A DNA stretch of 64,000 nucleotides from Streptomyces globisporus. GTDB lineage: Bacteria; Actinomycetota; Actinomycetes; Streptomycetales; Streptomycetaceae. Below the pieces are notes generated by a model. That model saw only the letters and a program-made list of their open reading frames with translations, searched no databases and had not been told where the DNA came from. Positions 1-64,000 of this stretch are shown here, in pieces; position 1 is the stretch's first letter; every line of letters begins with the position of its first letter. Location: assembly GCA_014649555.1 (NCBI GenBank), contig BMTG01000003.1:496001-560000 (forward strand). Reading direction: 5' to 3'. The translations under genes and the position numbers were made by a program.

Positions 1-2
1 TC

Positions 3-599
3 GCCCTCGGCATGGGCAGCACGGTCCTGTCCTCCCTTCAACTCGGCTGGGTGCCGGCCGCGCAGAGCAGCATCCTGCTGCTCCTCGTCCTCATCTTCGT
101 CGTGCCGCTCCAACTCGTCGGCGGAGTCTTCGCCTTCCTGGCCCGCGACGCCGGGGCGGGCACGGCGCTGCTGCTGCTCGGCGCCGCCTGGGCGGGCACG
201 AGTGTGACGTCCCTGGACTCCCCGCCCGGCAAGCCGGTGGTGGCCCAGGCCGTCTTCCTCCTGGCCCTCGTCCCCTTCGTGCTCGCACTCGCCGGGGCGG
301 CCGTGCAGTCCAAGCCCCTGTTCGCCGTGCTCCTCACCCTCACCGCGGTGCGCTTCGCCCTCACGGGCCTGTACGAGGCGGACCTGGGCAACGTCTTCCA
401 GACGGCGGCGGGCTGGACCGGTCTCGGCATCGGGGTCTTCGCGCTCTACGGCGGGCTCGCGCTGCTCGTCGAGGACGGGAAGCAGCGCACCGTGCTTCCC
501 CTCTTCCGCCGCGGCAAGGCCCGCGAGTCCATCGAGGGCGACCTCCGCGAACAGCTCACCGAGGCGCAGCAGGAGGCCGGAGTCCGCCACCAGCTGTGA
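3..599 (+). CDS. GPR1/FUN34/YaaH-like membrane protein, 5' end outside the window
   Basis: Multipass membrane protein of the acetate/succinate permease-like GPR1/FUN34/YaaH type. The frame is open to the first base of the window, so the start lies upstream; the first in-window ATG is at 12. About six hydrophobic segments are visible, followed by a polar cytoplasmic tail with basic and acidic residues (RRGKARESIEGDLREQL). The last 44 bases overlap the convergent ABC ATPase gene. The family call rests on overall hydrophobic pattern and a few small-residue motifs, so substrate is unknown. Confidence 0.6.
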   Translation, partial: ALGMGSTVLSSLQLGWVPAAQSSILLLLVLIFVVPLQLVGGVFAFLARDAGAGTALLLLGAAWAGTSVTSLDSPPGKPVVAQAVFLLALVPFVLALAGAAVQSKPLFAVLLTLTAVRFALTGLYEADLGNVFQTAAGWTGLGIGVFALYGGLALLVEDGKQRTVLPLFRRGKARESIEGDLREQLTEAQQEAGVRHQL

Positions 600-1275
600 C
601 GGGCCCGGCCGGCGCCTTCTCGGTGTCGCGCTCGTCCCAGCGGACCGTACGGTCGCACCAGCGCTCCAGCAGCACCCGGTCGTGGCCGACCGCCAGCAGG
701 GCCGCCCCGGACGCGGCGCGGTAGCGCTCGACGACGGCGACCAGGGCGGCCGTGGTGGACGCGTCGAGCATCGCGGTCATCTCGTCGCAGATCAGCAGCC
801 GTGGCCGCAGCACCAGGGCCCGGGCCAGGCAGGCCCGCTGGAGCTGGCCGTCGCTCACCGCGTGCGGCCGGCGCTCCAGCAGCTCGTCGGAGAGGCCGAC
901 CAGCGGGGCCAGTTCCGCCACCCGCTCGGGGACGTCCCGGCGGCGGCCGGTGGACCGCAGCGGCTGGGCGATCAGTTCGCGCAGGCTGAGGCGGGGGTCG
1001 GCGGAGAGCCGGGGCTGCTGGAAGACCACGCCGACGGCGGTGCGCTGCTCGCGCGGGGCGCGGTGCCGCCAGCCGCGTATCACCGTGCCGTCCAGGGTCA
1101 TGGTTCCGGCGTCCGGGCGGTGCAGGAGGGCGGCGACCTTGGCCAGGGTCGACTTGCCGCAGCCGCTGGGGCCCAGCAGCCCGACCGCCTCGCCCGCTCC
1201 GACGTGCAGGGACACATCGCGGACGACGGGGTCGCGCCGGTCGTAGCCGGCGGTGATCCGGGTCATCTCAAGCAT
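556..1275 (-). CDS. Peptide/nickel-type ABC transporter ATPase (DppF position)
   Basis: Cytoplasmic ATPase of 239 residues and last gene of a five-gene ABC import operon. Walker A is GPSGCGKST near residue 35 and Walker B is LLICDEMTAMLD. The signature loop reads VSDGQLQ instead of LSGGQ, so this half-site is degenerate. The start chosen is the ATG at 1275, which overlaps the upstream ATPase gene by 8 bases; a longer upstream ATG at 1374 would run far into that gene. The protein lacks the Cys-rich oligopeptide C-terminal extension seen in its partner. Substrate is likely a peptide or metal chelate, which the sequence alone does not settle. Confidence 0.85.
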   Translation of the reverse strand: MLEMTRITAGYDRRDPVVRDVSLHVGAGEAVGLLGPSGCGKSTLAKVAALLHRPDAGTMTLDGTVIRGWRHRAPREQRTAVGVVFQQPRLSADPRLSLRELIAQPLRSTGRRRDVPERVAELAPLVGLSDELLERRPHAVSDGQLQRACLARALVLRPRLLICDEMTAMLDASTTAALVAVVERYRAASGAALLAVGHDRVLLERWCDRTVRWDERDTEKAPAGPVTAGGGLRPPAAPR

Positions 1276-2254
1276 CGGCGGACTCCTTCGATGGGGAGTG
1301 TGCCCGGCCGGTCGGCCCGTGGTGGCAGGCCAGGCCCGCCGTGAAGGCCGGGCGTTCGCCGGTGCAGCGGGCATCGGCGTACGCGCAGCGGTCGGCGAAG
1401 GCGCAGCCCTCGGGCAGCGCCCCCAGCTCCGGCGGCGTCCCGGGGATGGGGGTGAACTCCCGCTCGGGCAGGGCGTCCAGCAGGCCCTTGGCGTACGGGT
1501 GGCGGGGGCCGGGTGCGCCGAAGAAGGTCTCCGCGTCCGCGATCTCGACGATCCGTCCCGCGTACATGACGGCGACCCGGTCGGCGATGCGTTCGGCGGC
1601 GGCCAGGTCGTGGGTGATGATCAGCAGCGCCCGGCCCTCGTCGGTGTGGCGGCGCAGTTCGTCCACGGTCCGCTCGACGAGGTCCCGGTCGAGTCCGGTG
1701 GTCGGTTCGTCGGCGAGCAGCAGCGGGGCGTCGCCGATCAGGGCGAGGGCGGTCGCGGCGCGCTGGGCGAGGCCGCCGGAGAGCTCGTGGGGGTAGCGGT
1801 CGAGGTGGTCCTCGGGGAACGAGGCGCGGGCGGCGGCCGCGGCGGCGGCCTTCGGCAGCTCGCTTCCCCGCGCTCCGGTCAGCTCGCGCAGGCTCTCCTC
1901 CAGCTGGGCCCGGACGGTGCGCACGGGGGTCAGGTGGGCGGCGGGGCTCTGCGGTACGAGGCCGATGCGCCGTCCTCGTACAGTGCGGGCGAGGGTGCGT
2001 TCGCCGGCGGTGAGCAGGTCCGTGTCCCCGCCGAGCAGCGCGCTGCCGGTGGTGGCCGCGTTGGCGGGCAGCAGTCCGAGCAGCGCGGAGGCCAGGACGG
2101 ACTTGCCGCAGCCGCTCTCGCCGACCAGGGCCAGGCACTCCCCCGGTGCGACGGAGAAGCGGGCGTCGGTGACGGCGGCGATGTCCCGGCCGCCGCGCAT
2201 CCGGAAGCGGACGGAGAGGTCCCGGACGTCCAGGACAGGGGGCTCGGCGGTCAC
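1268..2254 (-). CDS. Peptide/nickel-type ABC transporter ATPase (DppD position)
   Basis: ATPase of 328 residues with Walker A GESGCGKS near residue 44, signature LSGG, Walker B LLLADEPTTGLD and H-loop ITHD. The C-terminus carries the Cys-containing oligopeptide/dipeptide transporter extension (CAFADRC...C). The GTG start at 2254 overlaps the TGA of the upstream permease in a GTGA, indicating translational coupling. It should pair with the neighbouring ATPase to drive the two permeases. Family assignment is firm; substrate is not. Confidence 0.9.
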   Translation of the reverse strand: MTAEPPVLDVRDLSVRFRMRGGRDIAAVTDARFSVAPGECLALVGESGCGKSVLASALLGLLPANAATTGSALLGGDTDLLTAGERTLARTVRGRRIGLVPQSPAAHLTPVRTVRAQLEESLRELTGARGSELPKAAAAAAARASFPEDHLDRYPHELSGGLAQRAATALALIGDAPLLLADEPTTGLDRDLVERTVDELRRHTDEGRALLIITHDLAAAERIADRVAVMYAGRIVEIADAETFFGAPGPRHPYAKGLLDALPEREFTPIPGTPPELGALPEGCAFADRCAYADARCTGERPAFTAGLACHHGPTGRAHSPSKESADA

Positions 2255-3108
2255 AGCATCAGCTCCGATTTCCGGCGCGGGTTGATCCGGTCGCGCCAGG
2301 CTCCGGCGAGTCCCGCGAGCGCGAGGGTCGGGATGATCAGGAAGAGGCCGGGGAAGAGGGTGGGCCACCAGTCCCCCGCGAGCAGCGAACCGCGCGCGGA
2401 CTGGACGAGGTTGCCGAGGCTCGCCTGATGGGACGGGAGGCCGAGCCCGAGGAAGGACAGCGCGGACTCGTGCCACATGGCGTGCGGCACCATCAGCACC
2501 GCCGCGAGGCCCGCCTGCGGCAGCACGCCGGGCAGCAGATGGCGCACGATGACCCGGGTCCGGGAGGCGCCGCCGGAGACGGCCGCGTCGATGAAGGGGC
2601 GCGAGCGCAGCGAGAGCACTTCGGAGCGGACGATCCGGGCGGTGGAGATCCAGTGCGTCAGGGCGACCGAGACGATCACCGGCCAGACACCGGGCCGGAA
2701 CATCGCGACGATGAAGATGCCGAGCAGCAGGTGCGGGATGGAGGACAGGGCGTCCACGACGCGCATCACGATCCGGTCGGCCCAGCCGCCGAACGCCCCG
2801 GCGAGCGCGCCGATCGCGGTTCCGATGACGGTGGCGGTGAGGGCGGCGACCAGGCCGACAAGCAGGGAGACCCGCAGCCCGTAGACGCAGCGCAGCAGGA
2901 GGTCGCGGCCGACGTCGTCGGTGCCGAACAGGTGGGCGAGGGACGGCGGGTCGAGCTTGTTGGCCAGGTCCACGGCCTGCTGGTCGAGCTGGGCCAGCGG
3001 CGGGACGACGAGGACGGCGAGCGCGACGGCGGTGACGATCACCGCCGAGGTGACGACCCGGACGCGGCGGGTGGTGCGGCCCGGCCGGGCGAGTGCGGTC
3101 TCAGCCAT
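2251..3108 (-). CDS. Peptide/nickel-type ABC transporter permease (DppC type)
   Basis: Inner-membrane permease of 285 residues, BPD_transp_1 fold. After a short basic N-terminus there is one TM, then a periplasmic stretch with LDPPSLAHLFGTDDVGRDLL, the hallmark of DppC/OppC/NikC proteins, then five more TMs. The EAA loop is around GGASRTRVIVRHLLP. It overlaps the partner permease gene upstream by 8 bases and the ATPase gene downstream by 4 bases (GTGA). Confidence 0.9.
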   Translation of the reverse strand: MAETALARPGRTTRRVRVVTSAVIVTAVALAVLVVPPLAQLDQQAVDLANKLDPPSLAHLFGTDDVGRDLLLRCVYGLRVSLLVGLVAALTATVIGTAIGALAGAFGGWADRIVMRVVDALSSIPHLLLGIFIVAMFRPGVWPVIVSVALTHWISTARIVRSEVLSLRSRPFIDAAVSGGASRTRVIVRHLLPGVLPQAGLAAVLMVPHAMWHESALSFLGLGLPSHQASLGNLVQSARGSLLAGDWWPTLFPGLFLIIPTLALAGLAGAWRDRINPRRKSELML

Positions 3109-4093
3109 CGAAGGCCACCCGGGGGTCGGCGAGTCCGTAGAGGAGGTCGGAGAGCAGGTTGCCGAGGAGGACGGCGGCGGTGGCGAGCACCGTGAGCGCG
3201 GCGAGCAGGGAGAAGTCCACCGAGGTGGCGGCCTGGACGGTGGCGGCGGCGATGCCGGGCCAGCTGAAGACCGTCTCGACGAGCAGCGCGCCGGTGATGA
3301 GTTCGGGGACGCGGGAGCCGATGAGGGTGAGCATCGGCAGCATCCCGGAGCGCAGGGCGTGGCCGAGGAGCACGGTGCGTTCGCTCAGTCCCCGGGCGCG
3401 GGCGCCGCGGACCGGGTCCTCGGCGAGCGCGTCGGCGACCCCTTGGCGTACGTAGAGGAAGAACCACGGCAGCTGGGAGATGCCGAGGACCGCCGCGGGC
3501 AGCACGAGGTGGGAGGCGACCTGGCCGAAGGTGACGACGTCGCTGGCGGCGTCGGTGAGCCCGCCGGCCGGCAGGACGTCGAGCTTCAGGGCGAAGAACC
3601 AGATGGCGAGCAGCCCGAGCCAGAAGGCGGGGGCGGCTTCCAGGGTGTACGCGACGGAGCTGACGCACCGGTCGAGCCAGCCCCCGGGCCTGCGGGCGGC
3701 GAGGACACCGAGTCCGGTGCCGAGGAGGATCGCGACGAGGAAGGCGGTGGCGGCGAGCAGGACGGACCAGCCCATGCGCTCCGCGATGACGTCGGCGACG
3801 GGCTGGCGCATCACACTGGAGTCGCCGAAGTCGCCCCGGAGGGCGGAGGTCAGCCAGTCCCACCAGCGGGCGACCAGCGGCTGGTCGACGCCGAGGTTGG
3901 CCCGCAGCTGGTCGAGGTTCTCCTGCGACGCGGTGAGCCCGGCGGTGCCCGCGTAGGCCTTGACGGGGTCGAAGGGGGACGCGGCGGCAACGGCGAAGAC
4001 GCCGAAGGTGACGACGCCGAGGACGGGGACGGCGAACAGGGCCCGCCGTCCCGCCATCCGCGCCATCGGCCCCCAGGGGAGGCGCCGGCTCAC
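3101..4093 (-). CDS. Peptide/nickel-type ABC transporter permease (DppB type)
   Basis: Inner-membrane permease of 330 residues, partner of the DppC-type protein. The N-terminal TM (LFAVPVLGVVTFGVFAVA) is followed by a long extracytoplasmic region and five TMs, with an EAA loop near GARARGLSERTVLLGHALR. The GTG start at 4093 forms a GTGA overlap with the stop of the binding-protein gene, the same coupling used elsewhere in this operon; an internal ATG at 4066 is the alternative. Confidence 0.9.
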   Translation of the reverse strand: MSRRLPWGPMARMAGRRALFAVPVLGVVTFGVFAVAAASPFDPVKAYAGTAGLTASQENLDQLRANLGVDQPLVARWWDWLTSALRGDFGDSSVMRQPVADVIAERMGWSVLLAATAFLVAILLGTGLGVLAARRPGGWLDRCVSSVAYTLEAAPAFWLGLLAIWFFALKLDVLPAGGLTDAASDVVTFGQVASHLVLPAAVLGISQLPWFFLYVRQGVADALAEDPVRGARARGLSERTVLLGHALRSGMLPMLTLIGSRVPELITGALLVETVFSWPGIAAATVQAATSVDFSLLAALTVLATAAVLLGNLLSDLLYGLADPRVAFDG

Positions 4094-5706
4094 TTCTCCG
4101 AACCCTCGGCGTTCTTGGTGGACCACTTCTCGACGTTCCACCAGGGTCCGGAGGCCAGCCCGTGATCGTGCGGCTCGACCTGGGTGGTGAGGGCGCCGAA
4201 GCGGTCGTCGACGACGTAGAGGTGGTCGATGTGGGTGAGGAAGGTGTAGCCCGGGTTCTTCACCAGCTCGCGCTGGACGGTGTCGTACGCCTTCTTCCGC
4301 TCGGCCTTGTCCCCGCTCCTGCGCCCGGCCTCGATCGCGGCGTCGACGGCCTTGTTGTCGTACCAGGCCATGTTGTTGAAGCCGTCGCCCGCGAGGGAGG
4401 ACTTCAGCAGGGTGTACTGGTCGAAGTCGGGGTCGGCCGGGGAGCCGCCGCCCGCGAGCACGGCGTCGTGCTTCATGCGGGGCTCGATGACCTCCCAGGT
4501 CCCGGCCTCGGTGCGGATGTCGATGCCCGCCTTCTTGGCGTCGGAGGCGTAGGCGAGGGCGTGCTCCTGGCGGAGCTTGTCACCGCTGAGGTACCAGAGG
4601 GGGAAGGTGGCGCGCACCCCGTCCTTGACGCGGACGCCGTCCTTGCCGGGCTTCCATCCGGCCTCGTCCAGGATCTTCTTCGCCGCGGCGAGGTCGTGCG
4701 TGCGCTCGGTGCCCTTCGTGAACCACTCGCTGTCGGTGGGGACCGGGCCGTAGGCGGGCTTGCCGCTGCCGTTGAGGATGGCGTCGACCATCGCCTGCCG
4801 GTCGACCGCCACATCGAGGGCGCGGCGCACGGCGGTGTCGCCCGCGACCTTGTTGTTCGTGGGCAGCGTCACCGTGCGGTAGTCGTAGCTGTTCGCCGCG
4901 TAGGTCTTCTTGCCCTGCTCGTCGGCGAAGCCCTTGGCGAGGTTGGGCGGCAGGATCGCACCGTCGAGGTCGCCGGAGCGCAGCCGGGTGGCGCGCACGT
5001 CGTCGTCCTTGATGATCGCCATGGTGAACTTCTTCACCTCGGGTGCGCCGCCCCAGTAGTCGGGGTTGGCGGTGAAGCTGAGCTTCTCACCCTTGGACCA
5101 CTTGGTGAGGACGTAGGGCCCGGTGCCGACCGGCTTGGTGGTGAAGGCTCCGGTGTTGACGTCCTGCTTGCCCGCGACGTGCTCGGGGGCGATGGGCAGG
5201 ACGGTGCGCTGGGCGAACGGCGCGTAGGGGTACTTGAGCGTGAAGACGACCGTGTCCTCGCCCTTCGCCGTGACGTCCTTGACGGCGTCCAGCTCGGTAC
5301 GGGAGGGGTTGTTGGTCTTCTCGTCGAGGATGGTGCGGTAGGTGAAGACGACGTCCTTGGCACCGAACGCCTTGCCGTCGCTGAACTTCACGCCCTGGCG
5401 CAGCCTGTACGTGTACGTCAGGCCGTCGGCACTGACCTCGGGGAGTGCGGCGGCGAGGGCGGGGCGGAGCTTCATGTCCGCGTCCAGGGCGAGCAGCCCG
5501 TCGAAGATCTTGGAGTTGCCGTCCTTGCCGTAGCCGAGCAGCGGGCTCAGGCTGTCGGGCTCGTAGGCGATGCCGACGACGGCCGAGGTGGAGCCCGAAC
5601 CGGATCCGCTCTTGGCGCTGTCCGGGTTCGAGCAGGCCGCCGCGGTCAGGGACAGGGCGGTCGCCAGTGTGGCGGCGACCGCCACCCGTATCGATCGGGC
5701 CGTCAT
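4090..5706 (-). CDS. ABC transporter substrate-binding lipoprotein, family 5
   Basis: Extracytoplasmic solute-binding protein (SBP_bac_5) of 538 residues and first gene of the operon. It has a basic n-region, a hydrophobic stretch and a lipobox-like LTAAAC giving a lipid-anchored Cys near residue 25. The family signature KFSDGKAFGAKDVVFTY is present. The ATG at 5706 is preferred because AGGGA lies 10 bases upstream; a TTG at 5727 is also in frame. Gene order binding protein-permease-permease-ATPase-ATPase matches oligopeptide/dipeptide and Ni importers. Ligand unknown. Confidence 0.9.
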   Translation of the reverse strand: MTARSIRVAVAATLATALSLTAAACSNPDSAKSGSGSGSTSAVVGIAYEPDSLSPLLGYGKDGNSKIFDGLLALDADMKLRPALAAALPEVSADGLTYTYRLRQGVKFSDGKAFGAKDVVFTYRTILDEKTNNPSRTELDAVKDVTAKGEDTVVFTLKYPYAPFAQRTVLPIAPEHVAGKQDVNTGAFTTKPVGTGPYVLTKWSKGEKLSFTANPDYWGGAPEVKKFTMAIIKDDDVRATRLRSGDLDGAILPPNLAKGFADEQGKKTYAANSYDYRTVTLPTNNKVAGDTAVRRALDVAVDRQAMVDAILNGSGKPAYGPVPTDSEWFTKGTERTHDLAAAKKILDEAGWKPGKDGVRVKDGVRATFPLWYLSGDKLRQEHALAYASDAKKAGIDIRTEAGTWEVIEPRMKHDAVLAGGGSPADPDFDQYTLLKSSLAGDGFNNMAWYDNKAVDAAIEAGRRSGDKAERKKAYDTVQRELVKNPGYTFLTHIDHLYVVDDRFGALTTQVEPHDHGLASGPWWNVEKWSTKNAEGSEK

Positions 5707-5736
5707 ACTCTGCACATCCCTGTTCAAGATCGACTG

Positions 5737-5759
5737 TAATTGCGAGCAGTACGCAATTA
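5737..5759. promoter_or_regulatory. Candidate operator upstream of the peptide-type ABC operon
   Basis: A perfect inverted repeat, TAATTGCG, seven bases, CGCAATTA, lies 31 bases upstream of the binding-protein ATG at 5706. It sits in AT-rich DNA, unusual for this genome, and in the only intergenic gap before the operon. A regulator binding here is inferred; no regulator gene is adjacent. Confidence 0.45.
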
Positions 5760-5818
5760 AACAGCACGCTCCGCTGCGGCCCGTCTTCGACCGGTGATCG
5801 TGGCGGCCCTGACCGGGG

Positions 5819-6655
5819 TCACCCCTTGACCGCCCCCGCGGTGAGGCCCTGCACGATGTGCCGGCTGGCGAAGGCGAACAGCACCATGGTCGGGAGGATC
5901 GTCAGGACGGCGGCCGCGGACATCGAACCCCAGTCGATGTTGAAGCTGGAGATGAAACCGTTGAGAGCCGTCGGCACGGTCTTGTTGTCGTCGCTGTTCA
6001 TCAGCGTGACGGACAGGAACAGCTCGTTCCAGCAGTTGACGAAGTTGAAGATGAAGGCTGCCACGATGCCCGGCTTCATCACGGGCAGGAGCACCCGGAA
6101 CAGCGCGCCGAGTCGTGAGCAGCCGTCGATCATGGCCGCCTCCTCCAGGGTGTCCGGGATGTTCGCGAAGAAGCCGCGGAGCATGACCGTGCAGAACGGG
6201 ATGCAGACCGCGATGTAGACGAGGACGAGTCCGAGCCGGTTGTCGACGAGCCCCAGGTCGGTCATCAGCAGGTACAGCGGCCCCAGCGCGATGAAGCTGG
6301 GGATCATCTGCGTGACCAGGGCCGCCATCAGCAGCGCGGTCTTGGTCCGGAACTCGAACCGGGCCAGTACGTAGGCCGAGAGCATCGAGATCACGGTAGC
6401 CACGGTCCCGGCCACCGCCGACACGATCAGGCTGTTGAGGAGGTAGGTGCCGAACTGGGACGAGCCGAACAGGCCGGAGTAGTTCTCGAGGGAGAAGTCC
6501 TCGGGCCAGTAGGCGAGGGGGAAGGTGAAGATGTCGCCGGCGGGTTTGAAGGACGTGATGGTGATCCAGTACAGCGGGAAGATCGTGAAGATCAGCCAGA
6601 GCGTGAGGAAGCCGATCCTCGCGGTCCTGCCGGCCCGGGACTCGCGGGTGTTCAC
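5819..6655 (-). CDS. Carbohydrate ABC transporter permease (MalG/MsmG type)
   Basis: Inner-membrane permease of 278 residues with six predicted TMs. The EAA loop reads EEAAMIDGCSRLGALFRVLLPVMKPG, typical of CUT1 sugar permeases, and the C-terminus ends RHIVQGLTAGAVKG, the classic MalG-like tail. GTG at 6655 overlaps the TGA of the upstream permease (GTGA). It is the last gene of the operon and no dedicated ATPase is encoded here, so it probably uses a shared MsiK-type ATPase, as known for Streptomyces CUT1 systems. Confidence 0.9.
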   Translation of the reverse strand: MNTRESRAGRTARIGFLTLWLIFTIFPLYWITITSFKPAGDIFTFPLAYWPEDFSLENYSGLFGSSQFGTYLLNSLIVSAVAGTVATVISMLSAYVLARFEFRTKTALLMAALVTQMIPSFIALGPLYLLMTDLGLVDNRLGLVLVYIAVCIPFCTVMLRGFFANIPDTLEEAAMIDGCSRLGALFRVLLPVMKPGIVAAFIFNFVNCWNELFLSVTLMNSDDNKTVPTALNGFISSFNIDWGSMSAAAVLTILPTMVLFAFASRHIVQGLTAGAVKG

Positions 6656-7632
6656 CGCCGCACCCCCTTCTCTTTGGTGGCCGTGAGGTAGAAGACGGAG
6701 AACAGCAGGAGTCCGGCGACGATCAGCAGCCCGAGGGCGGACGCCCTGCCGTAGTCGCCCTGCTGCATGATCGTGATCATCCAGGTGGTGACGATGTGCG
6801 TCTCGTTGTTCGGACCGCCGCCCGTGGTGCCGAAGATGATGTCCGGGAAGTTGAAGATCCAGATCACCCGCAGCAGCACCGTGAGGGCCAGCGTCGCCCG
6901 GATGTAGGGGATGGTGATCTGGAAGAGGGTGCGCACCTTCCCGGCGCCGTCGAGCGCGGCAGCTTCGTAGACCTCGTCGGGGATCGACTGGAGCGCCGCG
7001 AGGATCATGATCGCGAAGAAGGTCACCCCGTACCAGATGTTGGCGACGATGATCGCGACCATGGCCGTCTTGGGATCGGCCAGCCAGGGCACCGGTTCGT
7101 CGATCAGCGACGCCTTCATCAGCAGGTCGTTGACGACGCCGAACTCGCTGTTGAACATCCAGCGGAACAGGATCCCGATCAGGAAGCCGGAGATCGCCCA
7201 GGGGAAGAAGATCAGCGCCTGGTAGAGACCGCGGAAGCGGAAGCGGCGTCGCAGCCACAGGGCCAGCGCGAAGCCGATGACCAGCTGGGGCACGATCGAG
7301 GCGACCACCCAGAGGGCGGTGTTGCTCAGGACGGTGCCCCACAGCGGATCGCCGAAGACGGCCTTGAAGTTGCCGAATCCGACGAAGGACGTGTCGGTCA
7401 GATCGGAGAGGTTCCAGTTGCGGAAGGCCATCTGGCTTCCGGCGACCATCGGGTAGTAGGTGAAGAACGCAACGAAGAGAGCCGCCGGCGCCATGAACGC
7501 CGCGATGGTCAGGCCTCTGCGCGTCGTGAACTCCCGCTTGCGCCGCCCGCCGTCCGCCGGCTGCGCCCGGCGCGGGCCCCCGGAGCGTCGCCGGACCTTC
7601 TCGGGGGCCGGTGGAGCCGTACCTGCGCGCAT
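6652..7632 (-). CDS. Carbohydrate ABC transporter permease (MalF/MsmF type)
   Basis: Inner-membrane permease of 326 residues. A basic 35-residue cytoplasmic N-terminus precedes six TMs. The EAA loop (YEAAALDGAGKVRTLFQITIPYI) is a good CUT1 match. It starts one base after the stop of the binding-protein gene and overlaps the second permease by 4 bases, so the three transport genes should be one transcript. Confidence 0.9.
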   Translation of the reverse strand: MRAGTAPPAPEKVRRRSGGPRRAQPADGGRRKREFTTRRGLTIAAFMAPAALFVAFFTYYPMVAGSQMAFRNWNLSDLTDTSFVGFGNFKAVFGDPLWGTVLSNTALWVVASIVPQLVIGFALALWLRRRFRFRGLYQALIFFPWAISGFLIGILFRWMFNSEFGVVNDLLMKASLIDEPVPWLADPKTAMVAIIVANIWYGVTFFAIMILAALQSIPDEVYEAAALDGAGKVRTLFQITIPYIRATLALTVLLRVIWIFNFPDIIFGTTGGGPNNETHIVTTWMITIMQQGDYGRASALGLLIVAGLLLFSVFYLTATKEKGVRR

Positions 7633-7633
7633 G

Positions 7634-8941
7634 TCAGCTCTTCTCGCTCTTCCGCTTCGCGGTCCAGTACGCGTCCCAGTCGGCGAGGAGCTGTTCCTGC
7701 GTCATCTTGCCGAGGAGCACGCGCTGGACGTCGGCGTCGGCCTTCTGCGTCCACTCGGTGAACCACGGCACGTCCCGGGGCTGGGTGGCGGTGAGATACC
7801 GGTCCGGGTTCTCGTTCATCGTGACGTAGCTGGCCCAGGGGCCGGTCTTGTAGAAGGAGTCCTCGGCCGCCTCCTTCAGGATCGGGACGAGGCTGTTCTC
7901 CTGGGCGAACGTGGTCGACGCCTCGCCCTCCGACAGGAACTCGACCAGCTTCACGGCCTCCGCCTTGTGCTTGCTCCCCTTGGCCACGCCCCATCCCGCG
8001 GTCGCCAGCGGCTGCACGGCCTTTCCGCCGGGGCCGGCGAGCAGCGGGGCGGTGGTCCACTGCTCCTCCGTGATCGCCTTGGACTTCCGCAGGGTGGCGA
8101 TCACCTCGGGGTCCTGGAGGAGGAACGCCGTGGATCCGTTGGAGAAGCCCTCGACCATCTCGGGGTAGCCCCAGGCCACGGAGGACGGAGGCGCGGCCTT
8201 CTTGAAGATCTCGATGTACGTCTTGAGCGCCTCGGCCGCTTCCGGCGCGGAGAAGATCGTGCTGCCGTCGGTCAGCCGGTAGCCGTCGGCGGGGTCGATC
8301 CGGTCGGCGACGTACGCCTCGATGACCGCGGTGACGTTGCTGACGGCGTTGGGCCCGCCGCGGAAGGCGTAGCCGTAACGCCGCTTGGCCTTGTCCTGGA
8401 CGGCGCTCGCCTGCTGGAGGAGTTCGTCCCAGGTGCCGGGCGGCTTGTCGTACCCGGCCTCGGCTATGAGGTCCTTCCGGTAGAAGAGGCTGAGCCCGTA
8501 GAAGCCGTACGGCACGAAGTACGTGCGGCCCTCTTTGTCCTTGGCGGCAGCGGCGGCGTTCTCGGTGAGCTGTGGCCAGCCGGACCAGTCCTTGAGGTCC
8601 GGGCCCATGTCGTGGAGCCACTTGTTGTTCGACCAGGGGCCGACCGTGATGTCCCTGACCTCCACGGTGTCGACCCCGCTGCCGGACTGCAGCATCTGCT
8701 GGATCTTCTGGTCGGCCTGCGCGGTCGGCGGCGACACCAGGTTCACCTTGATCTTCGGGTTCTGCTTCTCGAAGTCGCCGATGAGCTGCTGCAGCAGTTC
8801 CGTGCGCGCGGGGTTGGTCAGGCTCTCGACCATGTTCAGGGTGACCGTTCCGTCGCCGGCTCCGCCGCCCATGGCGGAGCAGCCCGTCGCCGTCAGACCG
8901 AGGGCCAGGCCCAGGGCGACGACCGTGTTCCTGCGTTTCAT
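7634..8941 (-). CDS. Carbohydrate-type ABC transporter substrate-binding lipoprotein
   Basis: Extracellular solute-binding protein, family 1, 435 residues. The signal has n-region KRRN and lipobox LTATGC around residue 21. The body contains the family features (VNLVSPPTAQADQKIQQMLQ, YGFYGLSLFYRKDL, GTWDELLQQA). The ATG at 8941 overlaps the stop of the aminotransferase gene (ATGA). Coupling to a PLP enzyme rather than a glycosidase suggests that the ligand may be an amino-containing or sulfur-containing compound and not a simple sugar; that is inference. Confidence 0.88.
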   Translation of the reverse strand: MKRRNTVVALGLALGLTATGCSAMGGGAGDGTVTLNMVESLTNPARTELLQQLIGDFEKQNPKIKVNLVSPPTAQADQKIQQMLQSGSGVDTVEVRDITVGPWSNNKWLHDMGPDLKDWSGWPQLTENAAAAAKDKEGRTYFVPYGFYGLSLFYRKDLIAEAGYDKPPGTWDELLQQASAVQDKAKRRYGYAFRGGPNAVSNVTAVIEAYVADRIDPADGYRLTDGSTIFSAPEAAEALKTYIEIFKKAAPPSSVAWGYPEMVEGFSNGSTAFLLQDPEVIATLRKSKAITEEQWTTAPLLAGPGGKAVQPLATAGWGVAKGSKHKAEAVKLVEFLSEGEASTTFAQENSLVPILKEAAEDSFYKTGPWASYVTMNENPDRYLTATQPRDVPWFTEWTQKADADVQRVLLGKMTQEQLLADWDAYWTAKRKSEKS

Positions 8942-10176
8942 CGATGTCCTCCGTGGGAGTCGTTGCGGGACCAGGCGCCGAGTGCGGGGACGCAGTGCTC
9001 GGCGAAGTACTCGAAGTCGGCGGCCGTGTTGTACACGTGCGTCGACAGGCGCAGGTAGCCGACGCCGCCGAAGCTGGTGAACGCGGCCGCCACACCCAGC
9101 TCCCGCGCCACCCGGTCGCGGAGCGCGTCGGCCTCGGGGTGGGTGGCGGCCAGCGGGGCGGGAAGGCGTACGAGCCGCAGGGCGCCGACCGGCATGCCGA
9201 CATCCACGCGGCAGTCCTCGCCGGTGAGTTCGGAGAACGCCCCGGCCACGATCCGCTCCGCGTAGTCCGCCAGCTCCTCCATGTAGGTACGGGCGGCGTC
9301 CCAGCCCCAGGTGTCGCCCACGAAGTCGAGCGCGGTGGAGGCCGCGAGATAGCTGGTGGCGTCCACGGTGCCCTGGATGTCGAACCGATGGGGGAACGGG
9401 TCGCGGGCGCCCCAGGAGTCGATGAGGGGGAAGAGGCTGTCGCGCAGGGCGGTACGCGCGACCAGCGCTGCCGTGCCTCGGGGGGCGCAGCCGAACTTGT
9501 GCAGGTTGCCGACCCAGATGTCGCAGTCGACTCCGGCGAGGGGGTCGGCCGCGAGTCCGGGCACATGGGCTCCGTCCACGAGCACGGGGATGCCTCGGCG
9601 GCGCGCTTCGGCGGCGATGCGCCCGACGGGCATCCAGCGGGCGGTCGCCGAGGTGATGTGGTCGATCACGACGAGGCCGGTCGCCTCGCCCATCGCGGCG
9701 GTCACGCACGCGTACGCGGTGTCCTCGTCGGCGTCGAGCGGAACGTGGGCCGTACGCAGGGTGCCGCCCCACCGCCGGGCGAGGCGTTCGGCCCCCATGG
9801 TGACCGCGCCGTAGCCGTGATCGGTGACCAGCACCTCCCCGCCGGGGCGTGCCGGAAGGCTGTTGTAGGCGACGCTCGCGCCTGCGCTGGCGTTGGGAAC
9901 GAGGGCGAGGTCGTCGACCGCGACTCCGAGGAAGCCGGCCAGCGTGCCCCGCGCGGCCGCGATCTTCGCCGGCAGAGCGGGAAACCACTGCACGGGAGAC
10001 GCCTCCATCAGCCGGCGCTGACGGTCCTGCTCCCGCTGGGCCACGAGCGGCACAGCACCGAACGATCCGTGGTTCAGGTGCTTGACCGTCGGATCGAGGG
10101 ACCAGGCGGCGGCGGCCGGGCGGCCGTCGGGAAGGGCAAGTGGCCGGGGTGCGGGGGCGAGGTCGATGGTGGGCAC
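8938..10176 (-). CDS. Class V PLP-dependent aminotransferase / isopenicillin-N-epimerase-like enzyme
   Basis: Cytoplasmic fold-type I PLP enzyme of 412 residues. N-terminal LNHGSFGAVP is typical of the CefD/EgtE-like branch of class V aminotransferases. The predicted Schiff-base lysine lies in GNLHKFGCAPRG, preceded by DGAHVPG and DIWVGN. The GTG start at 10176 has GGGAG six bases upstream. Known activities of this branch include epimerase, C-S lyase and desulfurase chemistry, so the reaction cannot be fixed here. It heads the sugar-type ABC operon and probably acts on the imported compound or its product. Confidence 0.8.
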   Translation of the reverse strand: MPTIDLAPAPRPLALPDGRPAAAAWSLDPTVKHLNHGSFGAVPLVAQREQDRQRRLMEASPVQWFPALPAKIAAARGTLAGFLGVAVDDLALVPNASAGASVAYNSLPARPGGEVLVTDHGYGAVTMGAERLARRWGGTLRTAHVPLDADEDTAYACVTAAMGEATGLVVIDHITSATARWMPVGRIAAEARRRGIPVLVDGAHVPGLAADPLAGVDCDIWVGNLHKFGCAPRGTAALVARTALRDSLFPLIDSWGARDPFPHRFDIQGTVDATSYLAASTALDFVGDTWGWDAARTYMEELADYAERIVAGAFSELTGEDCRVDVGMPVGALRLVRLPAPLAATHPEADALRDRVARELGVAAAFTSFGGVGYLRLSTHVYNTAADFEYFAEHCVPALGAWSRNDSHGGHR

Positions 10177-10279
10177 AGAACTCCCAGAAGCGGCAGGACA
10201 TCAGACATGGACGAGAAGAGGTGTGATGACTTGGCCGGAATACTGCCCTCCTCCCGCTCGATGGGCAAGAGTTCGGCGT

Positions 10280-10296
10280 AAGTTATCCAATGACTT
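10280..10296. promoter_or_regulatory. Candidate GntR operator between divergent genes
   Basis: The imperfect palindrome AAGTTATCCAATGACTT (arms AAGTTAT/ATGACTT, 6 of 7 pairing) lies in the gap between the PLP-enzyme/ABC operon and the GntR regulator gene. Position and the GT...AC core fit FadR-subfamily operators. Binding is inferred. Confidence 0.45.
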
Positions 10297-10305
10297 GTGG
10301 TTACG

Positions 10306-10336
10306 TTGCGATGACATACGACGACTCGCCTAAACT
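10306..10336 (+). promoter_or_regulatory. Putative promoter of the GntR regulator gene
   Basis: TTGCGA at 10306-10311 and TAAACT at 10331-10336 resemble -35 and -10 elements with a 19-base spacer, about 48 bases before the ATG at 10384. GAGAGAGG just upstream of the ATG is the likely ribosome binding site. Confidence 0.35.
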
Positions 10337-10383
10337 GACGCCCTGCTCGGCATGACACCGGGCCGATACGGAGAGAGGCCCCG

Positions 10384-11091
10384 ATGTCCGCAGTCGACAA
10401 GGCGTTCCACGGCCTGCGCCGGATGATCTCCAGTGGTCGCCTCGCGGCCGGCCAGCGGTTCCCACCGGAAGCGGACCTCTGCGAGGAGCTCGGCGTCTCC
10501 CGGGGATCGCTGCGGGAGGCGGTGCGGATGCTGGCGGCGCTGGGAGCGGCCGAGGCGCGGCACGGATCGGGGACGTACGTCTCGGCGCTGCGGCCGGAGG
10601 ATCTGCTCGGGCGGCTGTCCCTGACCGTCGAACTGCTGCCCCTGGACGGCCTGTTGGAGCTCTTTGAGATCCGGCGGGTGCTGGAGTCGCACGTGATGGC
10701 CCAGGCCGCCGCCCGGATCACCCCCAAGGAGCTGGAAACCCTCCAGGGCTGGCTGGAGACGATCGAGGCCAGTGAGGATCCGGCGGAGTTCGCCGACTAC
10801 GACCACCGGTTCCACGCGGAGATCGCCCGTATCGGTGGCAGCCCCTCCATGGAGGCGCTGCTCACGGTCTTCCGGTCCCGGTCCCGGCACTACCGCGTGT
10901 TCGCGCTGCCGGAGGGCCCGGAGTTCAAGCGGGCGGGCGACGAGGACCATCGGGCGATCGTCGCCGCCCTGGCGAACCGCGATCCGGCCGCCGCGGCGAG
11001 CGCGGCGGCGGCGCACATCGCCCGCAGTGAACGCTGGCTGAGCGCCACCCGCCCTCCGGTGACCGGGGAGGCGACGGAGGAGCCCGGCTGA
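10384..11091 (+). CDS. GntR/FadR-family (FCD domain) transcriptional regulator
   Basis: DNA-binding regulator of 235 residues. The winged helix-turn-helix spans about residues 5-70 (FPPEADLCEELGVSRGSLREAVRMLAALG, ending HGSGTYVS). The C-terminal all-helical FCD ligand domain contains the conserved FDIRRVLE-like LFEIRRVLESHV, the DHRFHAEIA metal/ligand-site motif and a late DHRAIVAAL. Divergent placement suggests that it controls the PLP-enzyme/ABC operon in response to that system's ligand. Confidence 0.9.
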   Translation: MSAVDKAFHGLRRMISSGRLAAGQRFPPEADLCEELGVSRGSLREAVRMLAALGAAEARHGSGTYVSALRPEDLLGRLSLTVELLPLDGLLELFEIRRVLESHVMAQAAARITPKELETLQGWLETIEASEDPAEFADYDHRFHAEIARIGGSPSMEALLTVFRSRSRHYRVFALPEGPEFKRAGDEDHRAIVAALANRDPAAAASAAAAHIARSERWLSATRPPVTGEATEEPG

Positions 11092-11108
11092 GGAGACGCG
11101 GACGGCCC

Positions 11109-11143
11109 CGGAAGCCCGCCGTGACCAGTGCGGCGGGCTTCCG
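11109..11143. terminator. Bidirectional hairpin terminator
   Basis: A perfect 13-bp stem (CGGAAGCCCGCCG with CGGCGGGCTTCCG) and a 9-base loop lie between the convergent GntR and acyl-CoA dehydrogenase genes. Confidence 0.75.
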
Positions 11144-11164
11144 AGGCCGATCCGGGCGGAGGCG

Positions 11165-12283
11165 CTACGGCGCCGGAAGTTCCGTCAGCTCCCCGACGGC
11201 CTGGCGGTGGCCGCCCGCCGTCCCGTACGCGATCGAGTCGGCCTTGGCCCGCTTGAGGTACAGGTGCGCGGGGTGCTCCCAGGTCATGCCGATCCCGCCG
11301 TGCAGCTGGACGCACTCCTCGGCGGCGTGCACGGCGACGCCCGAGCAGTACGCCTGGGCCACCGCGACGGCGAGCGGGGCGTCGGGGCTGCCGGTGGCCA
11401 GCGCGTCGGCGGCGTTGCGGGCGGCGGCGCGGGCCGAGACGACCTCCAGCCAGAGCTGTGCCATCCGGTGCTTGAGCGCCTGGAACGATCCGACCGGCCG
11501 GTTGAACTGGTGGCGTTCACGGGTGTGGCGGACGGTCTCGGTCAGACACCACTCGGCGATCCCGAGCTGTTCGGAGGCGAGCAGTCCGGCCCCGGCGAGC
11601 AGTCCGCGCCGTACGGCGGTGGCGCCGGCGTCCGCGTCGGCCAGCAGGGTCCCGGTCGCCCCGGTCAGGGTGACGGCGGCGAGCGGGCGGGTCAGGTCGA
11701 GCGGGACGAGCGCCTCCACGGCGACCCCGGGGCCCGAGGTCTCGACCGCGTACAGCCCTTCGGCGGTCGGCACCAGCAGGACATCGGCGGCCGCCGCGTC
11801 GGCGATGCCCCGGACCGTTCCGTCCGGCCCGGCGAGGACCGGCCCCGCCCCGGCGGGCGGAGTCGCGAAGGGCACGGCGAGTACGGCCGTACGCGCGCCG
11901 GACGCCAGTTCGCCGAGGAGCACCGCGGCCGGTCCGTCCTCCGTGCCCAGCGCGAGCAGGGTCTCGGTGGCCACCACGGAGCTGGTCAGATAGGGGGCAG
12001 GGGCGACGCTGCGGCCCAGCTCCTCCAGGACCACGGCGGCCTCGCGGTGGGACGCGCCCTGGCCGCCGAGCTTCTCGGGGACGAGGAGTCCGGCCGCGCC
12101 GATGTCACCGGCCAGCGACGACCACAGCCGCGGGTCGTACGGCGTGTCGGACTCGGTGGCGGCGATCACCGTCGGCGCGTCGGCCCGGTCGGCGAGGAGG
12201 GCGCGCACGGCGGAGCGGAGGTCCTCCTCGTCCTGCGAGTAGAGCAGGTCGGGGGTGGCGGGGGGCTGGTTGGGCGCGGTCAT
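11165..12283 (-). CDS. Acyl-CoA dehydrogenase (small/divergent partner subunit)
   Basis: Flavoenzyme-fold protein of 372 residues, acyl-CoA dehydrogenase superfamily. The N-terminal helical domain (LRSAVRALLADRAD), middle domain and C-terminal domain (RHQFNRPVGSFQALKHRMAQLW, then QLHGGIGMTWEHPAHLYLKRAKADS) are recognisable. It overlaps the neighbouring acyl-CoA dehydrogenase gene by an ATGA. Adjacent pairs like this often form heteromeric FadE enzymes acting on steroid or unusual acyl-CoA side chains; the substrate is not evident here. Confidence 0.85.
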   Translation of the reverse strand: MTAPNQPPATPDLLYSQDEEDLRSAVRALLADRADAPTVIAATESDTPYDPRLWSSLAGDIGAAGLLVPEKLGGQGASHREAAVVLEELGRSVAPAPYLTSSVVATETLLALGTEDGPAAVLLGELASGARTAVLAVPFATPPAGAGPVLAGPDGTVRGIADAAAADVLLVPTAEGLYAVETSGPGVAVEALVPLDLTRPLAAVTLTGATGTLLADADAGATAVRRGLLAGAGLLASEQLGIAEWCLTETVRHTRERHQFNRPVGSFQALKHRMAQLWLEVVSARAAARNAADALATGSPDAPLAVAVAQAYCSGVAVHAAEECVQLHGGIGMTWEHPAHLYLKRAKADSIAYGTAGGHRQAVGELTELPAP

Positions 12284-13473
12284 CGGCTCAGGTCCTTCCA
12301 GGCGACGTCCTTGTCGTTGCGGGGCTCGGCGGGCAGCCCGAGGACGCGTTCGGCCACGATGTTCAGCAGGACCTCGCTGGTGCCGCCCTCGATGGAGTTG
12401 CCCTTGGAGCGCAGATAGCGGTAGCCGGCGTCGCGTCCGGTGAAGTCGACCAGCTCCGGGCGGACCATGGTCCAGTCGCTGTACAACAGGCCCTCTTCGC
12501 CGAGGAGTTCGACCTCCAGGCCGCTGATCTCCTGGTTGAGGCGGGCGAAGGCGAGCTTCATGCCCGAGCCCTCGGGTCCGGGCTGTCCGGCGACGAGCTG
12601 CTGGCGCAGCCGTTCACCGGTGAGCCGGGCGACCTCGGCCTCGACCCAGAGGGTCAGCAGCCGCTGGTGGGTGTCGGGGGTGCGCAGCTCGGGGCGTTCG
12701 CGCCAGGTCTTCGCGACCGGGCCGATCATGCCGCCCTCGCGGGGGATGCGGGAGCCGCCGATGGAGACGCGCTCGTTCATCAGGGTGGTCTGGGCGACCT
12801 TCCACCCCTCGCCGACGGGTCCGAGCCGGTGGCTGTCGGGGATGCGTACGCCGGTGAGGAAGACCTCGTTGAACTCGGCCTCGCCGGTGATCTGGCGCAG
12901 CGGCCGGACCTCGACTCCGGGGTCGGTCATGTCGCAGATGAAGTAGCTGATGCCCCGGTGCTTGGGCAGGTCCGGGTCGGTGCGGGCGATGAGGATGGCC
13001 CAGCGGGCCAGGTGGGCACTGGACGTCCAGACCTTCTGGCCGTCGACGATCCAGTCGCCGGTCTCGTCCCTCACGGCCCGGGTGGCCAGGGCCGCGAGGT
13101 CGGATCCGGCGCCCGGCTCGCTGAACAGCTGGCACCAGACCTCCTCCCCCACCCACAGCGGGCGCAGGAAGCGGCGCTTCTGCTCGTCGGTTCCGAAGCC
13201 GAGGATGGTCGGCGCCGCCATGCCGAGGCCGATGCCGATGCGGCGCGGGTCGTTGTCCGGCGCGTCGGCGGCGGCGAGTTCGGCGTCGGCGACCTGCTGG
13301 AGGGAGCGGGGCGCGGCGAGCCCGCCGAGGCCCACCGGGTAGTGGACCCAGGCGAGGCCGGCGTCGAAGCGGGCCTTCAGGAAGTCGGTGCGGCCGGTGG
13401 TGGCGGGCGGGTGCGCGGCGAGCAGCTCGCGGGTGCGGCGGCGGACCTCGGCGGCGTCCACGGCGGGGCTCAT
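12280..13473 (-). CDS. Acyl-CoA dehydrogenase (large partner subunit)
   Basis: FAD-dependent dehydrogenase of 397 residues. Motifs seen: CQLFSEPGAGSDLA (flavin/substrate contact), VDGQKVWTSSAHLARW, and the C-terminal GNSIEGGTSEVLLNIVAERVLGLP. It is coupled to the downstream partner (ATGA, 12280-12283) and to the upstream oxidoreductase gene (ATGA, 13470-13473), giving a three-gene operon probably for degradation of an acyl-CoA. Confidence 0.9.
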   Translation of the reverse strand: MSPAVDAAEVRRRTRELLAAHPPATTGRTDFLKARFDAGLAWVHYPVGLGGLAAPRSLQQVADAELAAADAPDNDPRRIGIGLGMAAPTILGFGTDEQKRRFLRPLWVGEEVWCQLFSEPGAGSDLAALATRAVRDETGDWIVDGQKVWTSSAHLARWAILIARTDPDLPKHRGISYFICDMTDPGVEVRPLRQITGEAEFNEVFLTGVRIPDSHRLGPVGEGWKVAQTTLMNERVSIGGSRIPREGGMIGPVAKTWRERPELRTPDTHQRLLTLWVEAEVARLTGERLRQQLVAGQPGPEGSGMKLAFARLNQEISGLEVELLGEEGLLYSDWTMVRPELVDFTGRDAGYRYLRSKGNSIEGGTSEVLLNIVAERVLGLPAEPRNDKDVAWKDLSR

Positions 13474-14435
13474 CGGGCGCCTCCGGGCAGGACGACGATG
13501 CGGCCGGTGCTCGTGCCGTCGGCGACGCGCTGGACGGCGTCGGCTGCACCGGCCATGGCGACACGCTCACTGATCAGGGGTTTGACGATGCCCTGTTCGG
13601 CGAGCTTGGTCAGCTCCTCGTGGCAGGCGCGGACGGCGCCGGGGTCCTTGGTGTTGTAGAGGCCCCAGTGCAGGCCGACGACCGAGTAGTTCTTCACCAG
13701 GGCGTGGTTGAGGGCCGGGGTGGGGATGACACCGCTGGCGAAGCCGACGACGAGAATGCGCCCCTCGAAGGCGACGCACTTGGTGGACTTGGCGTACGCG
13801 TCGCCGCCGACCGGGTCGTAGACGACGTCCGCGCCGCGCCCGCCGGTGGCTTCCTTCACGGCGGCGACGAGGTCCTCGCTCCGCCGGTCGATGACCAGGT
13901 CGCAGCCGAGTTCGCGGGCGACGGCCGCCTTGTCGGGGCCGCCGACGACGCCGATGACCTGCGCGCCCGCGGCCTTGCCGAGCTGGACGGCGGCGCTGCC
14001 GACGCCGCCGGCCGCCGCGTGGACGAGGAGGGTCTCGCCGGGCTGGAGGTTCGCGCGGCGGTGCAGGCCGAACCAGCCGGTCTGGTAGCCGACGTGCAGG
14101 GCGGCCGCTTCGGCGTCGTCCAGCGCGTCGGGGGCGGGCAGCAGGGCCGCCTCGTCCGCGACGACGTAGTCGGCGAAGCCGCCGTGCGGCAGGGCGGGGG
14201 TGGCGAGGACCCGCCGGCCGTCCTCGGTCGTGCCGCACACCTCGACGCCCGGGGTGAACGGCAGCGGCGGTCGCACCTGGTACTGGCCCCGGCAGAGCAG
14301 GGCGTCGGGGAAGTTGACGTTCGCCGCGCGGACCTCGACGAGCACCTGCCCGCCGCCGGGCGTGGGCCGGTCCGTCTCCTCCAGCCGCATCACCTCGCCC
14401 GGCTCACCGTTCCGGTGCACTCGCCATGCCTGCAT
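13470..14435 (-). CDS. NADPH:quinone oxidoreductase-like zinc-free MDR protein
   Basis: Medium-chain dehydrogenase/reductase of 321 residues, quinone-oxidoreductase branch. N-terminal GroES-like domain (VLVEVRAANVNFPDALLCRGQY) and a Rossmann domain with HAAAGGVGSAAVQLGKAAGAQVIG. The ATG at 14435 has GGAGG 6 bases upstream; a longer frame from 14465 lacks that. First gene of the acyl-CoA dehydrogenase operon, so it may reduce an enoyl or enone intermediate (inference). Confidence 0.85.
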   Translation of the reverse strand: MQAWRVHRNGEPGEVMRLEETDRPTPGGGQVLVEVRAANVNFPDALLCRGQYQVRPPLPFTPGVEVCGTTEDGRRVLATPALPHGGFADYVVADEAALLPAPDALDDAEAAALHVGYQTGWFGLHRRANLQPGETLLVHAAAGGVGSAAVQLGKAAGAQVIGVVGGPDKAAVARELGCDLVIDRRSEDLVAAVKEATGGRGADVVYDPVGGDAYAKSTKCVAFEGRILVVGFASGVIPTPALNHALVKNYSVVGLHWGLYNTKDPGAVRACHEELTKLAEQGIVKPLISERVAMAGAADAVQRVADGTSTGRIVVLPGGAR

Positions 14436-14506
14436 GAGGGGCCTCCACAACACTGTCGGCGTCAACCGCCTGAGCGGTCGGCATTACCACTGCTGCGCCG
14501 CATACT

Positions 14507-14518
14507 AAGCGGTCGCTT
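14507..14518. promoter_or_regulatory. Candidate TetR-type operator for the acyl-CoA dehydrogenase operon
   Basis: AAGCG-GT-CGCTT is a palindrome with 5-bp arms, 72 bases upstream of the operon start at 14435. A second copy of AGCGGTCG lies at 14473-14480. Similar AAGCG...CGCTT sites serve TetR-type regulators of fatty-acid genes in actinobacteria. No TetR gene is adjacent. Confidence 0.4.
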
Positions 14519-14564
14519 GCCGATCTGGGAACACCCCGGCCCTGCCCCCGGGACGCCCCGGTCC

Positions 14565-15164
14565 TCAGCCGCGCTTGGGCTTCGCCCGTACGTGCATACG
14601 CTCGCCCTGCGGGCCGAAGAGGCTGAGGAACTCCACCCTCTCGTCCTCGGCCGGGCCGAACCAGTGCGGCAGCCGGGTGTCGAACTCGGCGGCCTCCCCC
14701 GGCTCCAGCACCAGATCGTGTTCGGCCAGCAGCAGCCGCAGCTTCCCGGAGAGCACGAACAGCCACTCGTACCCCTCGTGCGTGCGCTGCTCCGGCGGGC
14801 CGCCGCTGCCCGGCTCCTGGATCAGCTTGTACGCCTGGAGGCCGCCCGGCCGGGCGGTCAGCGGCAGCATGGTCCGGCCGTGCTGCACGATCGGTTTGGC
14901 CCGCACCCGGGGGTCGCCGACCGGTGCGGCGCCCACGAGGTCGTCGAGCGGCACCTCGTGGGCGCGGGCGATCGGCAGCATCAGTTCGAGGCTGGGGCGG
15001 CGGCCGCCGGACTCCAGCCGGGAGAGCGTGGAGACGGAGATACCGGTGGCGGCCGAGAGGGCGGCGAGGGTGACCCCCCGGTCCTTGCGCAGCCGGCGCA
15101 GCCGTGGGCCGACGCCGGAGAGGACGGATTCCAGTTCCGGATCGTCCCGGTCGTGTTCCTTCAT
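14565..15164 (-). CDS. XRE-family regulator with C-terminal cupin domain
   Basis: Regulator of 199 residues. Helix-turn-helix at about residues 18-75 (LRRLRKDRGVTLAALSAATGISVSTLSRLESGGRRPSLELM); cupin barrel at about 115-190 (EGYEWLFVLSGKLRLLL, LEPGEAAEFDTRLPHWFGP). This architecture usually senses small metabolites or oxidative state. No Shine-Dalgarno precedes the ATG, and a promoter places the transcription start at or next to it (see the separate entry), so the mRNA is probably leaderless. Confidence 0.88.
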   Translation of the reverse strand: MKEHDRDDPELESVLSGVGPRLRRLRKDRGVTLAALSAATGISVSTLSRLESGGRRPSLELMLPIARAHEVPLDDLVGAAPVGDPRVRAKPIVQHGRTMLPLTARPGGLQAYKLIQEPGSGGPPEQRTHEGYEWLFVLSGKLRLLLAEHDLVLEPGEAAEFDTRLPHWFGPAEDERVEFLSLFGPQGERMHVRAKPKRG

Positions 15165-15170
15165 CGGGCC

Positions 15171-15199
15171 ATTGCAGAATCGGCAAGCCGGTTTGTCAA
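15171..15199 (-). promoter_or_regulatory. Promoter giving a leaderless mRNA for the XRE-cupin regulator
   Basis: On the minus strand TTGACA (15199-15194) and TGCAAT (15176-15171) are 17 bases apart. Only six bases separate the -10 from the ATG at 15164, so transcription should begin at about the A of the start codon. Confidence 0.5.
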
Positions 15200-15219
15200 T
15201 ACGGCCGAAACCGCCGGGC

Positions 15220-15954
15220 TCAGTGGGCGAAGACCTCGAAGGTGACCGCGGGCCGGCCGCCGAACTGCTCGGCGGCCGCCTCGACCATGCCCGTGAGGAA
15301 GGTCCGGCAGTACCGCTCCGGGTCCTCCTGGGTCAGCGCCCCGATGTACGTACGGTGCTCCAGCAGGGACCGGACCGAGCGTTCGAGGCCGGCCGTCGCG
15401 TCGACCGCGTGGGTGGGCCGGTCGCTGCCCGCCACGGCGGTCCAGCGCACTCCGTCCCACGGCTGGAGACCCTGCTCGCCGAGTTCCGGGAAGATCCAGC
15501 GGTTGCCCGCGTCGGCGACGGCGTCCAGGGTGGCGCGCCCGACCGCGCGGTGGTCGGGGGTGTTCCAGGCGACCCCGCCCCAGGTGTCCCGGTGGTTGAG
15601 GGTGACGACCAGTTCGGGGCGGTGGCGGCGGATGGCCGCGGCGATGTCGCGGCGCAGCCCGGTGCCGTATTCGATGACGCCGTCGCGGTGGTCGAGGAAC
15701 TCCACGGTGCGTACGCCGACGACGGCGGCGCCCGCCCGCTGCTCCCGCTCGCGCACCGGTGCGCACTCCTCGGGCGGCAGGGTGTCGATCCCGGCCTCGC
15801 CGCGGCTGGCGAGGAGGTAGACGACCTCGCGCCCGCCGTCGGTCCACTCGGGCACGGCGGCGGCCGCCCCGTACTCCAGGTCGTCGGGGTGGGCGACCAC
15901 GGCCAGGGCACGATGCCAGTCGCCGGGCATGGGTTCGAGTCGCTGCGGCGTCAT
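15220..15954 (-). CDS. PIG-L/LmbE family zinc-dependent deacetylase
   Basis: Cytoplasmic deacetylase-fold protein of 244 residues. The zinc-binding AHPDD motif is at residues 21-25 and the third ligand is in TPDHRAVG. The family removes N-acetyl groups from sugars or conjugates, for example in mycothiol metabolism. Length and motifs fit the Streptomyces PIG-L paralogues, but this is not clearly MshB or Mca. The ATG at 15954 has GGAGG 12 bases upstream. Confidence 0.88.
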   Translation of the reverse strand: MTPQRLEPMPGDWHRALAVVAHPDDLEYGAAAAVPEWTDGGREVVYLLASRGEAGIDTLPPEECAPVREREQRAGAAVVGVRTVEFLDHRDGVIEYGTGLRRDIAAAIRRHRPELVVTLNHRDTWGGVAWNTPDHRAVGRATLDAVADAGNRWIFPELGEQGLQPWDGVRWTAVAGSDRPTHAVDATAGLERSVRSLLEHRTYIGALTQEDPERYCRTFLTGMVEAAAEQFGGRPAVTFEVFAH

Positions 15955-16027
15955 ACGGGCAGGCTACCTCCGGCTCCGGCGGCGGGCGTGCGACGCTGGA
16001 GTCCGGCCGAACGAAAGGACCTGCCCC

Positions 16028-16600
16028 GTGCCCAGCCCCGCTTCCCTCTCCCCCGCCCAGGCCGCCGCCCGTCTGGAGGAGTTCACCGTCATCGACGTAC
16101 GGGCTCCGGGCGAGTACGCCGCCGGGCATGTCCCCGGCGCCCTGAACATCCCGCTCGACAAGCTGCCGGACGCGCTGCCCGCGCTGAAGTCGGCCTCCGC
16201 GCGCGGTTCGCTGCTGGTGGTGTGCGCCTCCGGGGTCCGGTCCACGCGGGCCTGCGAGATCCTCGCGGGCGCGGACATCGAGGCCGTGACGCTGACCGGC
16301 GGCACATCGGCCTGGGAGGGCGACGGCCGCGGCCTGGACCGCCCCGAGGGCGCGCGCACCACGTGGGCCATGGAGCGCCAGGTGCGGCTCGCGGCGGGCT
16401 CGCTGGTGGTGGCGGGGCTGCTGGCGGGCATCCGTTTCCCGGCGGCGCGCTGGCTCTCCGCGGGCGTCGGCACGGGCCTGGTCTATTCGGCGCTCAGCAA
16501 CACCTGCGGCATGGCGGCGGTCCTCTCCAAGCTGCCGCACAACCGGGCCCCGCGTTCCACCGGCGACCTGGACGCCACGCTTGAGGAGCTCCAGCGCTGA
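16028..16600 (+). CDS. Rhodanese domain fused to DUF2892-type membrane domain (YgaP-like)
   Basis: Membrane-tethered sulfurtransferase of 190 residues. The rhodanese domain spans about residues 10-105, with VIDVRAPGEYAAGHVPGALNIP and active-site loop VVCASGVRS carrying the persulfide Cys. The C-terminus has two hydrophobic segments of the inner-membrane DUF2892 type (RQVRLAAGSLVVAGLL...). The GTG start at 16028 is supported by AAAGGA 8 bases upstream. It would relay sulfane sulfur near the membrane. Confidence 0.88.
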   Translation: MPSPASLSPAQAAARLEEFTVIDVRAPGEYAAGHVPGALNIPLDKLPDALPALKSASARGSLLVVCASGVRSTRACEILAGADIEAVTLTGGTSAWEGDGRGLDRPEGARTTWAMERQVRLAAGSLVVAGLLAGIRFPAARWLSAGVGTGLVYSALSNTCGMAAVLSKLPHNRAPRSTGDLDATLEELQR

Positions 16601-16647
16601 TCCGGCGGGGCCCGCCGGACGCGGGCCCTGTCCGCTGCGGCCCGCCT

Positions 16648-16676
16648 CGGGGCCGGCCGGTCCGCGACCGGCCCCG
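16648..16676. terminator. Hairpin terminator between convergent genes
   Basis: CGGGGCCGG and CCGGCCCCG form a 9-bp stem, and an alternative inner stem GGCCGGTC/GACCGGCC is also possible. It lies between the rhodanese and peptidase genes, which converge. Confidence 0.6.
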
Positions 16677-16690
16677 GGAGGCAGGGCGGG

Positions 16691-17986
16691 TCAGGCCTCG
16701 TCGCGCACCAGGGACAGCAGCCGGTCCAGGACCCGGGGACCGCCCGCGCGGACCCCGTCGTGCTCGTACTCGTTCGTCACCCAGGTCCGCAGCCCCCGGA
16801 TCGCCGCCGCCGTGCGCAGCGAGTCCGCGGTGTCGACGTACATGTCGTCGTGGTAGACGGCCGCCGCGACCGGGACCTCGTTGGCGGCGAGCCGCTCGGG
16901 GTCGTACAGCACCGGCCAGTCGGTGCGCTGCGCGAGGAGTTCGGCGGTCTCACGCAGCGGACGCAGCGCCGGGTCGACGTCGAAGTGCCAGGGGTGGATG
17001 GTCTCGCCGGTGAAGAGGACGGGGCCGTCGCCCTTCAGCGCGGCCGCCGCGTCGAACTGCGGGAACTCCCCCCGTACGCGCTCGGCGGCCCAGTCCGTGG
17101 CGCGCTCGCCCTGCCCGTAGATGGCCTCGTGCAGCAGGGCGTAGAGCGGGTGCCCGGCGAAGGAAGCGGCGGTGCGCATCGCTTCCTGGAAGGTGTCGGA
17201 GAGTTCGGTGCCGTGCGGGGTGCGGACGAACGCGTTCTCCAGCAGGTGGTGGAGCTGGTGGCTGCCGCTGCCGGTGCCGAGCATGATGCCGAGCGACTGG
17301 AAGCCCTCGGGAGTGAGCCGGTGTCCGGCGCTCTCGGGCCGGTGCTCGGCGAGATGTGCGGCGATCGCGCGGGTGCGTTCGACGTCCTGCGGGTAGCGGG
17401 CGTAGTGGGCGGCGACCTTCCGCTCGATGCGGGGGTACGCGGCCCGGTAGACGTCGTCCGCGTGCGCGTCCAGCGAGGGCAGCCCGCCGGTGATCAGGAC
17501 CTCCTTCAGCCCCTCCGGGGCGGCGGAGAGATAGCGGACGGCGCAGAAGCCGCCGAAGGACTGGCCGAGGACCGTCCAGGGCGCTCCACCGGTGAGCTGC
17601 GGCCGGATCAGCTCGCAGTCGCGGACGATGGAGTCGGAGCGGAAGTGGGCGAGGTAGTCGGCCTGCTCGCGCGGGCCGCCGCGCAGCGGGAGGGTCTGCC
17701 GGTTGGCCGGGGTGGAGAGACCGGTCCCCCGCTGGTCGAGGAGCAGCACCCGGAACTCGCGCAGGGCGCGCCCGAGCCAGGCCTCCGTCCCGACGAACCG
17801 GCGTGCGCCGAAGCCGGGGCCGCCCTCCAGATAGACCAGCCAGGGCAGTTCCTCGCCGGACCGGGAGACGGCGACCGCTTCCCGGCCGTAGACCTCGATC
17901 TGCTCGCCCCCGGGGTCGCTGTGGTCGAGGGGCACGGTGAAGCGGCGGTCGGTGAGGACGACGCCGGGCTGCCGGTAACTGCTCAC
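16691..17986 (-). CDS. Proline iminopeptidase / alpha-beta hydrolase (peptidase S33)
   Basis: Serine peptidase of 431 residues cleaving N-terminal proline-type residues. The oxyanion motif GGPG is at 55-58, DQRGTG near 84-89 and the nucleophile elbow GQSFGG has Ser143; the C-terminal EHDG probably holds the catalytic His. The GTG start at 17986 has AGGAG five bases upstream. No signal peptide is seen, so it acts in the cytoplasm. Confidence 0.88.
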   Translation of the reverse strand: MSSYRQPGVVLTDRRFTVPLDHSDPGGEQIEVYGREAVAVSRSGEELPWLVYLEGGPGFGARRFVGTEAWLGRALREFRVLLLDQRGTGLSTPANRQTLPLRGGPREQADYLAHFRSDSIVRDCELIRPQLTGGAPWTVLGQSFGGFCAVRYLSAAPEGLKEVLITGGLPSLDAHADDVYRAAYPRIERKVAAHYARYPQDVERTRAIAAHLAEHRPESAGHRLTPEGFQSLGIMLGTGSGSHQLHHLLENAFVRTPHGTELSDTFQEAMRTAASFAGHPLYALLHEAIYGQGERATDWAAERVRGEFPQFDAAAALKGDGPVLFTGETIHPWHFDVDPALRPLRETAELLAQRTDWPVLYDPERLAANEVPVAAAVYHDDMYVDTADSLRTAAAIRGLRTWVTNEYEHDGVRAGGPRVLDRLLSLVRDEA

Positions 17987-18213
17987 AAGAACTCCTGAAT
18001 CCGGGGTGCTGGCCGATCCGGGCGAAAGCGCCAGTCCAGCACATGACCGCTCCGGTCGGGCGAAGGGGCTTGCCCACAGGCGGACACCGACCGGGATACT
18101 CCACGCCCATCTTGCCCGCGTTTGCACATAGCCCGCGCATGCAATTATTGTGGACGCCAGTAAACGTCGCACGCCGCTCATATCGGCGCGCACCGCGCTA
18201 CGGAAGGTCCCTC

Positions 18214-19047
18214 ATGTCCACCGCCCCCACCGTTCCCACCGTCACGCTCAACAACGGCGTGACCATCCCCCAGCTCGGCTTCGGCGTCTTCCAGGTGCCC
18301 GACGACGAGACCACCGCGGCTGTCTCAGCCGCGCTGGAGGCCGGCTACCGGTCCATCGACACCGCGGCGATCTACGGCAACGAGGTCGGTGTGGGCCGGG
18401 CGCTGGCCGCCTCCGGGATCCCCCGCGAGGAGCTGTTCGTCACGACCAAGCTGTGGAACGCCGACCAGGGGTACGAGGCCACGCTCGCCGCGTTCGACGC
18501 GAGCCTGGCCGAGCTCGGCCTCGACCACGTGGATCTCTACCTGATCCACTGGCCGACGCCCGCACACGACCTGTACCCGGAGAGCTGGCGCGCCCTGGAG
18601 AAGCTGGCCGCCGACGGCCGGATCCGCGCGGCCGGGGTCTCCAACTTCCAGCCCGCCCACCTGAGCCGGGTGCTGGAGACGGGCACGCTCGTCCCCGCCG
18701 TCAACCAGATCGAGCTGCACCCGGGCCTTCAGCAGCGCGAGCTGCGCGCCTTCCACGCCGAGCACGGCATCGCCACCGAGGCCTGGAGCCCGCTGGCCCA
18801 GGGCGCCCTGCTCAAGGAGGAGGCCCTGGTCTCCATCGCGGAGCGGCACGGCAAGTCCCCGGCCCAGGTGGTTCTGCGCTGGCACCTCCAGCTCGGCAAC
18901 ATCGTGATCCCGAAGTCGGTCACGCCCGAGCGGATCCGGCAGAACATCGACGTCTTCGACTTCGAGCTGTCGGCCGCCGACATGGACGCCGTCGCCGCCC
19001 TGGACCGGGGCATGCGCACCGGCCCGGACCCCGACACGCTCAACTGA
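18214..19047 (+). CDS. Aldo/keto reductase (2,5-diketo-gluconate reductase-like)
   Basis: NADPH-dependent reductase of 277 residues with the AKR catalytic tetrad: Asp and Tyr in YRSIDTAAIYGNE, Lys in TTKLW and His in YLIHWP. The cofactor-binding region IPKSVTPERIRQN is near the C-terminus. The ATG at 18214 follows GGAAGG. Transcribed alone; a TTGCAC element at 18122 could be its -35. Confidence 0.9.
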   Translation: MSTAPTVPTVTLNNGVTIPQLGFGVFQVPDDETTAAVSAALEAGYRSIDTAAIYGNEVGVGRALAASGIPREELFVTTKLWNADQGYEATLAAFDASLAELGLDHVDLYLIHWPTPAHDLYPESWRALEKLAADGRIRAAGVSNFQPAHLSRVLETGTLVPAVNQIELHPGLQQRELRAFHAEHGIATEAWSPLAQGALLKEEALVSIAERHGKSPAQVVLRWHLQLGNIVIPKSVTPERIRQNIDVFDFELSAADMDAVAALDRGMRTGPDPDTLN

Positions 19048-19086
19048 CCCGGTGGGGTGGGCCGTTGCGGTGTTCGTCGCCGCAGG

Positions 19087-19386
19087 TCAGCGGCCTCGGC
19101 GGTAGCTGCTGCCGTCCCGGGGCCGGACCAGCAGCCCGGCGACGACGAGATAGCGGCGCAGCGCGGAGCAGTCCTCGTGGACGGTGAGGAGCGCCTCGTT
19201 CACCTCGCGCTCGGTGTACGAGCGCTCCCGCTCGAACAGTGTGTCGGCGAGGTGCACGAACAGCTGCTCCCGGCGGGCCTCCTTGCGCGGGATCGCGACC
19301 AGGCGGCCGTGCGAGAAGAGCGCCTCCACCGGGTGCGTACGAGGGGTCCGGGGCGGCGGCGCGAGAGTCTGTTGTTCCGTGGGCAT
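19087..19386 (-). CDS. DUF2087-domain small protein
   Basis: Protein of 99 residues. The C-terminal 70 residues match the DUF2087 pattern (LVAIPRKEARREQLFVHLADTLFERERSYTEREVNEALL...DCSALRRYLVVAGLL), a winged-helix-like module in small regulators of unknown function. The N-terminus is Pro/Thr-rich. The start is uncertain: ATG at 19386 or 19407, neither with a good ribosome binding site. Confidence 0.7.
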   Translation of the reverse strand: MPTEQQTLAPPPRTPRTHPVEALFSHGRLVAIPRKEARREQLFVHLADTLFERERSYTEREVNEALLTVHEDCSALRRYLVVAGLLVRPRDGSSYRRGR

Positions 19387-19764
19387 GGCCGGAAGCGTCG
19401 CAGGCATTCGCAGGGCGGGCAACGCGTTTTCGCGGCGTTGCCCGCCTTTGCGTTGCCCGCCTTTCCGTTGTCCGCCTTTCCGTTGTCCGCCCTCGCGTTG
19501 ACAGGAACGAGCGGATCGGGTTCTGATGCTCTCCGTGCAGCGTGACGCCGGCCAAAGAGATCTGGGCCGGCCGGTGGTCAAGCCAGCACCTTCTTCCAGG
19601 GATGACGCCATGAGTCCATTCATCGCCCCCTGCCTCTGAGCATCTGCAGCCTCGGGCACCTCTGCCCCCGGCCGCCTGCCGCCTCTGCGCGCCCAGCGGC
19701 CGACACTCAGCAACACACCGGGCCTTCGCCTGCCCGCATTCCTTCCGGGAGACCCAGAACCTCC
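19387..19764. other. 378-base non-coding gap
   Basis: The gap lies between the divergent DUF2087 and nitroreductase-hemerythrin genes. It holds the 15-bp tandem repeat listed separately. The rest is ordinary GC-rich sequence; I see no convincing promoter, RNA or small gene. Confidence 0.5.
19437..19500. repeat. 15-bp tandem repeat, four copies plus a partial fifth
   Basis: Four contiguous units of the form GTTG(C/T)CCGCC(T/C)T(T)(G/C)C start at 19437, 19452, 19467 and 19482, and a fifth begins with GTTG at 19497. Units differ at only a few positions. It lies upstream of the DUF2087 gene and outside any supported coding region. Confidence 0.85.
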
Positions 19765-20664
19765 ATGCCCCAGACGTTCCAGCAGTCCGTCATCACCGAA
19801 TTCCGTGCCAACGCGGGAAAGGTCGGCGGCCCCTTCGAGGACACCGACCTCCTCCTGCTCACCACCACCGGCGCCCGCTCCGGCAAGCCGCACACCACAC
19901 CGCTCGGCCATGTCCGCGACGGGCACCGGCTTCTCGTCGTCGCCTCCAACCTCGGCGCACCGCTCCACCCCGACTGGTACCGCAACCTCCTCGCCCACCC
20001 CACCGTGCGGGTCGAGCTGGGCGGCGAGGAGTTCGAATCCCTCGCCGTGCCAGCCGAAGGGGCCCTGCGCGACGAGCTGTTCGCCCGGGTCGTCGCCGAG
20101 GCGCCGGGGTATGCGGAGTATCAGGGCGCCACCGACCGGGTGCTGCCGGTCGTGGTGCTGGAGCTCCCCGACCCCGACACGGCGGCTCCCCCGATCGCCT
20201 CGCTCGCCGACAAGCTGGTGGACGTGCACACCTGGCTGCGCGGCCAACTGCGCCACGTGTACGACGAGACCGAGGCGCACTTCGCCGCACGGGCCGGGCA
20301 CGGGGGCGACAACGAGCCGCCCGCCCCCGGTCTCGGGCTGCAGATCCGGCAGCGCTGTCTGGCGTTCTGCCAGGCGCTGGAGTTCCACCACACGGCCGAG
20401 GACGGGCACATGTTCCCCGCGATGGAGGGCTACCACCCCCACCTGCGGGACGTCTTCGACCGGCTGCGGGAGGAGCACCGCTCCATCGGGGCCGTGCAGT
20501 CGGCGCTCGCGGACCTGCTGGCCGATGTGGCCATCGCGGAACCGGACCGCTTCCGTGCCGAACTGGCCCGGATGACCGAGGAGCTGACCGCCCACCTCGA
20601 CTACGAGGAGGAGCACATCCTGCCGCTGCTGGCCGAGGTGTCCTGGCCCCCGGCCGCAGCCTGA
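19765..20664 (+). CDS. Fusion of F420-dependent nitroreductase-like domain with hemerythrin HHE domain
   Basis: Protein of 299 residues in two parts. Residues 1-125 resemble the split-barrel deazaflavin-dependent (Ddn-like) nitroreductase family (TTTGARSGKPHTTPLGHV, APLHPDWYRNLLAHPTVRVEL). Residues 145-295 form a hemerythrin HHE helical domain with candidate di-iron ligands in DVHTWL, EFHHTAEDGHMFP, EEHRS and HLDYEEEHILP. It could couple F420 redox chemistry to O2, NO or iron sensing. Both domains are well supported; the function of the fusion is unknown. Confidence 0.85.
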   Translation: MPQTFQQSVITEFRANAGKVGGPFEDTDLLLLTTTGARSGKPHTTPLGHVRDGHRLLVVASNLGAPLHPDWYRNLLAHPTVRVELGGEEFESLAVPAEGALRDELFARVVAEAPGYAEYQGATDRVLPVVVLELPDPDTAAPPIASLADKLVDVHTWLRGQLRHVYDETEAHFAARAGHGGDNEPPAPGLGLQIRQRCLAFCQALEFHHTAEDGHMFPAMEGYHPHLRDVFDRLREEHRSIGAVQSALADLLADVAIAEPDRFRAELARMTEELTAHLDYEEEHILPLLAEVSWPPAAA

Positions 20665-20677
20665 GGACGAACCGCCC

Positions 20678-20709
20678 AGAGGGGGTTGAGCGACTGCTCA
20701 ACCCCCTCT
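20678..20709. promoter_or_regulatory. TetR-type operator embedded in a terminator-like hairpin
   Basis: Arms AGAGGGGGTTGAGC and GCTCAACCCCCTCT pair perfectly over 14 bases around GACT. The core TTGAGC-N4-GCTCAA recurs at 20736-20751, so it is likely an operator of the TetR protein encoded at 22142-22789. The long GC stem just after the stop at 20664 could also terminate the upstream gene. Confidence 0.65.
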
Positions 20710-20735
20710 GGTAGCGTCCTGAAACGCGGAGGGAC

Positions 20736-20751
20736 TTGAGCACTCGCTCAA
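20736..20751. promoter_or_regulatory. Second TTGAGC-N4-GCTCAA operator
   Basis: TTGAGC-ACTC-GCTCAA is a perfect 6-bp-arm palindrome ten bases before the start codon of the SRPBCC gene. It is the same motif as the core of the upstream hairpin operator. Confidence 0.65.
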
Positions 20752-20760
20752 ACACGCGTG

Positions 20761-21468
20761 ATGACGGGGCGAGGCATGGGGCTGTACATAGAGGCGTTGA
20801 TCCGAACCGATCCGGAGCGCCTGTGGGACCGGACCCAGGAACCCGCCCAGCACCAGCGGTGGGATCTGCGTTTCACCGAGATCAGCCCCCTGCCCGTTCC
20901 GGCGGGCTCCGCCCAGCGGTTCCGGTACGCGACCCGGGTGCTGCCCTTCCTGACCGTGGCGGGGACCGGGACGAGCGCGGGCGAGCGGGAGCGCGCGGAC
21001 GGAGAGCGGGTCTCCGCCCTGCGGTTCGCCTCGCCGCAGCGGCTGTCGCTGCTGGCCGAGGGCAGCGGCTACTGGCGTTACGTCCCCACCGCCGACGGCA
21101 TCCGTTTTCTGACGGGGTACGACTACCGGACCCGCTGGGGCAGCTTCGGCGCGGTCGCGGACCGGCTGGTGTTCCGGCCGCTGATGGGCTGGGCGACCGC
21201 CTGGTCCTTCGACCGGCTGCGGCTGTGGTGCGAGCGCGACATCAGCCCGGCCCGGTCGCTGGCGCACGCCCTGGCGGAGGTGCTGGTGCGGCTGCTTCTC
21301 GTGGCGGCTGCCCTCTCCTTCGGCCCTGCGGCCGTGCTGCCCGCCGCCCTCGCCGCGCTGCTGGTCCCGCCGTCGCCGCTCACGCCCGCCGCCCGGCGCT
21401 GCCTGCGCAGACCGCCCGGCCGACCGGCCGTCGACCCGTCCCTCCTCGCCCGTCTGGAGCGCCCGTGA
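20761..21468 (+). CDS. SRPBCC-superfamily lipid-binding/cyclase-like protein with membrane tail
   Basis: Protein of 235 residues. The first 140 have a START/SRPBCC look (IEALIRTDPERLWDRTQEPAQHQRWDLRFTEI). A hydrophobic C-terminal region (about 160-205) suggests one or two membrane segments. First gene of a three-gene operon with DUF4166 and TetR genes. The start is ambiguous: ATG 20761, or ATG 20776 (MGLYIEA). Function unknown. Confidence 0.7.
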   Translation: MTGRGMGLYIEALIRTDPERLWDRTQEPAQHQRWDLRFTEISPLPVPAGSAQRFRYATRVLPFLTVAGTGTSAGERERADGERVSALRFASPQRLSLLAEGSGYWRYVPTADGIRFLTGYDYRTRWGSFGAVADRLVFRPLMGWATAWSFDRLRLWCERDISPARSLAHALAEVLVRLLLVAAALSFGPAAVLPAALAALLVPPSPLTPAARRCLRRPPGRPAVDPSLLARLERP

Positions 21469-22145
21469 CCTCGATATTCGCCCGTGCGATGGGAGACGGT
21501 TTCGCCCGGCTCCACCCCCAGTTGCAGCGCCGCTTCTCCGTCGGGCTGGGGGGCGGAGAGGCGTGCGTGGGGCGCGGTTCGATGGACCGGATCTGGCACG
21601 GCCGGGCGTTCGTGAAGCCGTTCCTCGCGCTCGGCGCCACGCGCAACATCCTGGTGCCGAGGACCGGGCGCGACGTCCCGTTCACCATCGAGAACATCCC
21701 GTACACCGACGCCTTCGGCCGGGAGACCGTGACCTTCGTCCGGACCTTCGCCCTGCCGGGCGGGCCGCGCCGTTTCGACGCCACGATGGTGCACAGCCCG
21801 GAGCGGTCCTGCGTGCTGGACTACCTCGGGACGCACCAGCACCTGGCCACCGACCTGCGGCTGAGTGCGGAGCCCGACGGCTCGCTGCTGATCCGCTCCG
21901 GCGAGCACCGTTTCCGCGAGGGGCCCTTCGACCTGCGGGTCCCGGAGCTGATCGGGGGCGAGGCCGAGGTCCGCGAGTCCTTCGACGACGCCACGGGCCG
22001 CTTCCGTATCCGGGTCGCGGTGACGAACCGCCGCTTCGGCCCGCTGTTCGGGTACGAGGGCACGTTCCGCGCCCGCTATGTCGACGCGCTGCGCCACGGC
22101 GTACGCGCCGGTCTGCGCCCGGTCCGCGAAGAGGCGCGGGCGTGA
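21465..22145 (+). CDS. DUF4166-domain protein
   Basis: Protein of 226 residues of the DUF4166 type: N-terminal ARAMGDGFARLHPQLQRRFS, middle VPFTIENIPYTDAFGRETVTFVRTF, C-terminal FGPLFGYEGTFRARY. No known enzymatic motif. The GTG at 21465 overlaps the previous stop (GTGA), so translation is coupled. The same three-gene context suggests a lipid or envelope role, which is inference. Confidence 0.75.
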   Translation: MTSIFARAMGDGFARLHPQLQRRFSVGLGGGEACVGRGSMDRIWHGRAFVKPFLALGATRNILVPRTGRDVPFTIENIPYTDAFGRETVTFVRTFALPGGPRRFDATMVHSPERSCVLDYLGTHQHLATDLRLSAEPDGSLLIRSGEHRFREGPFDLRVPELIGGEAEVRESFDDATGRFRIRVAVTNRRFGPLFGYEGTFRARYVDALRHGVRAGLRPVREEARA

Positions 22146-22789
22146 CGGGGGCGGGCACCCGGACGAAGCTCATGGAGGGCGCGCTGCGCACGCTCGCCGA
22201 GCACGGCATCGCCAAGACCTCGGCCCGTTCGGTGGCGGCCTCGGCCGGGGTCAACCAGGCGCTCGTCTTCTACCACTTCGGTTCGGTCGACGAACTGCTG
22301 GCGGCGGCCTGCCGGTACGGCGCCGAGCAGCGGGTGGCCCGCCACCGCGACCGGCTCGCCGCCGTCACCACCCTCGCCGAGCTCCTGCGCTGCGGGCGCG
22401 AGCTGCACGAGGAGGAGCGGGCCGGGGGCCATGTCGCCTTCCTGGCGCAGGTGCTCGCGGGCGCCCAGACCCAGCCCCGGCTGGCGCCCGCGACCGCGGC
22501 CGGGCTCGACCTGTGGACCGCCGAGATCGAGAAGGTCCTCGTCCGGATCCTGGCGGACTCGCCGCTGGGTGAGTTCACCGATCCGGCGGGCCTGGCGCGC
22601 GCCGTGACCGGGGCGTTCGTGGGCCTGGAGATGTACGAGGGCGTCGACCCGGAGGGCGCGGAGCGGGCCTTCGAGGCGCTGGAGCAGCTGGCCGCGCTGG
22701 CCGGGGTGCTGGACGAGCTGGGGCCGGTGGCCCGGCGCGCGGTACGTCACCGGCTGCGACGTACGGAGAAGGTGCAGGGCGGGGCGTAA
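22142..22789 (+). CDS. TetR-family regulator, probable local repressor
   Basis: Regulator of 215 residues. N-terminal helix-turn-helix at about 7-52 (TLAEHGIAKTSARSVAASAGVNQALVFYHFGSVDELL); C-terminal ligand domain. GTG at 22142 overlaps the DUF4166 stop (GTGA). Being last in an operon headed by two identical palindromes implies autoregulation. Confidence 0.9.
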   Translation: MTGAGTRTKLMEGALRTLAEHGIAKTSARSVAASAGVNQALVFYHFGSVDELLAAACRYGAEQRVARHRDRLAAVTTLAELLRCGRELHEEERAGGHVAFLAQVLAGAQTQPRLAPATAAGLDLWTAEIEKVLVRILADSPLGEFTDPAGLARAVTGAFVGLEMYEGVDPEGAERAFEALEQLAALAGVLDELGPVARRAVRHRLRRTEKVQGGA

Positions 22790-22802
22790 CGGGACATAGG
22801 CG

Positions 22803-22830
22803 GGGCGGCCCGGAACGACCTGGGCCGCCC
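22803..22830. terminator. Hairpin after the TetR operon
   Basis: GGGCGGCCC and GGGCCGCCC form a 9-bp stem with a 10-base loop shortly after the TetR stop codon. Confidence 0.6.
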
Positions 22831-22936
22831 GAGCAACCCTCCGCATCCACCTGCCGTCTTGATCGACGACAGGACGGTTCGCCGCGCAGGACGAGCGGCG
22901 CCCCACCCCCACATGATCCGGGCCTGCACGGCCGGC

Positions 22937-22974
22937 CGACTATACCCCCCAGGTATACGCAGAGGGTATAGTCG
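22937..22974. promoter_or_regulatory. CsoR-like TATACC/GGTATA operator cluster
   Basis: Outer arms CGACTATACCC and GGGTATAGTCG pair perfectly over 11 bases across a 16-base spacer. Inside, TATACC-N5-GGTATA at 22941-22957 is a second perfect palindrome, so three half-sites are spaced about 11-12 bases apart. The ATACC...GGTAT pattern resembles CsoR/CstR-family boxes. TATAGT at 22967-22972 could be the -10 of the TPR gene. Confidence 0.55.
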
Positions 22975-23010
22975 TCCGGTTCCGGGCCCGGCACCGCGCG
23001 GAAGGCACCC

Positions 23011-24069
23011 ATGCAGACCAAGGCACTGGCGCCCGAGTACCAGGGAGCTCTCACCAAGATGTCGGTGAACGCCTCCCTCACCGACGTACTGGCCGAGGGA
23101 ATACGCCACTTGAGGCAGGCCGAGCTCTCCGGATCGCAGGAGGAGGTGGCGCGCTCCGGCCTCGCCGTGGCCGAGGCGCACCGCAGGCTCGGACAGGTGA
23201 CGGAGGCCGACCGGGCCTGGAAGGCCAGCTACCGGGCGGCGCGGGCGGCCGGGAACACCGGGGCGATGGCCTGGGCGCTGTGGAGCGGTGGCACGCTGGC
23301 GCGTCAACGCGGCTCGCTGCGCCTCGCGTTCCGGCTGCTCGGCCTCGCCGCCGAGGCGGGGAAACGGGGCGGCGACGTGGTCGCCCGCGGCTACTCACTG
23401 GCCGGACTCGCCGAGACCGGCCGGATCCAGGGCGACTACGCGACCGTCGCGACACTGCACGAACAGCTGCTGGCCGAGGCCCGCGCCCGGGGTGAGGCCC
23501 GGCACACCGTATGGGCGCTGGAGGGCATCGCGCAGATCCACCGCAACACCGGTTCGCTCGGCACCGCCTTGGAGATGTTCGAGGAGGCGGCGGTCCTGGC
23601 GGGCGACGCGGACGACCGGCGGGGCCGGGCCTGGGCACTGCGCGGCATCGCCGACATCGTTTCCCTCCGGGACGGGGCGACCGGGCGGGCGCTCGATCTG
23701 CTCACCGAGGCCGAGGTCACCTGCCGCGAGATGAACCTCTCCAGCGCCCTGGCGTACAACCACAAGATGCGGGCCAACGTGCTGTTCCGCGCCGGGCGGT
23801 ACGAGGAGGCGCGCGCGGTGTACGAGCAGGCGCTCGGCGAGTTTCGCGCGATGGACGAGCCCCGGGGCGAGGCACTGGCCTCGCTCGGCCTGGTCAAGGC
23901 CCGGGCCAGGCTCGGCCGGGACCGCGACGCCACCGCCGCCGACCTGGACGAACTGCGGGGCAGGCTCGACCGGATCGGGCTGCTGAACGCCCGGGAGATG
24001 GTCGAGAAGGCGTACGCCCAACTCGGCGTGGAACCCGCGCCGGCAGGCGCCGGGGACGGCCGCCGATGA
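23011..24069 (+). CDS. Tetratricopeptide-repeat protein
   Basis: Cytoplasmic protein of 352 residues made mostly of TPR helical pairs from about residue 25 to 330; recurring Ala/Gly-rich units such as ALEGIAQIHRNTGSLGTALEMFEEAA and NVLFRAGRYEEARAVYEQALGEF are visible. No N-terminal kinase or DNA-binding domain. GGAAGG lies 6 bases before the ATG. The stop overlaps the ATG of the polyprenyl synthase gene, suggesting that the two proteins work together, perhaps as scaffold and enzyme. Confidence 0.85.
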   Translation: MQTKALAPEYQGALTKMSVNASLTDVLAEGIRHLRQAELSGSQEEVARSGLAVAEAHRRLGQVTEADRAWKASYRAARAAGNTGAMAWALWSGGTLARQRGSLRLAFRLLGLAAEAGKRGGDVVARGYSLAGLAETGRIQGDYATVATLHEQLLAEARARGEARHTVWALEGIAQIHRNTGSLGTALEMFEEAAVLAGDADDRRGRAWALRGIADIVSLRDGATGRALDLLTEAEVTCREMNLSSALAYNHKMRANVLFRAGRYEEARAVYEQALGEFRAMDEPRGEALASLGLVKARARLGRDRDATAADLDELRGRLDRIGLLNAREMVEKAYAQLGVEPAPAGAGDGRR

Positions 24070-25115
24070 CGCTCTCCACGACCCGCAGGGCGAGCGGGCC
24101 GCAGATACTGGACCGGTGCCGCGAGCTGGTGCGCCCGGCCCTGGTGGAGTCGGTGGGCCGGCTGCACCCCTGGCACGCGGAGACGGCGGCCTTCTCGCTC
24201 GGCTGGCGCGGGACCGGCGGCGAGCCGCTGCCCGGATCGCAGGGCAAGGGGGTCCGCCAGGCGCTCGCGGTGCTCGGCGCGGAGGCCGCGGGAGGCAGCG
24301 GGGAGGACGCGGTGCTCGGCGCGGTCGCCGTCGAGCTGATCCACACCTTCTCGCTGATCCACGACGACATCATGGACGGCGACGAGACCCGTCGCCGCCG
24401 GCCGACGCTGTGGAAGGCGTACGGCACCGGCCCTGCCGTCCTCGCGGGGGACGCCCTGTTCGCGCTGGCCGTGTCCACACTGGCGGAGGCCCCGGGGCCG
24501 GGCGGTCCCGCGGCGGTGCGGCAACTGGCGGGCGCGCTGGGCGATCTGGTGCACGGTCAGGCGCAGGACCTGCTCTTCGAGTCCCGGCCGTGGTCCGGTC
24601 CCGGGGCGGTCCTGCCGCACGAGTACCGGGCGATGGCCACCCACAAGACGGGGTCCCTGCTCGGCTGCGCGGCCGCCCTGGGCGCGGTGCTGGCAGGTGC
24701 TCCGGCGTCCACCGCCGAGGCGCTGGACCTGGCGGGGCGGCATGTGGGGGTGGCGTTCCAGGCGGTGGACGACCTGCTCGGAATCTGGGGCGATCCGCAG
24801 GTGACGGGGAAGCCCGTGCACAGCGATCTGCGGCGGCTCAAGAAGACGTACCCGGTGCTCGCGGCGCTGTCCGCCGACCACCCGGCGGCCGGGCGTCTCG
24901 ACGCGCTGCTCACCTCCGCCGGGCCGCTCGACGACGCGGCGGCGCGGCGCGCTGCGGAGCTGATCGCCGAGGCCGGCGGGCGAGAGGCCGCGATCGCCGA
25001 GGCGCACGAGCACCTGGCCGCGGCCCGCGCCTGTCTGGACCGGGCGCCGCTCGCCGAGGGTGCCCGGGAAGACCTGCTCACGCTGATCCCGTATCTCGTG
25101 GACCGCACCGGCTGA
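24066..25115 (+). CDS. Polyprenyl diphosphate synthase
   Basis: Isoprenyl diphosphate synthase of 349 residues, condensing IPP with an allylic diphosphate. The first Asp-rich motif DDIMD is at 100-104. The second region reads DDLLGIWGD (235-243), with Gly in place of the third Asp, a form common in Streptomyces synthases serving terpene pathways. Product length cannot be read from the sequence. ATGA overlap with the TPR gene. No terpene cyclase or encapsulin gene is nearby. Confidence 0.88.
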   Translation: MTLSTTRRASGPQILDRCRELVRPALVESVGRLHPWHAETAAFSLGWRGTGGEPLPGSQGKGVRQALAVLGAEAAGGSGEDAVLGAVAVELIHTFSLIHDDIMDGDETRRRRPTLWKAYGTGPAVLAGDALFALAVSTLAEAPGPGGPAAVRQLAGALGDLVHGQAQDLLFESRPWSGPGAVLPHEYRAMATHKTGSLLGCAAALGAVLAGAPASTAEALDLAGRHVGVAFQAVDDLLGIWGDPQVTGKPVHSDLRRLKKTYPVLAALSADHPAAGRLDALLTSAGPLDDAAARRAAELIAEAGGREAAIAEAHEHLAAARACLDRAPLAEGAREDLLTLIPYLVDRTG

Positions 25116-25150
25116 GGCCCGTGCCTCATTGACATCACCGGCAGACCCGC

Positions 25151-25191
25151 TGCCTGGAGCGCCCCGGACACCGTCCGGGGCGCTCCAGGCA
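25151..25191. terminator. Strong hairpin terminator
   Basis: A perfect 19-bp stem (from TGCCTGGAGCGCCCCGGAC to its complement ending CTCCAGGCA) closes on a 3-base loop, 35 bases after the polyprenyl synthase stop. It separates the isoprenoid pair from the exopolysaccharide operon. Confidence 0.8.
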
Positions 25192-25518
25192 TGTCGGCGA
25201 CGGCACCGATGGATGGTGCCGCCATCCGGTGCGGCGTTCGGCGGTGTGGACTTTCCCGGAAAAGGATGACGGTATAACCGGCGGACATCGCACGGAACTC
25301 CGGCCCATTCCCCGCGCCGGACCCCCGACAGCCCTTTCGCCACCGGCCCGCGAAGGGCACCCCGGCCTGCGCCGGTCTGCAGCGCAACCACCCGGACGGC
25401 CTACCCGGACGCGCAATCCCCATGTGGTCGTATGAGCGAGTCACACGCACCATTTCGCCACATATCTGCCAAAGTGCACCTCGGCTTTACTCACCGTATT
25501 GAGCGAAGAGAGCCGTGC
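25192..25518. other. 327-base leader region of the exopolysaccharide operon
   Basis: No gene is convincing here. It contains an interrupted palindrome TTTCCCGGAAA at 25252-25262 and a possible -10 TATAAC at 25273-25278, about 240 bases before the first glycosyltransferase start, so the operon may have a long untranslated leader. An in-frame ATG at 25432 could extend that protein by 29 residues. Confidence 0.35.
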
Positions 25519-26694
25519 GTGCTGCACATGCGTCGTACTCCAGAAAGACAATTGACGGTCCTTCATGTGGTTCAGCCCGTGGACGGCGGAGTGGCCCGGG
25601 TCGTCACCGATCTCGTCAGGGCCCAGGCCGGTGCCGGACTGCGTCCCGTGGTGGCCTGTCCCCCCGGGAGCCCGCTGGCCCTCGGGGCGGCGGCAGCGGG
25701 TGCCGAGGTCCACGGCTGGGCCGCGACCCGTTCCCCCGGGCCGGGGCTGGCCGGTGAAATCGCGGCCGCGCGCCGGATCGTCCGCGCGAGCCGCCCGCAC
25801 GTGGTGCACGCCCACAGCGCCAAGGCGGGCCTCGCGGGCCGGATCGCGGTGCGCGGCCGGGTCCCCACGGTGTTCCAGCCGCACGCCTGGTCGTTCGAGG
25901 CCGTCGGCGGACGCACCGCGGAACTCGCGCTCGGCTGGGAGCGGTTCGGCGCGCGCTGGGCCGATCACATCCTGTGCGTCAGCGAGTCGGAGCGCCGCAC
26001 CGGGCAGGAGGCGGGCATCACCGCCCGCTGGTCGGTGATCCACAACGGCATCGACCTCGACCGTTTCCGCCCCGGCGACCGCACGGTCCGGGCGGAGGCC
26101 CGCGCTTCCCTGCCCTTACTGGAGGGGGCCGCCGCGGACGCCCCGCTGGTCGTCTGCGTCGGCCGCCTGACCCGGCAGAAGGGCCAGGACGTCCTGCTCC
26201 GGGCCTGGCGCCGGATGGCGGTGCCGGGGGCACGGCTGGTCCTGGTGGGCGACGGGCCCGACCGGGAGGGTCTTGAGGCGTCGGCCCCGCCGGGCGTGCT
26301 GTTCACCGGGGCCTGCGAGGACGTGCGGCCGTGGATCCACGCGGCGGACGTCCTCGCCCTGCCCTCCCGCTGGGAAGGCATGGCCCTGGCCCCGCTGGAG
26401 GCGATGGCCTGCGGACGCGCCGTCGTCCTCACCGATGTGAACGGCGCACGCGAGAGCCTGCCGCCCGGCCACGAGGACCACTGTCTCGTACCACCGGAGG
26501 ATCCCGCGGCCCTGGCCGCCGCCCTGACCGCCCTGCTCACCGACCCGGATCTGCGCGAGGCGTTGTCCCGCCGGGCCCTGCGCCACACCCGGGCGGCCTT
26601 CGACGTCCGACGGACCGCGGGGGCGGTTGCCGGTCTCTACCAGGAACTTGTCTCCATGTCCGGCCCCACGACGAGGAAGCGCACCGAGCGATGA
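25519..26694 (+). CDS. Glycosyltransferase family 4 (exopolysaccharide)
   Basis: Cytoplasmic GT-B glycosyltransferase of 391 residues. N-terminal VVQPVDGGVARVVTDLVRAQ and HSAKAGLAGRIA; C-terminal donor site VCVGRLTRQKGQDVLLRAW, then PSRWEGMALAPLEAMACGR with the EX7E pattern. The GTG at 25519 has GAAGAGAG 6-7 bases upstream; ATG 25528 or 25432 are alternatives. First gene of the operon, ATGA overlap with the next. Confidence 0.88.
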   Translation: MLHMRRTPERQLTVLHVVQPVDGGVARVVTDLVRAQAGAGLRPVVACPPGSPLALGAAAAGAEVHGWAATRSPGPGLAGEIAAARRIVRASRPHVVHAHSAKAGLAGRIAVRGRVPTVFQPHAWSFEAVGGRTAELALGWERFGARWADHILCVSESERRTGQEAGITARWSVIHNGIDLDRFRPGDRTVRAEARASLPLLEGAAADAPLVVCVGRLTRQKGQDVLLRAWRRMAVPGARLVLVGDGPDREGLEASAPPGVLFTGACEDVRPWIHAADVLALPSRWEGMALAPLEAMACGRAVVLTDVNGARESLPPGHEDHCLVPPEDPAALAAALTALLTDPDLREALSRRALRHTRAAFDVRRTAGAVAGLYQELVSMSGPTTRKRTER

Positions 26695-28172
26695 CGATGG
26701 AGAGTGCACCGGTTCCCGGAGCCGGCCAGGCAACAGCCGTGCAGGCTCACACGGTTCATCCGCCGCGAAGAAGCGGCGGTGGTGCGCAGGCGCGGCCGGG
26801 TGAGCGCCGGGCCGTCCGGTACGGCCGTCCCGTCCCGCTCCTGTGCGTGGACGCCCTGGCCCCGGCCGTGACGTTCGCCCTGGTGGTCCCGGTCGCGTGG
26901 CCCTGGCTGCTGATGGCCGTCCAGGCGGTGGCGCAGGTCGTGCTGTTCGCCCGGCGCGGCCTGTACCGGATGCGGTTGTCCCCCTCGGTCCTCTCCGACC
27001 TGCCCGCGCTCCTCGGTCTCACCCTCCTCCAGTGGTACGTGACGATGGAGGTGCTGGACGCCTGGGCCCCGCAGCAGGGGTTCGGCTGGGCGGTGCTGGC
27101 GTACGGGGCCGGTACGCAGACCGCGCTGACCTGTGCCGGGCGCGCGGCGGTCCACCGGGCGCGGCGGCGGGCCGCCGTGCGCCGCCCGCAGTCCACGCTG
27201 GTCGTGGGCCAGGGGCCGTCGGCCCGTCAGGTGACGGCCGCGCTGTACGACCACCCGGCGTACGGGCTGCGGCCGGTCGGTCTGGTCGCCGCCCCGGCGG
27301 ACGGGGACGAGCAGCAGGTGACGGGTTCCGACGCCGTGCCGCTGCCGGTCCTGACCTCGCCCCAGGAGGTGGGGCGGGCCGTGGTGCAGAACAGTGTGCG
27401 GCACGCGGTGTTCACGGCCCCGCCCGAGGCCACCCCGGACGGCGCCGCTCTCTTCACCCTCCTCACCGGGCACGGCTGCCGGGTGTGGCTGATCACCAGG
27501 CCCGGCGCCGTCGCGGGGACCCCGGCGGGCGGCCGGCCCGACCATCTGTGGGGGTTCATCGCCCAGCCGCTGCGCGACGGGACCGACCGTCCCCTCAGCC
27601 ACGGGGTGAAGCGGGCGATGGACGCCGTCCTGGCCGCGGTCGGGCTGGTGCTGGCGGCCCCGGTGATGGCGGTCTGCGCCCTGGCCGTGCGGCTCTCCGA
27701 CGGGCCGGGCGTGATCTTCCGGCAGGAGCGCGTCGGCCGGCACGGACGCCCCTTCGTCCTGCTGAAGTTCCGTACGCTGCGGCCCGCCGACGTCCAGGAG
27801 TCGGCCACCCGCTGGAACGTCGCGTCCGACGGGCGGCTGAGCCGGGTCGGCCGCATGCTGCGCCGGACGTCTCTCGACGAGCTGCCGCAGCTGTGGAACG
27901 TCCTGCGCGGCGACATGAGCATGGTCGGCCCCCGCCCCGAACGCCCCTTCTTCGTGGCGCAGTTCAGCCGCGCCCACCCCGGCTACCAGGCCCGCCACCG
28001 GATGCCCGTGGGCATCACGGGTCTGGCCCAGGTGAACGGGTTGCGCGGTGACACCTCGATCGAGGAGCGGGCCCGTTTCGACAACCACTACATCGAGACC
28101 TGGTCGCTGTGGCAGGACGCGTGCGTGCTGGCGCGGACTGCGGGTTCCCTGTTCAGGCTCGGAGGCAGCTGA
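26691..28172 (+). CDS. Polyprenyl-phosphate hexose-1-phosphate transferase (WcaJ/WbaP-like initiator)
   Basis: Membrane initiator of lipid-linked glycan assembly, 493 residues. About four N-terminal TMs, a CoA-binding-like/NAD-like middle region, another TM near 310, then the catalytic Bac_transf domain: KRAMDAVLAAVG, FRQERVGRHGRPFVLLKFRTL, LRRTSLDELPQLWNVLRGDMSMVGPRPE and MPVGITGLAQVNG. It loads the first sugar-1-phosphate onto undecaprenyl phosphate. ATGA overlap with the upstream glycosyltransferase. Confidence 0.92.
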   Translation: MTMESAPVPGAGQATAVQAHTVHPPRRSGGGAQARPGERRAVRYGRPVPLLCVDALAPAVTFALVVPVAWPWLLMAVQAVAQVVLFARRGLYRMRLSPSVLSDLPALLGLTLLQWYVTMEVLDAWAPQQGFGWAVLAYGAGTQTALTCAGRAAVHRARRRAAVRRPQSTLVVGQGPSARQVTAALYDHPAYGLRPVGLVAAPADGDEQQVTGSDAVPLPVLTSPQEVGRAVVQNSVRHAVFTAPPEATPDGAALFTLLTGHGCRVWLITRPGAVAGTPAGGRPDHLWGFIAQPLRDGTDRPLSHGVKRAMDAVLAAVGLVLAAPVMAVCALAVRLSDGPGVIFRQERVGRHGRPFVLLKFRTLRPADVQESATRWNVASDGRLSRVGRMLRRTSLDELPQLWNVLRGDMSMVGPRPERPFFVAQFSRAHPGYQARHRMPVGITGLAQVNGLRGDTSIEERARFDNHYIETWSLWQDACVLARTAGSLFRLGGS

Positions 28173-28174
28173 TC

Positions 28175-29533
28175 ATGACCGCTGTCCTGACCCCGCCCGT
28201 GCCGTCACCGGCGGCCGAGCCGCGCGCCGCCGCCCGCTCCCCCTGGGCCGCCTGGCGCAGTCGTTGGCCGCTGCTGCCGCTCGTCGCGACCGTCCTGCTG
28301 CCCGCCCTCCCCTACGGGACGTCCGGCGGGGGCGGCCCGGCCGATGTGGCCTCGGGGATCGCGGTGCTGGTGTGCGTGGGGCGGCTGCTGTATCTGCGGC
28401 AGCGGCCGCTGAGCGCCACCGCCGCACTGGTCCTGGGCCTGCCCGCGGTGGGCTTCGCCGTGGCCACGGTCACGGCGGCGGACCCCGCGGCCGCCCTGCC
28501 CGGGCTCGTGCGCTACCTCCAGGTCTTCGTCCTGGTGCCGGCCGCGGTGTTCCTGCTGCTCAGGGACGCGTACGGATTCCGGATCGTCGCCGGTTCGCTG
28601 GTCCTCCTCGCGGTCGTCCAGGGCGTCACGGGCGTCCATCAGTACGTCACCGGGACCGGCGCCTCGTACATGGGCGAGGACGTCCGGGCGGTCGGCACCT
28701 TCGGGCCCAGCGACGTCATGGGAATGGCCACCGTCGTCGCCTACGGGCTGCTCGCCGCTGCGGCCTGCGCCCTGCGCACGCCCCGGAGCGCTCCGGCCTG
28801 GCTGCGGCCGTGCGCCGCCGTCCTCGCCGTCGTCCTGATCGTGCCGCTGACGCTCTCGTTCAGCCGGGGCGTGTGGATCGCCACGGCCGCCGCGGTGCTC
28901 GTCTCCCTGGCGCTGAGCGGTCGGCGGCAGGCGGTCACCTCGCTGGCCGTGCTGGGCGCGGCGGGCGTGGTGCTGGTCGGCGGGTTCGGCATCGGCTCCG
29001 AGATGATCGCGGACCGGGCCGCCAGCGTGACCCGGGTGACCAGCACCCCTGACCAGTCCGTCAGCGACCGGTACGCGATGTGGAGCGCGGCGGGGGCGAT
29101 GTGGCGTGAGCAGCCGGCCGCCGGGGTCGGTCTCAAGGGCTTCCCCGACCACCGCGACGGCCACGCCTCGATCGGGCTCTCCTCGGGCAGCGACACCGCC
29201 GGGGCGGGCCAGGAGTTCCGCCGGCAGGCCCTCCTCTCCCCGCACAACATGTATCTCCTCGTCCTCGGCGAGCAGGGCCTCATCGGCCTGACCGCGCTGG
29301 TCGGGAGCTGGGCGGCGATCCTGGTCGGCGCGATCCGCCGGCTGTGGCTCGCCCGCTCGCGCGCGAACGCGGCCCTGGACTGCGGCCTGGTGGCGGTCGC
29401 CCTGATGACCTGGCAGAGCGTCAACTTCCTGTACGCGGACATCGGCGGGCCCACCACGGTGCTCGGCGGTGTCGTGCTGGGGCTGGCCGCCTGGTGGGCG
29501 CTGGCCGAGCCGAACCGGGTGAGCGCCGCATGA
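28175..29533 (+). CDS. O-antigen ligase/polymerase-like (Wzy/WaaL) membrane protein
   Basis: Polytopic protein of 452 residues with roughly ten TMs. The conserved Wzy_C region is visible: SFSRGVWIA, then a large extracytoplasmic loop with GVGLKGFPDHR and SPHNMYLLVLGEQGLIGL, where the conserved His is expected. It would polymerise or transfer repeat units outside the membrane. GGAGG lies 9 bases before the ATG at 28175. Confidence 0.88.
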   Translation: MTAVLTPPVPSPAAEPRAAARSPWAAWRSRWPLLPLVATVLLPALPYGTSGGGGPADVASGIAVLVCVGRLLYLRQRPLSATAALVLGLPAVGFAVATVTAADPAAALPGLVRYLQVFVLVPAAVFLLLRDAYGFRIVAGSLVLLAVVQGVTGVHQYVTGTGASYMGEDVRAVGTFGPSDVMGMATVVAYGLLAAAACALRTPRSAPAWLRPCAAVLAVVLIVPLTLSFSRGVWIATAAAVLVSLALSGRRQAVTSLAVLGAAGVVLVGGFGIGSEMIADRAASVTRVTSTPDQSVSDRYAMWSAAGAMWREQPAAGVGLKGFPDHRDGHASIGLSSGSDTAGAGQEFRRQALLSPHNMYLLVLGEQGLIGLTALVGSWAAILVGAIRRLWLARSRANAALDCGLVAVALMTWQSVNFLYADIGGPTTVLGGVVLGLAAWWALAEPNRVSAA

Positions 29534-31245
29534 GCGAGTCCGGTACGGGCACGGAGGCCGAGGCGCGTCCGGCGGAGGCGGCGGGCCCTTCGCTGCTCCC
29601 CGCCCCGGGGTCAGGACCTGAAGGGCCCCGGTCCCCCGGCGGCACACCCGAGACGGCGAGCGGCGAGGCGCCCCGGCTCGGGGCCTTCCTCGCCCGGGCA
29701 GCGGCGGGCACGGCGGTGCTGACCGTGCTGGCGGCCGTCCTCGGCCTGGTGCGGGACCAGGCCATCGCCCGCTACTTCGGGGCGAGCGACGCTAGCGACG
29801 CGTTCCTGATCGCCTGGACCGTGCCCGAGATGGCGGCGACACTGCTGATCGAGGACGGGATGGCGCTCCTCCTCGTCCCGGCGTTCAGCCTCGCCCTCAC
29901 CCGTCGCGCCTCCGGCGATGCGGAGGAGGGCGGCGACCCCGTCAGGGAACTGGTGGCGGCCACGCTCCCCCGGCTGTTCCTGCTGCTCTCCGGCGGCGCG
30001 GCGCTGCTCGTCGTGGGCGCGCCGTGGGTGGTGGGCGTGCTCGCGCCGGGGCTCGCCGATCCCCGTCTCGCGGTGGACTGCACCCGGCTGACCGCGGTCA
30101 CCGTCCTCACCTTCGGGATCACCGGCTACTTCAGCGCGGCGCTGCGCGCGCACGGCAGCTTCCTGCCGCCCGCCGGGGTCTATGTCGCGTACAACCTCGG
30201 CATCATCGGGATGACGCTGGCCCTGCACGCGGTCTGGGGGGTGCGGGCGGCCGCGGCGGGGGTCGCGGTGGGCAGTGCGCTGATGATCCTGACCCAACTG
30301 CCCGTCTTCCTGCGGCTGGTGCCGCTCGCCCGGCCCCGGCTGCCCCGGTTCGGGCGGCTGCGGCGGCGGGCGGCGCGGAGTGCTCCGCTGCTGGGGTTCG
30401 CGGTGCTGGCCCCGGTGGTCGTGTTCGTGGTGAGCCGTCAGTCCCAGGTGCTGGTGGAGCGGTTCCTGGCCTCCACCCTGCCCGCCGGGGCGATCTCGCA
30501 TCTGAACTACGCGCAGAAGGTCGCGCAGATGCCGATGGTGCTGTCGCTGATGATCTGCACGGTGACCTTCCCGGTCGTCGCACAGGCCATGGCCGCCGGG
30601 GAGCACGAGAAGGCGCGGCGGCGGGTCGAACGGGACCTCGGTCTGGCCGGGATGGTGGTCCTGCTCGGCACGGCCGTCGTCCTCGGTTACGCGCCCCAGA
30701 TCGTCGAAGTGCTCTTCGAGCGCGGCGCGTTCGACTCCGTCGACACCGCGTCCACCGCCCAGGTCATGCGGGTCTACGCCCTGGGGCTGCTCGGGCACTG
30801 TCTGGTCGGCGCGCTGAGCCGGCCGTTCTTCTCGTCCGGGCGGCCCACCTGGTTCCCGGCGTTCGCGATGGGAACGGGGCTGCTGGTCACCATGGGGGCC
30901 GGGTACGCGCTGACGTACCGCTTCGGCGTGGACGGCATCGCGACCGCCAACGCGATCGGGATCAGCGCCACGGCCCTGCTGCTCCTGATGGGCCTCGGCA
31001 CCCGGGTGGTGCCGATCAGGGCCCGGGACGTGGCGCTCTCGCTGAGCCGGCTCGCCGGGGCGTCGCTGGCGGCGGGCGCGGCGGGCTGGGCGTGCGCCCC
31101 GCTCGTCCCCGAGCCGGTGCTGAGCCTGGCCGCCGGGTGTCTCCTCGTCCCCGCCGTGTTCTTCCTGACCGGCCTCGCCCTGCGCTCCCCCGAGGTCCTT
31201 TCCCTGCTGGCACTCACCCGACGGAGGTTCCTTGATGGCCGCTGA
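29530..31245 (+). CDS. MurJ/Wzx-type lipid-linked oligosaccharide flippase
   Basis: Membrane protein of 571 residues with a disordered Pro/Glu-rich N-terminus (1-50) and about fourteen TMs. MurJ-like motifs: VLGLVRDQAIARYFGASDASDAFLIAWTVPEM and EVLFERGAFDS. In this operon it most likely flips the glycan repeat unit rather than lipid II. ATGA overlap with the ligase/polymerase gene. Confidence 0.88.
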   Translation: MSESGTGTEAEARPAEAAGPSLLPAPGSGPEGPRSPGGTPETASGEAPRLGAFLARAAAGTAVLTVLAAVLGLVRDQAIARYFGASDASDAFLIAWTVPEMAATLLIEDGMALLLVPAFSLALTRRASGDAEEGGDPVRELVAATLPRLFLLLSGGAALLVVGAPWVVGVLAPGLADPRLAVDCTRLTAVTVLTFGITGYFSAALRAHGSFLPPAGVYVAYNLGIIGMTLALHAVWGVRAAAAGVAVGSALMILTQLPVFLRLVPLARPRLPRFGRLRRRAARSAPLLGFAVLAPVVVFVVSRQSQVLVERFLASTLPAGAISHLNYAQKVAQMPMVLSLMICTVTFPVVAQAMAAGEHEKARRRVERDLGLAGMVVLLGTAVVLGYAPQIVEVLFERGAFDSVDTASTAQVMRVYALGLLGHCLVGALSRPFFSSGRPTWFPAFAMGTGLLVTMGAGYALTYRFGVDGIATANAIGISATALLLLMGLGTRVVPIRARDVALSLSRLAGASLAAGAAGWACAPLVPEPVLSLAAGCLLVPAVFFLTGLALRSPEVLSLLALTRRRFLDGR

Positions 31246-32047
31246 ATCCTCGGCACATCGCGCCGACGCTCGCTCGTCCCGGCTCCGCCCGCACACCCGC
31301 CGTCAGCCGTGGATCCTCACGTACCACTCGGTGACGGACCCCAGCGACGATCCTTACGGCATCACGGTCTCCCCCGAGCGGCTCGACGAGCAGCTGTCCT
31401 GGCTGCGCAGCCGGCGGCTGACGGGGGTGGGCGTGTCGGAGCTGCTGCGCACGGGTGCGTCGGAGCGGCGCGGCCTGGTCGGCCTGACCTTCGACGACGG
31501 GTACGCGGACTTCCTCGACGAGGCACTGCCGGTGCTGCGCAAGCACGGTTTCCGGGCGACGGTGTACGTCCTGCCGGGACGGCCCGGTGGGGTCAACGAG
31601 TGGGACCCGCTGGGCCCGCGCAAGCCACTGCTCACCCACGAGGGCGTCCGGAGGGTCGCTGCCGCGGGCATGGAGGTCGGCTCGCACGGCCTGTACCACC
31701 GGGACCTGACCGGGCTGTCGGACGAGGAGCTGCGCCGGGAGACCCGCGACAGCCGGGAGCTGATCGGCGACCTCACGGGCTCGCTCCCGGAGGGCTTCTG
31801 CTATCCGTACGGCATCCTCGACCGCCGGGTGACGCAGGCGGCGCGCTCGGCGGGTTACGGCCACGCGTGTGCGCTGACCCCCGGTCCGCTGCTCAGCCGG
31901 TTCGCCCTGCCCCGGACCCACATCAGCCAGGCGGACCGGGGCGTGCGGCTGTGGGCGAAGGATCTACGGCACGGGCTGCGGCAGGTGGGGGTGCCCGGTG
32001 CGGGCCCCCGGGCCGCGGCGCCGGTGCGGGCGGGCGGCACCCGGTGA
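31235..32047 (+). CDS. Polysaccharide deacetylase (NodB/CE4)
   Basis: CE4 deacetylase of 270 residues. Motif 1 LTFDDGYADF (catalytic Asp and metal Asp), motif 2 SHGLYHRDL (two metal His), motif 3 near FCYPYG. No signal peptide is evident, so it may act on cytoplasmic intermediates or be exported unconventionally. The ATG at 31235 lies inside the end of the flippase gene and has GGAGG 7 bases upstream. Confidence 0.9.
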   Translation: MAAESSAHRADARSSRLRPHTRRQPWILTYHSVTDPSDDPYGITVSPERLDEQLSWLRSRRLTGVGVSELLRTGASERRGLVGLTFDDGYADFLDEALPVLRKHGFRATVYVLPGRPGGVNEWDPLGPRKPLLTHEGVRRVAAAGMEVGSHGLYHRDLTGLSDEELRRETRDSRELIGDLTGSLPEGFCYPYGILDRRVTQAARSAGYGHACALTPGPLLSRFALPRTHISQADRGVRLWAKDLRHGLRQVGVPGAGPRAAAPVRAGGTR

Positions 32048-33180
32048 GGGCGCTGCACGTCATCACCGGGCTCGGGGTCGGCGGCGCCGAGCGGCAGTTG
32101 CGGCTGCTGCTGCGCCATCTGCCGGTGGAGTGCGACGTGGTGACGCTCACCAACCCGGGGGCGGTGGCCGAGGAGCTGCGGTCCGACGGGATCCGGGTGA
32201 CGCATCTCGGGATGCGCGGCAACCGGGACCTGTCGGCCGTCGGACGGCTCGCCCGGCTGATCCGGGACGGCCGCTACGACCTGGTCCACACGCATCTCTA
32301 CCGGGCCTGTGTGTACGGCAGGATCGCGGCGCGCCTCGCGGGGACGCGGGCCACCGTGGCGACCGAACACTCCCTGGGGCGGGCCGAGATCGAGGGCCGC
32401 CCCCTCACCCGGTCCATCCGTGCCCTCTACCTCTCCACCGAACGGCTCGGCGCGGCGACCGTCGCCGTCTCCTCCACCGTGGCCGGGCGGCTGCGGGACT
32501 GGGGGGTGCCCGCCGACCGGATCAGGCTGGTGCCCAACGGCATCGACGCGGACCGGTTCCGCTTCGACGCGCGGCGGCGGGCGGAGGTCCGGGGCGCGCT
32601 GCAGATCCCCGAGGACGCGTTCGTGGTCGGCGGGGTCGGCCGGCTCGTGCCGGGCAAGCGGTTCGACGTGCTGATCCGCGCGGTCGCCGCCCTCCCGGAG
32701 GCCCGGTTGCTGCTGGCCGGCGACGGGCCCGAGGCCGGGGCGCTGCGGGCGCTGGCGCTGCGCCTCGGGGCGGTGGACCGGATCCGGTTCCTCGGGGAGT
32801 GCGACGAGGACGGGGAGGGGCCGGTGCCTGGTGTTCCGGCGCTGCTGAGCGCCCTGGACGTCTTCGTGTCCACGTCCCGCGAGGAGTCCTTCGGGCTGGC
32901 CGCCGTGGAGGCGCTCGCCGCCGGACTCCCCGTGCTCCACGACGCCTGCCCCGCCATCGACGACCTGCCCGCCGCCCACGCCCCGGAGGCGACCCGGATC
33001 GCCGGGAGCCCCGAGGAGCTGACGGCCCGGCTGCGGCAGCGGATACAGGCAGGACCGGACCGCCGGCCGCCGCCCCGGGCCGTCGGCCACTACGACATCC
33101 GGCGCAGCAGCGAGCGCCTGATGGACGTGTACGCGTACGCCCTCGACACCGCCCCACCGAACCGGAGAGCCCTCTCATGA
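32044..33180 (+). CDS. Glycosyltransferase family 4 (second in exopolysaccharide operon)
   Basis: GT-B glycosyltransferase of 378 residues: N-terminal LHVITGLGVGGAERQLRLLLRH and HTHLYRACVYGR; C-terminal VGRLVPGKRFDVLIRAV and STSREESFGLAAVEALAAGLPV (EX7E). GTG at 32044 overlaps the deacetylase stop (GTGA). Donor sugar unknown. Confidence 0.9.
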   Translation: MRALHVITGLGVGGAERQLRLLLRHLPVECDVVTLTNPGAVAEELRSDGIRVTHLGMRGNRDLSAVGRLARLIRDGRYDLVHTHLYRACVYGRIAARLAGTRATVATEHSLGRAEIEGRPLTRSIRALYLSTERLGAATVAVSSTVAGRLRDWGVPADRIRLVPNGIDADRFRFDARRRAEVRGALQIPEDAFVVGGVGRLVPGKRFDVLIRAVAALPEARLLLAGDGPEAGALRALALRLGAVDRIRFLGECDEDGEGPVPGVPALLSALDVFVSTSREESFGLAAVEALAAGLPVLHDACPAIDDLPAAHAPEATRIAGSPEELTARLRQRIQAGPDRRPPPRAVGHYDIRRSSERLMDVYAYALDTAPPNRRALS

Positions 33181-33851
33181 CCGACTCACCCGAGCAGCAG
33201 CGACACGTCGTCGTCCGGCGGCTGCGCACCGCCCTCACCCGGCTGCCGCACTGGTGGCCCCTGCCCGTCAGCGTGCTGATCGGCACCGCGTCCGGGCTCT
33301 CGTACGGGGCGTTCGCCACCCCGCAGTACGAGGCCACCAGCTATGCGATGGCGGTCGCGGAGGGGGAGACGGACCCCACGGCGGCGCTGGGGTACGCCCA
33401 GTCGTACGGGCGGCTGACGACGAGCGACGCGACCCTCTCTTACGCGCAGGGCGCGGCGGGCGAGCCGGTGCGCGAACTGCGCTCCCACGTGACGTCGGAG
33501 ACCTCCCCCGACTCGCCGATGATCTCCGTGACGGGCACCTCGTCGGACCGTCACAAGGCGGCCGACATCGCCAACGCGGTCATCGAGGCCGTCATCGTGA
33601 GCAGCGGTCATGTCTCCAAGGACACCGGGGTCAAGCTGATCAAGTTCACCCACGCGATGACGCCGGACCAGCCGGTGTCGCCGTCGGTGCCGCTGGGCGC
33701 CGCCGTGGGGGCGGCGGCGGGCGGTCTGCTGGGCGGTCTCGTGCTGCTGGTGCGGCCCCGCCGGGAGGGCTGGAGCGTCTCGGCCCAGGTGCCCGGTCCG
33801 GCGGCCGGGGACACCGGTGCCGCCCAGGAAGAGCGGGAGCTCGTCCGATGA
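33177..33851 (+). CDS. Wzz-like chain-length/co-polymerase membrane protein
   Basis: Protein of 224 residues: TM1 at about 28-48, an extracytoplasmic domain with Wzz-like features (TPQYEATSYAMAVAE, ISVTGTSSDRHKAADIANAVIEAVI), and TM2 at about 170-190 preceded by Pro-rich PDQPVSPSVPLG. No tyrosine-kinase domain. It probably sets polymer length. ATGA overlap on both sides. Confidence 0.82.
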   Translation: MTDSPEQQRHVVVRRLRTALTRLPHWWPLPVSVLIGTASGLSYGAFATPQYEATSYAMAVAEGETDPTAALGYAQSYGRLTTSDATLSYAQGAAGEPVRELRSHVTSETSPDSPMISVTGTSSDRHKAADIANAVIEAVIVSSGHVSKDTGVKLIKFTHAMTPDQPVSPSVPLGAAVGAAAGGLLGGLVLLVRPRREGWSVSAQVPGPAAGDTGAAQEERELVR

Positions 33852-34996
33852 CGGCGTACCGGGCGGGAGGCCTGTCCGTCACGCTGTGCCGGGACTTCCG
33901 GGAGTTCGGGGCGCTCGCCGACGAGTGGGACGCGCTGCACCGCCGGTGCGCCACCCCCACCCCGTTCCAGAGCCACGCCTGGCTGCACTCGTGGTGGATC
34001 TCCTACGGCCAGGAGGGCCGGCTGCGGGTGCTGCTGGTCCGCCGGGCGGGGCGGCTGATCGGGGCTGCGCCGCTGATGCTGGTGCACCGTCCGATGCCGC
34101 TGCTCGTCCCGATGGGCGGGGCCGTCTCCGACTTCTTCGACATCCTCCTGGACCAGGAGGAGGCCGGGTACGCGGTGGGGGCGCTGGGCCGCGGTCTGGA
34201 CCGGGCGGCCCGGCACACCGTGGTGGACCTGCGGGAGGTCCGTCCCGACGCGTCGGCTCAGTTGCTGTTCGGGCGGTGGCCGGGGGCCCGGAGCCGGCTC
34301 ACGGACTCGACGTGCATGGAGTTGCCGGCCGAGCCGCTGGACGACCGCGTGGCGCGGCTGACGGGCTCGCGGGGCCAGCGGCTGCGCTCGAAACTGCGCA
34401 AGGTCGACGCCCTGGGCATCGAGGTGCACCGGATTCCGCAGGACGGGGTGCCGGCCGCGATCGGCACGCTGCTGCGGCTGCACGAGCGGCAGTGGGAGGG
34501 CCGGACGGTCAACCCCGAGCATCTGCGGGCACGGTTCTCGGACCATCTGATCAGGTCGGTGGGGCGGATGGTGGGGGACGGCACGGCGGCCATGACCGAG
34601 TTCCGGCTGAACGGCGAGGTGGTGGCGTCCAACCTGTCGTTGCAGTCCGGGCGGTTGACGGGCGGCTATCTGTACGGTGCGGACCCGGCGCTGCGCGAGA
34701 AGAAGGTCGATGTGTCGACGATGCTGCTGCGCGAGGTCGCCCAGCAGGCCTCGGACGGCGGGCGCGCGGTGCTGAGTCTGCTGCGCGGCGCGGAGAGTTA
34801 CAAGAACCACTGGGGACCGGTGCCGGTGGTCAATCAGCGACTGCTGCTGGCCCGGCCGGGCCTGGAGCCGCTGCTGCGGCTGCGCGAGTCGCAGGTGGCG
34901 GTGCGGGAGCGGGCGGTGGAGACCGTGAAGGCCCGGTTCCCGGCGGCGCGGGACTGGCACGAGCGGCTGTCGGGGCTGCCGGTGATCGGACGCTGA
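33848..34996 (+). CDS. GNAT/FemAB-like acyltransferase of polysaccharide clusters
   Basis: Protein of 382 residues with the GNAT_acetyltransferase_6 (BioF2/FemAB-like) layout: FREFGALADEWDALHRRCATPTPFQSHAWLHSWW, then RSKLRKVDALGIEV and a C-terminal RGAESYKNHWGP. Homologues in exopolysaccharide clusters (CelD/BcsL-like) are thought to acylate sugars or peptides. Last gene of the operon. Confidence 0.82.
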   Translation: MTAYRAGGLSVTLCRDFREFGALADEWDALHRRCATPTPFQSHAWLHSWWISYGQEGRLRVLLVRRAGRLIGAAPLMLVHRPMPLLVPMGGAVSDFFDILLDQEEAGYAVGALGRGLDRAARHTVVDLREVRPDASAQLLFGRWPGARSRLTDSTCMELPAEPLDDRVARLTGSRGQRLRSKLRKVDALGIEVHRIPQDGVPAAIGTLLRLHERQWEGRTVNPEHLRARFSDHLIRSVGRMVGDGTAAMTEFRLNGEVVASNLSLQSGRLTGGYLYGADPALREKKVDVSTMLLREVAQQASDGGRAVLSLLRGAESYKNHWGPVPVVNQRLLLARPGLEPLLRLRESQVAVRERAVETVKARFPAARDWHERLSGLPVIGR

Positions 34997-35135
34997 CGCG
35001 CGGGGCGTACGCCGGACGGCGGCGTCGGAGATATCACCTATGAGGAGATCCGTTACCGTCCGGCGTCTTTCGCGTTGTCAGGGGGTGCGGTCCTCGTGTC
35101 CGCAGCACAACCCCCTTCTTTACAAGGAGTTCTCC

Positions 35136-35417
35136 ATGTCTCGTATGACGAAGGTCGCCGCTGTCATGGCCGGCACCGGCGCCCTGATCGCCGGCGGCGC
35201 CGGCATGGCGTCCGCGGACGCCGGTGCGCAGGGCCTCGCCGCCGGTTCCCCCGGCGTCGGTTCGGGCAACGCCGTCCAGGTTCCCGTGCACGTCCCGGTG
35301 AACGTCTGCGGCAACACGATCAACGTGATCGGCCTGCTGAACCCGACCTTCGGGAACACCTGCGCCAACGTCGACGGCGGCCACGACAACGGCGGCGACT
35401 ACGGCTACGGCCGCTGA
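35136..35417 (+). CDS. Short chaplin (hydrophobic aerial-hyphae surface protein)
   Basis: Secreted protein of 93 residues. Signal peptide about 1-27 (cleavage near ASA-DA), then one chaplin domain with VQVPVHVPVNVCGNTINVIG and NPTFGNTCANV, including the two Cys that form the conserved disulfide. No C-terminal sorting signal, so it is a short ChpD-H-type chaplin assembling into amyloid at the cell surface. AAGGAG lies 6 bases before the ATG. Confidence 0.95.
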   Translation: MSRMTKVAAVMAGTGALIAGGAGMASADAGAQGLAAGSPGVGSGNAVQVPVHVPVNVCGNTINVIGLLNPTFGNTCANVDGGHDNGGDYGYGR

Positions 35418-35431
35418 TCTGCCGTAGTTCC

Positions 35432-35473
35432 GGAACGGCCGGTCCCCTCCGTGCGGAGGGGACCGGCCGTTCC
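35432..35473. terminator. Strong hairpin terminator between chaplin and tyrosinase genes
   Basis: A perfect 19-bp stem starting GGAACGGCCGGTCCCCTCC, with loop GTGC, lies between two convergent genes and can serve both. Confidence 0.85.
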
Positions 35474-35483
35474 TCCGTCCGGC

Positions 35484-36347
35484 CTAGGCGTAGCGGTAGA
35501 TCTTGCTGTGGTCGAGGAGTTTCCTCGGGGTCACGCGCCAGGGCGGCATCGCGTCGTCGAGGCCGAAGACGTAGTCGCGGTCGGGGCCAGGTTGGGCGGG
35601 TTTACGGCCCGGCCGGTAGGCGGACTTGGGATGCGCCTTGCGCCAGCGGTCCCAGAGCAGGTCGATGAAGGAGTGGTGCAGCCAGAACACCGGGTCCTCG
35701 GGGGAGGCCGCGCCCGCCATCGGCCCGCCGACCCACTGGTGGACCCGGTTGTGCAGGCCGACCGTGCGCACGCCCCGGATGCCCCATCCCTCGACGCGGT
35801 TACGGAAGCCCTCGGTGCAGACGCTGTTCCAGGGCGCGGTGTCGTAAACGGGGTCCTTGAGGGCCCGCGCCAGGTCGTTCTTGGTGGGCAGGGAGACCGG
35901 GTCGCTGCCCGGCCTGCCGAAGTTGCGGGTGAGGTAGTGCTCGTCGGTGACGCCCCTGCCGACGCTCCAGTTGCCCGCCGCGTAGGCGAACGGGCCGGTG
36001 GTGACCCGGCGGTCGCCGGGCCTGCCGTTGCCGCCGAGGAAGTCCTCCGCCCAGAGCGAGGAGGTCGGCCTGTTGTCCTGGGTCCAGTCCCAGTAGGGGA
36101 CGCTGACGCCCGCGTCGACGCGCTGGAGCGCCTTCTCGAACTCCAGCAGGTACTGGCGGTGCCAGGGGAAGAACGAGGACGTCATGTGCGCCGGGCGCGG
36201 CCGGCGTTCGGTGTCCATGACGTAGTACTCCCGGTGCATGACGACGAAGTCGTCGTAGCGGCCCGAGCGCTTCAGTTTCAGGATCGCGTCGATGAGCCGG
36301 CGCTTCTCGGTGCGCGTGAGGTCGCGCTGGTTCTTGCGGGTGTACAC
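35484..36347 (-). CDS. melC2: Tyrosinase MelC2 (melanin formation)
   Basis: Dicopper monooxygenase of 287 residues oxidising tyrosine and L-DOPA to quinones. CuA ligands are His38, His54 and His63 (VVMHRE, RPAHM, FPWHRQ), exactly the spacing of Streptomyces tyrosinases; CuB ligands are His199, His203 and His225 (GLHNRVHQW, FWLHHSF). It has no signal peptide and should be exported bound to MelC1. The GTG at 36347 has AGGAGG 10 bases upstream. Slightly longer than the usual ~273 residues. Confidence 0.95.
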   Translation of the reverse strand: MYTRKNQRDLTRTEKRRLIDAILKLKRSGRYDDFVVMHREYYVMDTERRPRPAHMTSSFFPWHRQYLLEFEKALQRVDAGVSVPYWDWTQDNRPTSSLWAEDFLGGNGRPGDRRVTTGPFAYAAGNWSVGRGVTDEHYLTRNFGRPGSDPVSLPTKNDLARALKDPVYDTAPWNSVCTEGFRNRVEGWGIRGVRTVGLHNRVHQWVGGPMAGAASPEDPVFWLHHSFIDLLWDRWRKAHPKSAYRPGRKPAQPGPDRDYVFGLDDAMPPWRVTPRKLLDHSKIYRYA

Positions 36348-36366
36348 CGGTGCTGGTCCTCCTGGT

Positions 36367-36840
36367 TCACATGTGGTGCGCGGCGGGCGGTGCGAGTCGG
36401 GCGGAGCCGAGTTCGTCGACGGCGGCACGGGCCGTCTCCAGCAGCGTCGGGTACGACTCGTAGTGCCGGACGTCGCTCAGATAGGTGCCGTCCGCCCGCC
36501 TCATGACGTGCAGCGGCCTGCCGTCGATACGGATCTCGGTGACCGGTTCGGCGGCGACCGCGACCCGGTCGTCGGCCGGGGCGCCCGCGGGGACGACGGT
36601 CGCCGTCCCCCGGATCTCCCGGCCCCGGTACATCTCGGCGAACTCCTCCGCCGTGGCCCGGGATCCGGATCCCGGCCCGGGCGCCGGTGCGGGCCGGGCC
36701 GTGGCGGCCGGGTCGCGGTCGAGCAGCGGGAACAGGGCGCCGGCGGTGCCCGTGACCACGGCGGCGGTGAAGGCTCCGCGCAGGACGGTCCGGCGGGAGG
36801 GAATGCGGGTGCCGCCCGGTTTCGCGGGGGTGGGGCTCAT
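36367..36840 (-). CDS. melC1: Tyrosinase cofactor/copper chaperone MelC1
   Basis: Protein of 157 residues with a Tat signal peptide (SRRTVLRG plus hydrophobic stretch) that carries MelC2 out and delivers copper. Conserved MelC1 segments: EMYRGREIRGTA and IDGRPLHVMRRADGTYLSDVRHYESYPTLLETARAAVDELG. A Pro/Ala-rich linker follows the signal. Nineteen bases separate it from melC2, one transcript. Confidence 0.94.
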   Translation of the reverse strand: MSPTPAKPGGTRIPSRRTVLRGAFTAAVVTGTAGALFPLLDRDPAATARPAPAPGPGSGSRATAEEFAEMYRGREIRGTATVVPAGAPADDRVAVAAEPVTEIRIDGRPLHVMRRADGTYLSDVRHYESYPTLLETARAAVDELGSARLAPPAAHHM

Positions 36841-37072
36841 GAGATGACGACCTGCCTCTCGTTAACTCGTCCGAGGTGCTTCTGATGGCGATGTTGACAA
36901 CGAGGCGGTGGCGAAACAGTTCTCGTGCGTGTGGCGTACGGCGCACACGCGGCGGTCGCGTTCCGGCAAACGCGTGAGGGTGCGGGGCGATCGGCGGCGG
37001 CGGGCCGCGTCGCGGGGGCTCCCGGGGCCGACGGACCGGAACATGGCCTGGCGAACCGTGGAGGTGGTGGGC

Positions 37073-38362
37073 ATGACCGTTCCGTATCAGCCGTCCGGGG
37101 ACCGTGTGGAGCGCGCGGCGGACGTCGATCTGGCCGACCCGGCGTTCTGGCGGTTGCCGCGCCCCGAGCGGCTGCGGGCCTTCGCGCTGCTGCGGGAGCT
37201 GGACGCGCCGGTGCTGTTCACGCCCCGGCCCGGTACCGCGCGTACCGCCGGAAAGCCGTTCTACGCGCTGGTGCGCCATGGCGACGTGCGGACCGCGAGC
37301 CGTACGCCCGGGGTGTTCGCGAGCGCTCCCGGGGTCACCACTCCGGAGCCGGCCGGCTGGGCGAAGGCGCTGTTCGGGAACTCGATGGTCAACATGGACG
37401 GGTCCGAGCACGCGGCGCTGCGCCGGATCATCTCGCGGCGGTTCACGCCGCGGCTGCTGGCGGGCGTCGAGGAGAACGTCGGACGGCTCGCCGGCCTGCT
37501 GGTGGACGCGCTGATCGCCGAGCGGCCCCAGGACTTCGTGCCGTCGGCGGCCTCGCGGCTGCCGCTGGAGGTGATCTGCGACCTGATGGGCATCCCGCGG
37601 GCGTACCGGGCGCGGATCTCCGAGCAGATCGACCAGGCGTCGGAGCATGTCGGCGTCGAGCGGCGTGGCCGGGCCCGGATCCGGATCCCGGGGCGGGGGC
37701 TGGCGTCCCTGGCCCGGATGCAGTGGGTCATGGGGCGGCTCGCCGCGGAGCGCCGCCGCCGTCCCGGGGACGACCTCGTCTCGGCGCTCGTGTGTGCGGA
37801 CATCGACGGCGAGGCGCTGTCGGGGCGGCAGTTGGGGGCCTTCTTCTCGCTGCTGCTGGTGGCCGGGGTGGAGACCACGCGCAACGCCATCGCGCACGGG
37901 CTGTTCCTGCTCGACCGGAATCCGGAGCAGCGGGAACTGCTGCGGTCCGACTTCGACCGGTACATCGGCGGGGCGGTCGACGAGATCGTGCGGCATTCGA
38001 CTCCGATCATCCAGTTCCGCAGGACGGTCACCGAAGAATGCGCACTGGGCGGTCGGACATTCCTCCCGGGCGATAAAGTCGCACTCATCTACGCGTCCGC
38101 CAACCGCGATGAGACGGTTTTCACCCATCCGGATCGCTTCGATATCACCCGCTCGCCCAATCCCCATCTGGGATACGGCGGCGGGGGGCCGCACCACTGC
38201 CTGGGCGCGCACCTGGCCCGTCTCGAAATGACGGCCCTGTTCCGGGAACTGATCGACCGACGTCCCGTCATGCGGGATCTGGGCGACCCGGGGCTCGTCG
38301 ATTCGAATTTCGACAACCGCGTCGACTCGCTGCCTTTCACGTTCGGCCCCACATTCACCTGA
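37073..38362 (+). CDS. Cytochrome P450
   Basis: Soluble bacterial P450 of 429 residues. I-helix AGVETTRN (264-271), K-helix ExxR in DEIVR, heme-ligand loop HLGYGGGGPHHCLGAH with Cys376. The GGGG-rich heme loop resembles the CYP124/125/142-type families that hydroxylate lipids or steroids, although sequence alone does not give a substrate. The ATG at 37073 has GGAGG 8 bases upstream. No ferredoxin gene is adjacent. Confidence 0.92.
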   Translation: MTVPYQPSGDRVERAADVDLADPAFWRLPRPERLRAFALLRELDAPVLFTPRPGTARTAGKPFYALVRHGDVRTASRTPGVFASAPGVTTPEPAGWAKALFGNSMVNMDGSEHAALRRIISRRFTPRLLAGVEENVGRLAGLLVDALIAERPQDFVPSAASRLPLEVICDLMGIPRAYRARISEQIDQASEHVGVERRGRARIRIPGRGLASLARMQWVMGRLAAERRRRPGDDLVSALVCADIDGEALSGRQLGAFFSLLLVAGVETTRNAIAHGLFLLDRNPEQRELLRSDFDRYIGGAVDEIVRHSTPIIQFRRTVTEECALGGRTFLPGDKVALIYASANRDETVFTHPDRFDITRSPNPHLGYGGGGPHHCLGAHLARLEMTALFRELIDRRPVMRDLGDPGLVDSNFDNRVDSLPFTFGPTFT

Positions 38363-38485
38363 ACGGCACGCCCGCAACGCCGAATACGATAAATGGACTC
38401 CCTCCGCATGCCTCCGGGGCATGATGATGAAACGCTCTCCCCACCGGGCCGAATCGACCGGAATTCATCACAGCCAGGAGGAGCA

Positions 38486-39736
38486 ATGCCGGCAAAGCGC
38501 CGACTCTTCGTTTCGTGTATCGCGGCGCTTGCTCTCAGCCTCCTGGCGGGTGGCGGCATCGCGGGCCAGTCGCCTCCGGGCACCGATTCCGTAGACGGCG
38601 CGGCCCCCGGCGGGCCGAGGGCGGGAAGCGGGACGGCGCACGGGGCGTATCTGGACTACGGGCCCGAAGGGGTCAGCAGGATGGCCGAGTTCTCGCGCTG
38701 GCTGGGCGGGGCGGAGCTGCGGGTGGGGCACACGTACCTGCCGGGCGATCTGTGGGTGAACATCGAGGGCTCCCCCGACTTCCTCGACACCTGGGCGGAG
38801 TGGAGACGGGCGGACCCGGACCGGATGTTCGTCCTGAACGTACCGATGCTGGAGCGCAACGAGGAGCGGGTCCCGGACGACGAGGTCCGCACCCTGCTCC
38901 GGGCGGGTGCGGCGGGCGACCACGACCAGCACTTCACCCGGCTCGCGGAGCGCCTGGTGGAGCTGGGCGTGCCGGACACCGTGATCGTGCTCGGCTGGGA
39001 GATGAACGGCACGACGTACACGCACCGGTGCGGTCCCGATCCCACGTCCTGGAAGGCTTACTGGGAGCGGATCGTCACGGCGATGCGCGCGGTGCCCGGT
39101 CAGGAGTTCCGCTTCGACTTCACCCCGAGCCGGGGGCGGGACGCGGTGCCGTGGACCGAGTGCTACCCGGGCGACGACGTCGTCGACATCATCGGGATGG
39201 ACTCCTACGACCAGCCTCCCGGTGAGACCTTCGACGACCAGATCACCGACCCGTACGGGCTCCAGAAGCACGTCGACTTCGCCGCGGAGCGCGGCAAGCC
39301 CATCTCGTTCCCGGAGTGGGGGCTCTTCCGCAACGGAGACAACCCCGAGTACATGCGGCGGATGCTGGAGTGGATCGACCGGCACGAGCCCCTCTACCAG
39401 ACGGTCACGGACTACTGCCCGCACGGTGTCTGGCAGTGCGGGAGCAATCCGCGGTCCTCGAAGGTGTTCCGGACAATGATGACCGAGATGGCCGCGCCCA
39501 CCGAGCCCTCCCCCAGCCCGACGCCGACACCGACGCCCACCCCCACACCCACTCCGGCGGACCCGAGCCCGTCGCCGACCGTCCCGCCGTCCGTCCAGCC
39601 CTCCCCGCCCGTGTCGCCCTCGCCCACGTCGCCGGGGGCCGGTACTCCGCCCGGTCGCCGGTGGTGCGTCACTCTGCCGTCCGCCGAGTGGCTGGGTCCG
39701 TGGCTGCCGGAGCGCGAGATCTGCTTCCGCTACTGA
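38486..39736 (+). CDS. Secreted GH26-like glycoside hydrolase with Pro/Thr-rich linker
   Basis: Exported hydrolase of 416 residues. Signal peptide about 1-28. The catalytic TIM barrel has acid/base Glu172 in LGWEMNG and nucleophile Glu277 in SFPEWG, typical of GH26 beta-mannanase-like enzymes. A Pro-Thr-Ser linker spans about 348-392. The last 25 residues contain two Cys (WCVTLPSAEWLGPW...EICFRY), a small module I cannot name. AGGAGG precedes the ATG. Confidence 0.85.
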   Translation: MPAKRRLFVSCIAALALSLLAGGGIAGQSPPGTDSVDGAAPGGPRAGSGTAHGAYLDYGPEGVSRMAEFSRWLGGAELRVGHTYLPGDLWVNIEGSPDFLDTWAEWRRADPDRMFVLNVPMLERNEERVPDDEVRTLLRAGAAGDHDQHFTRLAERLVELGVPDTVIVLGWEMNGTTYTHRCGPDPTSWKAYWERIVTAMRAVPGQEFRFDFTPSRGRDAVPWTECYPGDDVVDIIGMDSYDQPPGETFDDQITDPYGLQKHVDFAAERGKPISFPEWGLFRNGDNPEYMRRMLEWIDRHEPLYQTVTDYCPHGVWQCGSNPRSSKVFRTMMTEMAAPTEPSPSPTPTPTPTPTPTPADPSPSPTVPPSVQPSPPVSPSPTSPGAGTPPGRRWCVTLPSAEWLGPWLPEREICFRY

Positions 39737-39750
39737 CCCCGGGCATGGAA

Positions 39751-39785
39751 ACGGCTCCGGCCCGCCGGTCGGGGGCCGGAGCCGT
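39751..39785. terminator. Hairpin terminator after the GH26-like gene
   Basis: ACGGCTCCGGCCC and GGGCCGGAGCCGT form a 13-bp stem around a 9-base loop, 14 bases after the stop. Confidence 0.75.
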
Positions 39786-39973
39786 CCACCCACACGGGTC
39801 CAGCGCGGGGGCAGGGGGACGAGCAACCGCTTGTCACCCCACCAACGCGGGCACGTCCCGCCGCGTCACGCCGCCGAACGAGGGACAGCTCGCGCGCCTC
39901 CCGCGCACGCCGCACCGGGCGCGGTCCGGGGTGACGCGCGACCATGGAAACCTACAGAGGGTGGTGAGGTGCA

Positions 39974-42439
39974 ATGGCATCCGCCGATGAGGGCTTCCCG
40001 GCGGAGCCCGGCCCGCTGCCCTCCGGGGACGGGCGGGGACCGGCGCGGATGGCCGACGACGCGGCCGCGGTGATCGCCGGGGACGGCACGGTCATCGGCT
40101 GGACCCGCGGGGCCGAGGCGCTGCTCGGGTATCCGGCGGCCGAGGTGGTCGGCCGGTCCGCCGCCCGCCTGCTGACCGGCCCGCCGGACCCCCGCCGGAC
40201 GGCTGCGGTGGCCGCGCGCTGCCGGACCGGGTCGGCGTGGAGCGGGCTGGTTGCGCTGCGGGGCCGCGACGGCCGGTCCCTGGACATCGATGTGCGGGCC
40301 ACCGCCTCGTTCCAGATCGCCGGGCAGGAGGTCTTCCTCGTGTCCGGGCGGGAGCTCACCCCGCACTGGACGATGAGCGGGTCCGTGCTGGACGACTTCA
40401 TGGCCCGGTCCCCCGTCGGGATGGCCGTGCTCGACCCCGGTCTGCGCTATCTCTGGCTCAACGACACCCTGGAGCGGTTCGGCGGCGTACCGCGCGAACA
40501 GCGTCTGGGGCGTCGGCCCGCCGACGTGCTGCCGACAGCTCTGGCGGCGCCCATCGAGCGGCTGATGCGGCAGGTCCTGTCGACGGGCGAGGCGGTCACG
40601 GACTACGAGTACCTGGGCTGGAGCTGGGCCGATCCGCACCGCCGACGGGCGTACGCGAGCTCGGTCTTCCCGCTGGCCGACGCGCAGGACCGGCGGATCG
40701 GCATCGGCTACATGGTCCGCGACGTCACCGACCGGTGGAACGCGCGGCGGCTGCTCGCGCTGGTCAACGAGGCCGGGGCGAGTATCGGCTCCACTCTGGA
40801 CGTACAGTGTACGGCGCAGGAACTCGCCGACTTCGCGGTGCCCCGGTTCGCGGACTTCGTCTTCGTCGACCTGCTGGAGAACCCGTTCGGCGGTGACCGG
40901 CCCGGGTCGGCCACACCCGCCGAGGGCGAGCGGCCCGCCATGCGCCGGGCGGGCATGAGCTCGGTGCGCGAGGGCTGCCCGGAGGCGGTCGTCCGGGTCG
41001 GGGAGGCGGTGGACTTCGTGCCGCCGCCGCACGACGCGCACTTCCTGCTGGCGGGCGCCCCGGTTCTGCTGCCGTCGCTCGACCCGGACAGCCACGGGTG
41101 GACGGTGGAGCACCCGGCGCGGGCCGCCCGGATCCGGGAGTTCGGGCTGCACTCGTTGATCTCCGTACCGATGCGGGCCCGCGACACCGTGCTGGGGCTG
41201 ACCACCTTCATGCGGTCGCAGAACCCGGTGCCGTTCGACGAGGACGATGTCGCGCCCGCCCGGGAACTGGTGGCGCGGGCCGCCGTGTGCGTGGACAACG
41301 CCCGCCGCTACACCCGGGAGCACACCGCGGCCCTGGTGCTCCAGCGGAGCCTGCTGCCGCAGACGCTGCGGGGCGGGACGGCGCTGGACGTGGCGTGGTC
41401 GTACCTCCCGGCGGACGCGAAGGACGGGGTCGGCGGCGACTGGTTCGACGTCATCCCGCTGTCCGGCGCCCGCGTCGGCCTGGTCATCGGCGATGTCGTC
41501 GGGCACGGCATCGGGGCCGCCGCGACCATGGGCCGGCTGCGCACCGCCGTACAGACGCTCGCCGACATGGACCTGCCCCCGGACGAACTGCTGGCGCGCC
41601 TGGACGATCTCGTCCTGCGGCTCAGCGAGGAGGAGCGTGCGGGAGGCCCGGCGGAGCGGGGCGGCTCGACGGTGGTGGGGGCGACCTGTCTGTACGCCGT
41701 CTACGATCCGACGAGCGGCTGCTGCACGATGGCGCGGGCGGGCCACCCCCCGCCGGTGGTCGTCACGCCCGACGGGGCGGTCACCTTCCCGGACCTTCCC
41801 TCCGGGCCGCCGCTCGGGCTCGGCGGGCTGCCCTTCGAGTCGCTGGAGTTGGTCCTGCCCGAAGGGAGCCTCCTCGGTCTCTACACCGACGGGCTCATCG
41901 AGGGGACCGACAGGGACGTCGAGAGCGGCATGGAACGGCTGGGCCGGGAGGTCTCCCGGGGCGGACTGCCGCTGGAGGATCTGTGTCCGGCGGTGGTCAA
42001 GGAACTGCTGCCGGTGCCGCAGCCGGACGACATCGCGCTGCTCCTCGCGCGGACGCATGTCCTGAGTCCGGAGCACCTGGTGTCGTGGGACGTCCCCGTG
42101 GACCCCGCGGCGGTCGGGGAGATCCGGGCGAAGGTCTCCCGCCAGCTGGAGGCGTGGGGGCTGGACGAGCTGTCGATGACGACGGAGCTGATCGTCAGCG
42201 AGCTGGTGACCAACGCGATCCGGTACGCCTCCGGGCCGGTACGGCTGCGGCTGCTGTTCCAGTCGGCGCTGACCTGCGAGGTGTCCGACGCCAGCAACAC
42301 CTCGCCCCGGCTGCGGCACGCCAGGACGACGGACGAGGGCGGGCGCGGCCTGTTCCTCGTCGCGCAGCTCGCGCATCGGTGGGGCACGCGCTACACGCCC
42401 CAGGGGAAGATCATCTGGGCGGAGCAGCCGATTCCCTGA
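39974..42439 (+). CDS. PAS-PAS-GAF-SpoIIE phosphatase with C-terminal HATPase (anti-sigma-factor-type kinase)
   Basis: Cytoplasmic signalling protein of 821 residues. PAS about 25-125 and 135-255, GAF about 265-440, PP2C/SpoIIE phosphatase about 460-680 (GGDWFDVIPL, IGDVVGHGIGAAATMGRL, YTDGLIEG), then a HATPase_c anti-sigma-type domain about 690-815 (ELVTNAIRYA, GRGLFLVAQLA). It likely controls an anti-anti-sigma partner in response to ligand or redox cues. GAGGTG precedes the ATG. Its 3' end overlaps the convergent ABC gene by 29 bases. Confidence 0.92.
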   Translation: MASADEGFPAEPGPLPSGDGRGPARMADDAAAVIAGDGTVIGWTRGAEALLGYPAAEVVGRSAARLLTGPPDPRRTAAVAARCRTGSAWSGLVALRGRDGRSLDIDVRATASFQIAGQEVFLVSGRELTPHWTMSGSVLDDFMARSPVGMAVLDPGLRYLWLNDTLERFGGVPREQRLGRRPADVLPTALAAPIERLMRQVLSTGEAVTDYEYLGWSWADPHRRRAYASSVFPLADAQDRRIGIGYMVRDVTDRWNARRLLALVNEAGASIGSTLDVQCTAQELADFAVPRFADFVFVDLLENPFGGDRPGSATPAEGERPAMRRAGMSSVREGCPEAVVRVGEAVDFVPPPHDAHFLLAGAPVLLPSLDPDSHGWTVEHPARAARIREFGLHSLISVPMRARDTVLGLTTFMRSQNPVPFDEDDVAPARELVARAAVCVDNARRYTREHTAALVLQRSLLPQTLRGGTALDVAWSYLPADAKDGVGGDWFDVIPLSGARVGLVIGDVVGHGIGAAATMGRLRTAVQTLADMDLPPDELLARLDDLVLRLSEEERAGGPAERGGSTVVGATCLYAVYDPTSGCCTMARAGHPPPVVVTPDGAVTFPDLPSGPPLGLGGLPFESLELVLPEGSLLGLYTDGLIEGTDRDVESGMERLGREVSRGGLPLEDLCPAVVKELLPVPQPDDIALLLARTHVLSPEHLVSWDVPVDPAAVGEIRAKVSRQLEAWGLDELSMTTELIVSELVTNAIRYASGPVRLRLLFQSALTCEVSDASNTSPRLRHARTTDEGGRGLFLVAQLAHRWGTRYTPQGKIIWAEQPIP

Positions 42440-44321
42440 GCACCGCGTCCGGCGACCGCTCGTGGGCGAAGAGGCGGGTGAGTGGGCCGTCGGCCCGGAT
42501 CAGCTCGTCCCAGGTGCCCTCCTCCACGATGCGCCCGCCGTCAAGGACCGCGATCCGGTCGGCCCTGCGAACGGTGGCCGGGCGGTGGGCGATGACCAGG
42601 GTCGCCCGGGTGGCGGAGCCGGCCGCGAGCGCCCGGGCCAGTTCCGCGTCACCCCGGTGGTCCAGATGGGCGGTCGTCTCGTCCAGGACGAGGACGCGCG
42701 GGCCGCTCAGCAGCGCCCGGGCCAGGGCCACCCGGGCGCGCTGGCCGCCGGAGAGGGTGGCGCCGCGCTCGCCGACCGGGGTGTCAAGACCGTCGGGCAG
42801 GGCGTCGGCGACGGTGTCGACGCCGCAGATCCGGGCCACCGCGTCGAGTTCGTCCGCCGTCGTGCCGGGGGCGCCCAGGCGGAGGTTCTCGGCGAGCGTT
42901 CCGTGGAAGAGCGGGGTCTCCTGCCCCACCACGGACACGGCGGCGCGCAGCTCGTCCTCGGCGAGGTCCCGCAGGTCGACGGGGTGAGCCGGGGCGGGGG
43001 GAACGAGTTCCAGGGTGCCTTCGACCGGGTCCCAGTAACGGGCCAGGAGGTGGGCGCAGGTCGACTTGCCGGCCCCGGACGCTCCGACGAGGGCCACGGT
43101 CTCACCCGGTTGGATGGTGAGGTCGACGCCGTCCAGCACGGCCTCTCCCCCGTAGCCGAACCGTACGCCGCGCAGCCGCAGGCCGAGCGGGCCGGGCGGT
43201 ACGGGACGGGGGTCGGCGGGGGCAGGGGCTCCCGCGGGGGCGTGCACGGCGGCCCGGACCCGGGCCGCGGCGGCGCGCAGACCACCCGCCCGGCCGAGCG
43301 CGGCCGCCGATTCCGCGACCGGGGCCAGGGCGCCCAGGGCGAGCGCCATGGCCGCCGGGGCCCATGCCCCGTCGAGCCGCTCGGCGGACGCGGCGTGGGC
43401 GGCGGCCGCCACGACCCCGACGACGGCGGCGACGACCAGCAGGTCGCGGGCCGCGCCCGCACCGGTCTCCCACGACTGTTCGGCGCGCTGGGCGCGGGCG
43501 AGCCGCCGCCCGGCGGACCGGAGCCGGGCCCGCCTGCGGTTCAGCGACCCCGTCATAAGGAGCTCGCGCAGTCCGTCGACGCTCTCCACGGTCTCCGACG
43601 ACAGCTCGGCGAGCGCGCTCCGGGTGCGGTGCCCGCGCTCGGCCCGCCCGCGCGCTTCGAGGAGCGGTGACCAGATCAGCAGCAGCGCGGCCGGGACGAC
43701 GGCGAGCAGCAGCCAGGGCCCGAGAGCGGCCAGCACGGCCGCCGACACCGCGAAGACCACACCGGATGCCAGGAGTTGGGCGATGGCGTGGGCGTAGAAG
43801 AACTCCAGTGCCTCGACGTCCCCGAGCGCGGTGGCCGCGAGGTCGCCGCTGCGCCGGCCCGCGATCCGGGCGGGGGCGCTGCGGGCCAGTCCGTCGAAGA
43901 CCCGGACGCGCAGTTCGGCCAGGACCCGGTAGGCCAGGTCGTGCGAGAGGTCCATCTCGCGCCAGGTGGCGAGTGCCCGGAGGAGGACGAGGCCGATCAG
44001 GACGGCGACAGTCTCGGGGGCGGGCGGGCGGTGCTCGGTGACGGCTGTGCCCACCGTGTACGCGGCGAGGGTGACCAGGGCCACCAGGGCGGCCTGGTCG
44101 ACGAGGGCGGCCAGGCAGGTGCGAAGCACGGTGGCGCGGTGCGCGCCGAGGACGGGGAGGAGCGAGCGCAGGGCGCCGGCCGGGGCCGGGTCCGGAGCCT
44201 GGGTCGTGCGCGGGGGCGGGGCAGGGGGCTGAGCCTGGGCCGGGTCCGGAGCCTGGGCCGTGTGCGGGGGCGGGGGTGAGTCCTGGGACGGGGACTCGGT
44301 CGCGCGGGGGTTCGGAGTCAT
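42411..44321 (-). CDS. ABC exporter half-transporter (CydC-like), RiPP cluster
   Basis: Type IV ABC half-transporter of 636 residues: a Pro-rich N-terminus, six TMs (about 60-340) and an ATPase with Walker A VGASGAGKST, signature LSGGQ, Walker B VLVLDETTAHLD. It overlaps the partner gene by an ATGA, so the two should make a heterodimer. Position at the end of the RiPP operon suggests export of the mature peptide or its precursor. CydDC-like homology alone would also allow thiol export. Confidence 0.88.
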   Translation of the reverse strand: MTPNPRATESPSQDSPPPPHTAQAPDPAQAQPPAPPPRTTQAPDPAPAGALRSLLPVLGAHRATVLRTCLAALVDQAALVALVTLAAYTVGTAVTEHRPPAPETVAVLIGLVLLRALATWREMDLSHDLAYRVLAELRVRVFDGLARSAPARIAGRRSGDLAATALGDVEALEFFYAHAIAQLLASGVVFAVSAAVLAALGPWLLLAVVPAALLLIWSPLLEARGRAERGHRTRSALAELSSETVESVDGLRELLMTGSLNRRRARLRSAGRRLARAQRAEQSWETGAGAARDLLVVAAVVGVVAAAAHAASAERLDGAWAPAAMALALGALAPVAESAAALGRAGGLRAAAARVRAAVHAPAGAPAPADPRPVPPGPLGLRLRGVRFGYGGEAVLDGVDLTIQPGETVALVGASGAGKSTCAHLLARYWDPVEGTLELVPPAPAHPVDLRDLAEDELRAAVSVVGQETPLFHGTLAENLRLGAPGTTADELDAVARICGVDTVADALPDGLDTPVGERGATLSGGQRARVALARALLSGPRVLVLDETTAHLDHRGDAELARALAAGSATRATLVIAHRPATVRRADRIAVLDGGRIVEEGTWDELIRADGPLTRLFAHERSPDAVLRESAAPPR

Positions 44322-46057
44322 GCGGCGCGCTCTTCCTGTGTGGTGCGTCCGGCCGCGACGAGCGAGGCGTACACGCCTCCGCCCGCGAGCAGGGTGGTGT
44401 GGTCGCCTGCGGCGGCCACCCGGCCCGCGTCGAGGACGACGATGTGGTCGGCGTGGCGCACGGCGTCGAGCCGGTGGGCGACGACGATGCAGGTGCGGCC
44501 GCGTCCGGCCGCCGCCAGCTCCCGGACGATGCGCGCCTGGCCGCGTTCGTCGACGGCGCTGGTGGCCTCGTCCAGGATCAGGACCGGGGCGTCGGCCAGC
44601 AACGCCCTGGCCAGGGCGAGCCGTTGGCGCTGGCCGCCGGAGAGCGTCGCGCCGCGTTCGCCGACGAGGGTGGCGTAACCGTCCGGGAGCCGGACGATCT
44701 CCTCGTCGATCCCGGCGGTCCGGGCGGCGGTACGCAGGTCTCCGTCCGTGGCGGCGGGGCGGGCGACGCGCAGGTTCTCCGCGATCGTGGCGTGGAAGAG
44801 GTACGTCTCCTGCGAGACCACGGCGATGCCCCGGCGCAGCGAGGCGAGGGCGTACGCGGCGGTGTCCGTCCCGGCTACGGTGACGCGGCCCCCGTCCGGG
44901 TCCCGTTGCCGCAGCAGGAGGCTCAGCACCGTCGACTTCCCCGCGCCGGACGGGCCGACGACGGCGGTGGTGCGCCCGGCGGCAGCGGTGAAGGACACGC
45001 CGTCGAGGGCGGGCCGGGCGCTCCCCGGGTGGGTGAAGTGCACGTCGTCGAAACGGATTTCGGGCGGCCCCTCCCAGACGGCGGTCACGGTGCCCCGGTC
45101 CGGAACGGCGGCCTCGGCGGTGCGCAGGGCGGCGATTCCGTCGGCCGCCGACACCCCGAGGTAGCCGGCGTGCCACTCACGGGAGAGGTCCCGGACGGGG
45201 CGGAAGCATTCGGAGGCGAGCAACAGCAGAAGGTAGGTGCCGGTGGCGGCGGTGCGGCCGGTGGCGGCGGATGAGCACGCCACGAGTACGGCGGCGACCG
45301 TGCCGCCCTGGACGGCCAGATCGGTGAGGCCGGTGTCGACGAGCGAGACCCGCAGTTTGGCGACGGTGCTCCGGTGCAGGGCGGCCGACCGTCGCTCCAG
45401 CCGTTCCCGTACGCGGCCCACGGCACCGGCGCTGCGCAGCGTCGGCATCCCCTGGAGTGCCTCCAGGTAGTCGGCGGCGAGGGCTTCGTAGGTGTCCCAG
45501 TGCTCCTTGCCGCGCCGCGCCAGCAGCCGGTCCCACCAGCGCGGCCCGAAGAGGGCGAGCAGCAGGGCGGGCCCGAGGGCGAGCGCCGCGTACGGCTCGA
45601 CGAGAGCGACGGCGACGAGCAGCAGCGGCGGGACGGCGGCGGTGATGAGGAGTTGGGGCAGGTAGCGCGAGATGTACGCGTCGACGCCCTCGACCCCGTC
45701 CACCAGCGTGGCCCGAACGGCTCCGGCCCGCGCACCGGTGATCGCGGTGGGGCCGAGCGCGCCGAGCCGCTCCAGCAGGGTGTCGCGCAGCCTCACCCGT
45801 ACGGTGGCCCCGGCCGTGACGGCGACCAGGCGCTGGGCGCGACCGAGGGCGGCACGGACCAGGACGACGGCGATCACGGCGGTGAGCAGCGGGGCGAGGG
45901 AGGCCGTCTCCCCCTGGGCGATCCGGGAGAGCACGAGGGCGAGGAGGACGGCCTGGGCGAGGTGGGTGGCGGTGACCGCCGCGAGCAGGGCGGTGGCGAG
46001 GCCGAGCGGGCGCCGCGCGGTGTGCGCTGCGCGCAGGAGTTCGAGGTGGAGCATCAT
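44318..46057 (-). CDS. ABC exporter half-transporter (CydD-like), RiPP cluster
   Basis: Type IV ABC half-transporter of 579 residues: six TMs in the first 310 residues, then an ATPase with VGPSGAGKST, LSGGQRQRLALARALL and VLILDEATSAVDE. The ATG at 46057 overlaps the dehydrogenase stop (ATGA) and follows GAGGAAG. It pairs with the CydC-like gene next to it. No C39 leader-peptidase domain is fused. Confidence 0.88.
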   Translation of the reverse strand: MMLHLELLRAAHTARRPLGLATALLAAVTATHLAQAVLLALVLSRIAQGETASLAPLLTAVIAVVLVRAALGRAQRLVAVTAGATVRVRLRDTLLERLGALGPTAITGARAGAVRATLVDGVEGVDAYISRYLPQLLITAAVPPLLLVAVALVEPYAALALGPALLLALFGPRWWDRLLARRGKEHWDTYEALAADYLEALQGMPTLRSAGAVGRVRERLERRSAALHRSTVAKLRVSLVDTGLTDLAVQGGTVAAVLVACSSAATGRTAATGTYLLLLLASECFRPVRDLSREWHAGYLGVSAADGIAALRTAEAAVPDRGTVTAVWEGPPEIRFDDVHFTHPGSARPALDGVSFTAAAGRTTAVVGPSGAGKSTVLSLLLRQRDPDGGRVTVAGTDTAAYALASLRRGIAVVSQETYLFHATIAENLRVARPAATDGDLRTAARTAGIDEEIVRLPDGYATLVGERGATLSGGQRQRLALARALLADAPVLILDEATSAVDERGQARIVRELAAAGRGRTCIVVAHRLDAVRHADHIVVLDAGRVAAAGDHTTLLAGGGVYASLVAAGRTTQEERAA

Positions 46058-47622
46058 GGGCGTTCTTCCTCGCCGGGCGGGGCAGCCGGGGCGGCGGATG
46101 CCGTGGGTGGGGTGGCAGCGGGCGTGGGGGCCGGGGTGGCGGCGGGCGTGGCTGGGCCGGCGGCTGTCGTGGCCGGGGTGACAGCGGGCCTGGCCAGGGC
46201 GGTGGCTTTCGTGACCGGGGTGGCCGCTGTCGTCGGGGGTGCGCCGAGGGCAAGGCCGTGCACGATCCAGTCGCGTCCGGGGGTGTCGCCGAGCGCCGCG
46301 CCCAGGTCGGCCTGTTGCCAGGAGCCGACGGGGCGCGAGGGCAGGCCCCGTGCGGTGGCGTGCGCCTGGGCGACGCCGACCGCGTATCCGGCGGTGAGGT
46401 GACTGCTGCGGACGGTGGCCCGCGGGGCGTCCTCGGGGCAGCCGTGGGCGAGGAGCACCGCGCCTGCGGCGCCGATCCACTGCTGGCCCGCGGCCCAGTG
46501 GGCGAGGGTGGGACGCGCGTCGCCCACGGCGCGGAGGTCGAGGCCCGGCCTTCCGGGAGCCGCTGCGTACAGGGCCGGGGTGACACCGCCCAGGGCCACG
46601 GTCCACGCGGGCCCGTCCGGCGGCACGCTCTGCACGGTGGCCAGGATTCGCGTGAGCAGTTCCTTGTTGAGCGGGCGGGTCAGGTCCTCGGGCGGGGCGC
46701 TCCGGCGCGCCCCCAGAGCCTCGTCGGTCAGCTCTCCGGGGCGGTGGGCCGGGTGCCAGGTTCCCTCGGGCCGCCCGGACGCTCCGGCGATGTGGTGCAG
46801 CAGGTGCCGTGCCGCTGCGAGTTCACGGGGTGGGGCGGTGCCGGCTCCTGGTTGTGGCGTCGGGGCCGAGGCGCGGGGCAGAGCGGCCCAGGCGCGCAGC
46901 GGCGTTCCGCCCTCGACGGGGCAGCCCGGAGGCATCAACCGTACGGCTGCGAGCGGTAGTTCCGGCTCGGTGCCGGGCCAGATGGCCTGCCAGTCCGGAG
47001 CCTCGGGCAGTCCGGCGGCGGCGGACAGGAGGCGGCCGTCCACGTCGAGGGAGACCAGCACGTCGGCGTTCGTGGCGCCGGCGAGCGCGAGGGCGGCGGC
47101 GGCATGACCCGTGTCGAGGAGCAGCAGCGGCCAGGCCCGGTGGCCGTAATGGGCGACGGTACGGGACGCGGCCACGGTGAGGACGACGAGAGCTCCCGGG
47201 GGTACGCCGTCGGGGGCCGGGCCTCGCCGGTGGGCGCGGTGGGTGCGGGGGTCGTAGGCGTATCGCCCGGGCGGCAGCGAGCACTTCCGCCCGAGCAGCA
47301 GATGGGGGCGCACCGGGTGCAGAGCACCCGCCGAGGGAACGGGTCGCAGTCGGCCCGGCGTGCCGGCGGGCGCTGCCAGGGAGAGCCGCAGCGCACGGTC
47401 CAGGTCGATCGCGGTCCCGGGCTCACTGGCGTACGTGGTCGTGGGGCCGTTCCACGGGAACGGGCGCTCCGGAACGTACGGGGAGAGCTCCGGAACACGC
47501 GGCGACCGAGCGTCCGCGAGCGCCGCGCGCAGGACGTCCGGTGCGGCGGGTAGGACGGCGCCCACCCCGCAAACGGGCGCGGCGGCTCGGTCCGTCGTGT
47601 CGGGCATGGTGGCGTGCTCCAT
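46054..47622 (-). CDS. SagB/McbC-type azoline dehydrogenase (nitroreductase fold)
   Basis: Flavin-dependent dehydrogenase of 522 residues, expected to oxidise YcaO-made azolines to azoles. Two nitroreductase-like halves are visible: PVPSAGALHPVRPHLLLG...GRYAYDPRTHRAHR with LLLLDTGHAAAALALAGA, and later GTPGRDWIVHGLALG. The last ~60 residues are a low-complexity Ala/Thr/Pro tail ending PGEEERP. The start overlaps the YcaO stop by one base (TGATG). Assignment rests on context plus fold motifs. Confidence 0.82.
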   Translation of the reverse strand: MEHATMPDTTDRAAAPVCGVGAVLPAAPDVLRAALADARSPRVPELSPYVPERPFPWNGPTTTYASEPGTAIDLDRALRLSLAAPAGTPGRLRPVPSAGALHPVRPHLLLGRKCSLPPGRYAYDPRTHRAHRRGPAPDGVPPGALVVLTVAASRTVAHYGHRAWPLLLLDTGHAAAALALAGATNADVLVSLDVDGRLLSAAAGLPEAPDWQAIWPGTEPELPLAAVRLMPPGCPVEGGTPLRAWAALPRASAPTPQPGAGTAPPRELAAARHLLHHIAGASGRPEGTWHPAHRPGELTDEALGARRSAPPEDLTRPLNKELLTRILATVQSVPPDGPAWTVALGGVTPALYAAAPGRPGLDLRAVGDARPTLAHWAAGQQWIGAAGAVLLAHGCPEDAPRATVRSSHLTAGYAVGVAQAHATARGLPSRPVGSWQQADLGAALGDTPGRDWIVHGLALGAPPTTAATPVTKATALARPAVTPATTAAGPATPAATPAPTPAATPPTASAAPAAPPGEEERP

Positions 47623-48995
47623 CACATGTGCGGTGGCGGGGCGAGGGTGAAGTCCTCGGGTGCCGCGGGCGGTCGGGTGCGCCAGCCCCGGGCGAGCGCC
47701 GCTTCCTCGAAACGCGGGCAGCCGAAGTAGCCGAAGGCGGCGGGGGCGTTGGGGATCAGCCCTGAGACCAGGACCCGGGCGACGCGCAGCGTGGTCTCCG
47801 CGACGTCCTCCGTGGTGAGGTCCGCGGTGATGACCCGGTGGCCCCCGGCGGCGAGTGCCGCGTCGAGCGCGGTGCGGCTGCCGGGAGTGATCGCGGTGAC
47901 CGGGACGACCCCCAGGGCGGGTTCGGTGAAGCGGCGGGCGAGCGGGGCCATCCGGTCGTCCAGCCAGACCTGGACATGGGCGCCGAGGTCCCGGACCGCG
48001 GCGAACTCCGGCCCGCAGTCGTCGAGATAGCGCCGGTCGGCCCGATGGTCGAGGTAGAGGCCGCGGGCGAGCATCCCGGCCTCGACCGCCCGGTACACCC
48101 ACCCGTCCGCATCCACCGCGCCTTGTGTGAACACCCAGGTGTGCACGGCCTCCAGGACGGCCTTGCGGGCCGCTTCCGCCGGGTCGTACCGGCAGGCGAA
48201 CCCCGCCGCGTACATACCGCGCCCGGGATCGTGCACGAGGGCCGCGACGCAGGGGGCGAACTCGGAGGGCATCTCCACGATGTGCACGTCCAGCGCGCAG
48301 CCGGCCAGGTCCTCGGTGAGTCCGGGGACACTCGCCGGGTCGATGCCGCGGGTGGGTCCGTCCAGGTGCCACCACAGCTCCAGCGCGTCACGCTCGACGA
48401 CTTCGAGGAGCCCGCGCTCGACGGCGTCGTCGAGGCCCTGCCCGGTGGCGATGCCCGCGTAGTTGAGGTGGTGGGTGCGGGGCAGCGAACGCAGCTCCCC
48501 CTGACGCCAGTTGAGATGGGTCAGGGCGACGGGGGCCCAGCAGAGCTCCCCGTTCTCGACCGCCCGGGTCCACAGCGCCGGTGTGTCAGGGACGGGTTCG
48601 GCGTACGGGAAGCCCGGGCGGCCGTACTGCCACGGTGCGTACGCCGGGAGCGCGCCGGGGCCGTAGAGGCGGGAACCCTCGGCGGTCAGCTCGGCCGCGG
48701 TGGCGCGCCGGGGCTCCTGGGGGTGGCCGGGCGGCGGGAGGCGGTTGCCGCAGTAGCGCTCCACGGCCTCGGCCACCGCGGCGATCCAGGCACCCCGGGG
48801 GTCGCCGAAGGTGGTGCCGAGCGAGACCCGGTCGGCGGGCCAGGCGCCGAGGCGGCGGGCGTCGGCGACGTCGGCGGTCATCGCGGTGTAGCGGGGCGGC
48901 GCACCGGCGGGGTGCTCGACGGGGGCGACGGCGCGGACGATCCCGCTGACGGAATCGACGAGGGCTTCGAGGGGCAGGGCGCTGGTCAACGGCAT
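47622..48995 (-). CDS. YcaO-domain cyclodehydratase
   Basis: ATP-dependent peptide backbone-activating enzyme of 457 residues. The YcaO core has SLGTTFGDPRGAWIAAVAEAVERYCG (Mg/ATP-binding Glu residues) and LLEVVERDALELWW. The C-terminus ends LAPPPHM, Pro-rich but not a clear PxPxP. It would convert Ser/Thr/Cys of the precursor to azolines with the RRE-bearing partner. The ATG at 48995 is preceded by GGAG and overlaps the hydrolase gene by 10 bases. Confidence 0.9.
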   Translation of the reverse strand: MPLTSALPLEALVDSVSGIVRAVAPVEHPAGAPPRYTAMTADVADARRLGAWPADRVSLGTTFGDPRGAWIAAVAEAVERYCGNRLPPPGHPQEPRRATAAELTAEGSRLYGPGALPAYAPWQYGRPGFPYAEPVPDTPALWTRAVENGELCWAPVALTHLNWRQGELRSLPRTHHLNYAGIATGQGLDDAVERGLLEVVERDALELWWHLDGPTRGIDPASVPGLTEDLAGCALDVHIVEMPSEFAPCVAALVHDPGRGMYAAGFACRYDPAEAARKAVLEAVHTWVFTQGAVDADGWVYRAVEAGMLARGLYLDHRADRRYLDDCGPEFAAVRDLGAHVQVWLDDRMAPLARRFTEPALGVVPVTAITPGSRTALDAALAAGGHRVITADLTTEDVAETTLRVARVLVSGLIPNAPAAFGYFGCPRFEEAALARGWRTRPPAAPEDFTLAPPPHM

Positions 48996-50557
48996 ATCTC
49001 CGGTACGGGCTCGACGTAGCGGCGTCGGGCGACGACGGGCAGGTGGAGGGCGCTGCCCCGGGGGTTCACGGTGCGGCGGGAGGGGACGAGCCGGATGGCG
49101 GTGACCGGGTCGTCGCCGGTGTGCGGATTGCGGGCGTGGGCGGGGAAGTGGTGTCCGGCGATCTCGGCCCGCAGCCGGGTCCCGGCGGGCAGCCTGCGAC
49201 CGAGGGTGCCGAGCGGCACGGTGATGTCGGCGGCTTCGCCGGGCGGGCCGGTGCGCCGGACGATGCCGAAGGCGAGCGGATCGGCGCGGCCGGACGGGTC
49301 GAGCGCGGTCAGGCGTACGGCCCAGTCCGCCGAGGGGGTGTCGGCCGTGACCGCGATCCGGGCGACGGCGGCCCCTGCCAGGTCGAGCGGGCGGGGCAGC
49401 GGCGGCGAGAGCAGCAGGCAGCGGTCGGCATGGTCGCCGTCGACCGGGACGGCGAGGTCGTCGGAGCGCACGGGGCGCTCCGGGTCGGCGCTGAACTCGG
49501 CTCCGTGGAGCAGCCGTAGACCGGTGGACGAGCCGAAGGGCCAGCGGCACTCCGCCTCGGGAGCGGTCTCGGGCCGCTGGGTGCCGCGCACCCGGGTGGT
49601 GTGCCAACGGCCGCTGTCGCCAAGGGCGATGACGCCGTGCCGTGTCGGCTCCAGGCGCGCGGCGAGCGCGGCGCGGGCCCACCGTACGTACAGCGCACCG
49701 AGGTTGACACGCGCACGGGCCGGAGCGGTCCGGTCGGCGGTGAGGCGGTGCCCCCAGGGTCCGAGCAGCAGTCGCGCCGGTCCGCCCCAGCCGCGCCAGA
49801 GGGCCACGGTGTCCTCGGCGAAGGGGTCGCGGGTGCCGCCGACGGCGAGCAGAGGAAGGCCGACGGAGGAGCCGAGCGCGATGAGGCGGCCGCGTTCCCG
49901 GTCGGCCCAGAGCCGGGGCCAGGACGGCAGTTCACGCCCGAGACCCGTGGCCATCCGCTCCGCCAGACGGGCGACCGGCAGGTGTTCGAGCAACCGGGGG
50001 TCGTCGGCCAGGGCGCGTTCCAGGGCGTCGGGGTCGGAGTCGCGCCGGTCGCCGTGGGCCGCCCACCAGCCGGCCCGGGCCCACAATCGCTCCGGGCCGC
50101 CGGGCTCACGCGCGGTCTCGCTGAGCCCGAGCGCGGGAACGGCGGCGATGACCGCGTCGGGGATTCCGTCGCCTTGCACCACGCCGGGGGCTGCGTCGGG
50201 GTCGTCGAGTGCGGTGACGAGGGCGCAGTACGCGGCGTAGGAGGCGCCAACGGCGACGACCTCCCCGTTGCTCCACGCCTGTGCGCGCACCCAGGCGACC
50301 GTGGCCGCGCCGTCCGCCTTCTCCTGATCCTGGTACGGATGCCACTCCCCCGGTGAACCGTGGCGGCCGCGTACATCCTGGGCGAGGGCGGCGAATCCGT
50401 GTGCCGCCCAGCCGCGCAGCTCGGCGCGGTGGGCCTCGCGCCCGTACGGGGTGCGGATCAGGACGGCGGGACGCGGGCGGTTTCCGTCCGGGAGGCAGAC
50501 GTCGGTGGCGAGCGGGGTGCCGTCCGGCGCGGGGACGGACACGGTGCGGGTGTTCAC
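48986..50557 (-). CDS. CocE/NonD-family alpha/beta hydrolase (X-Pro dipeptidyl-peptidase-like)
   Basis: Serine hydrolase of 523 residues, S15 type: N-terminal APDGTPLATDVCLP, oxyanion IRTPYGR, nucleophile Ser in VGASYAAY, Asp in GGTRDPFAED, His in GPWGHRLT, and a C-terminal jelly-roll domain (PVDGDHADRCLLLSPPL, LRAEIAGHHFPAHARNP). No signal peptide. Embedded in the RiPP operon (GTGA overlap upstream), it may remove the leader or follower, or cleave an ester or amide. This is inference. Confidence 0.85.
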   Translation of the reverse strand: MNTRTVSVPAPDGTPLATDVCLPDGNRPRPAVLIRTPYGREAHRAELRGWAAHGFAALAQDVRGRHGSPGEWHPYQDQEKADGAATVAWVRAQAWSNGEVVAVGASYAAYCALVTALDDPDAAPGVVQGDGIPDAVIAAVPALGLSETAREPGGPERLWARAGWWAAHGDRRDSDPDALERALADDPRLLEHLPVARLAERMATGLGRELPSWPRLWADRERGRLIALGSSVGLPLLAVGGTRDPFAEDTVALWRGWGGPARLLLGPWGHRLTADRTAPARARVNLGALYVRWARAALAARLEPTRHGVIALGDSGRWHTTRVRGTQRPETAPEAECRWPFGSSTGLRLLHGAEFSADPERPVRSDDLAVPVDGDHADRCLLLSPPLPRPLDLAGAAVARIAVTADTPSADWAVRLTALDPSGRADPLAFGIVRRTGPPGEAADITVPLGTLGRRLPAGTRLRAEIAGHHFPAHARNPHTGDDPVTAIRLVPSRRTVNPRGSALHLPVVARRRYVEPVPEICR

Positions 50558-51540
50558 GCGCGGGCCTCGGCGGCGCTCTCCCCGGCGCGCGTCCCCACCG
50601 GGGCCGGCACGGGCAGCGGCGCGACGTCCGGGACGGGAAGCACGGGGTGCTCGGTGAAGGTGAGATCGCGCAGATCGATCCGGCGCAGCCGACGGCGGGG
50701 CGGAAGACCGGCCGGCTGCCGCCCCACCCCGCCCGCAGCTTCGGCTTCGGCTTCGGCTTCGGCTTCGGCTTCGGCTTCGGCTTCGGCTTCGGCTTCGGCT
50801 TCAGCCCAGGCAATCAGGTCGGCGGTGAGCAGGGCGGCGATCAGGGCGGCGGACGCTTCGGTGGGGTGGGGACCCGTGTCGGGGGTGCGGTGTCCGGCCC
50901 AGTACGCGGCGAGTTCGCGATGGGCGGGGGTGGCCGCGAGTCTACGGAGGCGGACATGCCGGGAGGTGACGTCTCCCGGGGCCGCGGCAAGGGGCTCGAT
51001 CCAGCTGTGCGAGCCCTCGCGGTGACTGCGCAGCCAGGCGATACGCCGGTCCGGCAGCCGGTCCGCCGTGTCCCAGAGCCCTTCAGGCACGGGCGAGTCC
51101 AGGCACCACACCACGGCGACACACCCTTCGGGGCGGCCGCGGTCCGGGACGGCGCGGGCCAGCTCCGCGACCTGGTCGGGCGTGATCCGGCGGACCTCGG
51201 CCCCTTCCGCCCCGGCGCAGCGAGCCACAGGCCCGGTGAGCACGGGGTCGCCGAGGACATGGACGGTGCGGGCGGCGAGCGGAGCCCGGGGCGGAACGGA
51301 CACCGCGTGCCCACCGGCCTCGAACGCCTCCACGAGCCTAACGAGTTCGGCGGTCGGCGGCTCTTCGGCCGACGGCTGCCCGCCCGGCGCTTCCTCGCCC
51401 GCCAGCCGACGCACCAGCGCTTCCCCGGTGACGCCACGGGTGTCGATGCGCAGGAACTCCCCTCCGGAGGTCCGGAGCACGGGGGCGGCGCCGGGAACGG
51501 TGACGATCCCGGTGCCGGGAGCGAGTCGACTGCGGGTCAC
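50554..51540 (-). CDS. TOMM precursor leader-binding protein (RRE/Ocin-ThiF-like)
   Basis: Protein of 328 residues. The first ~90 residues look like a PqqD-type RiPP recognition element (LAPGTGIVTVPG...VLRTSGGEFLRIDTRG...LVRLVEAFEAGGHAVSV); the middle resembles inactive ThiF/E1 partners of YcaO enzymes. Residues ~245-267 are an Ala-Glu dipeptide run encoded by a hexanucleotide microsatellite. It should present the precursor to the YcaO enzyme. The GTG at 51540 has GGAGGA 6 bases upstream. Confidence 0.78.
   Translation of the reverse strand: MTRSRLAPGTGIVTVPGAAPVLRTSGGEFLRIDTRGVTGEALVRRLAGEEAPGGQPSAEEPPTAELVRLVEAFEAGGHAVSVPPRAPLAARTVHVLGDPVLTGPVARCAGAEGAEVRRITPDQVAELARAVPDRGRPEGCVAVVWCLDSPVPEGLWDTADRLPDRRIAWLRSHREGSHSWIEPLAAAPGDVTSRHVRLRRLAATPAHRELAAYWAGHRTPDTGPHPTEASAALIAALLTADLIAWAEAEAEAEAEAEAEAEAEAEAEAAGGVGRQPAGLPPRRRLRRIDLRDLTFTEHPVLPVPDVAPLPVPAPVGTRAGESAAEARA
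50738..50803. repeat. Hexanucleotide microsatellite, eleven units
   Basis: Ten perfect GCTTCG units (plus strand) run from 50738 to 50797, followed by GCTTCA. On the coding strand they encode an Ala-Glu run in the leader-binding protein. Unit length is a multiple of three, so slippage changes protein length without a frameshift. Confidence 0.95.
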
Positions 51541-51600
51541 GGAATCCTCCGGGTCGGAAAGGAAGGGGGAAGACGGGGACGGAATGACTGGGGCCGAACG

Positions 51601-51639
51601 GGGCGGGCCCGCCCGGGTTGTCACCGGGCGGGCCCGCCC
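51601..51639. terminator. Hairpin between precursor gene and modification genes
   Basis: GGGCGGGCCCGCCCGG and CCGGGCGGGCCCGCCC form a perfect 16-bp stem with a 7-base loop. It lies 42 bases after the precursor stop and 61 bases before the next start. Likely a partial terminator or mRNA-stabilising stem that sets precursor:enzyme ratio. Confidence 0.75.
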
Positions 51640-51680
51640 CCGCGCCACGCGGGAGACCTGCCTTCAGCGGCAGGAGTCGC

Positions 51681-51815
51681 TTACTTCTCGGCCGCGGTGT
51701 CGGCCTCGACGGCGTCGTCGAAGGGGTTCTCGACGAGGGCGTTCGAGTGGGTGGCGGAGAGGTGGGCGAGCTGGCCCTGGTCGGCGATCGGGCTGAACAC
51801 CTTGTTCTGCTCCAT
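51681..51815 (-). CDS. RiPP precursor peptide (azol(in)e class, candidate metallophore)
   Basis: Peptide of 44 residues. The N-terminus MEQNKVFSPIADQG is leader-like; the centre AHLSATHSN clusters Ser20, Thr22, Ser24 with His18 and His23; the C-terminal 20 residues are acidic (VENPFDDAVEADTAAEK) with one Thr and no Cys. No Cys occurs at all, so YcaO products would be oxazol(in)es. The ATG at 51815 has GGAGG 9 bases upstream and the stop is TAA. First gene of the operon behind a Zur-like promoter. Confidence 0.82.
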   Translation of the reverse strand: MEQNKVFSPIADQGQLAHLSATHSNALVENPFDDAVEADTAAEK

Positions 51816-51880
51816 GAGTTGAAGCCTCCATTCAGATCGGATGGGTGTGGGTCGCGGCGTTGGTGCGTGCCGCAGCACAG

Positions 51881-51910
51881 ACACTAATGAATATGATTTT
51901 CATTCCGCAA
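51881..51910 (-). promoter_or_regulatory. Zur-like box in the spacer of the RiPP precursor promoter
   Basis: TGAATATGATTTTCA at 51888-51902 differs from the Streptomyces Zur consensus TGAAAATGATTTTCA at one position. On the minus strand TTGCGG (51910-51905) and TAGTGT (51886-51881) flank it with an 18-base spacer, so Zur binding would block RNA polymerase. Transcription would start near 51874, about 59 bases before the precursor ATG. The box overlaps the last codons of the ATPase gene. Confidence 0.72.
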
Positions 51911-52729
51911 TAGCTGGAGTGGATCGAGAGGGTGATCTGGGTAACAGACGGGCCAGCCGCCCTCGTCGTCGATCCCCACCCGGCCGTCCACGCCGAGGAC
52001 TTCGGCCAGGAGGTGCCGGGTGACCACCTCGGCCGGGGGCCCGTCGGCGGCGATGCGGCCTTCCCGGAGCGCGACGATCCGATCGGCGAACCGGGCGGCG
52101 TGGTTGAGGTCGTGCAGCACCAGCACCACCGTCAGCCGGCGTTCCGCGCGCAGCCGTACGACCGTCTGGAGCACCTCCAGTTGGTGCCGCAGGTCGAGGT
52201 AGGTGGTCGGCTCGTCGAGGAACAGCACGGGGGCGTCCTGGGCCAGCGCCATGGCCAGCCGGACACGCTGGCGTTCGCCTCCGGAGAGCGCGTCCACGGG
52301 CCGGTCGGCCCAGCCGGTGACGCCGACGTCCGCGAGCGCCCGGGATGTCACCTCGTCGTCGCCCTCCCGCAGCATCCCGAGCGGCCCCCGGGCGGCATAG
52401 CGCCCCTGCCGTACGAGTTGACGCACGGTCAGCCCCGGTACGGAGGGCGCCGACTGGTGCAGCAGCGCCACGCGCCGGGCGGCGGTGCGGCGGGGCAGTC
52501 GCGCCACGTCGTCGCCGTCGAGCAGGACACGCCCGCCGCTCGGGGTGAGCAGTCCGGCGGCGAGTTTGAGGAAGGTGCTCTTGCCGCATCCGTTCAGCCC
52601 GATCAGGGCGACCAGTTCACCGGCCCGGATGCTCAGGTCCACCCCGCGCAGCACCGGACGTCCGGGGTAGCCGAAGGCCAGCCCCTCCGCCCGGACGACG
52701 TCCGGGGTTCTCGGTGTCGCACTGGCCAT
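51884..52729 (-). CDS. Metallophore/siderophore-type ABC importer ATPase (FecE/BtuD-like)
   Basis: ATPase of 281 residues: Walker A IGLNGCGKST, signature LSGGERQRVRLAMALAQ, Walker B VLFLDEPTTYLDL and H-loop VLHDLNHAARF, typical of iron-siderophore and cobalamin importers. The C-terminus ends in ENHIH, encoded within the Zur-like box region. The ATG at 52729 has GGAG 7 bases upstream; an ATG at 52771 overlapping the permease stop is the alternative. Confidence 0.9.
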   Translation of the reverse strand: MASATPRTPDVVRAEGLAFGYPGRPVLRGVDLSIRAGELVALIGLNGCGKSTFLKLAAGLLTPSGGRVLLDGDDVARLPRRTAARRVALLHQSAPSVPGLTVRQLVRQGRYAARGPLGMLREGDDEVTSRALADVGVTGWADRPVDALSGGERQRVRLAMALAQDAPVLFLDEPTTYLDLRHQLEVLQTVVRLRAERRLTVVLVLHDLNHAARFADRIVALREGRIAADGPPAEVVTRHLLAEVLGVDGRVGIDDEGGWPVCYPDHPLDPLQLLRNENHIH

Positions 52730-52767
52730 CGCGCTCTTCTCCACTGTTCTCTCCCTTGCTCTCTCCC

Positions 52768-53826
52768 TCATCTCTCGTCCGCCCGTCGCCGTGCCACGAC
52801 CATCAGCAGCCCCGCCCCCACGCAGGTGGTCAGGGCGCCGACCGGGAGGGTCAGCCGGTCCGCGTCGAGCGCCGTCGCCAGCAGCCGGGACAGCAGCTGT
52901 GCCGCGGCGTCCGCCCCGCAGACCACCGCGGCACCGAGCAGCGCGGCGCCCGGAAGGGTGACGCGGAGATCGGCTCCGAAGACGGCCAGCGCCAGATGGG
53001 GCACCAGGAGCCCGACGAATCCGAGGGCGCCCACGGCCGACACCGCGCCGGCCGTCAGCGCCACCGCGCACACGAGCGCCGCTCCCCGTCCCCGACCGGT
53101 GGCCAGACCCGCTGCGGCGGCCTGTTCGTCGCCGCAGCGCAGCAGGGTCAGGGGCCCGGCGAGCAGCCAGGCCGCCGCGCCCCAGATGGCGGCCCACGGC
53201 CAGAGCAGATTCCAGTGCTGCCAGACCCGGCCCTCGGTGGAGCCGATCAACCACTGGACGACGCTGCCGAGTTCACCGGGGGCCACCAGGAGGACGACCG
53301 CGGTGAGTCCGGCGAGCACCGCCGACACGAGGACCCCGTAGACGGCGGTCTGTTCCGGGTCGCCCCGGTCCCGCCCGGCGAGCAGCCACAGCAGTCCCGC
53401 CCCGGCGAAGCCGCCGACGCAGGCCGCGACGACCACAGCCGTGGGGGACTCCCACCCCGCGAGGCCGAGGCCGGTCGCGGTCACCGCGCCGAGCACCGCG
53501 CCGGGCGTGACGCCGGTGACCTCGGGTCCGGCCAGCGGGTTGCGCAGGGCGGACTGGAGCACGAGCCCGGCCACCCCGAGGCAGGCCCCGGCGACCAGGG
53601 CCACCAGCATCCGGGGCAAGCGGAGTTGGAGCACGATGTGCTCGGCGGTGGGGTCGCCGCCGGCCCCGAGCAGCACGGCACGTACGCCCTCGGGGGTGAC
53701 GCCCCGGCCGGCAAAGAGTCCGGCACAGGCGACGACGGCGACGAGCAGCGTCAGGCCGCCGATCCGGACACCCGGTGCGCGCAGAGCCCGGCGGGCCGGG
53801 ACAGGCGCGGCATCGACGAAGGTCAT
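52768..53826 (-). CDS. FecCD-family metallophore importer permease
   Basis: Permease of 352 residues with nine to ten TMs, FecCD/BtuC fold. Signature LRLPRMLVALVAGACLGVAGLVLQSALRNPLAGPEVTGVTPGA near residues 65-105, and GFVGLLVPHLA later. The ATG at 53826 overlaps the stop of the other permease (ATGA). Confidence 0.92.
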   Translation of the reverse strand: MTFVDAAPVPARRALRAPGVRIGGLTLLVAVVACAGLFAGRGVTPEGVRAVLLGAGGDPTAEHIVLQLRLPRMLVALVAGACLGVAGLVLQSALRNPLAGPEVTGVTPGAVLGAVTATGLGLAGWESPTAVVVAACVGGFAGAGLLWLLAGRDRGDPEQTAVYGVLVSAVLAGLTAVVLLVAPGELGSVVQWLIGSTEGRVWQHWNLLWPWAAIWGAAAWLLAGPLTLLRCGDEQAAAAGLATGRGRGAALVCAVALTAGAVSAVGALGFVGLLVPHLALAVFGADLRVTLPGAALLGAAVVCGADAAAQLLSRLLATALDADRLTLPVGALTTCVGAGLLMVVARRRADER

Positions 53827-54884
53827 CGTTCCGCCTTCCGCAGCACGGGAGCGGGGACGTCCGGCGACGTCACCGGTGCGGGCAGGGGAACGGGTCCCCG
53901 GGCCCGGGCGGGCCGTCTCCCCCGTTTCAGCAGGAGGACCCCGACCGGTACGCCGACCAGGGCCGTCCAGGCGCCGACGGGCGTCTCGACCGGGGCGAGC
54001 GCGAGCCGGGCCGGCTGGTCGGCGCAGAGCACGACGATCGCGCCGCACACGGCGGACCGGACGAGCCACCCGGCCGCGCCGCCGTCCGGGCGGAGGCGGC
54101 GGGCGAGGTGCGGGGCGAGGAAGCCGACCCAGGCCACCGGTCCGCAGACCGCGACGACGGGGGCGATGAGGACGACGGCGATGCCCAGGGCAGCCACCCG
54201 CGCCCTCTCCACCCGTACGCCCAGCGCGCGGGCGTCGTCGTCGCCGAGCCGCAGCACACCGAGCACCGGAACGCACAGGATCAGCGCCGGGACGGCCACG
54301 GCGAGCCAGGGCAGGAGACCGGTGACGTCGTCCCAGGTGCGGGCGGACAGACTGCCCAGCAGATAGCGGTAGATGAGCTGGAGGTCGAGCTGGTCGGCCA
54401 TGACCATGAGCACCAGCAGGGCGGCCTGGAGCGCCGCGGCGACGGCGGCCCCGGTCAGCAGGACCGCCGAGGGGCTCCGCCCGAATCCGGCGGCGACCAG
54501 GGTGAGCAGACCGCCGAGCGCCGCCCCGGCCAGGGCGAGGAACGGCTGGATCCCGAGCGGCACGGCCAGCGACAGGACCAGCGGTGCGGCGACGCCGAGG
54601 GCGGCCCCGGAGGAGACGCCCAGCATCTCGGGCACGGCCAGCGGGTTGCGCAGGGCCTCCTGGAGGACGAGGCCCGCGGCACCCAGGCAGGCTCCCGCGA
54701 CCAGCGCCAGCACCATACGGGGCAGCCGCAGTTCGGTGACGACGAGCCCCGCGAGCCCGTCGCGGCCCAGGGTGCCCGGGAGCCGGACGGGCGGGACGTA
54801 CGGCGTGCCGAGGCTGAGTGCGCAGACCGCGCCTGCCAGGGCCGCCGCACCCAGGCAGAGCAGCGCCACGGGCGGACGCCTCAC
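53823..54884 (-). CDS. FecCD-family metallophore importer permease
   Basis: Permease of 353 residues, FecCD fold: LRLPRMVLALVAGACLGAAGLVLQEALRNPLAVPEMLGVSSGA, RTWDDVTGLLPWLA and WVGFLAPHLARRL. GTG at 54884 overlaps the binding-protein stop (GTGA). Together with the neighbouring permease it should form the membrane channel. Confidence 0.92.
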   Translation of the reverse strand: MRRPPVALLCLGAAALAGAVCALSLGTPYVPPVRLPGTLGRDGLAGLVVTELRLPRMVLALVAGACLGAAGLVLQEALRNPLAVPEMLGVSSGAALGVAAPLVLSLAVPLGIQPFLALAGAALGGLLTLVAAGFGRSPSAVLLTGAAVAAALQAALLVLMVMADQLDLQLIYRYLLGSLSARTWDDVTGLLPWLAVAVPALILCVPVLGVLRLGDDDARALGVRVERARVAALGIAVVLIAPVVAVCGPVAWVGFLAPHLARRLRPDGGAAGWLVRSAVCGAIVVLCADQPARLALAPVETPVGAWTALVGVPVGVLLLKRGRRPARARGPVPLPAPVTSPDVPAPVLRKAER

Positions 54885-55867
54885 CGCAGTGCGGCCGTGG
54901 CCTCGTCGAGGACGAGACCCAGGGACCGGGTGCCGCGCCCCTTGGCCCACACCTCGGAGTCGACCTCGATGACCTTGCCGTTCTTCACGGCCGGGATACG
55001 GGACCAGAGCGGGTTCTTCGCCAGCTTGTCCGAGAGCTTCCCGTCGGGCGCGCCGAAGGAGAGGGTCTCCACGAACAGGACGTCGACGTTCCGGGCGAGG
55101 ATCTCCTCCAGGCTGTAACTGCCGTCGACACCCCGGCTCTTCCACGGGTAGTGGGAGATCTTCGGGAACAGTCCGGCGGCCACGTCGGTCTCCGGGGTGG
55201 CCACACCGAAGTTCTCGTCACTGCCGTAGATGATCAGCGCGGTCTTGTCGCTCTTCTGCTGCTCCGCATCCGCCAGGCGGGTGCGGAAGGTCTTCTCCGC
55301 CTTCTCCCCCTCTGCGGTGCGGCCGGTGAGCGCGGCGAGGTCGCGCAGATAGCCGACGCTGTCCTGCCAGGATGCGGGCTGGAGCGGCCAGAACGTCGTG
55401 GCACCCTTCAGCGCGGGGGCGAGCTTGCCGTGCGTGTCCTCCAGGCCGATGACCAGGTCGGGCTGGTGGGCGAGGACCGCCTCGACCTCGGGGCTGAGGA
55501 AGCCGCCGGGCACGACCGGTATCTCCGCCGCCTTCTCCTTGCCGAGGAACTCCGGGTGCGCCAGCACCTGGGAGTTGGTGGCGGCGGGGGTCATGCCCAG
55601 CTCGACGAGGATGTCGTCGCAGAGGGCGACCAGGCAGACGATCTTCTCCGGCGGCTTCGGCAGGGAGACCTGGACGCCCTTGGCGTCGGTGATCCGGGTA
55701 GCGGCCTCGATGGGCCGCACCTCCGTACTCGTACGGGCTCCGGCGCCCGCCGCCGCAGCCGGTTTCCCGGTGTCGGGGTCGGCGTTCTCGGTGCCGCAGC
55801 CGGCCAGCAGGCCTCCCAGTACGGCGATCGCGGCCCAGCGGCGGACTCTCAGCGCGGTTCGTGGCAT
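54881..55867 (-). CDS. Metallophore-binding lipoprotein (periplasmic-binding protein type III)
   Basis: Extracytoplasmic lipoprotein of 328 residues, FhuD/BtuF-like. Lipobox LLAGC gives the anchored Cys near residue 24. Two lobes joined by a long helix are inferred from EKIVCLVALCDDILVELGM, PDLVIGLEDTHGKLAP and the C-terminal GKVIEVDSEVWAKGRG. Cys and His in the first lobe are notable. The ATG at 55867 follows GAGGGA. First gene of the importer operon, behind a Zur-like box, so the ligand is probably a zinc-linked chelate rather than ferric siderophore. Confidence 0.88.
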   Translation of the reverse strand: MPRTALRVRRWAAIAVLGGLLAGCGTENADPDTGKPAAAAGAGARTSTEVRPIEAATRITDAKGVQVSLPKPPEKIVCLVALCDDILVELGMTPAATNSQVLAHPEFLGKEKAAEIPVVPGGFLSPEVEAVLAHQPDLVIGLEDTHGKLAPALKGATTFWPLQPASWQDSVGYLRDLAALTGRTAEGEKAEKTFRTRLADAEQQKSDKTALIIYGSDENFGVATPETDVAAGLFPKISHYPWKSRGVDGSYSLEEILARNVDVLFVETLSFGAPDGKLSDKLAKNPLWSRIPAVKNGKVIEVDSEVWAKGRGTRSLGLVLDEATAALR

Positions 55868-55959
55868 CGACGGGTCCCTCAACATTCCTGTGCGGTCCCG
55901 GGGATGCGGCAGAGCGGGGGGCGGAGCCCCGGGAGCGATCCCCGCCACAAGCCGAAACC

Positions 55960-55988
55960 TTACACATGATTATCATTTCCAATAAAGT
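55960..55988. promoter_or_regulatory. Zur-like box in a divergent promoter
   Basis: TGATTATCATTTCCA at 55967-55981 matches 12 of 15 bases of the Zur consensus (TGAAAATCATTTTCA). Toward the plus strand TTACAC (55960-55965) and TAAAGT (55983-55988) are 17 bases apart with the box filling the spacer. The box also lies about 100 bases upstream of the importer operon on the minus strand, so one site could control both directions. Confidence 0.65.
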
Positions 55989-56078
55989 GAGCGGGGTTTC
56001 CGCCGGGATCCACCGGCCTCCGGAACGCCCCAGCACCCCCGACGCCCTCACCGGCCCTGCCTGCCCCAGGAGTTCGCC

Positions 56079-57356
56079 ATGCCCCACACCTCGCCCCCCG
56101 CTCCCGACGCGCCCCCGCGCCTGCTGGTCTCCGACCATGTCGCGGGGCGGGTCAGCCTGCTGGACCTCCCGGACGGCACGGAGCGGGCGGAGGTGAACCA
56201 CCGGCACCTCGCGGAGCACGCGGGCTTTCTCGCGCTGCCCGGCGGGCTCGTCGCCTGCGTCGACGACCGGGCGGGCGAACTGCTGGTCCTCGATCCGTAC
56301 GGACCTGACGACGGGCGGCCACTGGTCCGGCGGCGGATACCGGTCGCGGTCCCCGCCGAGCATCTGGCGGCGGACCCGGACGGGCGGCGCATCGCGGTGA
56401 CCACCGGCCACGGCCGCAACGAGGGGGCGTGGACCGGGCTGCTGACGGCCGTCGACCTCGACGCACCGGACGGCGCCGTCGCCGTACGCGTACGGGGGCG
56501 GACCGGCGAGCCGGGGGTCACGGTCCTCGGCGGAGCGTCCCCGCTGGTGGTGGTGCGCCACCGGGAGCCGGGCGAACTGCTGGTCCACCGGCACCGGGAG
56601 CTGATGCGGTCGGCCCCCTCCTGCCCGCCGGCGGTCCCGGTGCGGCGGATCGCCCTGCCGGATGACGACGGGCACGGCGACGCCCACGACCCGCTCACCG
56701 GGCGGCTGTTCGCCGCGGCGGGCTCGGGCGTGCATCGCATACGACGGGACGAGGACGGCCTGACCCCCGAGGCCCCCTTGCCCTGGTCCGCCGACGGGCG
56801 TTCCGGCGGGCGCGGTTACTACCTGCGGCTCGATCCCGTACGGCGGATGCTCTGGTCGTGCGTGCGTGGCGGGCCGGGCGACCCCGGGCAGTGGCCGGAC
56901 TGGTCGAACGACGCCTGGTGGCACCACCTGGACACCGGTGAGACGGGGCGGCTCGACCTGGGGCACGGGCTGGTCTTCCGGCTCGCGGTGACCGCCCGCC
57001 ACATCGCGTTCACCCGGGTCCACCCGGACGGCGACGAGCTGATCCTGCTCACCGCTCCCCCGGCTACCGGATCCCGCCCGGAGGTCGGCGCGCGACTGCC
57101 CCTGCCCGCCATGTCCGGTGCGCCCCGGCGCGGCGGGACCCCCTGGGACGGCGTGCAACGGCGCGCCGTCGCCGCGTCTCCCGGTGGCGGCCTGGTCGCG
57201 GTCAGCCGGGGTGGCCATGGCGAGGTCCACGTCTTCGACGCGGACAAGGCGGCGCTGATCTCGACCCTGACCGTCCCGACACCTCTGGACGACGGAGGCC
57301 ACCTCACCCTCGTAACTCCCGGGAACGGGGCACACGCGGACCCGGTCGGCCGCTGA
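56079..57356 (+). CDS. Predicted beta-propeller protein, AztD-reminiscent, in Zur-controlled locus
   Basis: Protein of 425 residues made of repeated beta-strand units of WD40/YVTN type (LLVSDHVAGRVSLLDLPDGT, GGLVACVDDRAGELLVLDPYG, GGLVAVSRGGHGEVHVFDADKAAL). A His/Asp-rich stretch DDDGHGDAHD lies near 198. AztD zinc chaperones of AztABC systems are beta-propellers, and the divergent Zur-like promoter and importer make a zinc-handling role plausible. No signal peptide is visible, unlike exported AztD. CAGGAG precedes the ATG. Confidence 0.6.
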   Translation: MPHTSPPAPDAPPRLLVSDHVAGRVSLLDLPDGTERAEVNHRHLAEHAGFLALPGGLVACVDDRAGELLVLDPYGPDDGRPLVRRRIPVAVPAEHLAADPDGRRIAVTTGHGRNEGAWTGLLTAVDLDAPDGAVAVRVRGRTGEPGVTVLGGASPLVVVRHREPGELLVHRHRELMRSAPSCPPAVPVRRIALPDDDGHGDAHDPLTGRLFAAAGSGVHRIRRDEDGLTPEAPLPWSADGRSGGRGYYLRLDPVRRMLWSCVRGGPGDPGQWPDWSNDAWWHHLDTGETGRLDLGHGLVFRLAVTARHIAFTRVHPDGDELILLTAPPATGSRPEVGARLPLPAMSGAPRRGGTPWDGVQRRAVAASPGGGLVAVSRGGHGEVHVFDADKAALISTLTVPTPLDDGGHLTLVTPGNGAHADPVGR

Positions 57357-57481
57357 GAGCGGAAGCTCGGATGGTGGCGCGGCGGAACCGGCCGCGCCCC
57401 GCCGAGACCGGCGGCGCGGGCGGCGGCCCGGCGAACCTCACCGCACCACCGCCCGCGCCACCTGGCCCGTTCAGCCCGGTG

Positions 57482-57787
57482 TCACCAGGAGGACTTGGTC
57501 ACTCCGGGCAGGAATCCCGCGTGGGCCTGCTCCCGCATCCGGACCCGGGAGAGGCCGAACTTGCGCACATATCCCCGCGGCCTGCCGTCGACGCCGTCCC
57601 GGTTACGGACCCGGGTGGCGCTGGCGTCACGCGGCTGCCGCCGCAGTTCCTCCACGGCGGCTAGACGCTCACGCTCCGGGGTGCCGGGCCGGCGGATGAT
57701 CTCCTTCAGCTCGGCCCTGCGGGCCGCGTACCGCTCGACGGTCGCCCGGCGGCTGTCGTTCCGCGCGATCTTGCTCTTCTTCGCCAT
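57482..57787 (-). CDS. rpsN: 30S ribosomal protein S14, zinc-independent paralogue
   Basis: Ribosomal protein of 101 residues in the long bacterial S14 form ([53 protein letters not shown]). It lacks the CxxC-CxxC zinc ribbon of the short form. Such paralogues replace zinc-binding versions during zinc limitation. Its ATG shares one base with the L28 stop (TGATG). Confidence 0.95.
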
Positions 57788-58023
57788 CAGACCTTCTCCC
57801 CCCGCGCACGGATCCGCGCGACCGCGGCGTCGATGCCGATGCTGTCGACGGTCTTGATCGCCCGGGCGCTCAGCGTGAGGCGCACGTAGCGCCCCTCACC
57901 GGGCAGCCAGTACCGCTTGCGCTGGACATTCGGGTCGAACCGGCGGGACGTCCGGTGGTGCGAGTGGGAGATCTTGTTGCCGAATCCCGGCTTCGAGCCG
58001 GTCAGTTGGCAGTGGGCGGACAT
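57787..58023 (-). CDS. rpmB: 50S ribosomal protein L28, zinc-independent paralogue
   Basis: Ribosomal protein of 78 residues ([34 protein letters not shown]). Only one Cys remains of the zinc-binding CxxC, so this is the C-minus version. The ATG at 58023 has AAGGAGAGG upstream. First gene of the minus-strand arm of the Zur-type divergent unit. Confidence 0.95.
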
Positions 58024-58058
58024 GAAAGTTACCTGCCTCTCCTTCGACGCATCCATTA

Positions 58059-58086
58059 TTGAAAATGGAAACCATTGCCATATAGT
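58059..58086. promoter_or_regulatory. Zur-type operator/promoter of zinc-free ribosomal genes
   Basis: TGAAAATGGAAACCATT at 58060-58076 carries the TGAAAAT half-site of the Zur motif and an inner palindrome AATGG-AAA-CCATT. On the plus strand TTGAAA (58059-58064) and TATAGT (58081-58086) flank it with 16 bases. The L33 ATG is only seven bases past the -10, so that mRNA is probably leaderless. The same site can control the divergent L28-S14 pair. Confidence 0.68.
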
Positions 58087-58093
58087 AGCGCCC

Positions 58094-58258
58094 ATGGCTC
58101 GCAACGAAGTACGCCCGGTCATCAAGCTCCGCTCCACCGCGGGGACCGGCTACACCTACGTCACCCGTAAGAACCGGCGGAACGACCCCGACCGGATGAT
58201 GCTGCGCAAGTACGACCCGGTGGCCCGCCGCCATGTCGACTTCCGCGAGGACCGCTGA
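58094..58258 (+). CDS. rpmG: 50S ribosomal protein L33, zinc-independent paralogue
   Basis: Ribosomal protein of 54 residues ([42 protein letters not shown]) with none of the four zinc-binding Cys of the standard L33. No Shine-Dalgarno; the -10 TATAGT ends eight bases before the ATG, consistent with leaderless translation. Confidence 0.95.
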
Positions 58259-58318
58259 GGCCGGCCCGGCGCCCCGCACACCCCGCACACCCCTGAAGCC
58301 CCACCCGAGGACACCGTC

Positions 58319-58573
58319 ATGAAGCCCGGAATCCACCCCGCTTACGGCCCCGTCGTCTTCCGCGACAAGGCCGCCGACTTCGCGTTCCTGACCCGCTCGA
58401 CCATGACCAGCGATCGCACCGTCACCTGGGAGGACGGCAACACCTACCCGGTGGTCGACGTGGAGATCTCCTCCGCGAGCCACCCCTTCTACACGGGTAC
58501 CGCCCGCGTGATGGACACCGCCGGACGCGTCGAGCGCTTCGAGCGCCGCTACGGACGCGGTGAGGCCCGGTGA
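58319..58573 (+). CDS. rpmE2: 50S ribosomal protein L31 type B, zinc-independent
   Basis: Ribosomal protein of 84 residues of the YtiA/L31B form ([38 protein letters not shown]) without the CxxC pair of L31A. In zinc starvation L31B displaces L31A and frees zinc. The stop overlaps the GTG of the COG0523 gene. Confidence 0.95.
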
Positions 58574-59724
58574 GCGGGCGCCGCACGAAACTGCCCGTCG
58601 TCATCGTCTGCGGTCTGCACTCCGAGGCGCGCGGCGACGTCGTGGAAGGGCTGCTGCGGGACGTACCGCACAGCGTCGCGCTGCACCACGACCTGTCGAC
58701 GGCCACCGGCGGGACGGTCCGGCGCTCCCTGCGGGACGCCGGCGGCGAGCTGGCCTCCGGCGACGCCCCGCTGGTCAACGAATGCGCCTGCTGCGCGCTG
58801 CGCGAGGACCTCGTCCCGGAACTCGAACGGCTCGCGGGGGACGGGGTGACCCGGCTCGCCGTCCTGGAGCTCTGGGACTCCGTCGAGCCGAAGTCCATGG
58901 CCGAGGTGATCGCCGCGCACACCGACGCCGCCGAGGTCACCAACGTATTCACGGCGATCGACCCCACGCTCGTCCTGCCCTGCCTCTCCAACGGCGACGA
59001 TCTGGCCGAGGCCGGTCTCGCGGCGGCCCCGGCCGACCGGCGGACCATCGGCGACACCTGGGCACGGCAGGTGGAGTACGCCCCCGTCCTGGCCGTGGCG
59101 CCGAACCCGGCGGCCGACGACGAGGACCGCGCCCTGATCCGGCAGTTGAACCCGACGGCCCGTCAGGCAACGGCCGGATCGGCGGAGTTGGCGCGGCTGG
59201 CGTTCGCCGGGTTCGACGTGGAGGCGGCGGCAGCGGGCCAGCACCCGGCCTGCGCGCTGCTGCCGCAGGAGGCGGAGGAAGCAGGGGTGGGCACACTCGT
59301 CTGGCGGCGGCACCGGCCCTTCCACCCCGAGCGCCTGCTCGACGCGCTGGAGGACCTGAGCTGCGCAGCGGCCCGCAGCCGGGGCCGGTTCTGGCTCGCG
59401 GACCGGCCCGACACGCTGCTCTCCTGGGACGCGGCGGGCGGTGCGCTCTGCGTGGAGAACACCGGGCCCTGGCTCGCCTCACTCCCCGACGCGGCCTGGT
59501 CCATGGTGCCGCCCTACCGGCAGGCGGCCGCCGCGCTGGACTGGCACCCCGAGCACGGCGACTGCTGCCAGCACCTGGTCTTCGTCTCCCCCGGCCTCGA
59601 CCGCGAGGGGCTGACCGGCCTGCTGGACTCCTGCCTCCTCACGGACGAGGAGTACGGGTCGGGCCGGGAGACGTGGAAGAGCCTGCCCGCCGCGTTCGAC
59701 GCGCTCCTCGACCCGGTGCACTGA
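58570..59724 (+). CDS. COG0523/CobW-like protein with degenerate P-loop
   Basis: Protein of 384 residues related to the ZNG/YeiR zinc-transfer GTPases. The metal-binding CxCC motif is intact (Cys72, Cys74, Cys75 in [10 protein letters not shown]), and the C-terminal CobW domain has [15 protein letters not shown]. The expected GxxGxGKT Walker A is replaced by GLHSEARGD near residue 15, so GTP binding is probably lost or altered. Known relatives deliver zinc to client proteins in scarcity. GTGA overlap with L31B. Confidence 0.85.
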
Positions 59725-59809
59725 GACCCGCCGGCCCACCCCCGTAACTCCGCGGCCCCGGCCCGTACCCACCGACGCACACCCAGCCCACCGAGCACGA
59801 GGAAGCCTC

Positions 59810-60058
59810 ATGGCACGTCAGCAGGACCCCCGCAAGCCGCTCAAGAACCGGCCGAACCCCCTGGATGCCGCCGGGATCACGTACATCGACTACAAGGACA
59901 CCGATCTGCTGCGGCGGTTCATCTCCGACCGGGGGAAGATCCGCAGTCGCCGCGTCACCCGGATCAGCGCCCAGCAGCAGCGCCAGATGGCCGCGGCCAT
60001 CAAGAACGCCCGCGAGACGGCCCTGCTGCCGTACTCCGGAACCGCGGCGAGCAAGTAG
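59810..60058 (+). CDS. rpsR2: 30S ribosomal protein S18 paralogue
   Basis: Ribosomal protein of 82 residues ([60 protein letters not shown]). It has no Cys, unlike zinc-binding S18 forms, and belongs to the same zinc-sparing set. GAGGAAG precedes the ATG; 85 bases separate it from the COG0523 gene. Confidence 0.95.
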
Positions 60059-60140
60059 CGCGCGACGCCTCTGACCTGCGGCGGGGGCCGCTTCCGCGGC
60101 TCGGGATGCACCACGGCCGCCCCCCGGCGACCATGGACGC

Positions 60141-61760
60141 ATGGGCAGAGACATCCCGGAGAAGGGCGCCCCGGGTCCGACGTCGTCGGATCCGGGAACA
60201 GCGGGCCGACCGGGCGGTCCGCCGAACCAGGGCCTCGCGCTCGCCGCCATGCTGTTCGCGGTGTCGATGACGTTCATCGACCAGACCATCGTCGCGATCG
60301 CCGCCCCTGACATCATCGACGAACTCGGGCTCACCTCCTCGCAGATGCAGTGGGTGGTCAACGCCTACCTGCTCACGCTGGCCGCCTTCTTCGCGCTGGG
60401 CGGCCGGTTGTCCGACATCTTCGGGCACCGCCGCGTGATGCTCATCGGCACGCTGACCTTCGTCATCGCCTCCGCACTGTGCGGCGCGGTCCCCGACGGG
60501 GACTTCGCGCAGGCCTGGCTGATCGGCTTCCGGGCCGTCCAGGGCATCGGCGCGGCCCTGATGTTCCCCGCCGCGCTCGCCGTCGTCATCGCCGTCTTCC
60601 CGGTGGAGCGGCGCGGGCGGGCGCTGGCGCTCTTCTTCGGCATCTCCGGGGCGCTCACCGCGATCGGGCCGCTGCTCGGCGGCTGGCTCACCGCGTGGAC
60701 CTGGCGGGCGATCTTCTGGGTCAACGTCCCCGTCGCCGTCATCGCGGTCGTCCTGGCGCTGCTGGCCCGGATCCCGGAGCTGTCCCGCCGCGAACCGCTG
60801 GACCTGCCCGGGGCGGCGCTGGTCGCCGTCGGCATGGGGCTGACGGTGCTGGGACTGCAGCAGTCGTCCACCTGGGGCTGGGACTCCGTCGCCACCTGGG
60901 CCTGTATCGCGGTCGGTCTGCTGGTGCTGGCGGTCTTCTGCCGGTTCGAGCTGCGCACCCGCTTCCCGCTGATCAAACTCCAGGTCTTCCGCGACCTGGC
61001 GTTCAGCGTCGACAACGCCGTGCTGTTCTTCGCCATGATGGCGTTCGTCCCGGTGTTCTTCTTCGCCTCCGTCTACGCGCAGGTCTCGCTCAGCGCGTCG
61101 CCGAACCAGGCCGCGCTGTACCTCCTGTACTTCTTCATCGGCTTCGGACTGGCCTCCCAGTGGGGTGGCCGGATCCTCGACAAACGGGGCGCGCGCCCCG
61201 CGATGAAGCTCGGCACGGCGCTCGGGGCGGTCGGGTTCGCCCTGTGGGCGGGGAAGTTGACGACGCTCTCCATGCACGACCAGTGGCTGTACGCGGCCAT
61301 GGCGGGCGCGGGGATCGGCCTGCTGCTGGCGCCGGCCTCGACGGACGCGGTGAACCGGGCGATCGACGCCAGTTACGGCGAGGTCACCGGCATCACCCAG
61401 ACCGTGCGCAACTTCGCGGCGAGCATCGGACTGGCCGTCTACGGCACCCTGCTGACCCATACGACGATCAGCAAGGTGGACGAGACCCTGCGGGACAAGG
61501 GAGTGCCGAGCGGTGAGTCGCACGGCATCGCCGAGTCCATCGCCCAGTCGGTGACCGGTCAGGGGGATTCCCGGGGGCCGTCCGGTTCGGGACCGGTGGC
61601 CGAGACCGTACGGGACTCGATGTCGGCGATCCGGATGGACTTCGCCGAGGCGAACCAGTGGGTCTTCTACGGGATGGCCATCGCGCTCGGTGTCGCGTTC
61701 CTGATCTCGCTGCGCCATCCGGGGACCCGGGTGACGCAGGAAGAGCCTTCGGGACAGTGA
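60141..61760 (+). CDS. MFS transporter, DHA2 (EmrB/QacA) family
   Basis: Drug/metabolite:proton antiporter of 539 residues with fourteen predicted TMs. Motif D1 MTFIDQTIVAIAAPDI in TM1, motif A GRLSDIFGHRRV after TM2, motif C-like GISGALTAIGPLLGGWLT in TM5. Substrate unknown; 82 bases after the S18 gene with no clear coupling, so regulation by zinc is not established. Confidence 0.92.
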   Translation: MGRDIPEKGAPGPTSSDPGTAGRPGGPPNQGLALAAMLFAVSMTFIDQTIVAIAAPDIIDELGLTSSQMQWVVNAYLLTLAAFFALGGRLSDIFGHRRVMLIGTLTFVIASALCGAVPDGDFAQAWLIGFRAVQGIGAALMFPAALAVVIAVFPVERRGRALALFFGISGALTAIGPLLGGWLTAWTWRAIFWVNVPVAVIAVVLALLARIPELSRREPLDLPGAALVAVGMGLTVLGLQQSSTWGWDSVATWACIAVGLLVLAVFCRFELRTRFPLIKLQVFRDLAFSVDNAVLFFAMMAFVPVFFFASVYAQVSLSASPNQAALYLLYFFIGFGLASQWGGRILDKRGARPAMKLGTALGAVGFALWAGKLTTLSMHDQWLYAAMAGAGIGLLLAPASTDAVNRAIDASYGEVTGITQTVRNFAASIGLAVYGTLLTHTTISKVDETLRDKGVPSGESHGIAESIAQSVTGQGDSRGPSGSGPVAETVRDSMSAIRMDFAEANQWVFYGMAIALGVAFLISLRHPGTRVTQEEPSGQ

Positions 61761-61958
61761 GCGGGCCGAAGGGTTCGTGACCCATTGACCGGGGGCGGAT
61801 CGCTGCCGGCCGCGGCGGAAACGGCTGGGGCGACCGCAGGCTCCCGGTCGTCGTGGACGGGGGCGTGTGCGGGGCACGCCGGGCGGGGCGGGAAGCGGAC
61901 GCGGTCGGGCGGGAGGATGTGGTGCTCCGTCAGCCCGGCGTCGGCACGCCCCGGTGGA

Positions 61959-62402
61959 TCAGAAGGCGAAGACGGCGTTGTCGTTCATGCTGCCCGCCAT
62001 CTCGCAGGCGTTGCCGTACGTGGTGCTGAACTGGACCGGCTTGCCCTGCCAGACGCCGTGGGCGGTGACCACGACCGGGTCCCACTGGCGGGTACAGGTC
62101 CGGTTCGACGGGCCTGCGGCGAGTTCGGCGAACTTGCCCTGGACCGAGGCCAGTTCCTTGCAGGCCGCTGCGGGGTCGGGGTGGGTTCCCTGGGCGGTGG
62201 GCGCGCAGGCGAGCGTCACGGCCCGCTCGACGGTGGCGGTCATCGGGTCCTCGCCGCGGGCGACGGTGAGGACGAGCGCCGAGGGCGCGTAGAGACTCTC
62301 CGCCTTCGCCGGTGCGGCCTGCGCGGTGGCGGTCGCGAAACCACCGAGCAGAAGGGTGCTCGCCGTGATGGTTGCGAAGATGGCGTGAGGGTTGCGTCGC
62401 AT
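61959..62402 (-). CDS. Secreted SSI-type protease inhibitor
   Basis: Streptomyces subtilisin inhibitor family, 147 residues. Signal peptide about 1-30 (AQAA). Four conserved Cys (66, 81, 103 and the Cys in NACEM) form two disulfides. The reactive loop reads CTRQWDPV, placing Arg105 at P1, so trypsin-like proteases should be targets in addition to subtilisins. C-terminal DNAVFAF is typical. AGGAG precedes the ATG at 62402. Confidence 0.95.
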   Translation of the reverse strand: MRRNPHAIFATITASTLLLGGFATATAQAAPAKAESLYAPSALVLTVARGEDPMTATVERAVTLACAPTAQGTHPDPAAACKELASVQGKFAELAAGPSNRTCTRQWDPVVVTAHGVWQGKPVQFSTTYGNACEMAGSMNDNAVFAF

Positions 62403-62782
62403 TGGTGAAAACTCCTTGTTCGGGTGCCTGATTGCGGTCAGGAGTCTTACGCATGCGGAAAGTAGGCGCACATCGAAGGCCAGCTTCCAGCCGCAGACGG
62501 GCGTTCGAACCGACCGAATGGTCATTCGGGCAGCTCAGAGGCCTCACGCGGATCGTCCAGCATATGGACAATTTCCGGCGGTTCAATCCGAAACAACCGC
62601 CTGACCTGCGGATACTCCCAAACGCACCGATGCCCCAATCCGCCGCTTCGGCCGGAAAGTACCGCCATCCGAGGTCGCGAACGATCCCGGGACACCCCAG
62701 CCACCCCTACGGGCGCCCCGCCGGAGAACCTTCGGGGGTCACACGGAGGACACGATTCCGAATCCCCCTTGACCAGGGCAAT
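62403..62782. other. 380-base gap between inhibitor and siderophore ATPase genes
   Basis: The gap lies between divergent genes and is relatively AT-rich. It must carry the inhibitor promoter, though I could not place one confidently, and it ends at the iron box. No supported small gene or RNA. Confidence 0.45.
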
Positions 62783-62801
62783 TAAGGTTAGGCTAACCTC
62801 A
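62783..62801 (+). promoter_or_regulatory. DmdR/IdeR-type iron box
   Basis: TAAGGTTAGGCTAACCTCA matches the DmdR/IdeR consensus TTAGGTTAGGCTAACCTAA at 17 of 19 positions, with a 15-base core palindrome. It lies five bases before the GTG of the siderophore ATPase gene, so it overlaps the promoter and the transcript is probably leaderless. Confidence 0.9.
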
Positions 62802-62806
62802 CGCTC

Positions 62807-63715
62807 GTGATCGCTCCTCCCCTCGACCGAGAAGACCCGCCGCCACGGCCCTCCGCGCCCGCTGCCGGTGCCACCGCACTGCCCGCCGACGGCGCGGGCC
62901 TCGACGCCCGCGACATGACGATCGCGTACGACCGCACCGACGTCGTGCACGGCGCCGACCTCCGGCTGCCGCGCGGTCGTGTCACCGCGCTCATCGGGCC
63001 GAACGGCAGTGGGAAGTCCACCCTGTTGCGGGCCGTGGCCCGGCTGCACAAGGCCCGCACCGGCAGCGTGACCGTGGCGGCCGAGGCCGAGGACGGCGCG
63101 CCCGTAGACGCCCTCGCCCTGTCCCGCTCCGACTTCGCCCGCCGCGTCACCCTGCTCGCGCAGAGCCGCAACGCACCGGCCGGGCTCAGCGTGCGCGACG
63201 TGGTCGGATTCGGCCGGCACCCCTACCGGGGCCGGATCCGGGGAACGGACCCGGACGGCGCCCGGAAGGTCGAGCACGCGCTGACCGTCACGAACCTCAC
63301 CGAGTTCGCCGACCGCGGGGTGGAAAGCCTCTCCGGCGGGCAGTTGCAGCGCGTCTGGTTCGCCTGCTGCCTGGCCCAGGACACCGACGTGCTCCTGCTC
63401 GACGAGCCCACCACCTTTCTCGACCTGCGCTACCAGGTGGAGATCCTCGACCTCGTCCGCGATCTCGCCGACACCCACGGCGTCACCGTCGGGGTCGTCC
63501 TCCACGACCTGGACCAGGCCGCCGCCGTGGCCGACCAGGTCGTCCTCCTCTCGTCCGGGCGGATCGTCGCCGCGGGAACGCCCGCCGAGGTGTACGCCCC
63601 CGAGCGGCTCACCGACGCCTACGGCATCCGCATCGACGTCGAACTCGACTCCCCCACCGGCATCCCGCGCACCCGCGCGGTCGGCCGCCACCACCTTCGT
63701 ACCGAAAGGCCCTGA
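62807..63715 (+). CDS. Iron-siderophore ABC importer ATPase
   Basis: ATPase of 302 residues, FecE/FepC type: Walker A IGPNGSGKST, Q-loop LAQSRN, GFGRHPYRGRI, signature LSGGQLQRVWFACCLAQ, Walker B VLLLDEPTTFLDL, H-loop VLHDLDQAAAV. An unusual 35-residue Pro/Ala-rich N-terminus precedes the domain. GTG start six bases after the iron box. The binding-protein gene follows eight bases downstream; permeases should lie beyond the window. Confidence 0.92.
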   Translation: MIAPPLDREDPPPRPSAPAAGATALPADGAGLDARDMTIAYDRTDVVHGADLRLPRGRVTALIGPNGSGKSTLLRAVARLHKARTGSVTVAAEAEDGAPVDALALSRSDFARRVTLLAQSRNAPAGLSVRDVVGFGRHPYRGRIRGTDPDGARKVEHALTVTNLTEFADRGVESLSGGQLQRVWFACCLAQDTDVLLLDEPTTFLDLRYQVEILDLVRDLADTHGVTVGVVLHDLDQAAAVADQVVLLSSGRIVAAGTPAEVYAPERLTDAYGIRIDVELDSPTGIPRTRAVGRHHLRTERP

Positions 63716-63723
63716 ACACCCTC

Positions 63724-64000
63724 ATGAAGAACCAGCACCTGACGTGGCCCGTCCTCGCCGCCGCGGCCGCGCTCGCCCTGACGGCGTGCGGCACCACAGA
63801 GGCGCCGAAGAAGGAGTCCGCCGGGGACAAGGCCGTCACGGTCACCGACTCGCGCGGCAAGAAGATCACGCTCGACGGCCCGGCCAAGCGGGTCGTCGGC
63901 ACCGAGTGGAACGTCGTCGAGACCCTGGTGACCCTCGGCGTGCAGCCGGTCGGCGTCGCCGACGTGAAGGGTTACACCGCCTACGACACGGCGGCCCCGC
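63724..64000 (+). CDS. Iron-siderophore-binding lipoprotein, 3' end outside the window
   Basis: First 92 residues of a periplasmic-binding-protein-type lipoprotein. Signal with KNQHLTW and lipobox LTACG (Cys near residue 22), then VTVTDSRGKKITLDGPAKRVVGTEWNVVETLVTLGV, the usual beginning of FepB/FhuD-like proteins. Same iron-box-controlled transcript as the ATPase. Confidence 0.92.
   Translation, partial: MKNQHLTWPVLAAAAALALTACGTTEAPKKESAGDKAVTVTDSRGKKITLDGPAKRVVGTEWNVVETLVTLGVQPVGVADVKGYTAYDTAAP

Follow-up and report, generated by a model that had tools for sequence, protein, structure and literature searches.

Predicted Zur control of the streptamidine gene cluster in Streptomyces globisporus and its relatives

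What does a bacterium gain from a ribosomal peptide cluster that comes with its own importer and exporter, and which metal, if any, is involved? The question is raised by eleven consecutive minus-strand genes (42411–55867) in a 64,000-nucleotide window, meaning the whole stretch of DNA analysed, of Streptomyces globisporus, which a sequence-only reading had taken for a Zur-controlled azol(in)e RiPP cluster and a candidate peptide zincophore system. All eleven genes are confirmed, and they form a streptamidine (ami) cluster, a type whose layout and HLSATH core were already published in 2021 (PMC8442711). The cluster, its link to the importer and the idea of metal import thus belong to that paper, while the connection to Zur and zinc is new here: it is absent from the main text of PMC8442711, although the supplements might mention Zur.

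Gene set and peptide product

The ami gene set (amiF1–F4, amiA–E, amiT1 and amiT2) is complete in S. globisporus, with amiB assigned by position and length only. Uptake is represented by amiF1 (54881–55867), a Peripla_BP_2 match encoding a FecB-type binding lipoprotein with the lipobox LAGC, the FecCD permease genes amiF2 (53823–54884, start codon uncertain) and amiF3 (52768–53826), and amiF4 (51884–52771) for a FecE-type ABC ATPase. They are followed by amiA (51681–51815), encoding the 44-residue precursor, amiB (50554–51540), amiC (48986–50557), a CocE/S15-type hydrolase gene with a leader peptidase role proposed in PMC8442711, and amiD (47622–48995) for the YcaO enzyme, which matches YcaO/SagD profiles. 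The SagB-type flavin dehydrogenase gene amiE (46054–47622) gave a weak match below cut-off (5.8e-10), and the row closes with two ABC exporter halves, amiT1 (44318–46057; CydD-like) and amiT2 (42411–44321; CydC-like), both under the respective family cut-off. Most gene identities of the sequence-only reading stand, whereas its RRE leader-binding protein did not yield a significant RRE or other family match in our profile search (TIGR03882, E 0.38); an RRE and an E1-like structure were reported for AmiB from Phyre2 analysis (PMC8442711). The majority of solved AmiF1 relatives are siderophore or iron-compound binders, the closest being of the siderophore type. Two AmiF1 cysteines, C78 and C83, are invariant in 29 sequences.

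AmiA matches the streptamidine precursor family NF040714 well above its cut-off (3e-19, 68.6 bits, cut-off 40) and carries the core HLSATH, identical to the published streptamidine core, followed by SNALVENPF. A YcaO enzyme and a weakly matching dehydrogenase are shared with the azol(in)e peptides of the microcin B17/SagB type, whereas AmiA contains no cysteine, few serines or threonines and hence no Cys/Ser/Thr-rich core. Because of the missing cysteine, and because the product characterised for this core contains a six-membered amidine and not an azole (PMC8442711), the azol(in)e assignment had to be given up. Precursors of motif A and of motif B differ in their cores, and the motif B cores (PQDPTTH, PQGPGTN) are so dissimilar that metal ligands are not obvious.

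According to the main text of PMC8442711, amiB–E and amiF1–F4 are required for streptamidine production, deletion of amiF1–F4 leading to its loss. The same text describes high production, no mention being made there of zinc chelation, and reports that purified streptamidine bound none of Fe, Co, Cu, Mg, Mn, Ni and Zn by CAS or LC-MS, that an amiD mutant equalled the wild type under metal starvation and that neither antibacterial nor antifungal activity was found. Its authors suspected metal import and left the function open.

Zur sites in the window, the genome and related clusters

The ChIP-chip consensus of S. coelicolor Zur, tGaNNatSatNNtCa (PMC5472717), is matched without mismatch ahead of amiA (51888–51902, minus strand), where the box overlaps the last amiF4 codons, and with one mismatch in the divergent promoter common to amiF1 and amiX (55967–55981, minus strand), so that the Zur-like boxes claimed for the heads of both halves are borne out. 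Allowing up to two mismatches, the window holds nine matches against 1.47 expected, a number reached in 0 of 100 resamples. Four exact sites occur in the 8.25-Mb genome: the amiA box, one that separates an ABC-3 permease gene from aztA, the gene of a zinc-transporter ATPase, and overlaps the predicted aztA start, and two that fall within predicted genes or at their start. Four Fur-family proteins are encoded in the genome, which has a close relative (5e-76) of 3mwm/7vo0, the S. coelicolor Zur. Sigma-70 promoter scans at both ami boxes did not reveal a promoter-like site. The strict palindrome TGANAATSATTNTCA was discarded as a Zur pattern for being too narrow, as it occurred in 8 of 16 genomes at 11 places, eight of them at ami, and nowhere in the S. 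globisporus genome.

For scoring we used a clean motif built from 20 promoters of zinc-starvation ribosomal-protein genes that are not near ami loci. These were drawn from a pool of 30 L31 loci after leaving out seven that adjoin amiX, L191 with its weak L31, and L162 and L171, whose promoters lie a few kb past amiT2; an earlier motif of 22 sequences had included the latter two. Eight of the 20 training promoters, all from L31-only loci, lack a site of at least 15. Within the window the clean motif ranks a site in the divergent L28/L33 promoter first (58063–58077; score 22.7 at 58063), followed by the amiF1/amiX (22.0 at 55964) and amiA boxes (20.2 at 51885), the best score elsewhere being 10.6.

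Across relatives, the best 80 of 381 related loci were examined as named loci, of which 68 were usable at amiF1/amiX and 74 at amiA; those left out lie on truncated contigs or, for amiF1, include four without an adjacent importer. With a threshold of at least 15 (250 bp at amiF1/amiX, 550 bp at amiA) and first-order Markov resamples of the same regions as background, 66/68 of these best loci have the amiF1/amiX site (resamples 13/3400) and 73/74 the amiA site (resamples 14/3700). Below threshold remained L263 (13.6) and L265 (14.5 and 12.7). At most one mismatch to the ChIP consensus was seen in 66/68 and 65/74 of the same best loci, respectively, and the earlier motif gave 68/68 and 74/74, the latter within 550 bp. 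With that earlier motif the box columns carry 1.65 and 1.49 bits compared with 0.22–0.50 in the flanks, though anchoring on the best motif match favours the box. The streptamidine-producing species is among those with Zur sites, and its strain S. albidoflavus NRRL B-1271 (L216) has both boxes. Close relatives are not independent, and since named and unnamed sets share species, their counts were kept separate and not added together.

Among distant clusters (27–65 % AmiD identity), for which gene maps are rough and some sites do not lie at cluster promoters, 25 of 32 carry a clean-motif site of at least 14, with 43 sites in total where 5.2 were expected; the earlier motif gave 28 of 32 and 65 sites against summed resample means of 3.0. 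No clean-motif site of at least 14 was found in the other seven of the 32, and most of L134–L150 gave no match to the ChIP consensus with up to one mismatch; L134 is uninformative (resample mean 1.70). One distant locus (L150) also carries ZnuA and CobW-C genes. Among the best 80 of 381 loci, the importer is present in 68 of 72 and the exporter in all 65 with enough flank, in line with the dedicated importer and exporter described in the sequence-only reading. The four loci lacking the adjacent importer (L220, L222, L229, L240) retain the amiA box. Judged from sequence, the ami cluster is in all probability under Zur control.

Beyond the previously read genes lie amiX and a zinc-starvation ribosomal-protein operon (57482–60058) next to it. 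The conserved, divergent amiX (56079–57356, plus strand) encodes 425 residues that gave no NCBIfam match at E≤1 and only weak profilin matches among solved structures; an AztD-type zinc chaperone is at most a tentative candidate for it. In two distant loci checked, an S9 oligopeptidase gene adjoins amiX. The operon comprises paralogues of S14 (57482–57787, minus strand), L28 (57787–58023, minus strand), L33 (58094–58258, plus strand) and S18 (59810–60058, plus strand) as well as type B L31 (58319–58573, plus strand), all devoid of cysteine except L28 with a single one, and a CobW-C/MRF-like GTPase gene under the NCBIfam cut-off (58570–59724, plus strand). Of the best 80 of 381 loci, 20 have genes of this operon next to the ami cluster, in three arrangements. 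The S. albidoflavus J1074 streptamidine cluster (MIBiG BGC0002115) has the same gene set and order with amiX upstream, the same HLSATH core and a precursor of the same family, whereas other flanking genes are described for it (PMC8442711).

A candidate zinc metallophore and its rivals

Several known systems resemble the one considered here. The nicotianamine-like metallophores staphylopine and pseudopaline are described as being secreted and re-imported by dedicated transporters; they are under zinc-starvation control and, being small molecules, do not derive from a ribosomal precursor. Methanobactin is a peptide metallophore of ribosomal origin that has genes for its import and export, but it binds copper through Cys-derived ligands and is made by enzymes unlike those of ami, none of which was found among the family matches of the ami cluster. 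Alike in regulation and genus is coelibactin of S. coelicolor, the presumed zincophore of a Zur-repressed biosynthetic cluster (PMC5472717, PMC3430247), which is nonribosomal, whereas the ami peptide is ribosomal and depends on YcaO-type enzymes.

As a Zur switch stands in nearly all relatives examined, the peptide may well help its makers to fetch scarce zinc. With sufficient zinc, Zn-Zur would occupy the amiF1/amiX and amiA boxes and silence both the importer and the biosynthetic genes; when zinc runs short, these would be expressed at the same time as the zinc-starvation ribosomal proteins. AmiA would then be converted by AmiB/AmiD, AmiC and AmiE into a small modified peptide that AmiT1/T2 would export, that might capture zinc outside the cell and that the lipoprotein AmiF1 with AmiF2–F4 might re-import, AmiX possibly acting on the returned complex inside the cell. 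Regulation and anatomy, including an exporter and importer of its own encoded with the biosynthetic genes, fit the zincophore claimed in the sequence-only reading, whereas the zinc-binding and amiD-mutant starvation tests in the main text of PMC8442711 were negative, so that this role is one we infer. A peptide metallophore system for zinc is, though unproven, the best explanation and in our judgement a reasonably probable one. We count against it that streptamidine is lost when amiF1–F4 are deleted, an effect not expected of a plain uptake role, as well as the high production described with no zinc chelation, the divergent motif B cores, the four loci without an adjacent importer and the seven distant loci without a site of at least 14.

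The phenotype of the published amiD single mutant could have been masked by other zinc importers, and purified streptamidine may be a mere breakdown product of the functional peptide. A bolder version, to which we give distinctly less credence, would make ami a widespread class of ribosomal-peptide zincophores, with streptamidine as the spent fragment of a longer, AmiE-oxidised zinc-binding form that is re-imported via AmiF1–F4 and then trimmed intracellularly, leaving the HLSATH amidine. It would explain why importer and AmiE are required although streptamidine contains no oxidation, why exporter loss merely lowers streptamidine, why shorter HLSAT and HLSA forms occur and why zinc is not bound by streptamidine once purified.

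Alternatively, the Zur-controlled peptide might be a signal or weapon deployed in zinc shortage, its importer serving sensing or self-uptake instead of zinc supply. The reported absence of zinc binding and of a starvation phenotype, the loss of production upon importer deletion, as a sensing loop might cause (main text of PMC8442711), and the varying cores of motifs A and B speak for it. We nevertheless regard it as unlikely, given a FecBCDE-type importer whose lipoprotein is closest to siderophore-type binders, a zinc-type motif common to importer and precursor across families and the lack of antibacterial or antifungal activity in that same text.

Less likely again is a metallophore for cobalt, nickel or copper that is induced by zinc shortage, perhaps so that another metal can stand in for zinc. 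Cobalamin is among the further ligands of FecCD-type importers, and in two relatives genes of the SBP_bac_5 family, which includes nickel and peptide binders, have Zur-type boxes at their 5′ end or close to it. However, the metal-related neighbours that can be named (ribosomal paralogues, ZnuA and CobW-C) are those of zinc starvation, and binding of cobalt, nickel and copper was likewise not found in the main text of PMC8442711.

Control by iron or another Fur-family regulator, which would make the cluster an ordinary siderophore-like system, seems very improbable. The 7-1-7 palindrome does resemble Fur boxes of other bacteria, and the genome has four Fur-family proteins, but it was ribosomal-protein promoters that supplied the training set for the motif. 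Moreover, the 11 other clear FecCD permease regions of the genome reach best Zur scores of only 6.9–14.3 compared with 22.0 for ami (110 resamples: at most 19.9). Eight of these 11 regions contain a match with 1–5 mismatches to the 19-base iron-box consensus (resamples 6–8), whereas the best match in the ami cluster, with 8 of 19 mismatches, is at resample level and no iron-type box was found there. On the strength of this 11-region comparison we reject iron control. That the sites merely reflect the ribosomal-protein operon adjoining amiX here can be dismissed as next to inconceivable, since among the best 80 of 381 loci 54 of 74 have no ribosomal gene in flanks of up to 10 kb, the amiA box stands in 73 of 74 regardless and two separate boxes lie inside the cluster.

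The Zur switch in nearly every named copy examined points to the conditions under which the peptide is produced and to the metal that deserves testing, and it thereby turns the open question of streptamidine function into a direct experiment. If the peptide does carry zinc, ami would provide the first ribosomal-peptide zincophore in the literature searched, and one that is common in actinobacteria.

The streptamidine cluster and its genes

The window comes from an 8.25 Mb genome in 58 contigs and carries, as the sequence-only reading had described, eleven consecutive genes from 55867 to 42411, all on the minus strand. In profile searches, the importer part comprises a FecB-type lipoprotein, two FecCD permeases and an ATPase. 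A small precursor comes next, then a protein that fits no clear family, and after it the CocE/S15 hydrolase, the YcaO enzyme, the SagB-type dehydrogenase and the two ABC exporter halves (42411-46057). Most of the earlier family calls thereby stood; the SagB-type match is weak, and the supposed RRE protein is the one without clear family. The precursor falls in NCBIfam NF040714, 'streptamidine family RiPP', at 3e-19 in the profile search, and a cluster sharing this gene set and the HLSATH core has already been described (PMC8442711). As streptamidine carries a six-membered amidine (PMC8442711), the 'azol(in)e' assignment was wrong and the cluster is the known streptamidine (ami) cluster, not a new one.

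By AmiD, the closest relative among the best 80 of 381 named loci is S. rubiginosohelvolus with 98 % identity. In the lipoprotein AmiF1 (54881-55867), C78 and C83 are invariant in 29 sequences, making them possible metal or ligand contacts. The exporter halves AmiT1/T2 scored highest against CydD/CydC thiol exporters, below the cut-off, and their best scores were not among the peptide exporter families of the searched list.

Zur boxes in the genome and across relatives

Four Fur-family proteins are encoded in the genome. One matches 3mwm and 7vo0, which we take to be S. coelicolor Zur, at 5e-76 and the M. tuberculosis 'probable zinc uptake regulation protein FurB' at 3e-49; a second matches 3eyy, presumably S. 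coelicolor Nur, while the remaining two were compared with NCBIfam only. The Zur-like boxes proposed at both cluster halves were borne out by the S. coelicolor ChIP-chip consensus, which is matched exactly at amiA and with one mismatch between amiF1 and the divergent amiX. Exact matches number four genome-wide: besides amiA, one lies in the space separating aztA from an ABC-3 permease gene, and two fall within predicted genes or at their starts; one mismatch is found at 127 places, against 14 for the reversed pattern.

A motif trained de novo on L31/L33 promoters (20 sequences from relatives, all away from ami) ranked a ribosomal promoter (22.7), amiF1/amiX (22.0) and amiA (20.2; 19.0 in an overlapping register) highest in the window, the next best place scoring 10.6. 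One resample each of 72 loci gave best scores with a median of 9.4 and a maximum of 17.2.

AmiD relatives occur in 38/295 genomes of the genus (E<=1e-60) and 35/394 genomes of the class (E<=1e-25), and 72 stretches from AmiD genomes hold 37 exact and 91 at most one-mismatch consensus sites, compared with 0.0 and 1.0 in resamples. Among the best 80 of 381 named loci, with AmiD identities of 76-98 %, the independent motif scores at least 15 before amiF1 in 66/68 and before amiA in 73/74 within 550 bp (71/74 within 450 bp), the co-conservation with Zur boxes that the sequence-only reading had looked to; resamples of these regions reach this level in 13/3400 and 14/3700 cases. Lower values belong to L263 (13.6) and L265 (14.5 and 12.7), and S. 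albidoflavus (L216) has both sites. Distant clusters (L119-L150, AmiD 27-65 %) carry a site of at least 14 in 25/32 cases, with 43 sites versus 5.2 expected.

Homologous clusters that lack importer and Zur box in most genomes had been named as one refuting case. The adjacent importer is absent in 4/72 named loci (among the best 80 of 381), and the amiA box is retained there, with amiX near amiA (L220, L222, L229, L240). Three similar ami copies (L128-L130), of which a contig end truncates one, lie in a 3.5 Mb genome; amiX and ABC exporters accompany them, and tblastn did not find a FecCD permease in these stretches.

Other FecCD importers and the ribosomal neighbourhood

In all eleven other regions of the genome where FecCD permeases are clear, the independent motif scores 6.9-14.3, and 110 resamples of them reach at most 19.9, compared with 22.0 for ami, so that among twelve FecCD importer regions only ami has a zinc-type site at this level; the Zur-gene and aztA regions reach 17.5 and 18.0. 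Using a 19-base iron-box consensus, 8/11 other regions hold an iron-type box with 1-5 mismatches, whereas the best match in ami has 8 of 19 (resamples 6-8). Directly past the window end lies another FecCD importer (L308, G000:C3:556500-569500), whose region shows an iron-type box that deviates at 2 of 19 positions; by the independent motif, the region lacks a Zur site.

Past amiX, at 57482-60058, genes for S14, L28, L33, type B L31, a CobW-C/MRF-like GTPase and S18 were found, which the sequence-only reading had not mentioned. The S14, L33, L31 and S18 copies contain no cysteine and L28 contains one; ribosomal genes of this sort that Zur represses (rpmG/B) belong to its known S. coelicolor targets (PMC5472717). 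Ribosomal-operon genes lie within the fetched flank of 20/80 named loci (best 80 of 381) in three arrangements: by amiX in 12, many of them close relatives, by amiX in turned order in L232, and beyond amiT2 in 7. Among distant clusters, L150 holds ZnuA, CobW-C and an ABC ATPase. An S9 oligopeptidase is present in L120, together with CobW-C, and in L121; L121, L139 and L147 each have a Peripla_BP_2 protein, accompanied in the last two by an MFS transporter. In two relatives, a strict Zur-type palindrome marks the 5' end of an SBP_bac_5 binding-protein gene or its close vicinity (box at 1501 in both L158 and L160), which may point to a further importer, for metal or peptide, under Zur. In one relative such a palindrome precedes a ZnuA-type lipoprotein gene (L161, box at 1501). 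With an earlier motif version, further Zur-type sites were seen in several named loci, near but outside ami promoters (L205 1762; L235 1985 and 18275; L265 17918; L240 5288).

Predicted Zur control and the role of streptamidine

Production depends on amiB-E and amiF1-F4 and is lowered by loss of amiT1-T2; the authors suspected metal import, left the role open and found no antibacterial or antifungal activity (PMC8442711). A main-text search of that paper did not find the word 'Zur'. If streptamidine were the final exported product, it would be awkward that production needs both the importer and a dehydrogenase (AmiE) whose oxidation is not seen in streptamidine; loss of an oxidised part is among the authors' listed explanations (PMC8442711). 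Going beyond these, streptamidine might be a remnant after re-import. Binding to seven metals including zinc was not seen, in a test on purified streptamidine (PMC8442711). Against the remnant and against zincophores in general count the amiD mutant, which showed no phenotype under metal starvation (PMC8442711), the unlike motif B cores, and the clusters without adjacent importer. Zur control of the ami family is well supported in silico, and since export, import and biosynthesis sit in one cluster of this predicted kind, a zinc-carrying peptide would be its simplest account.
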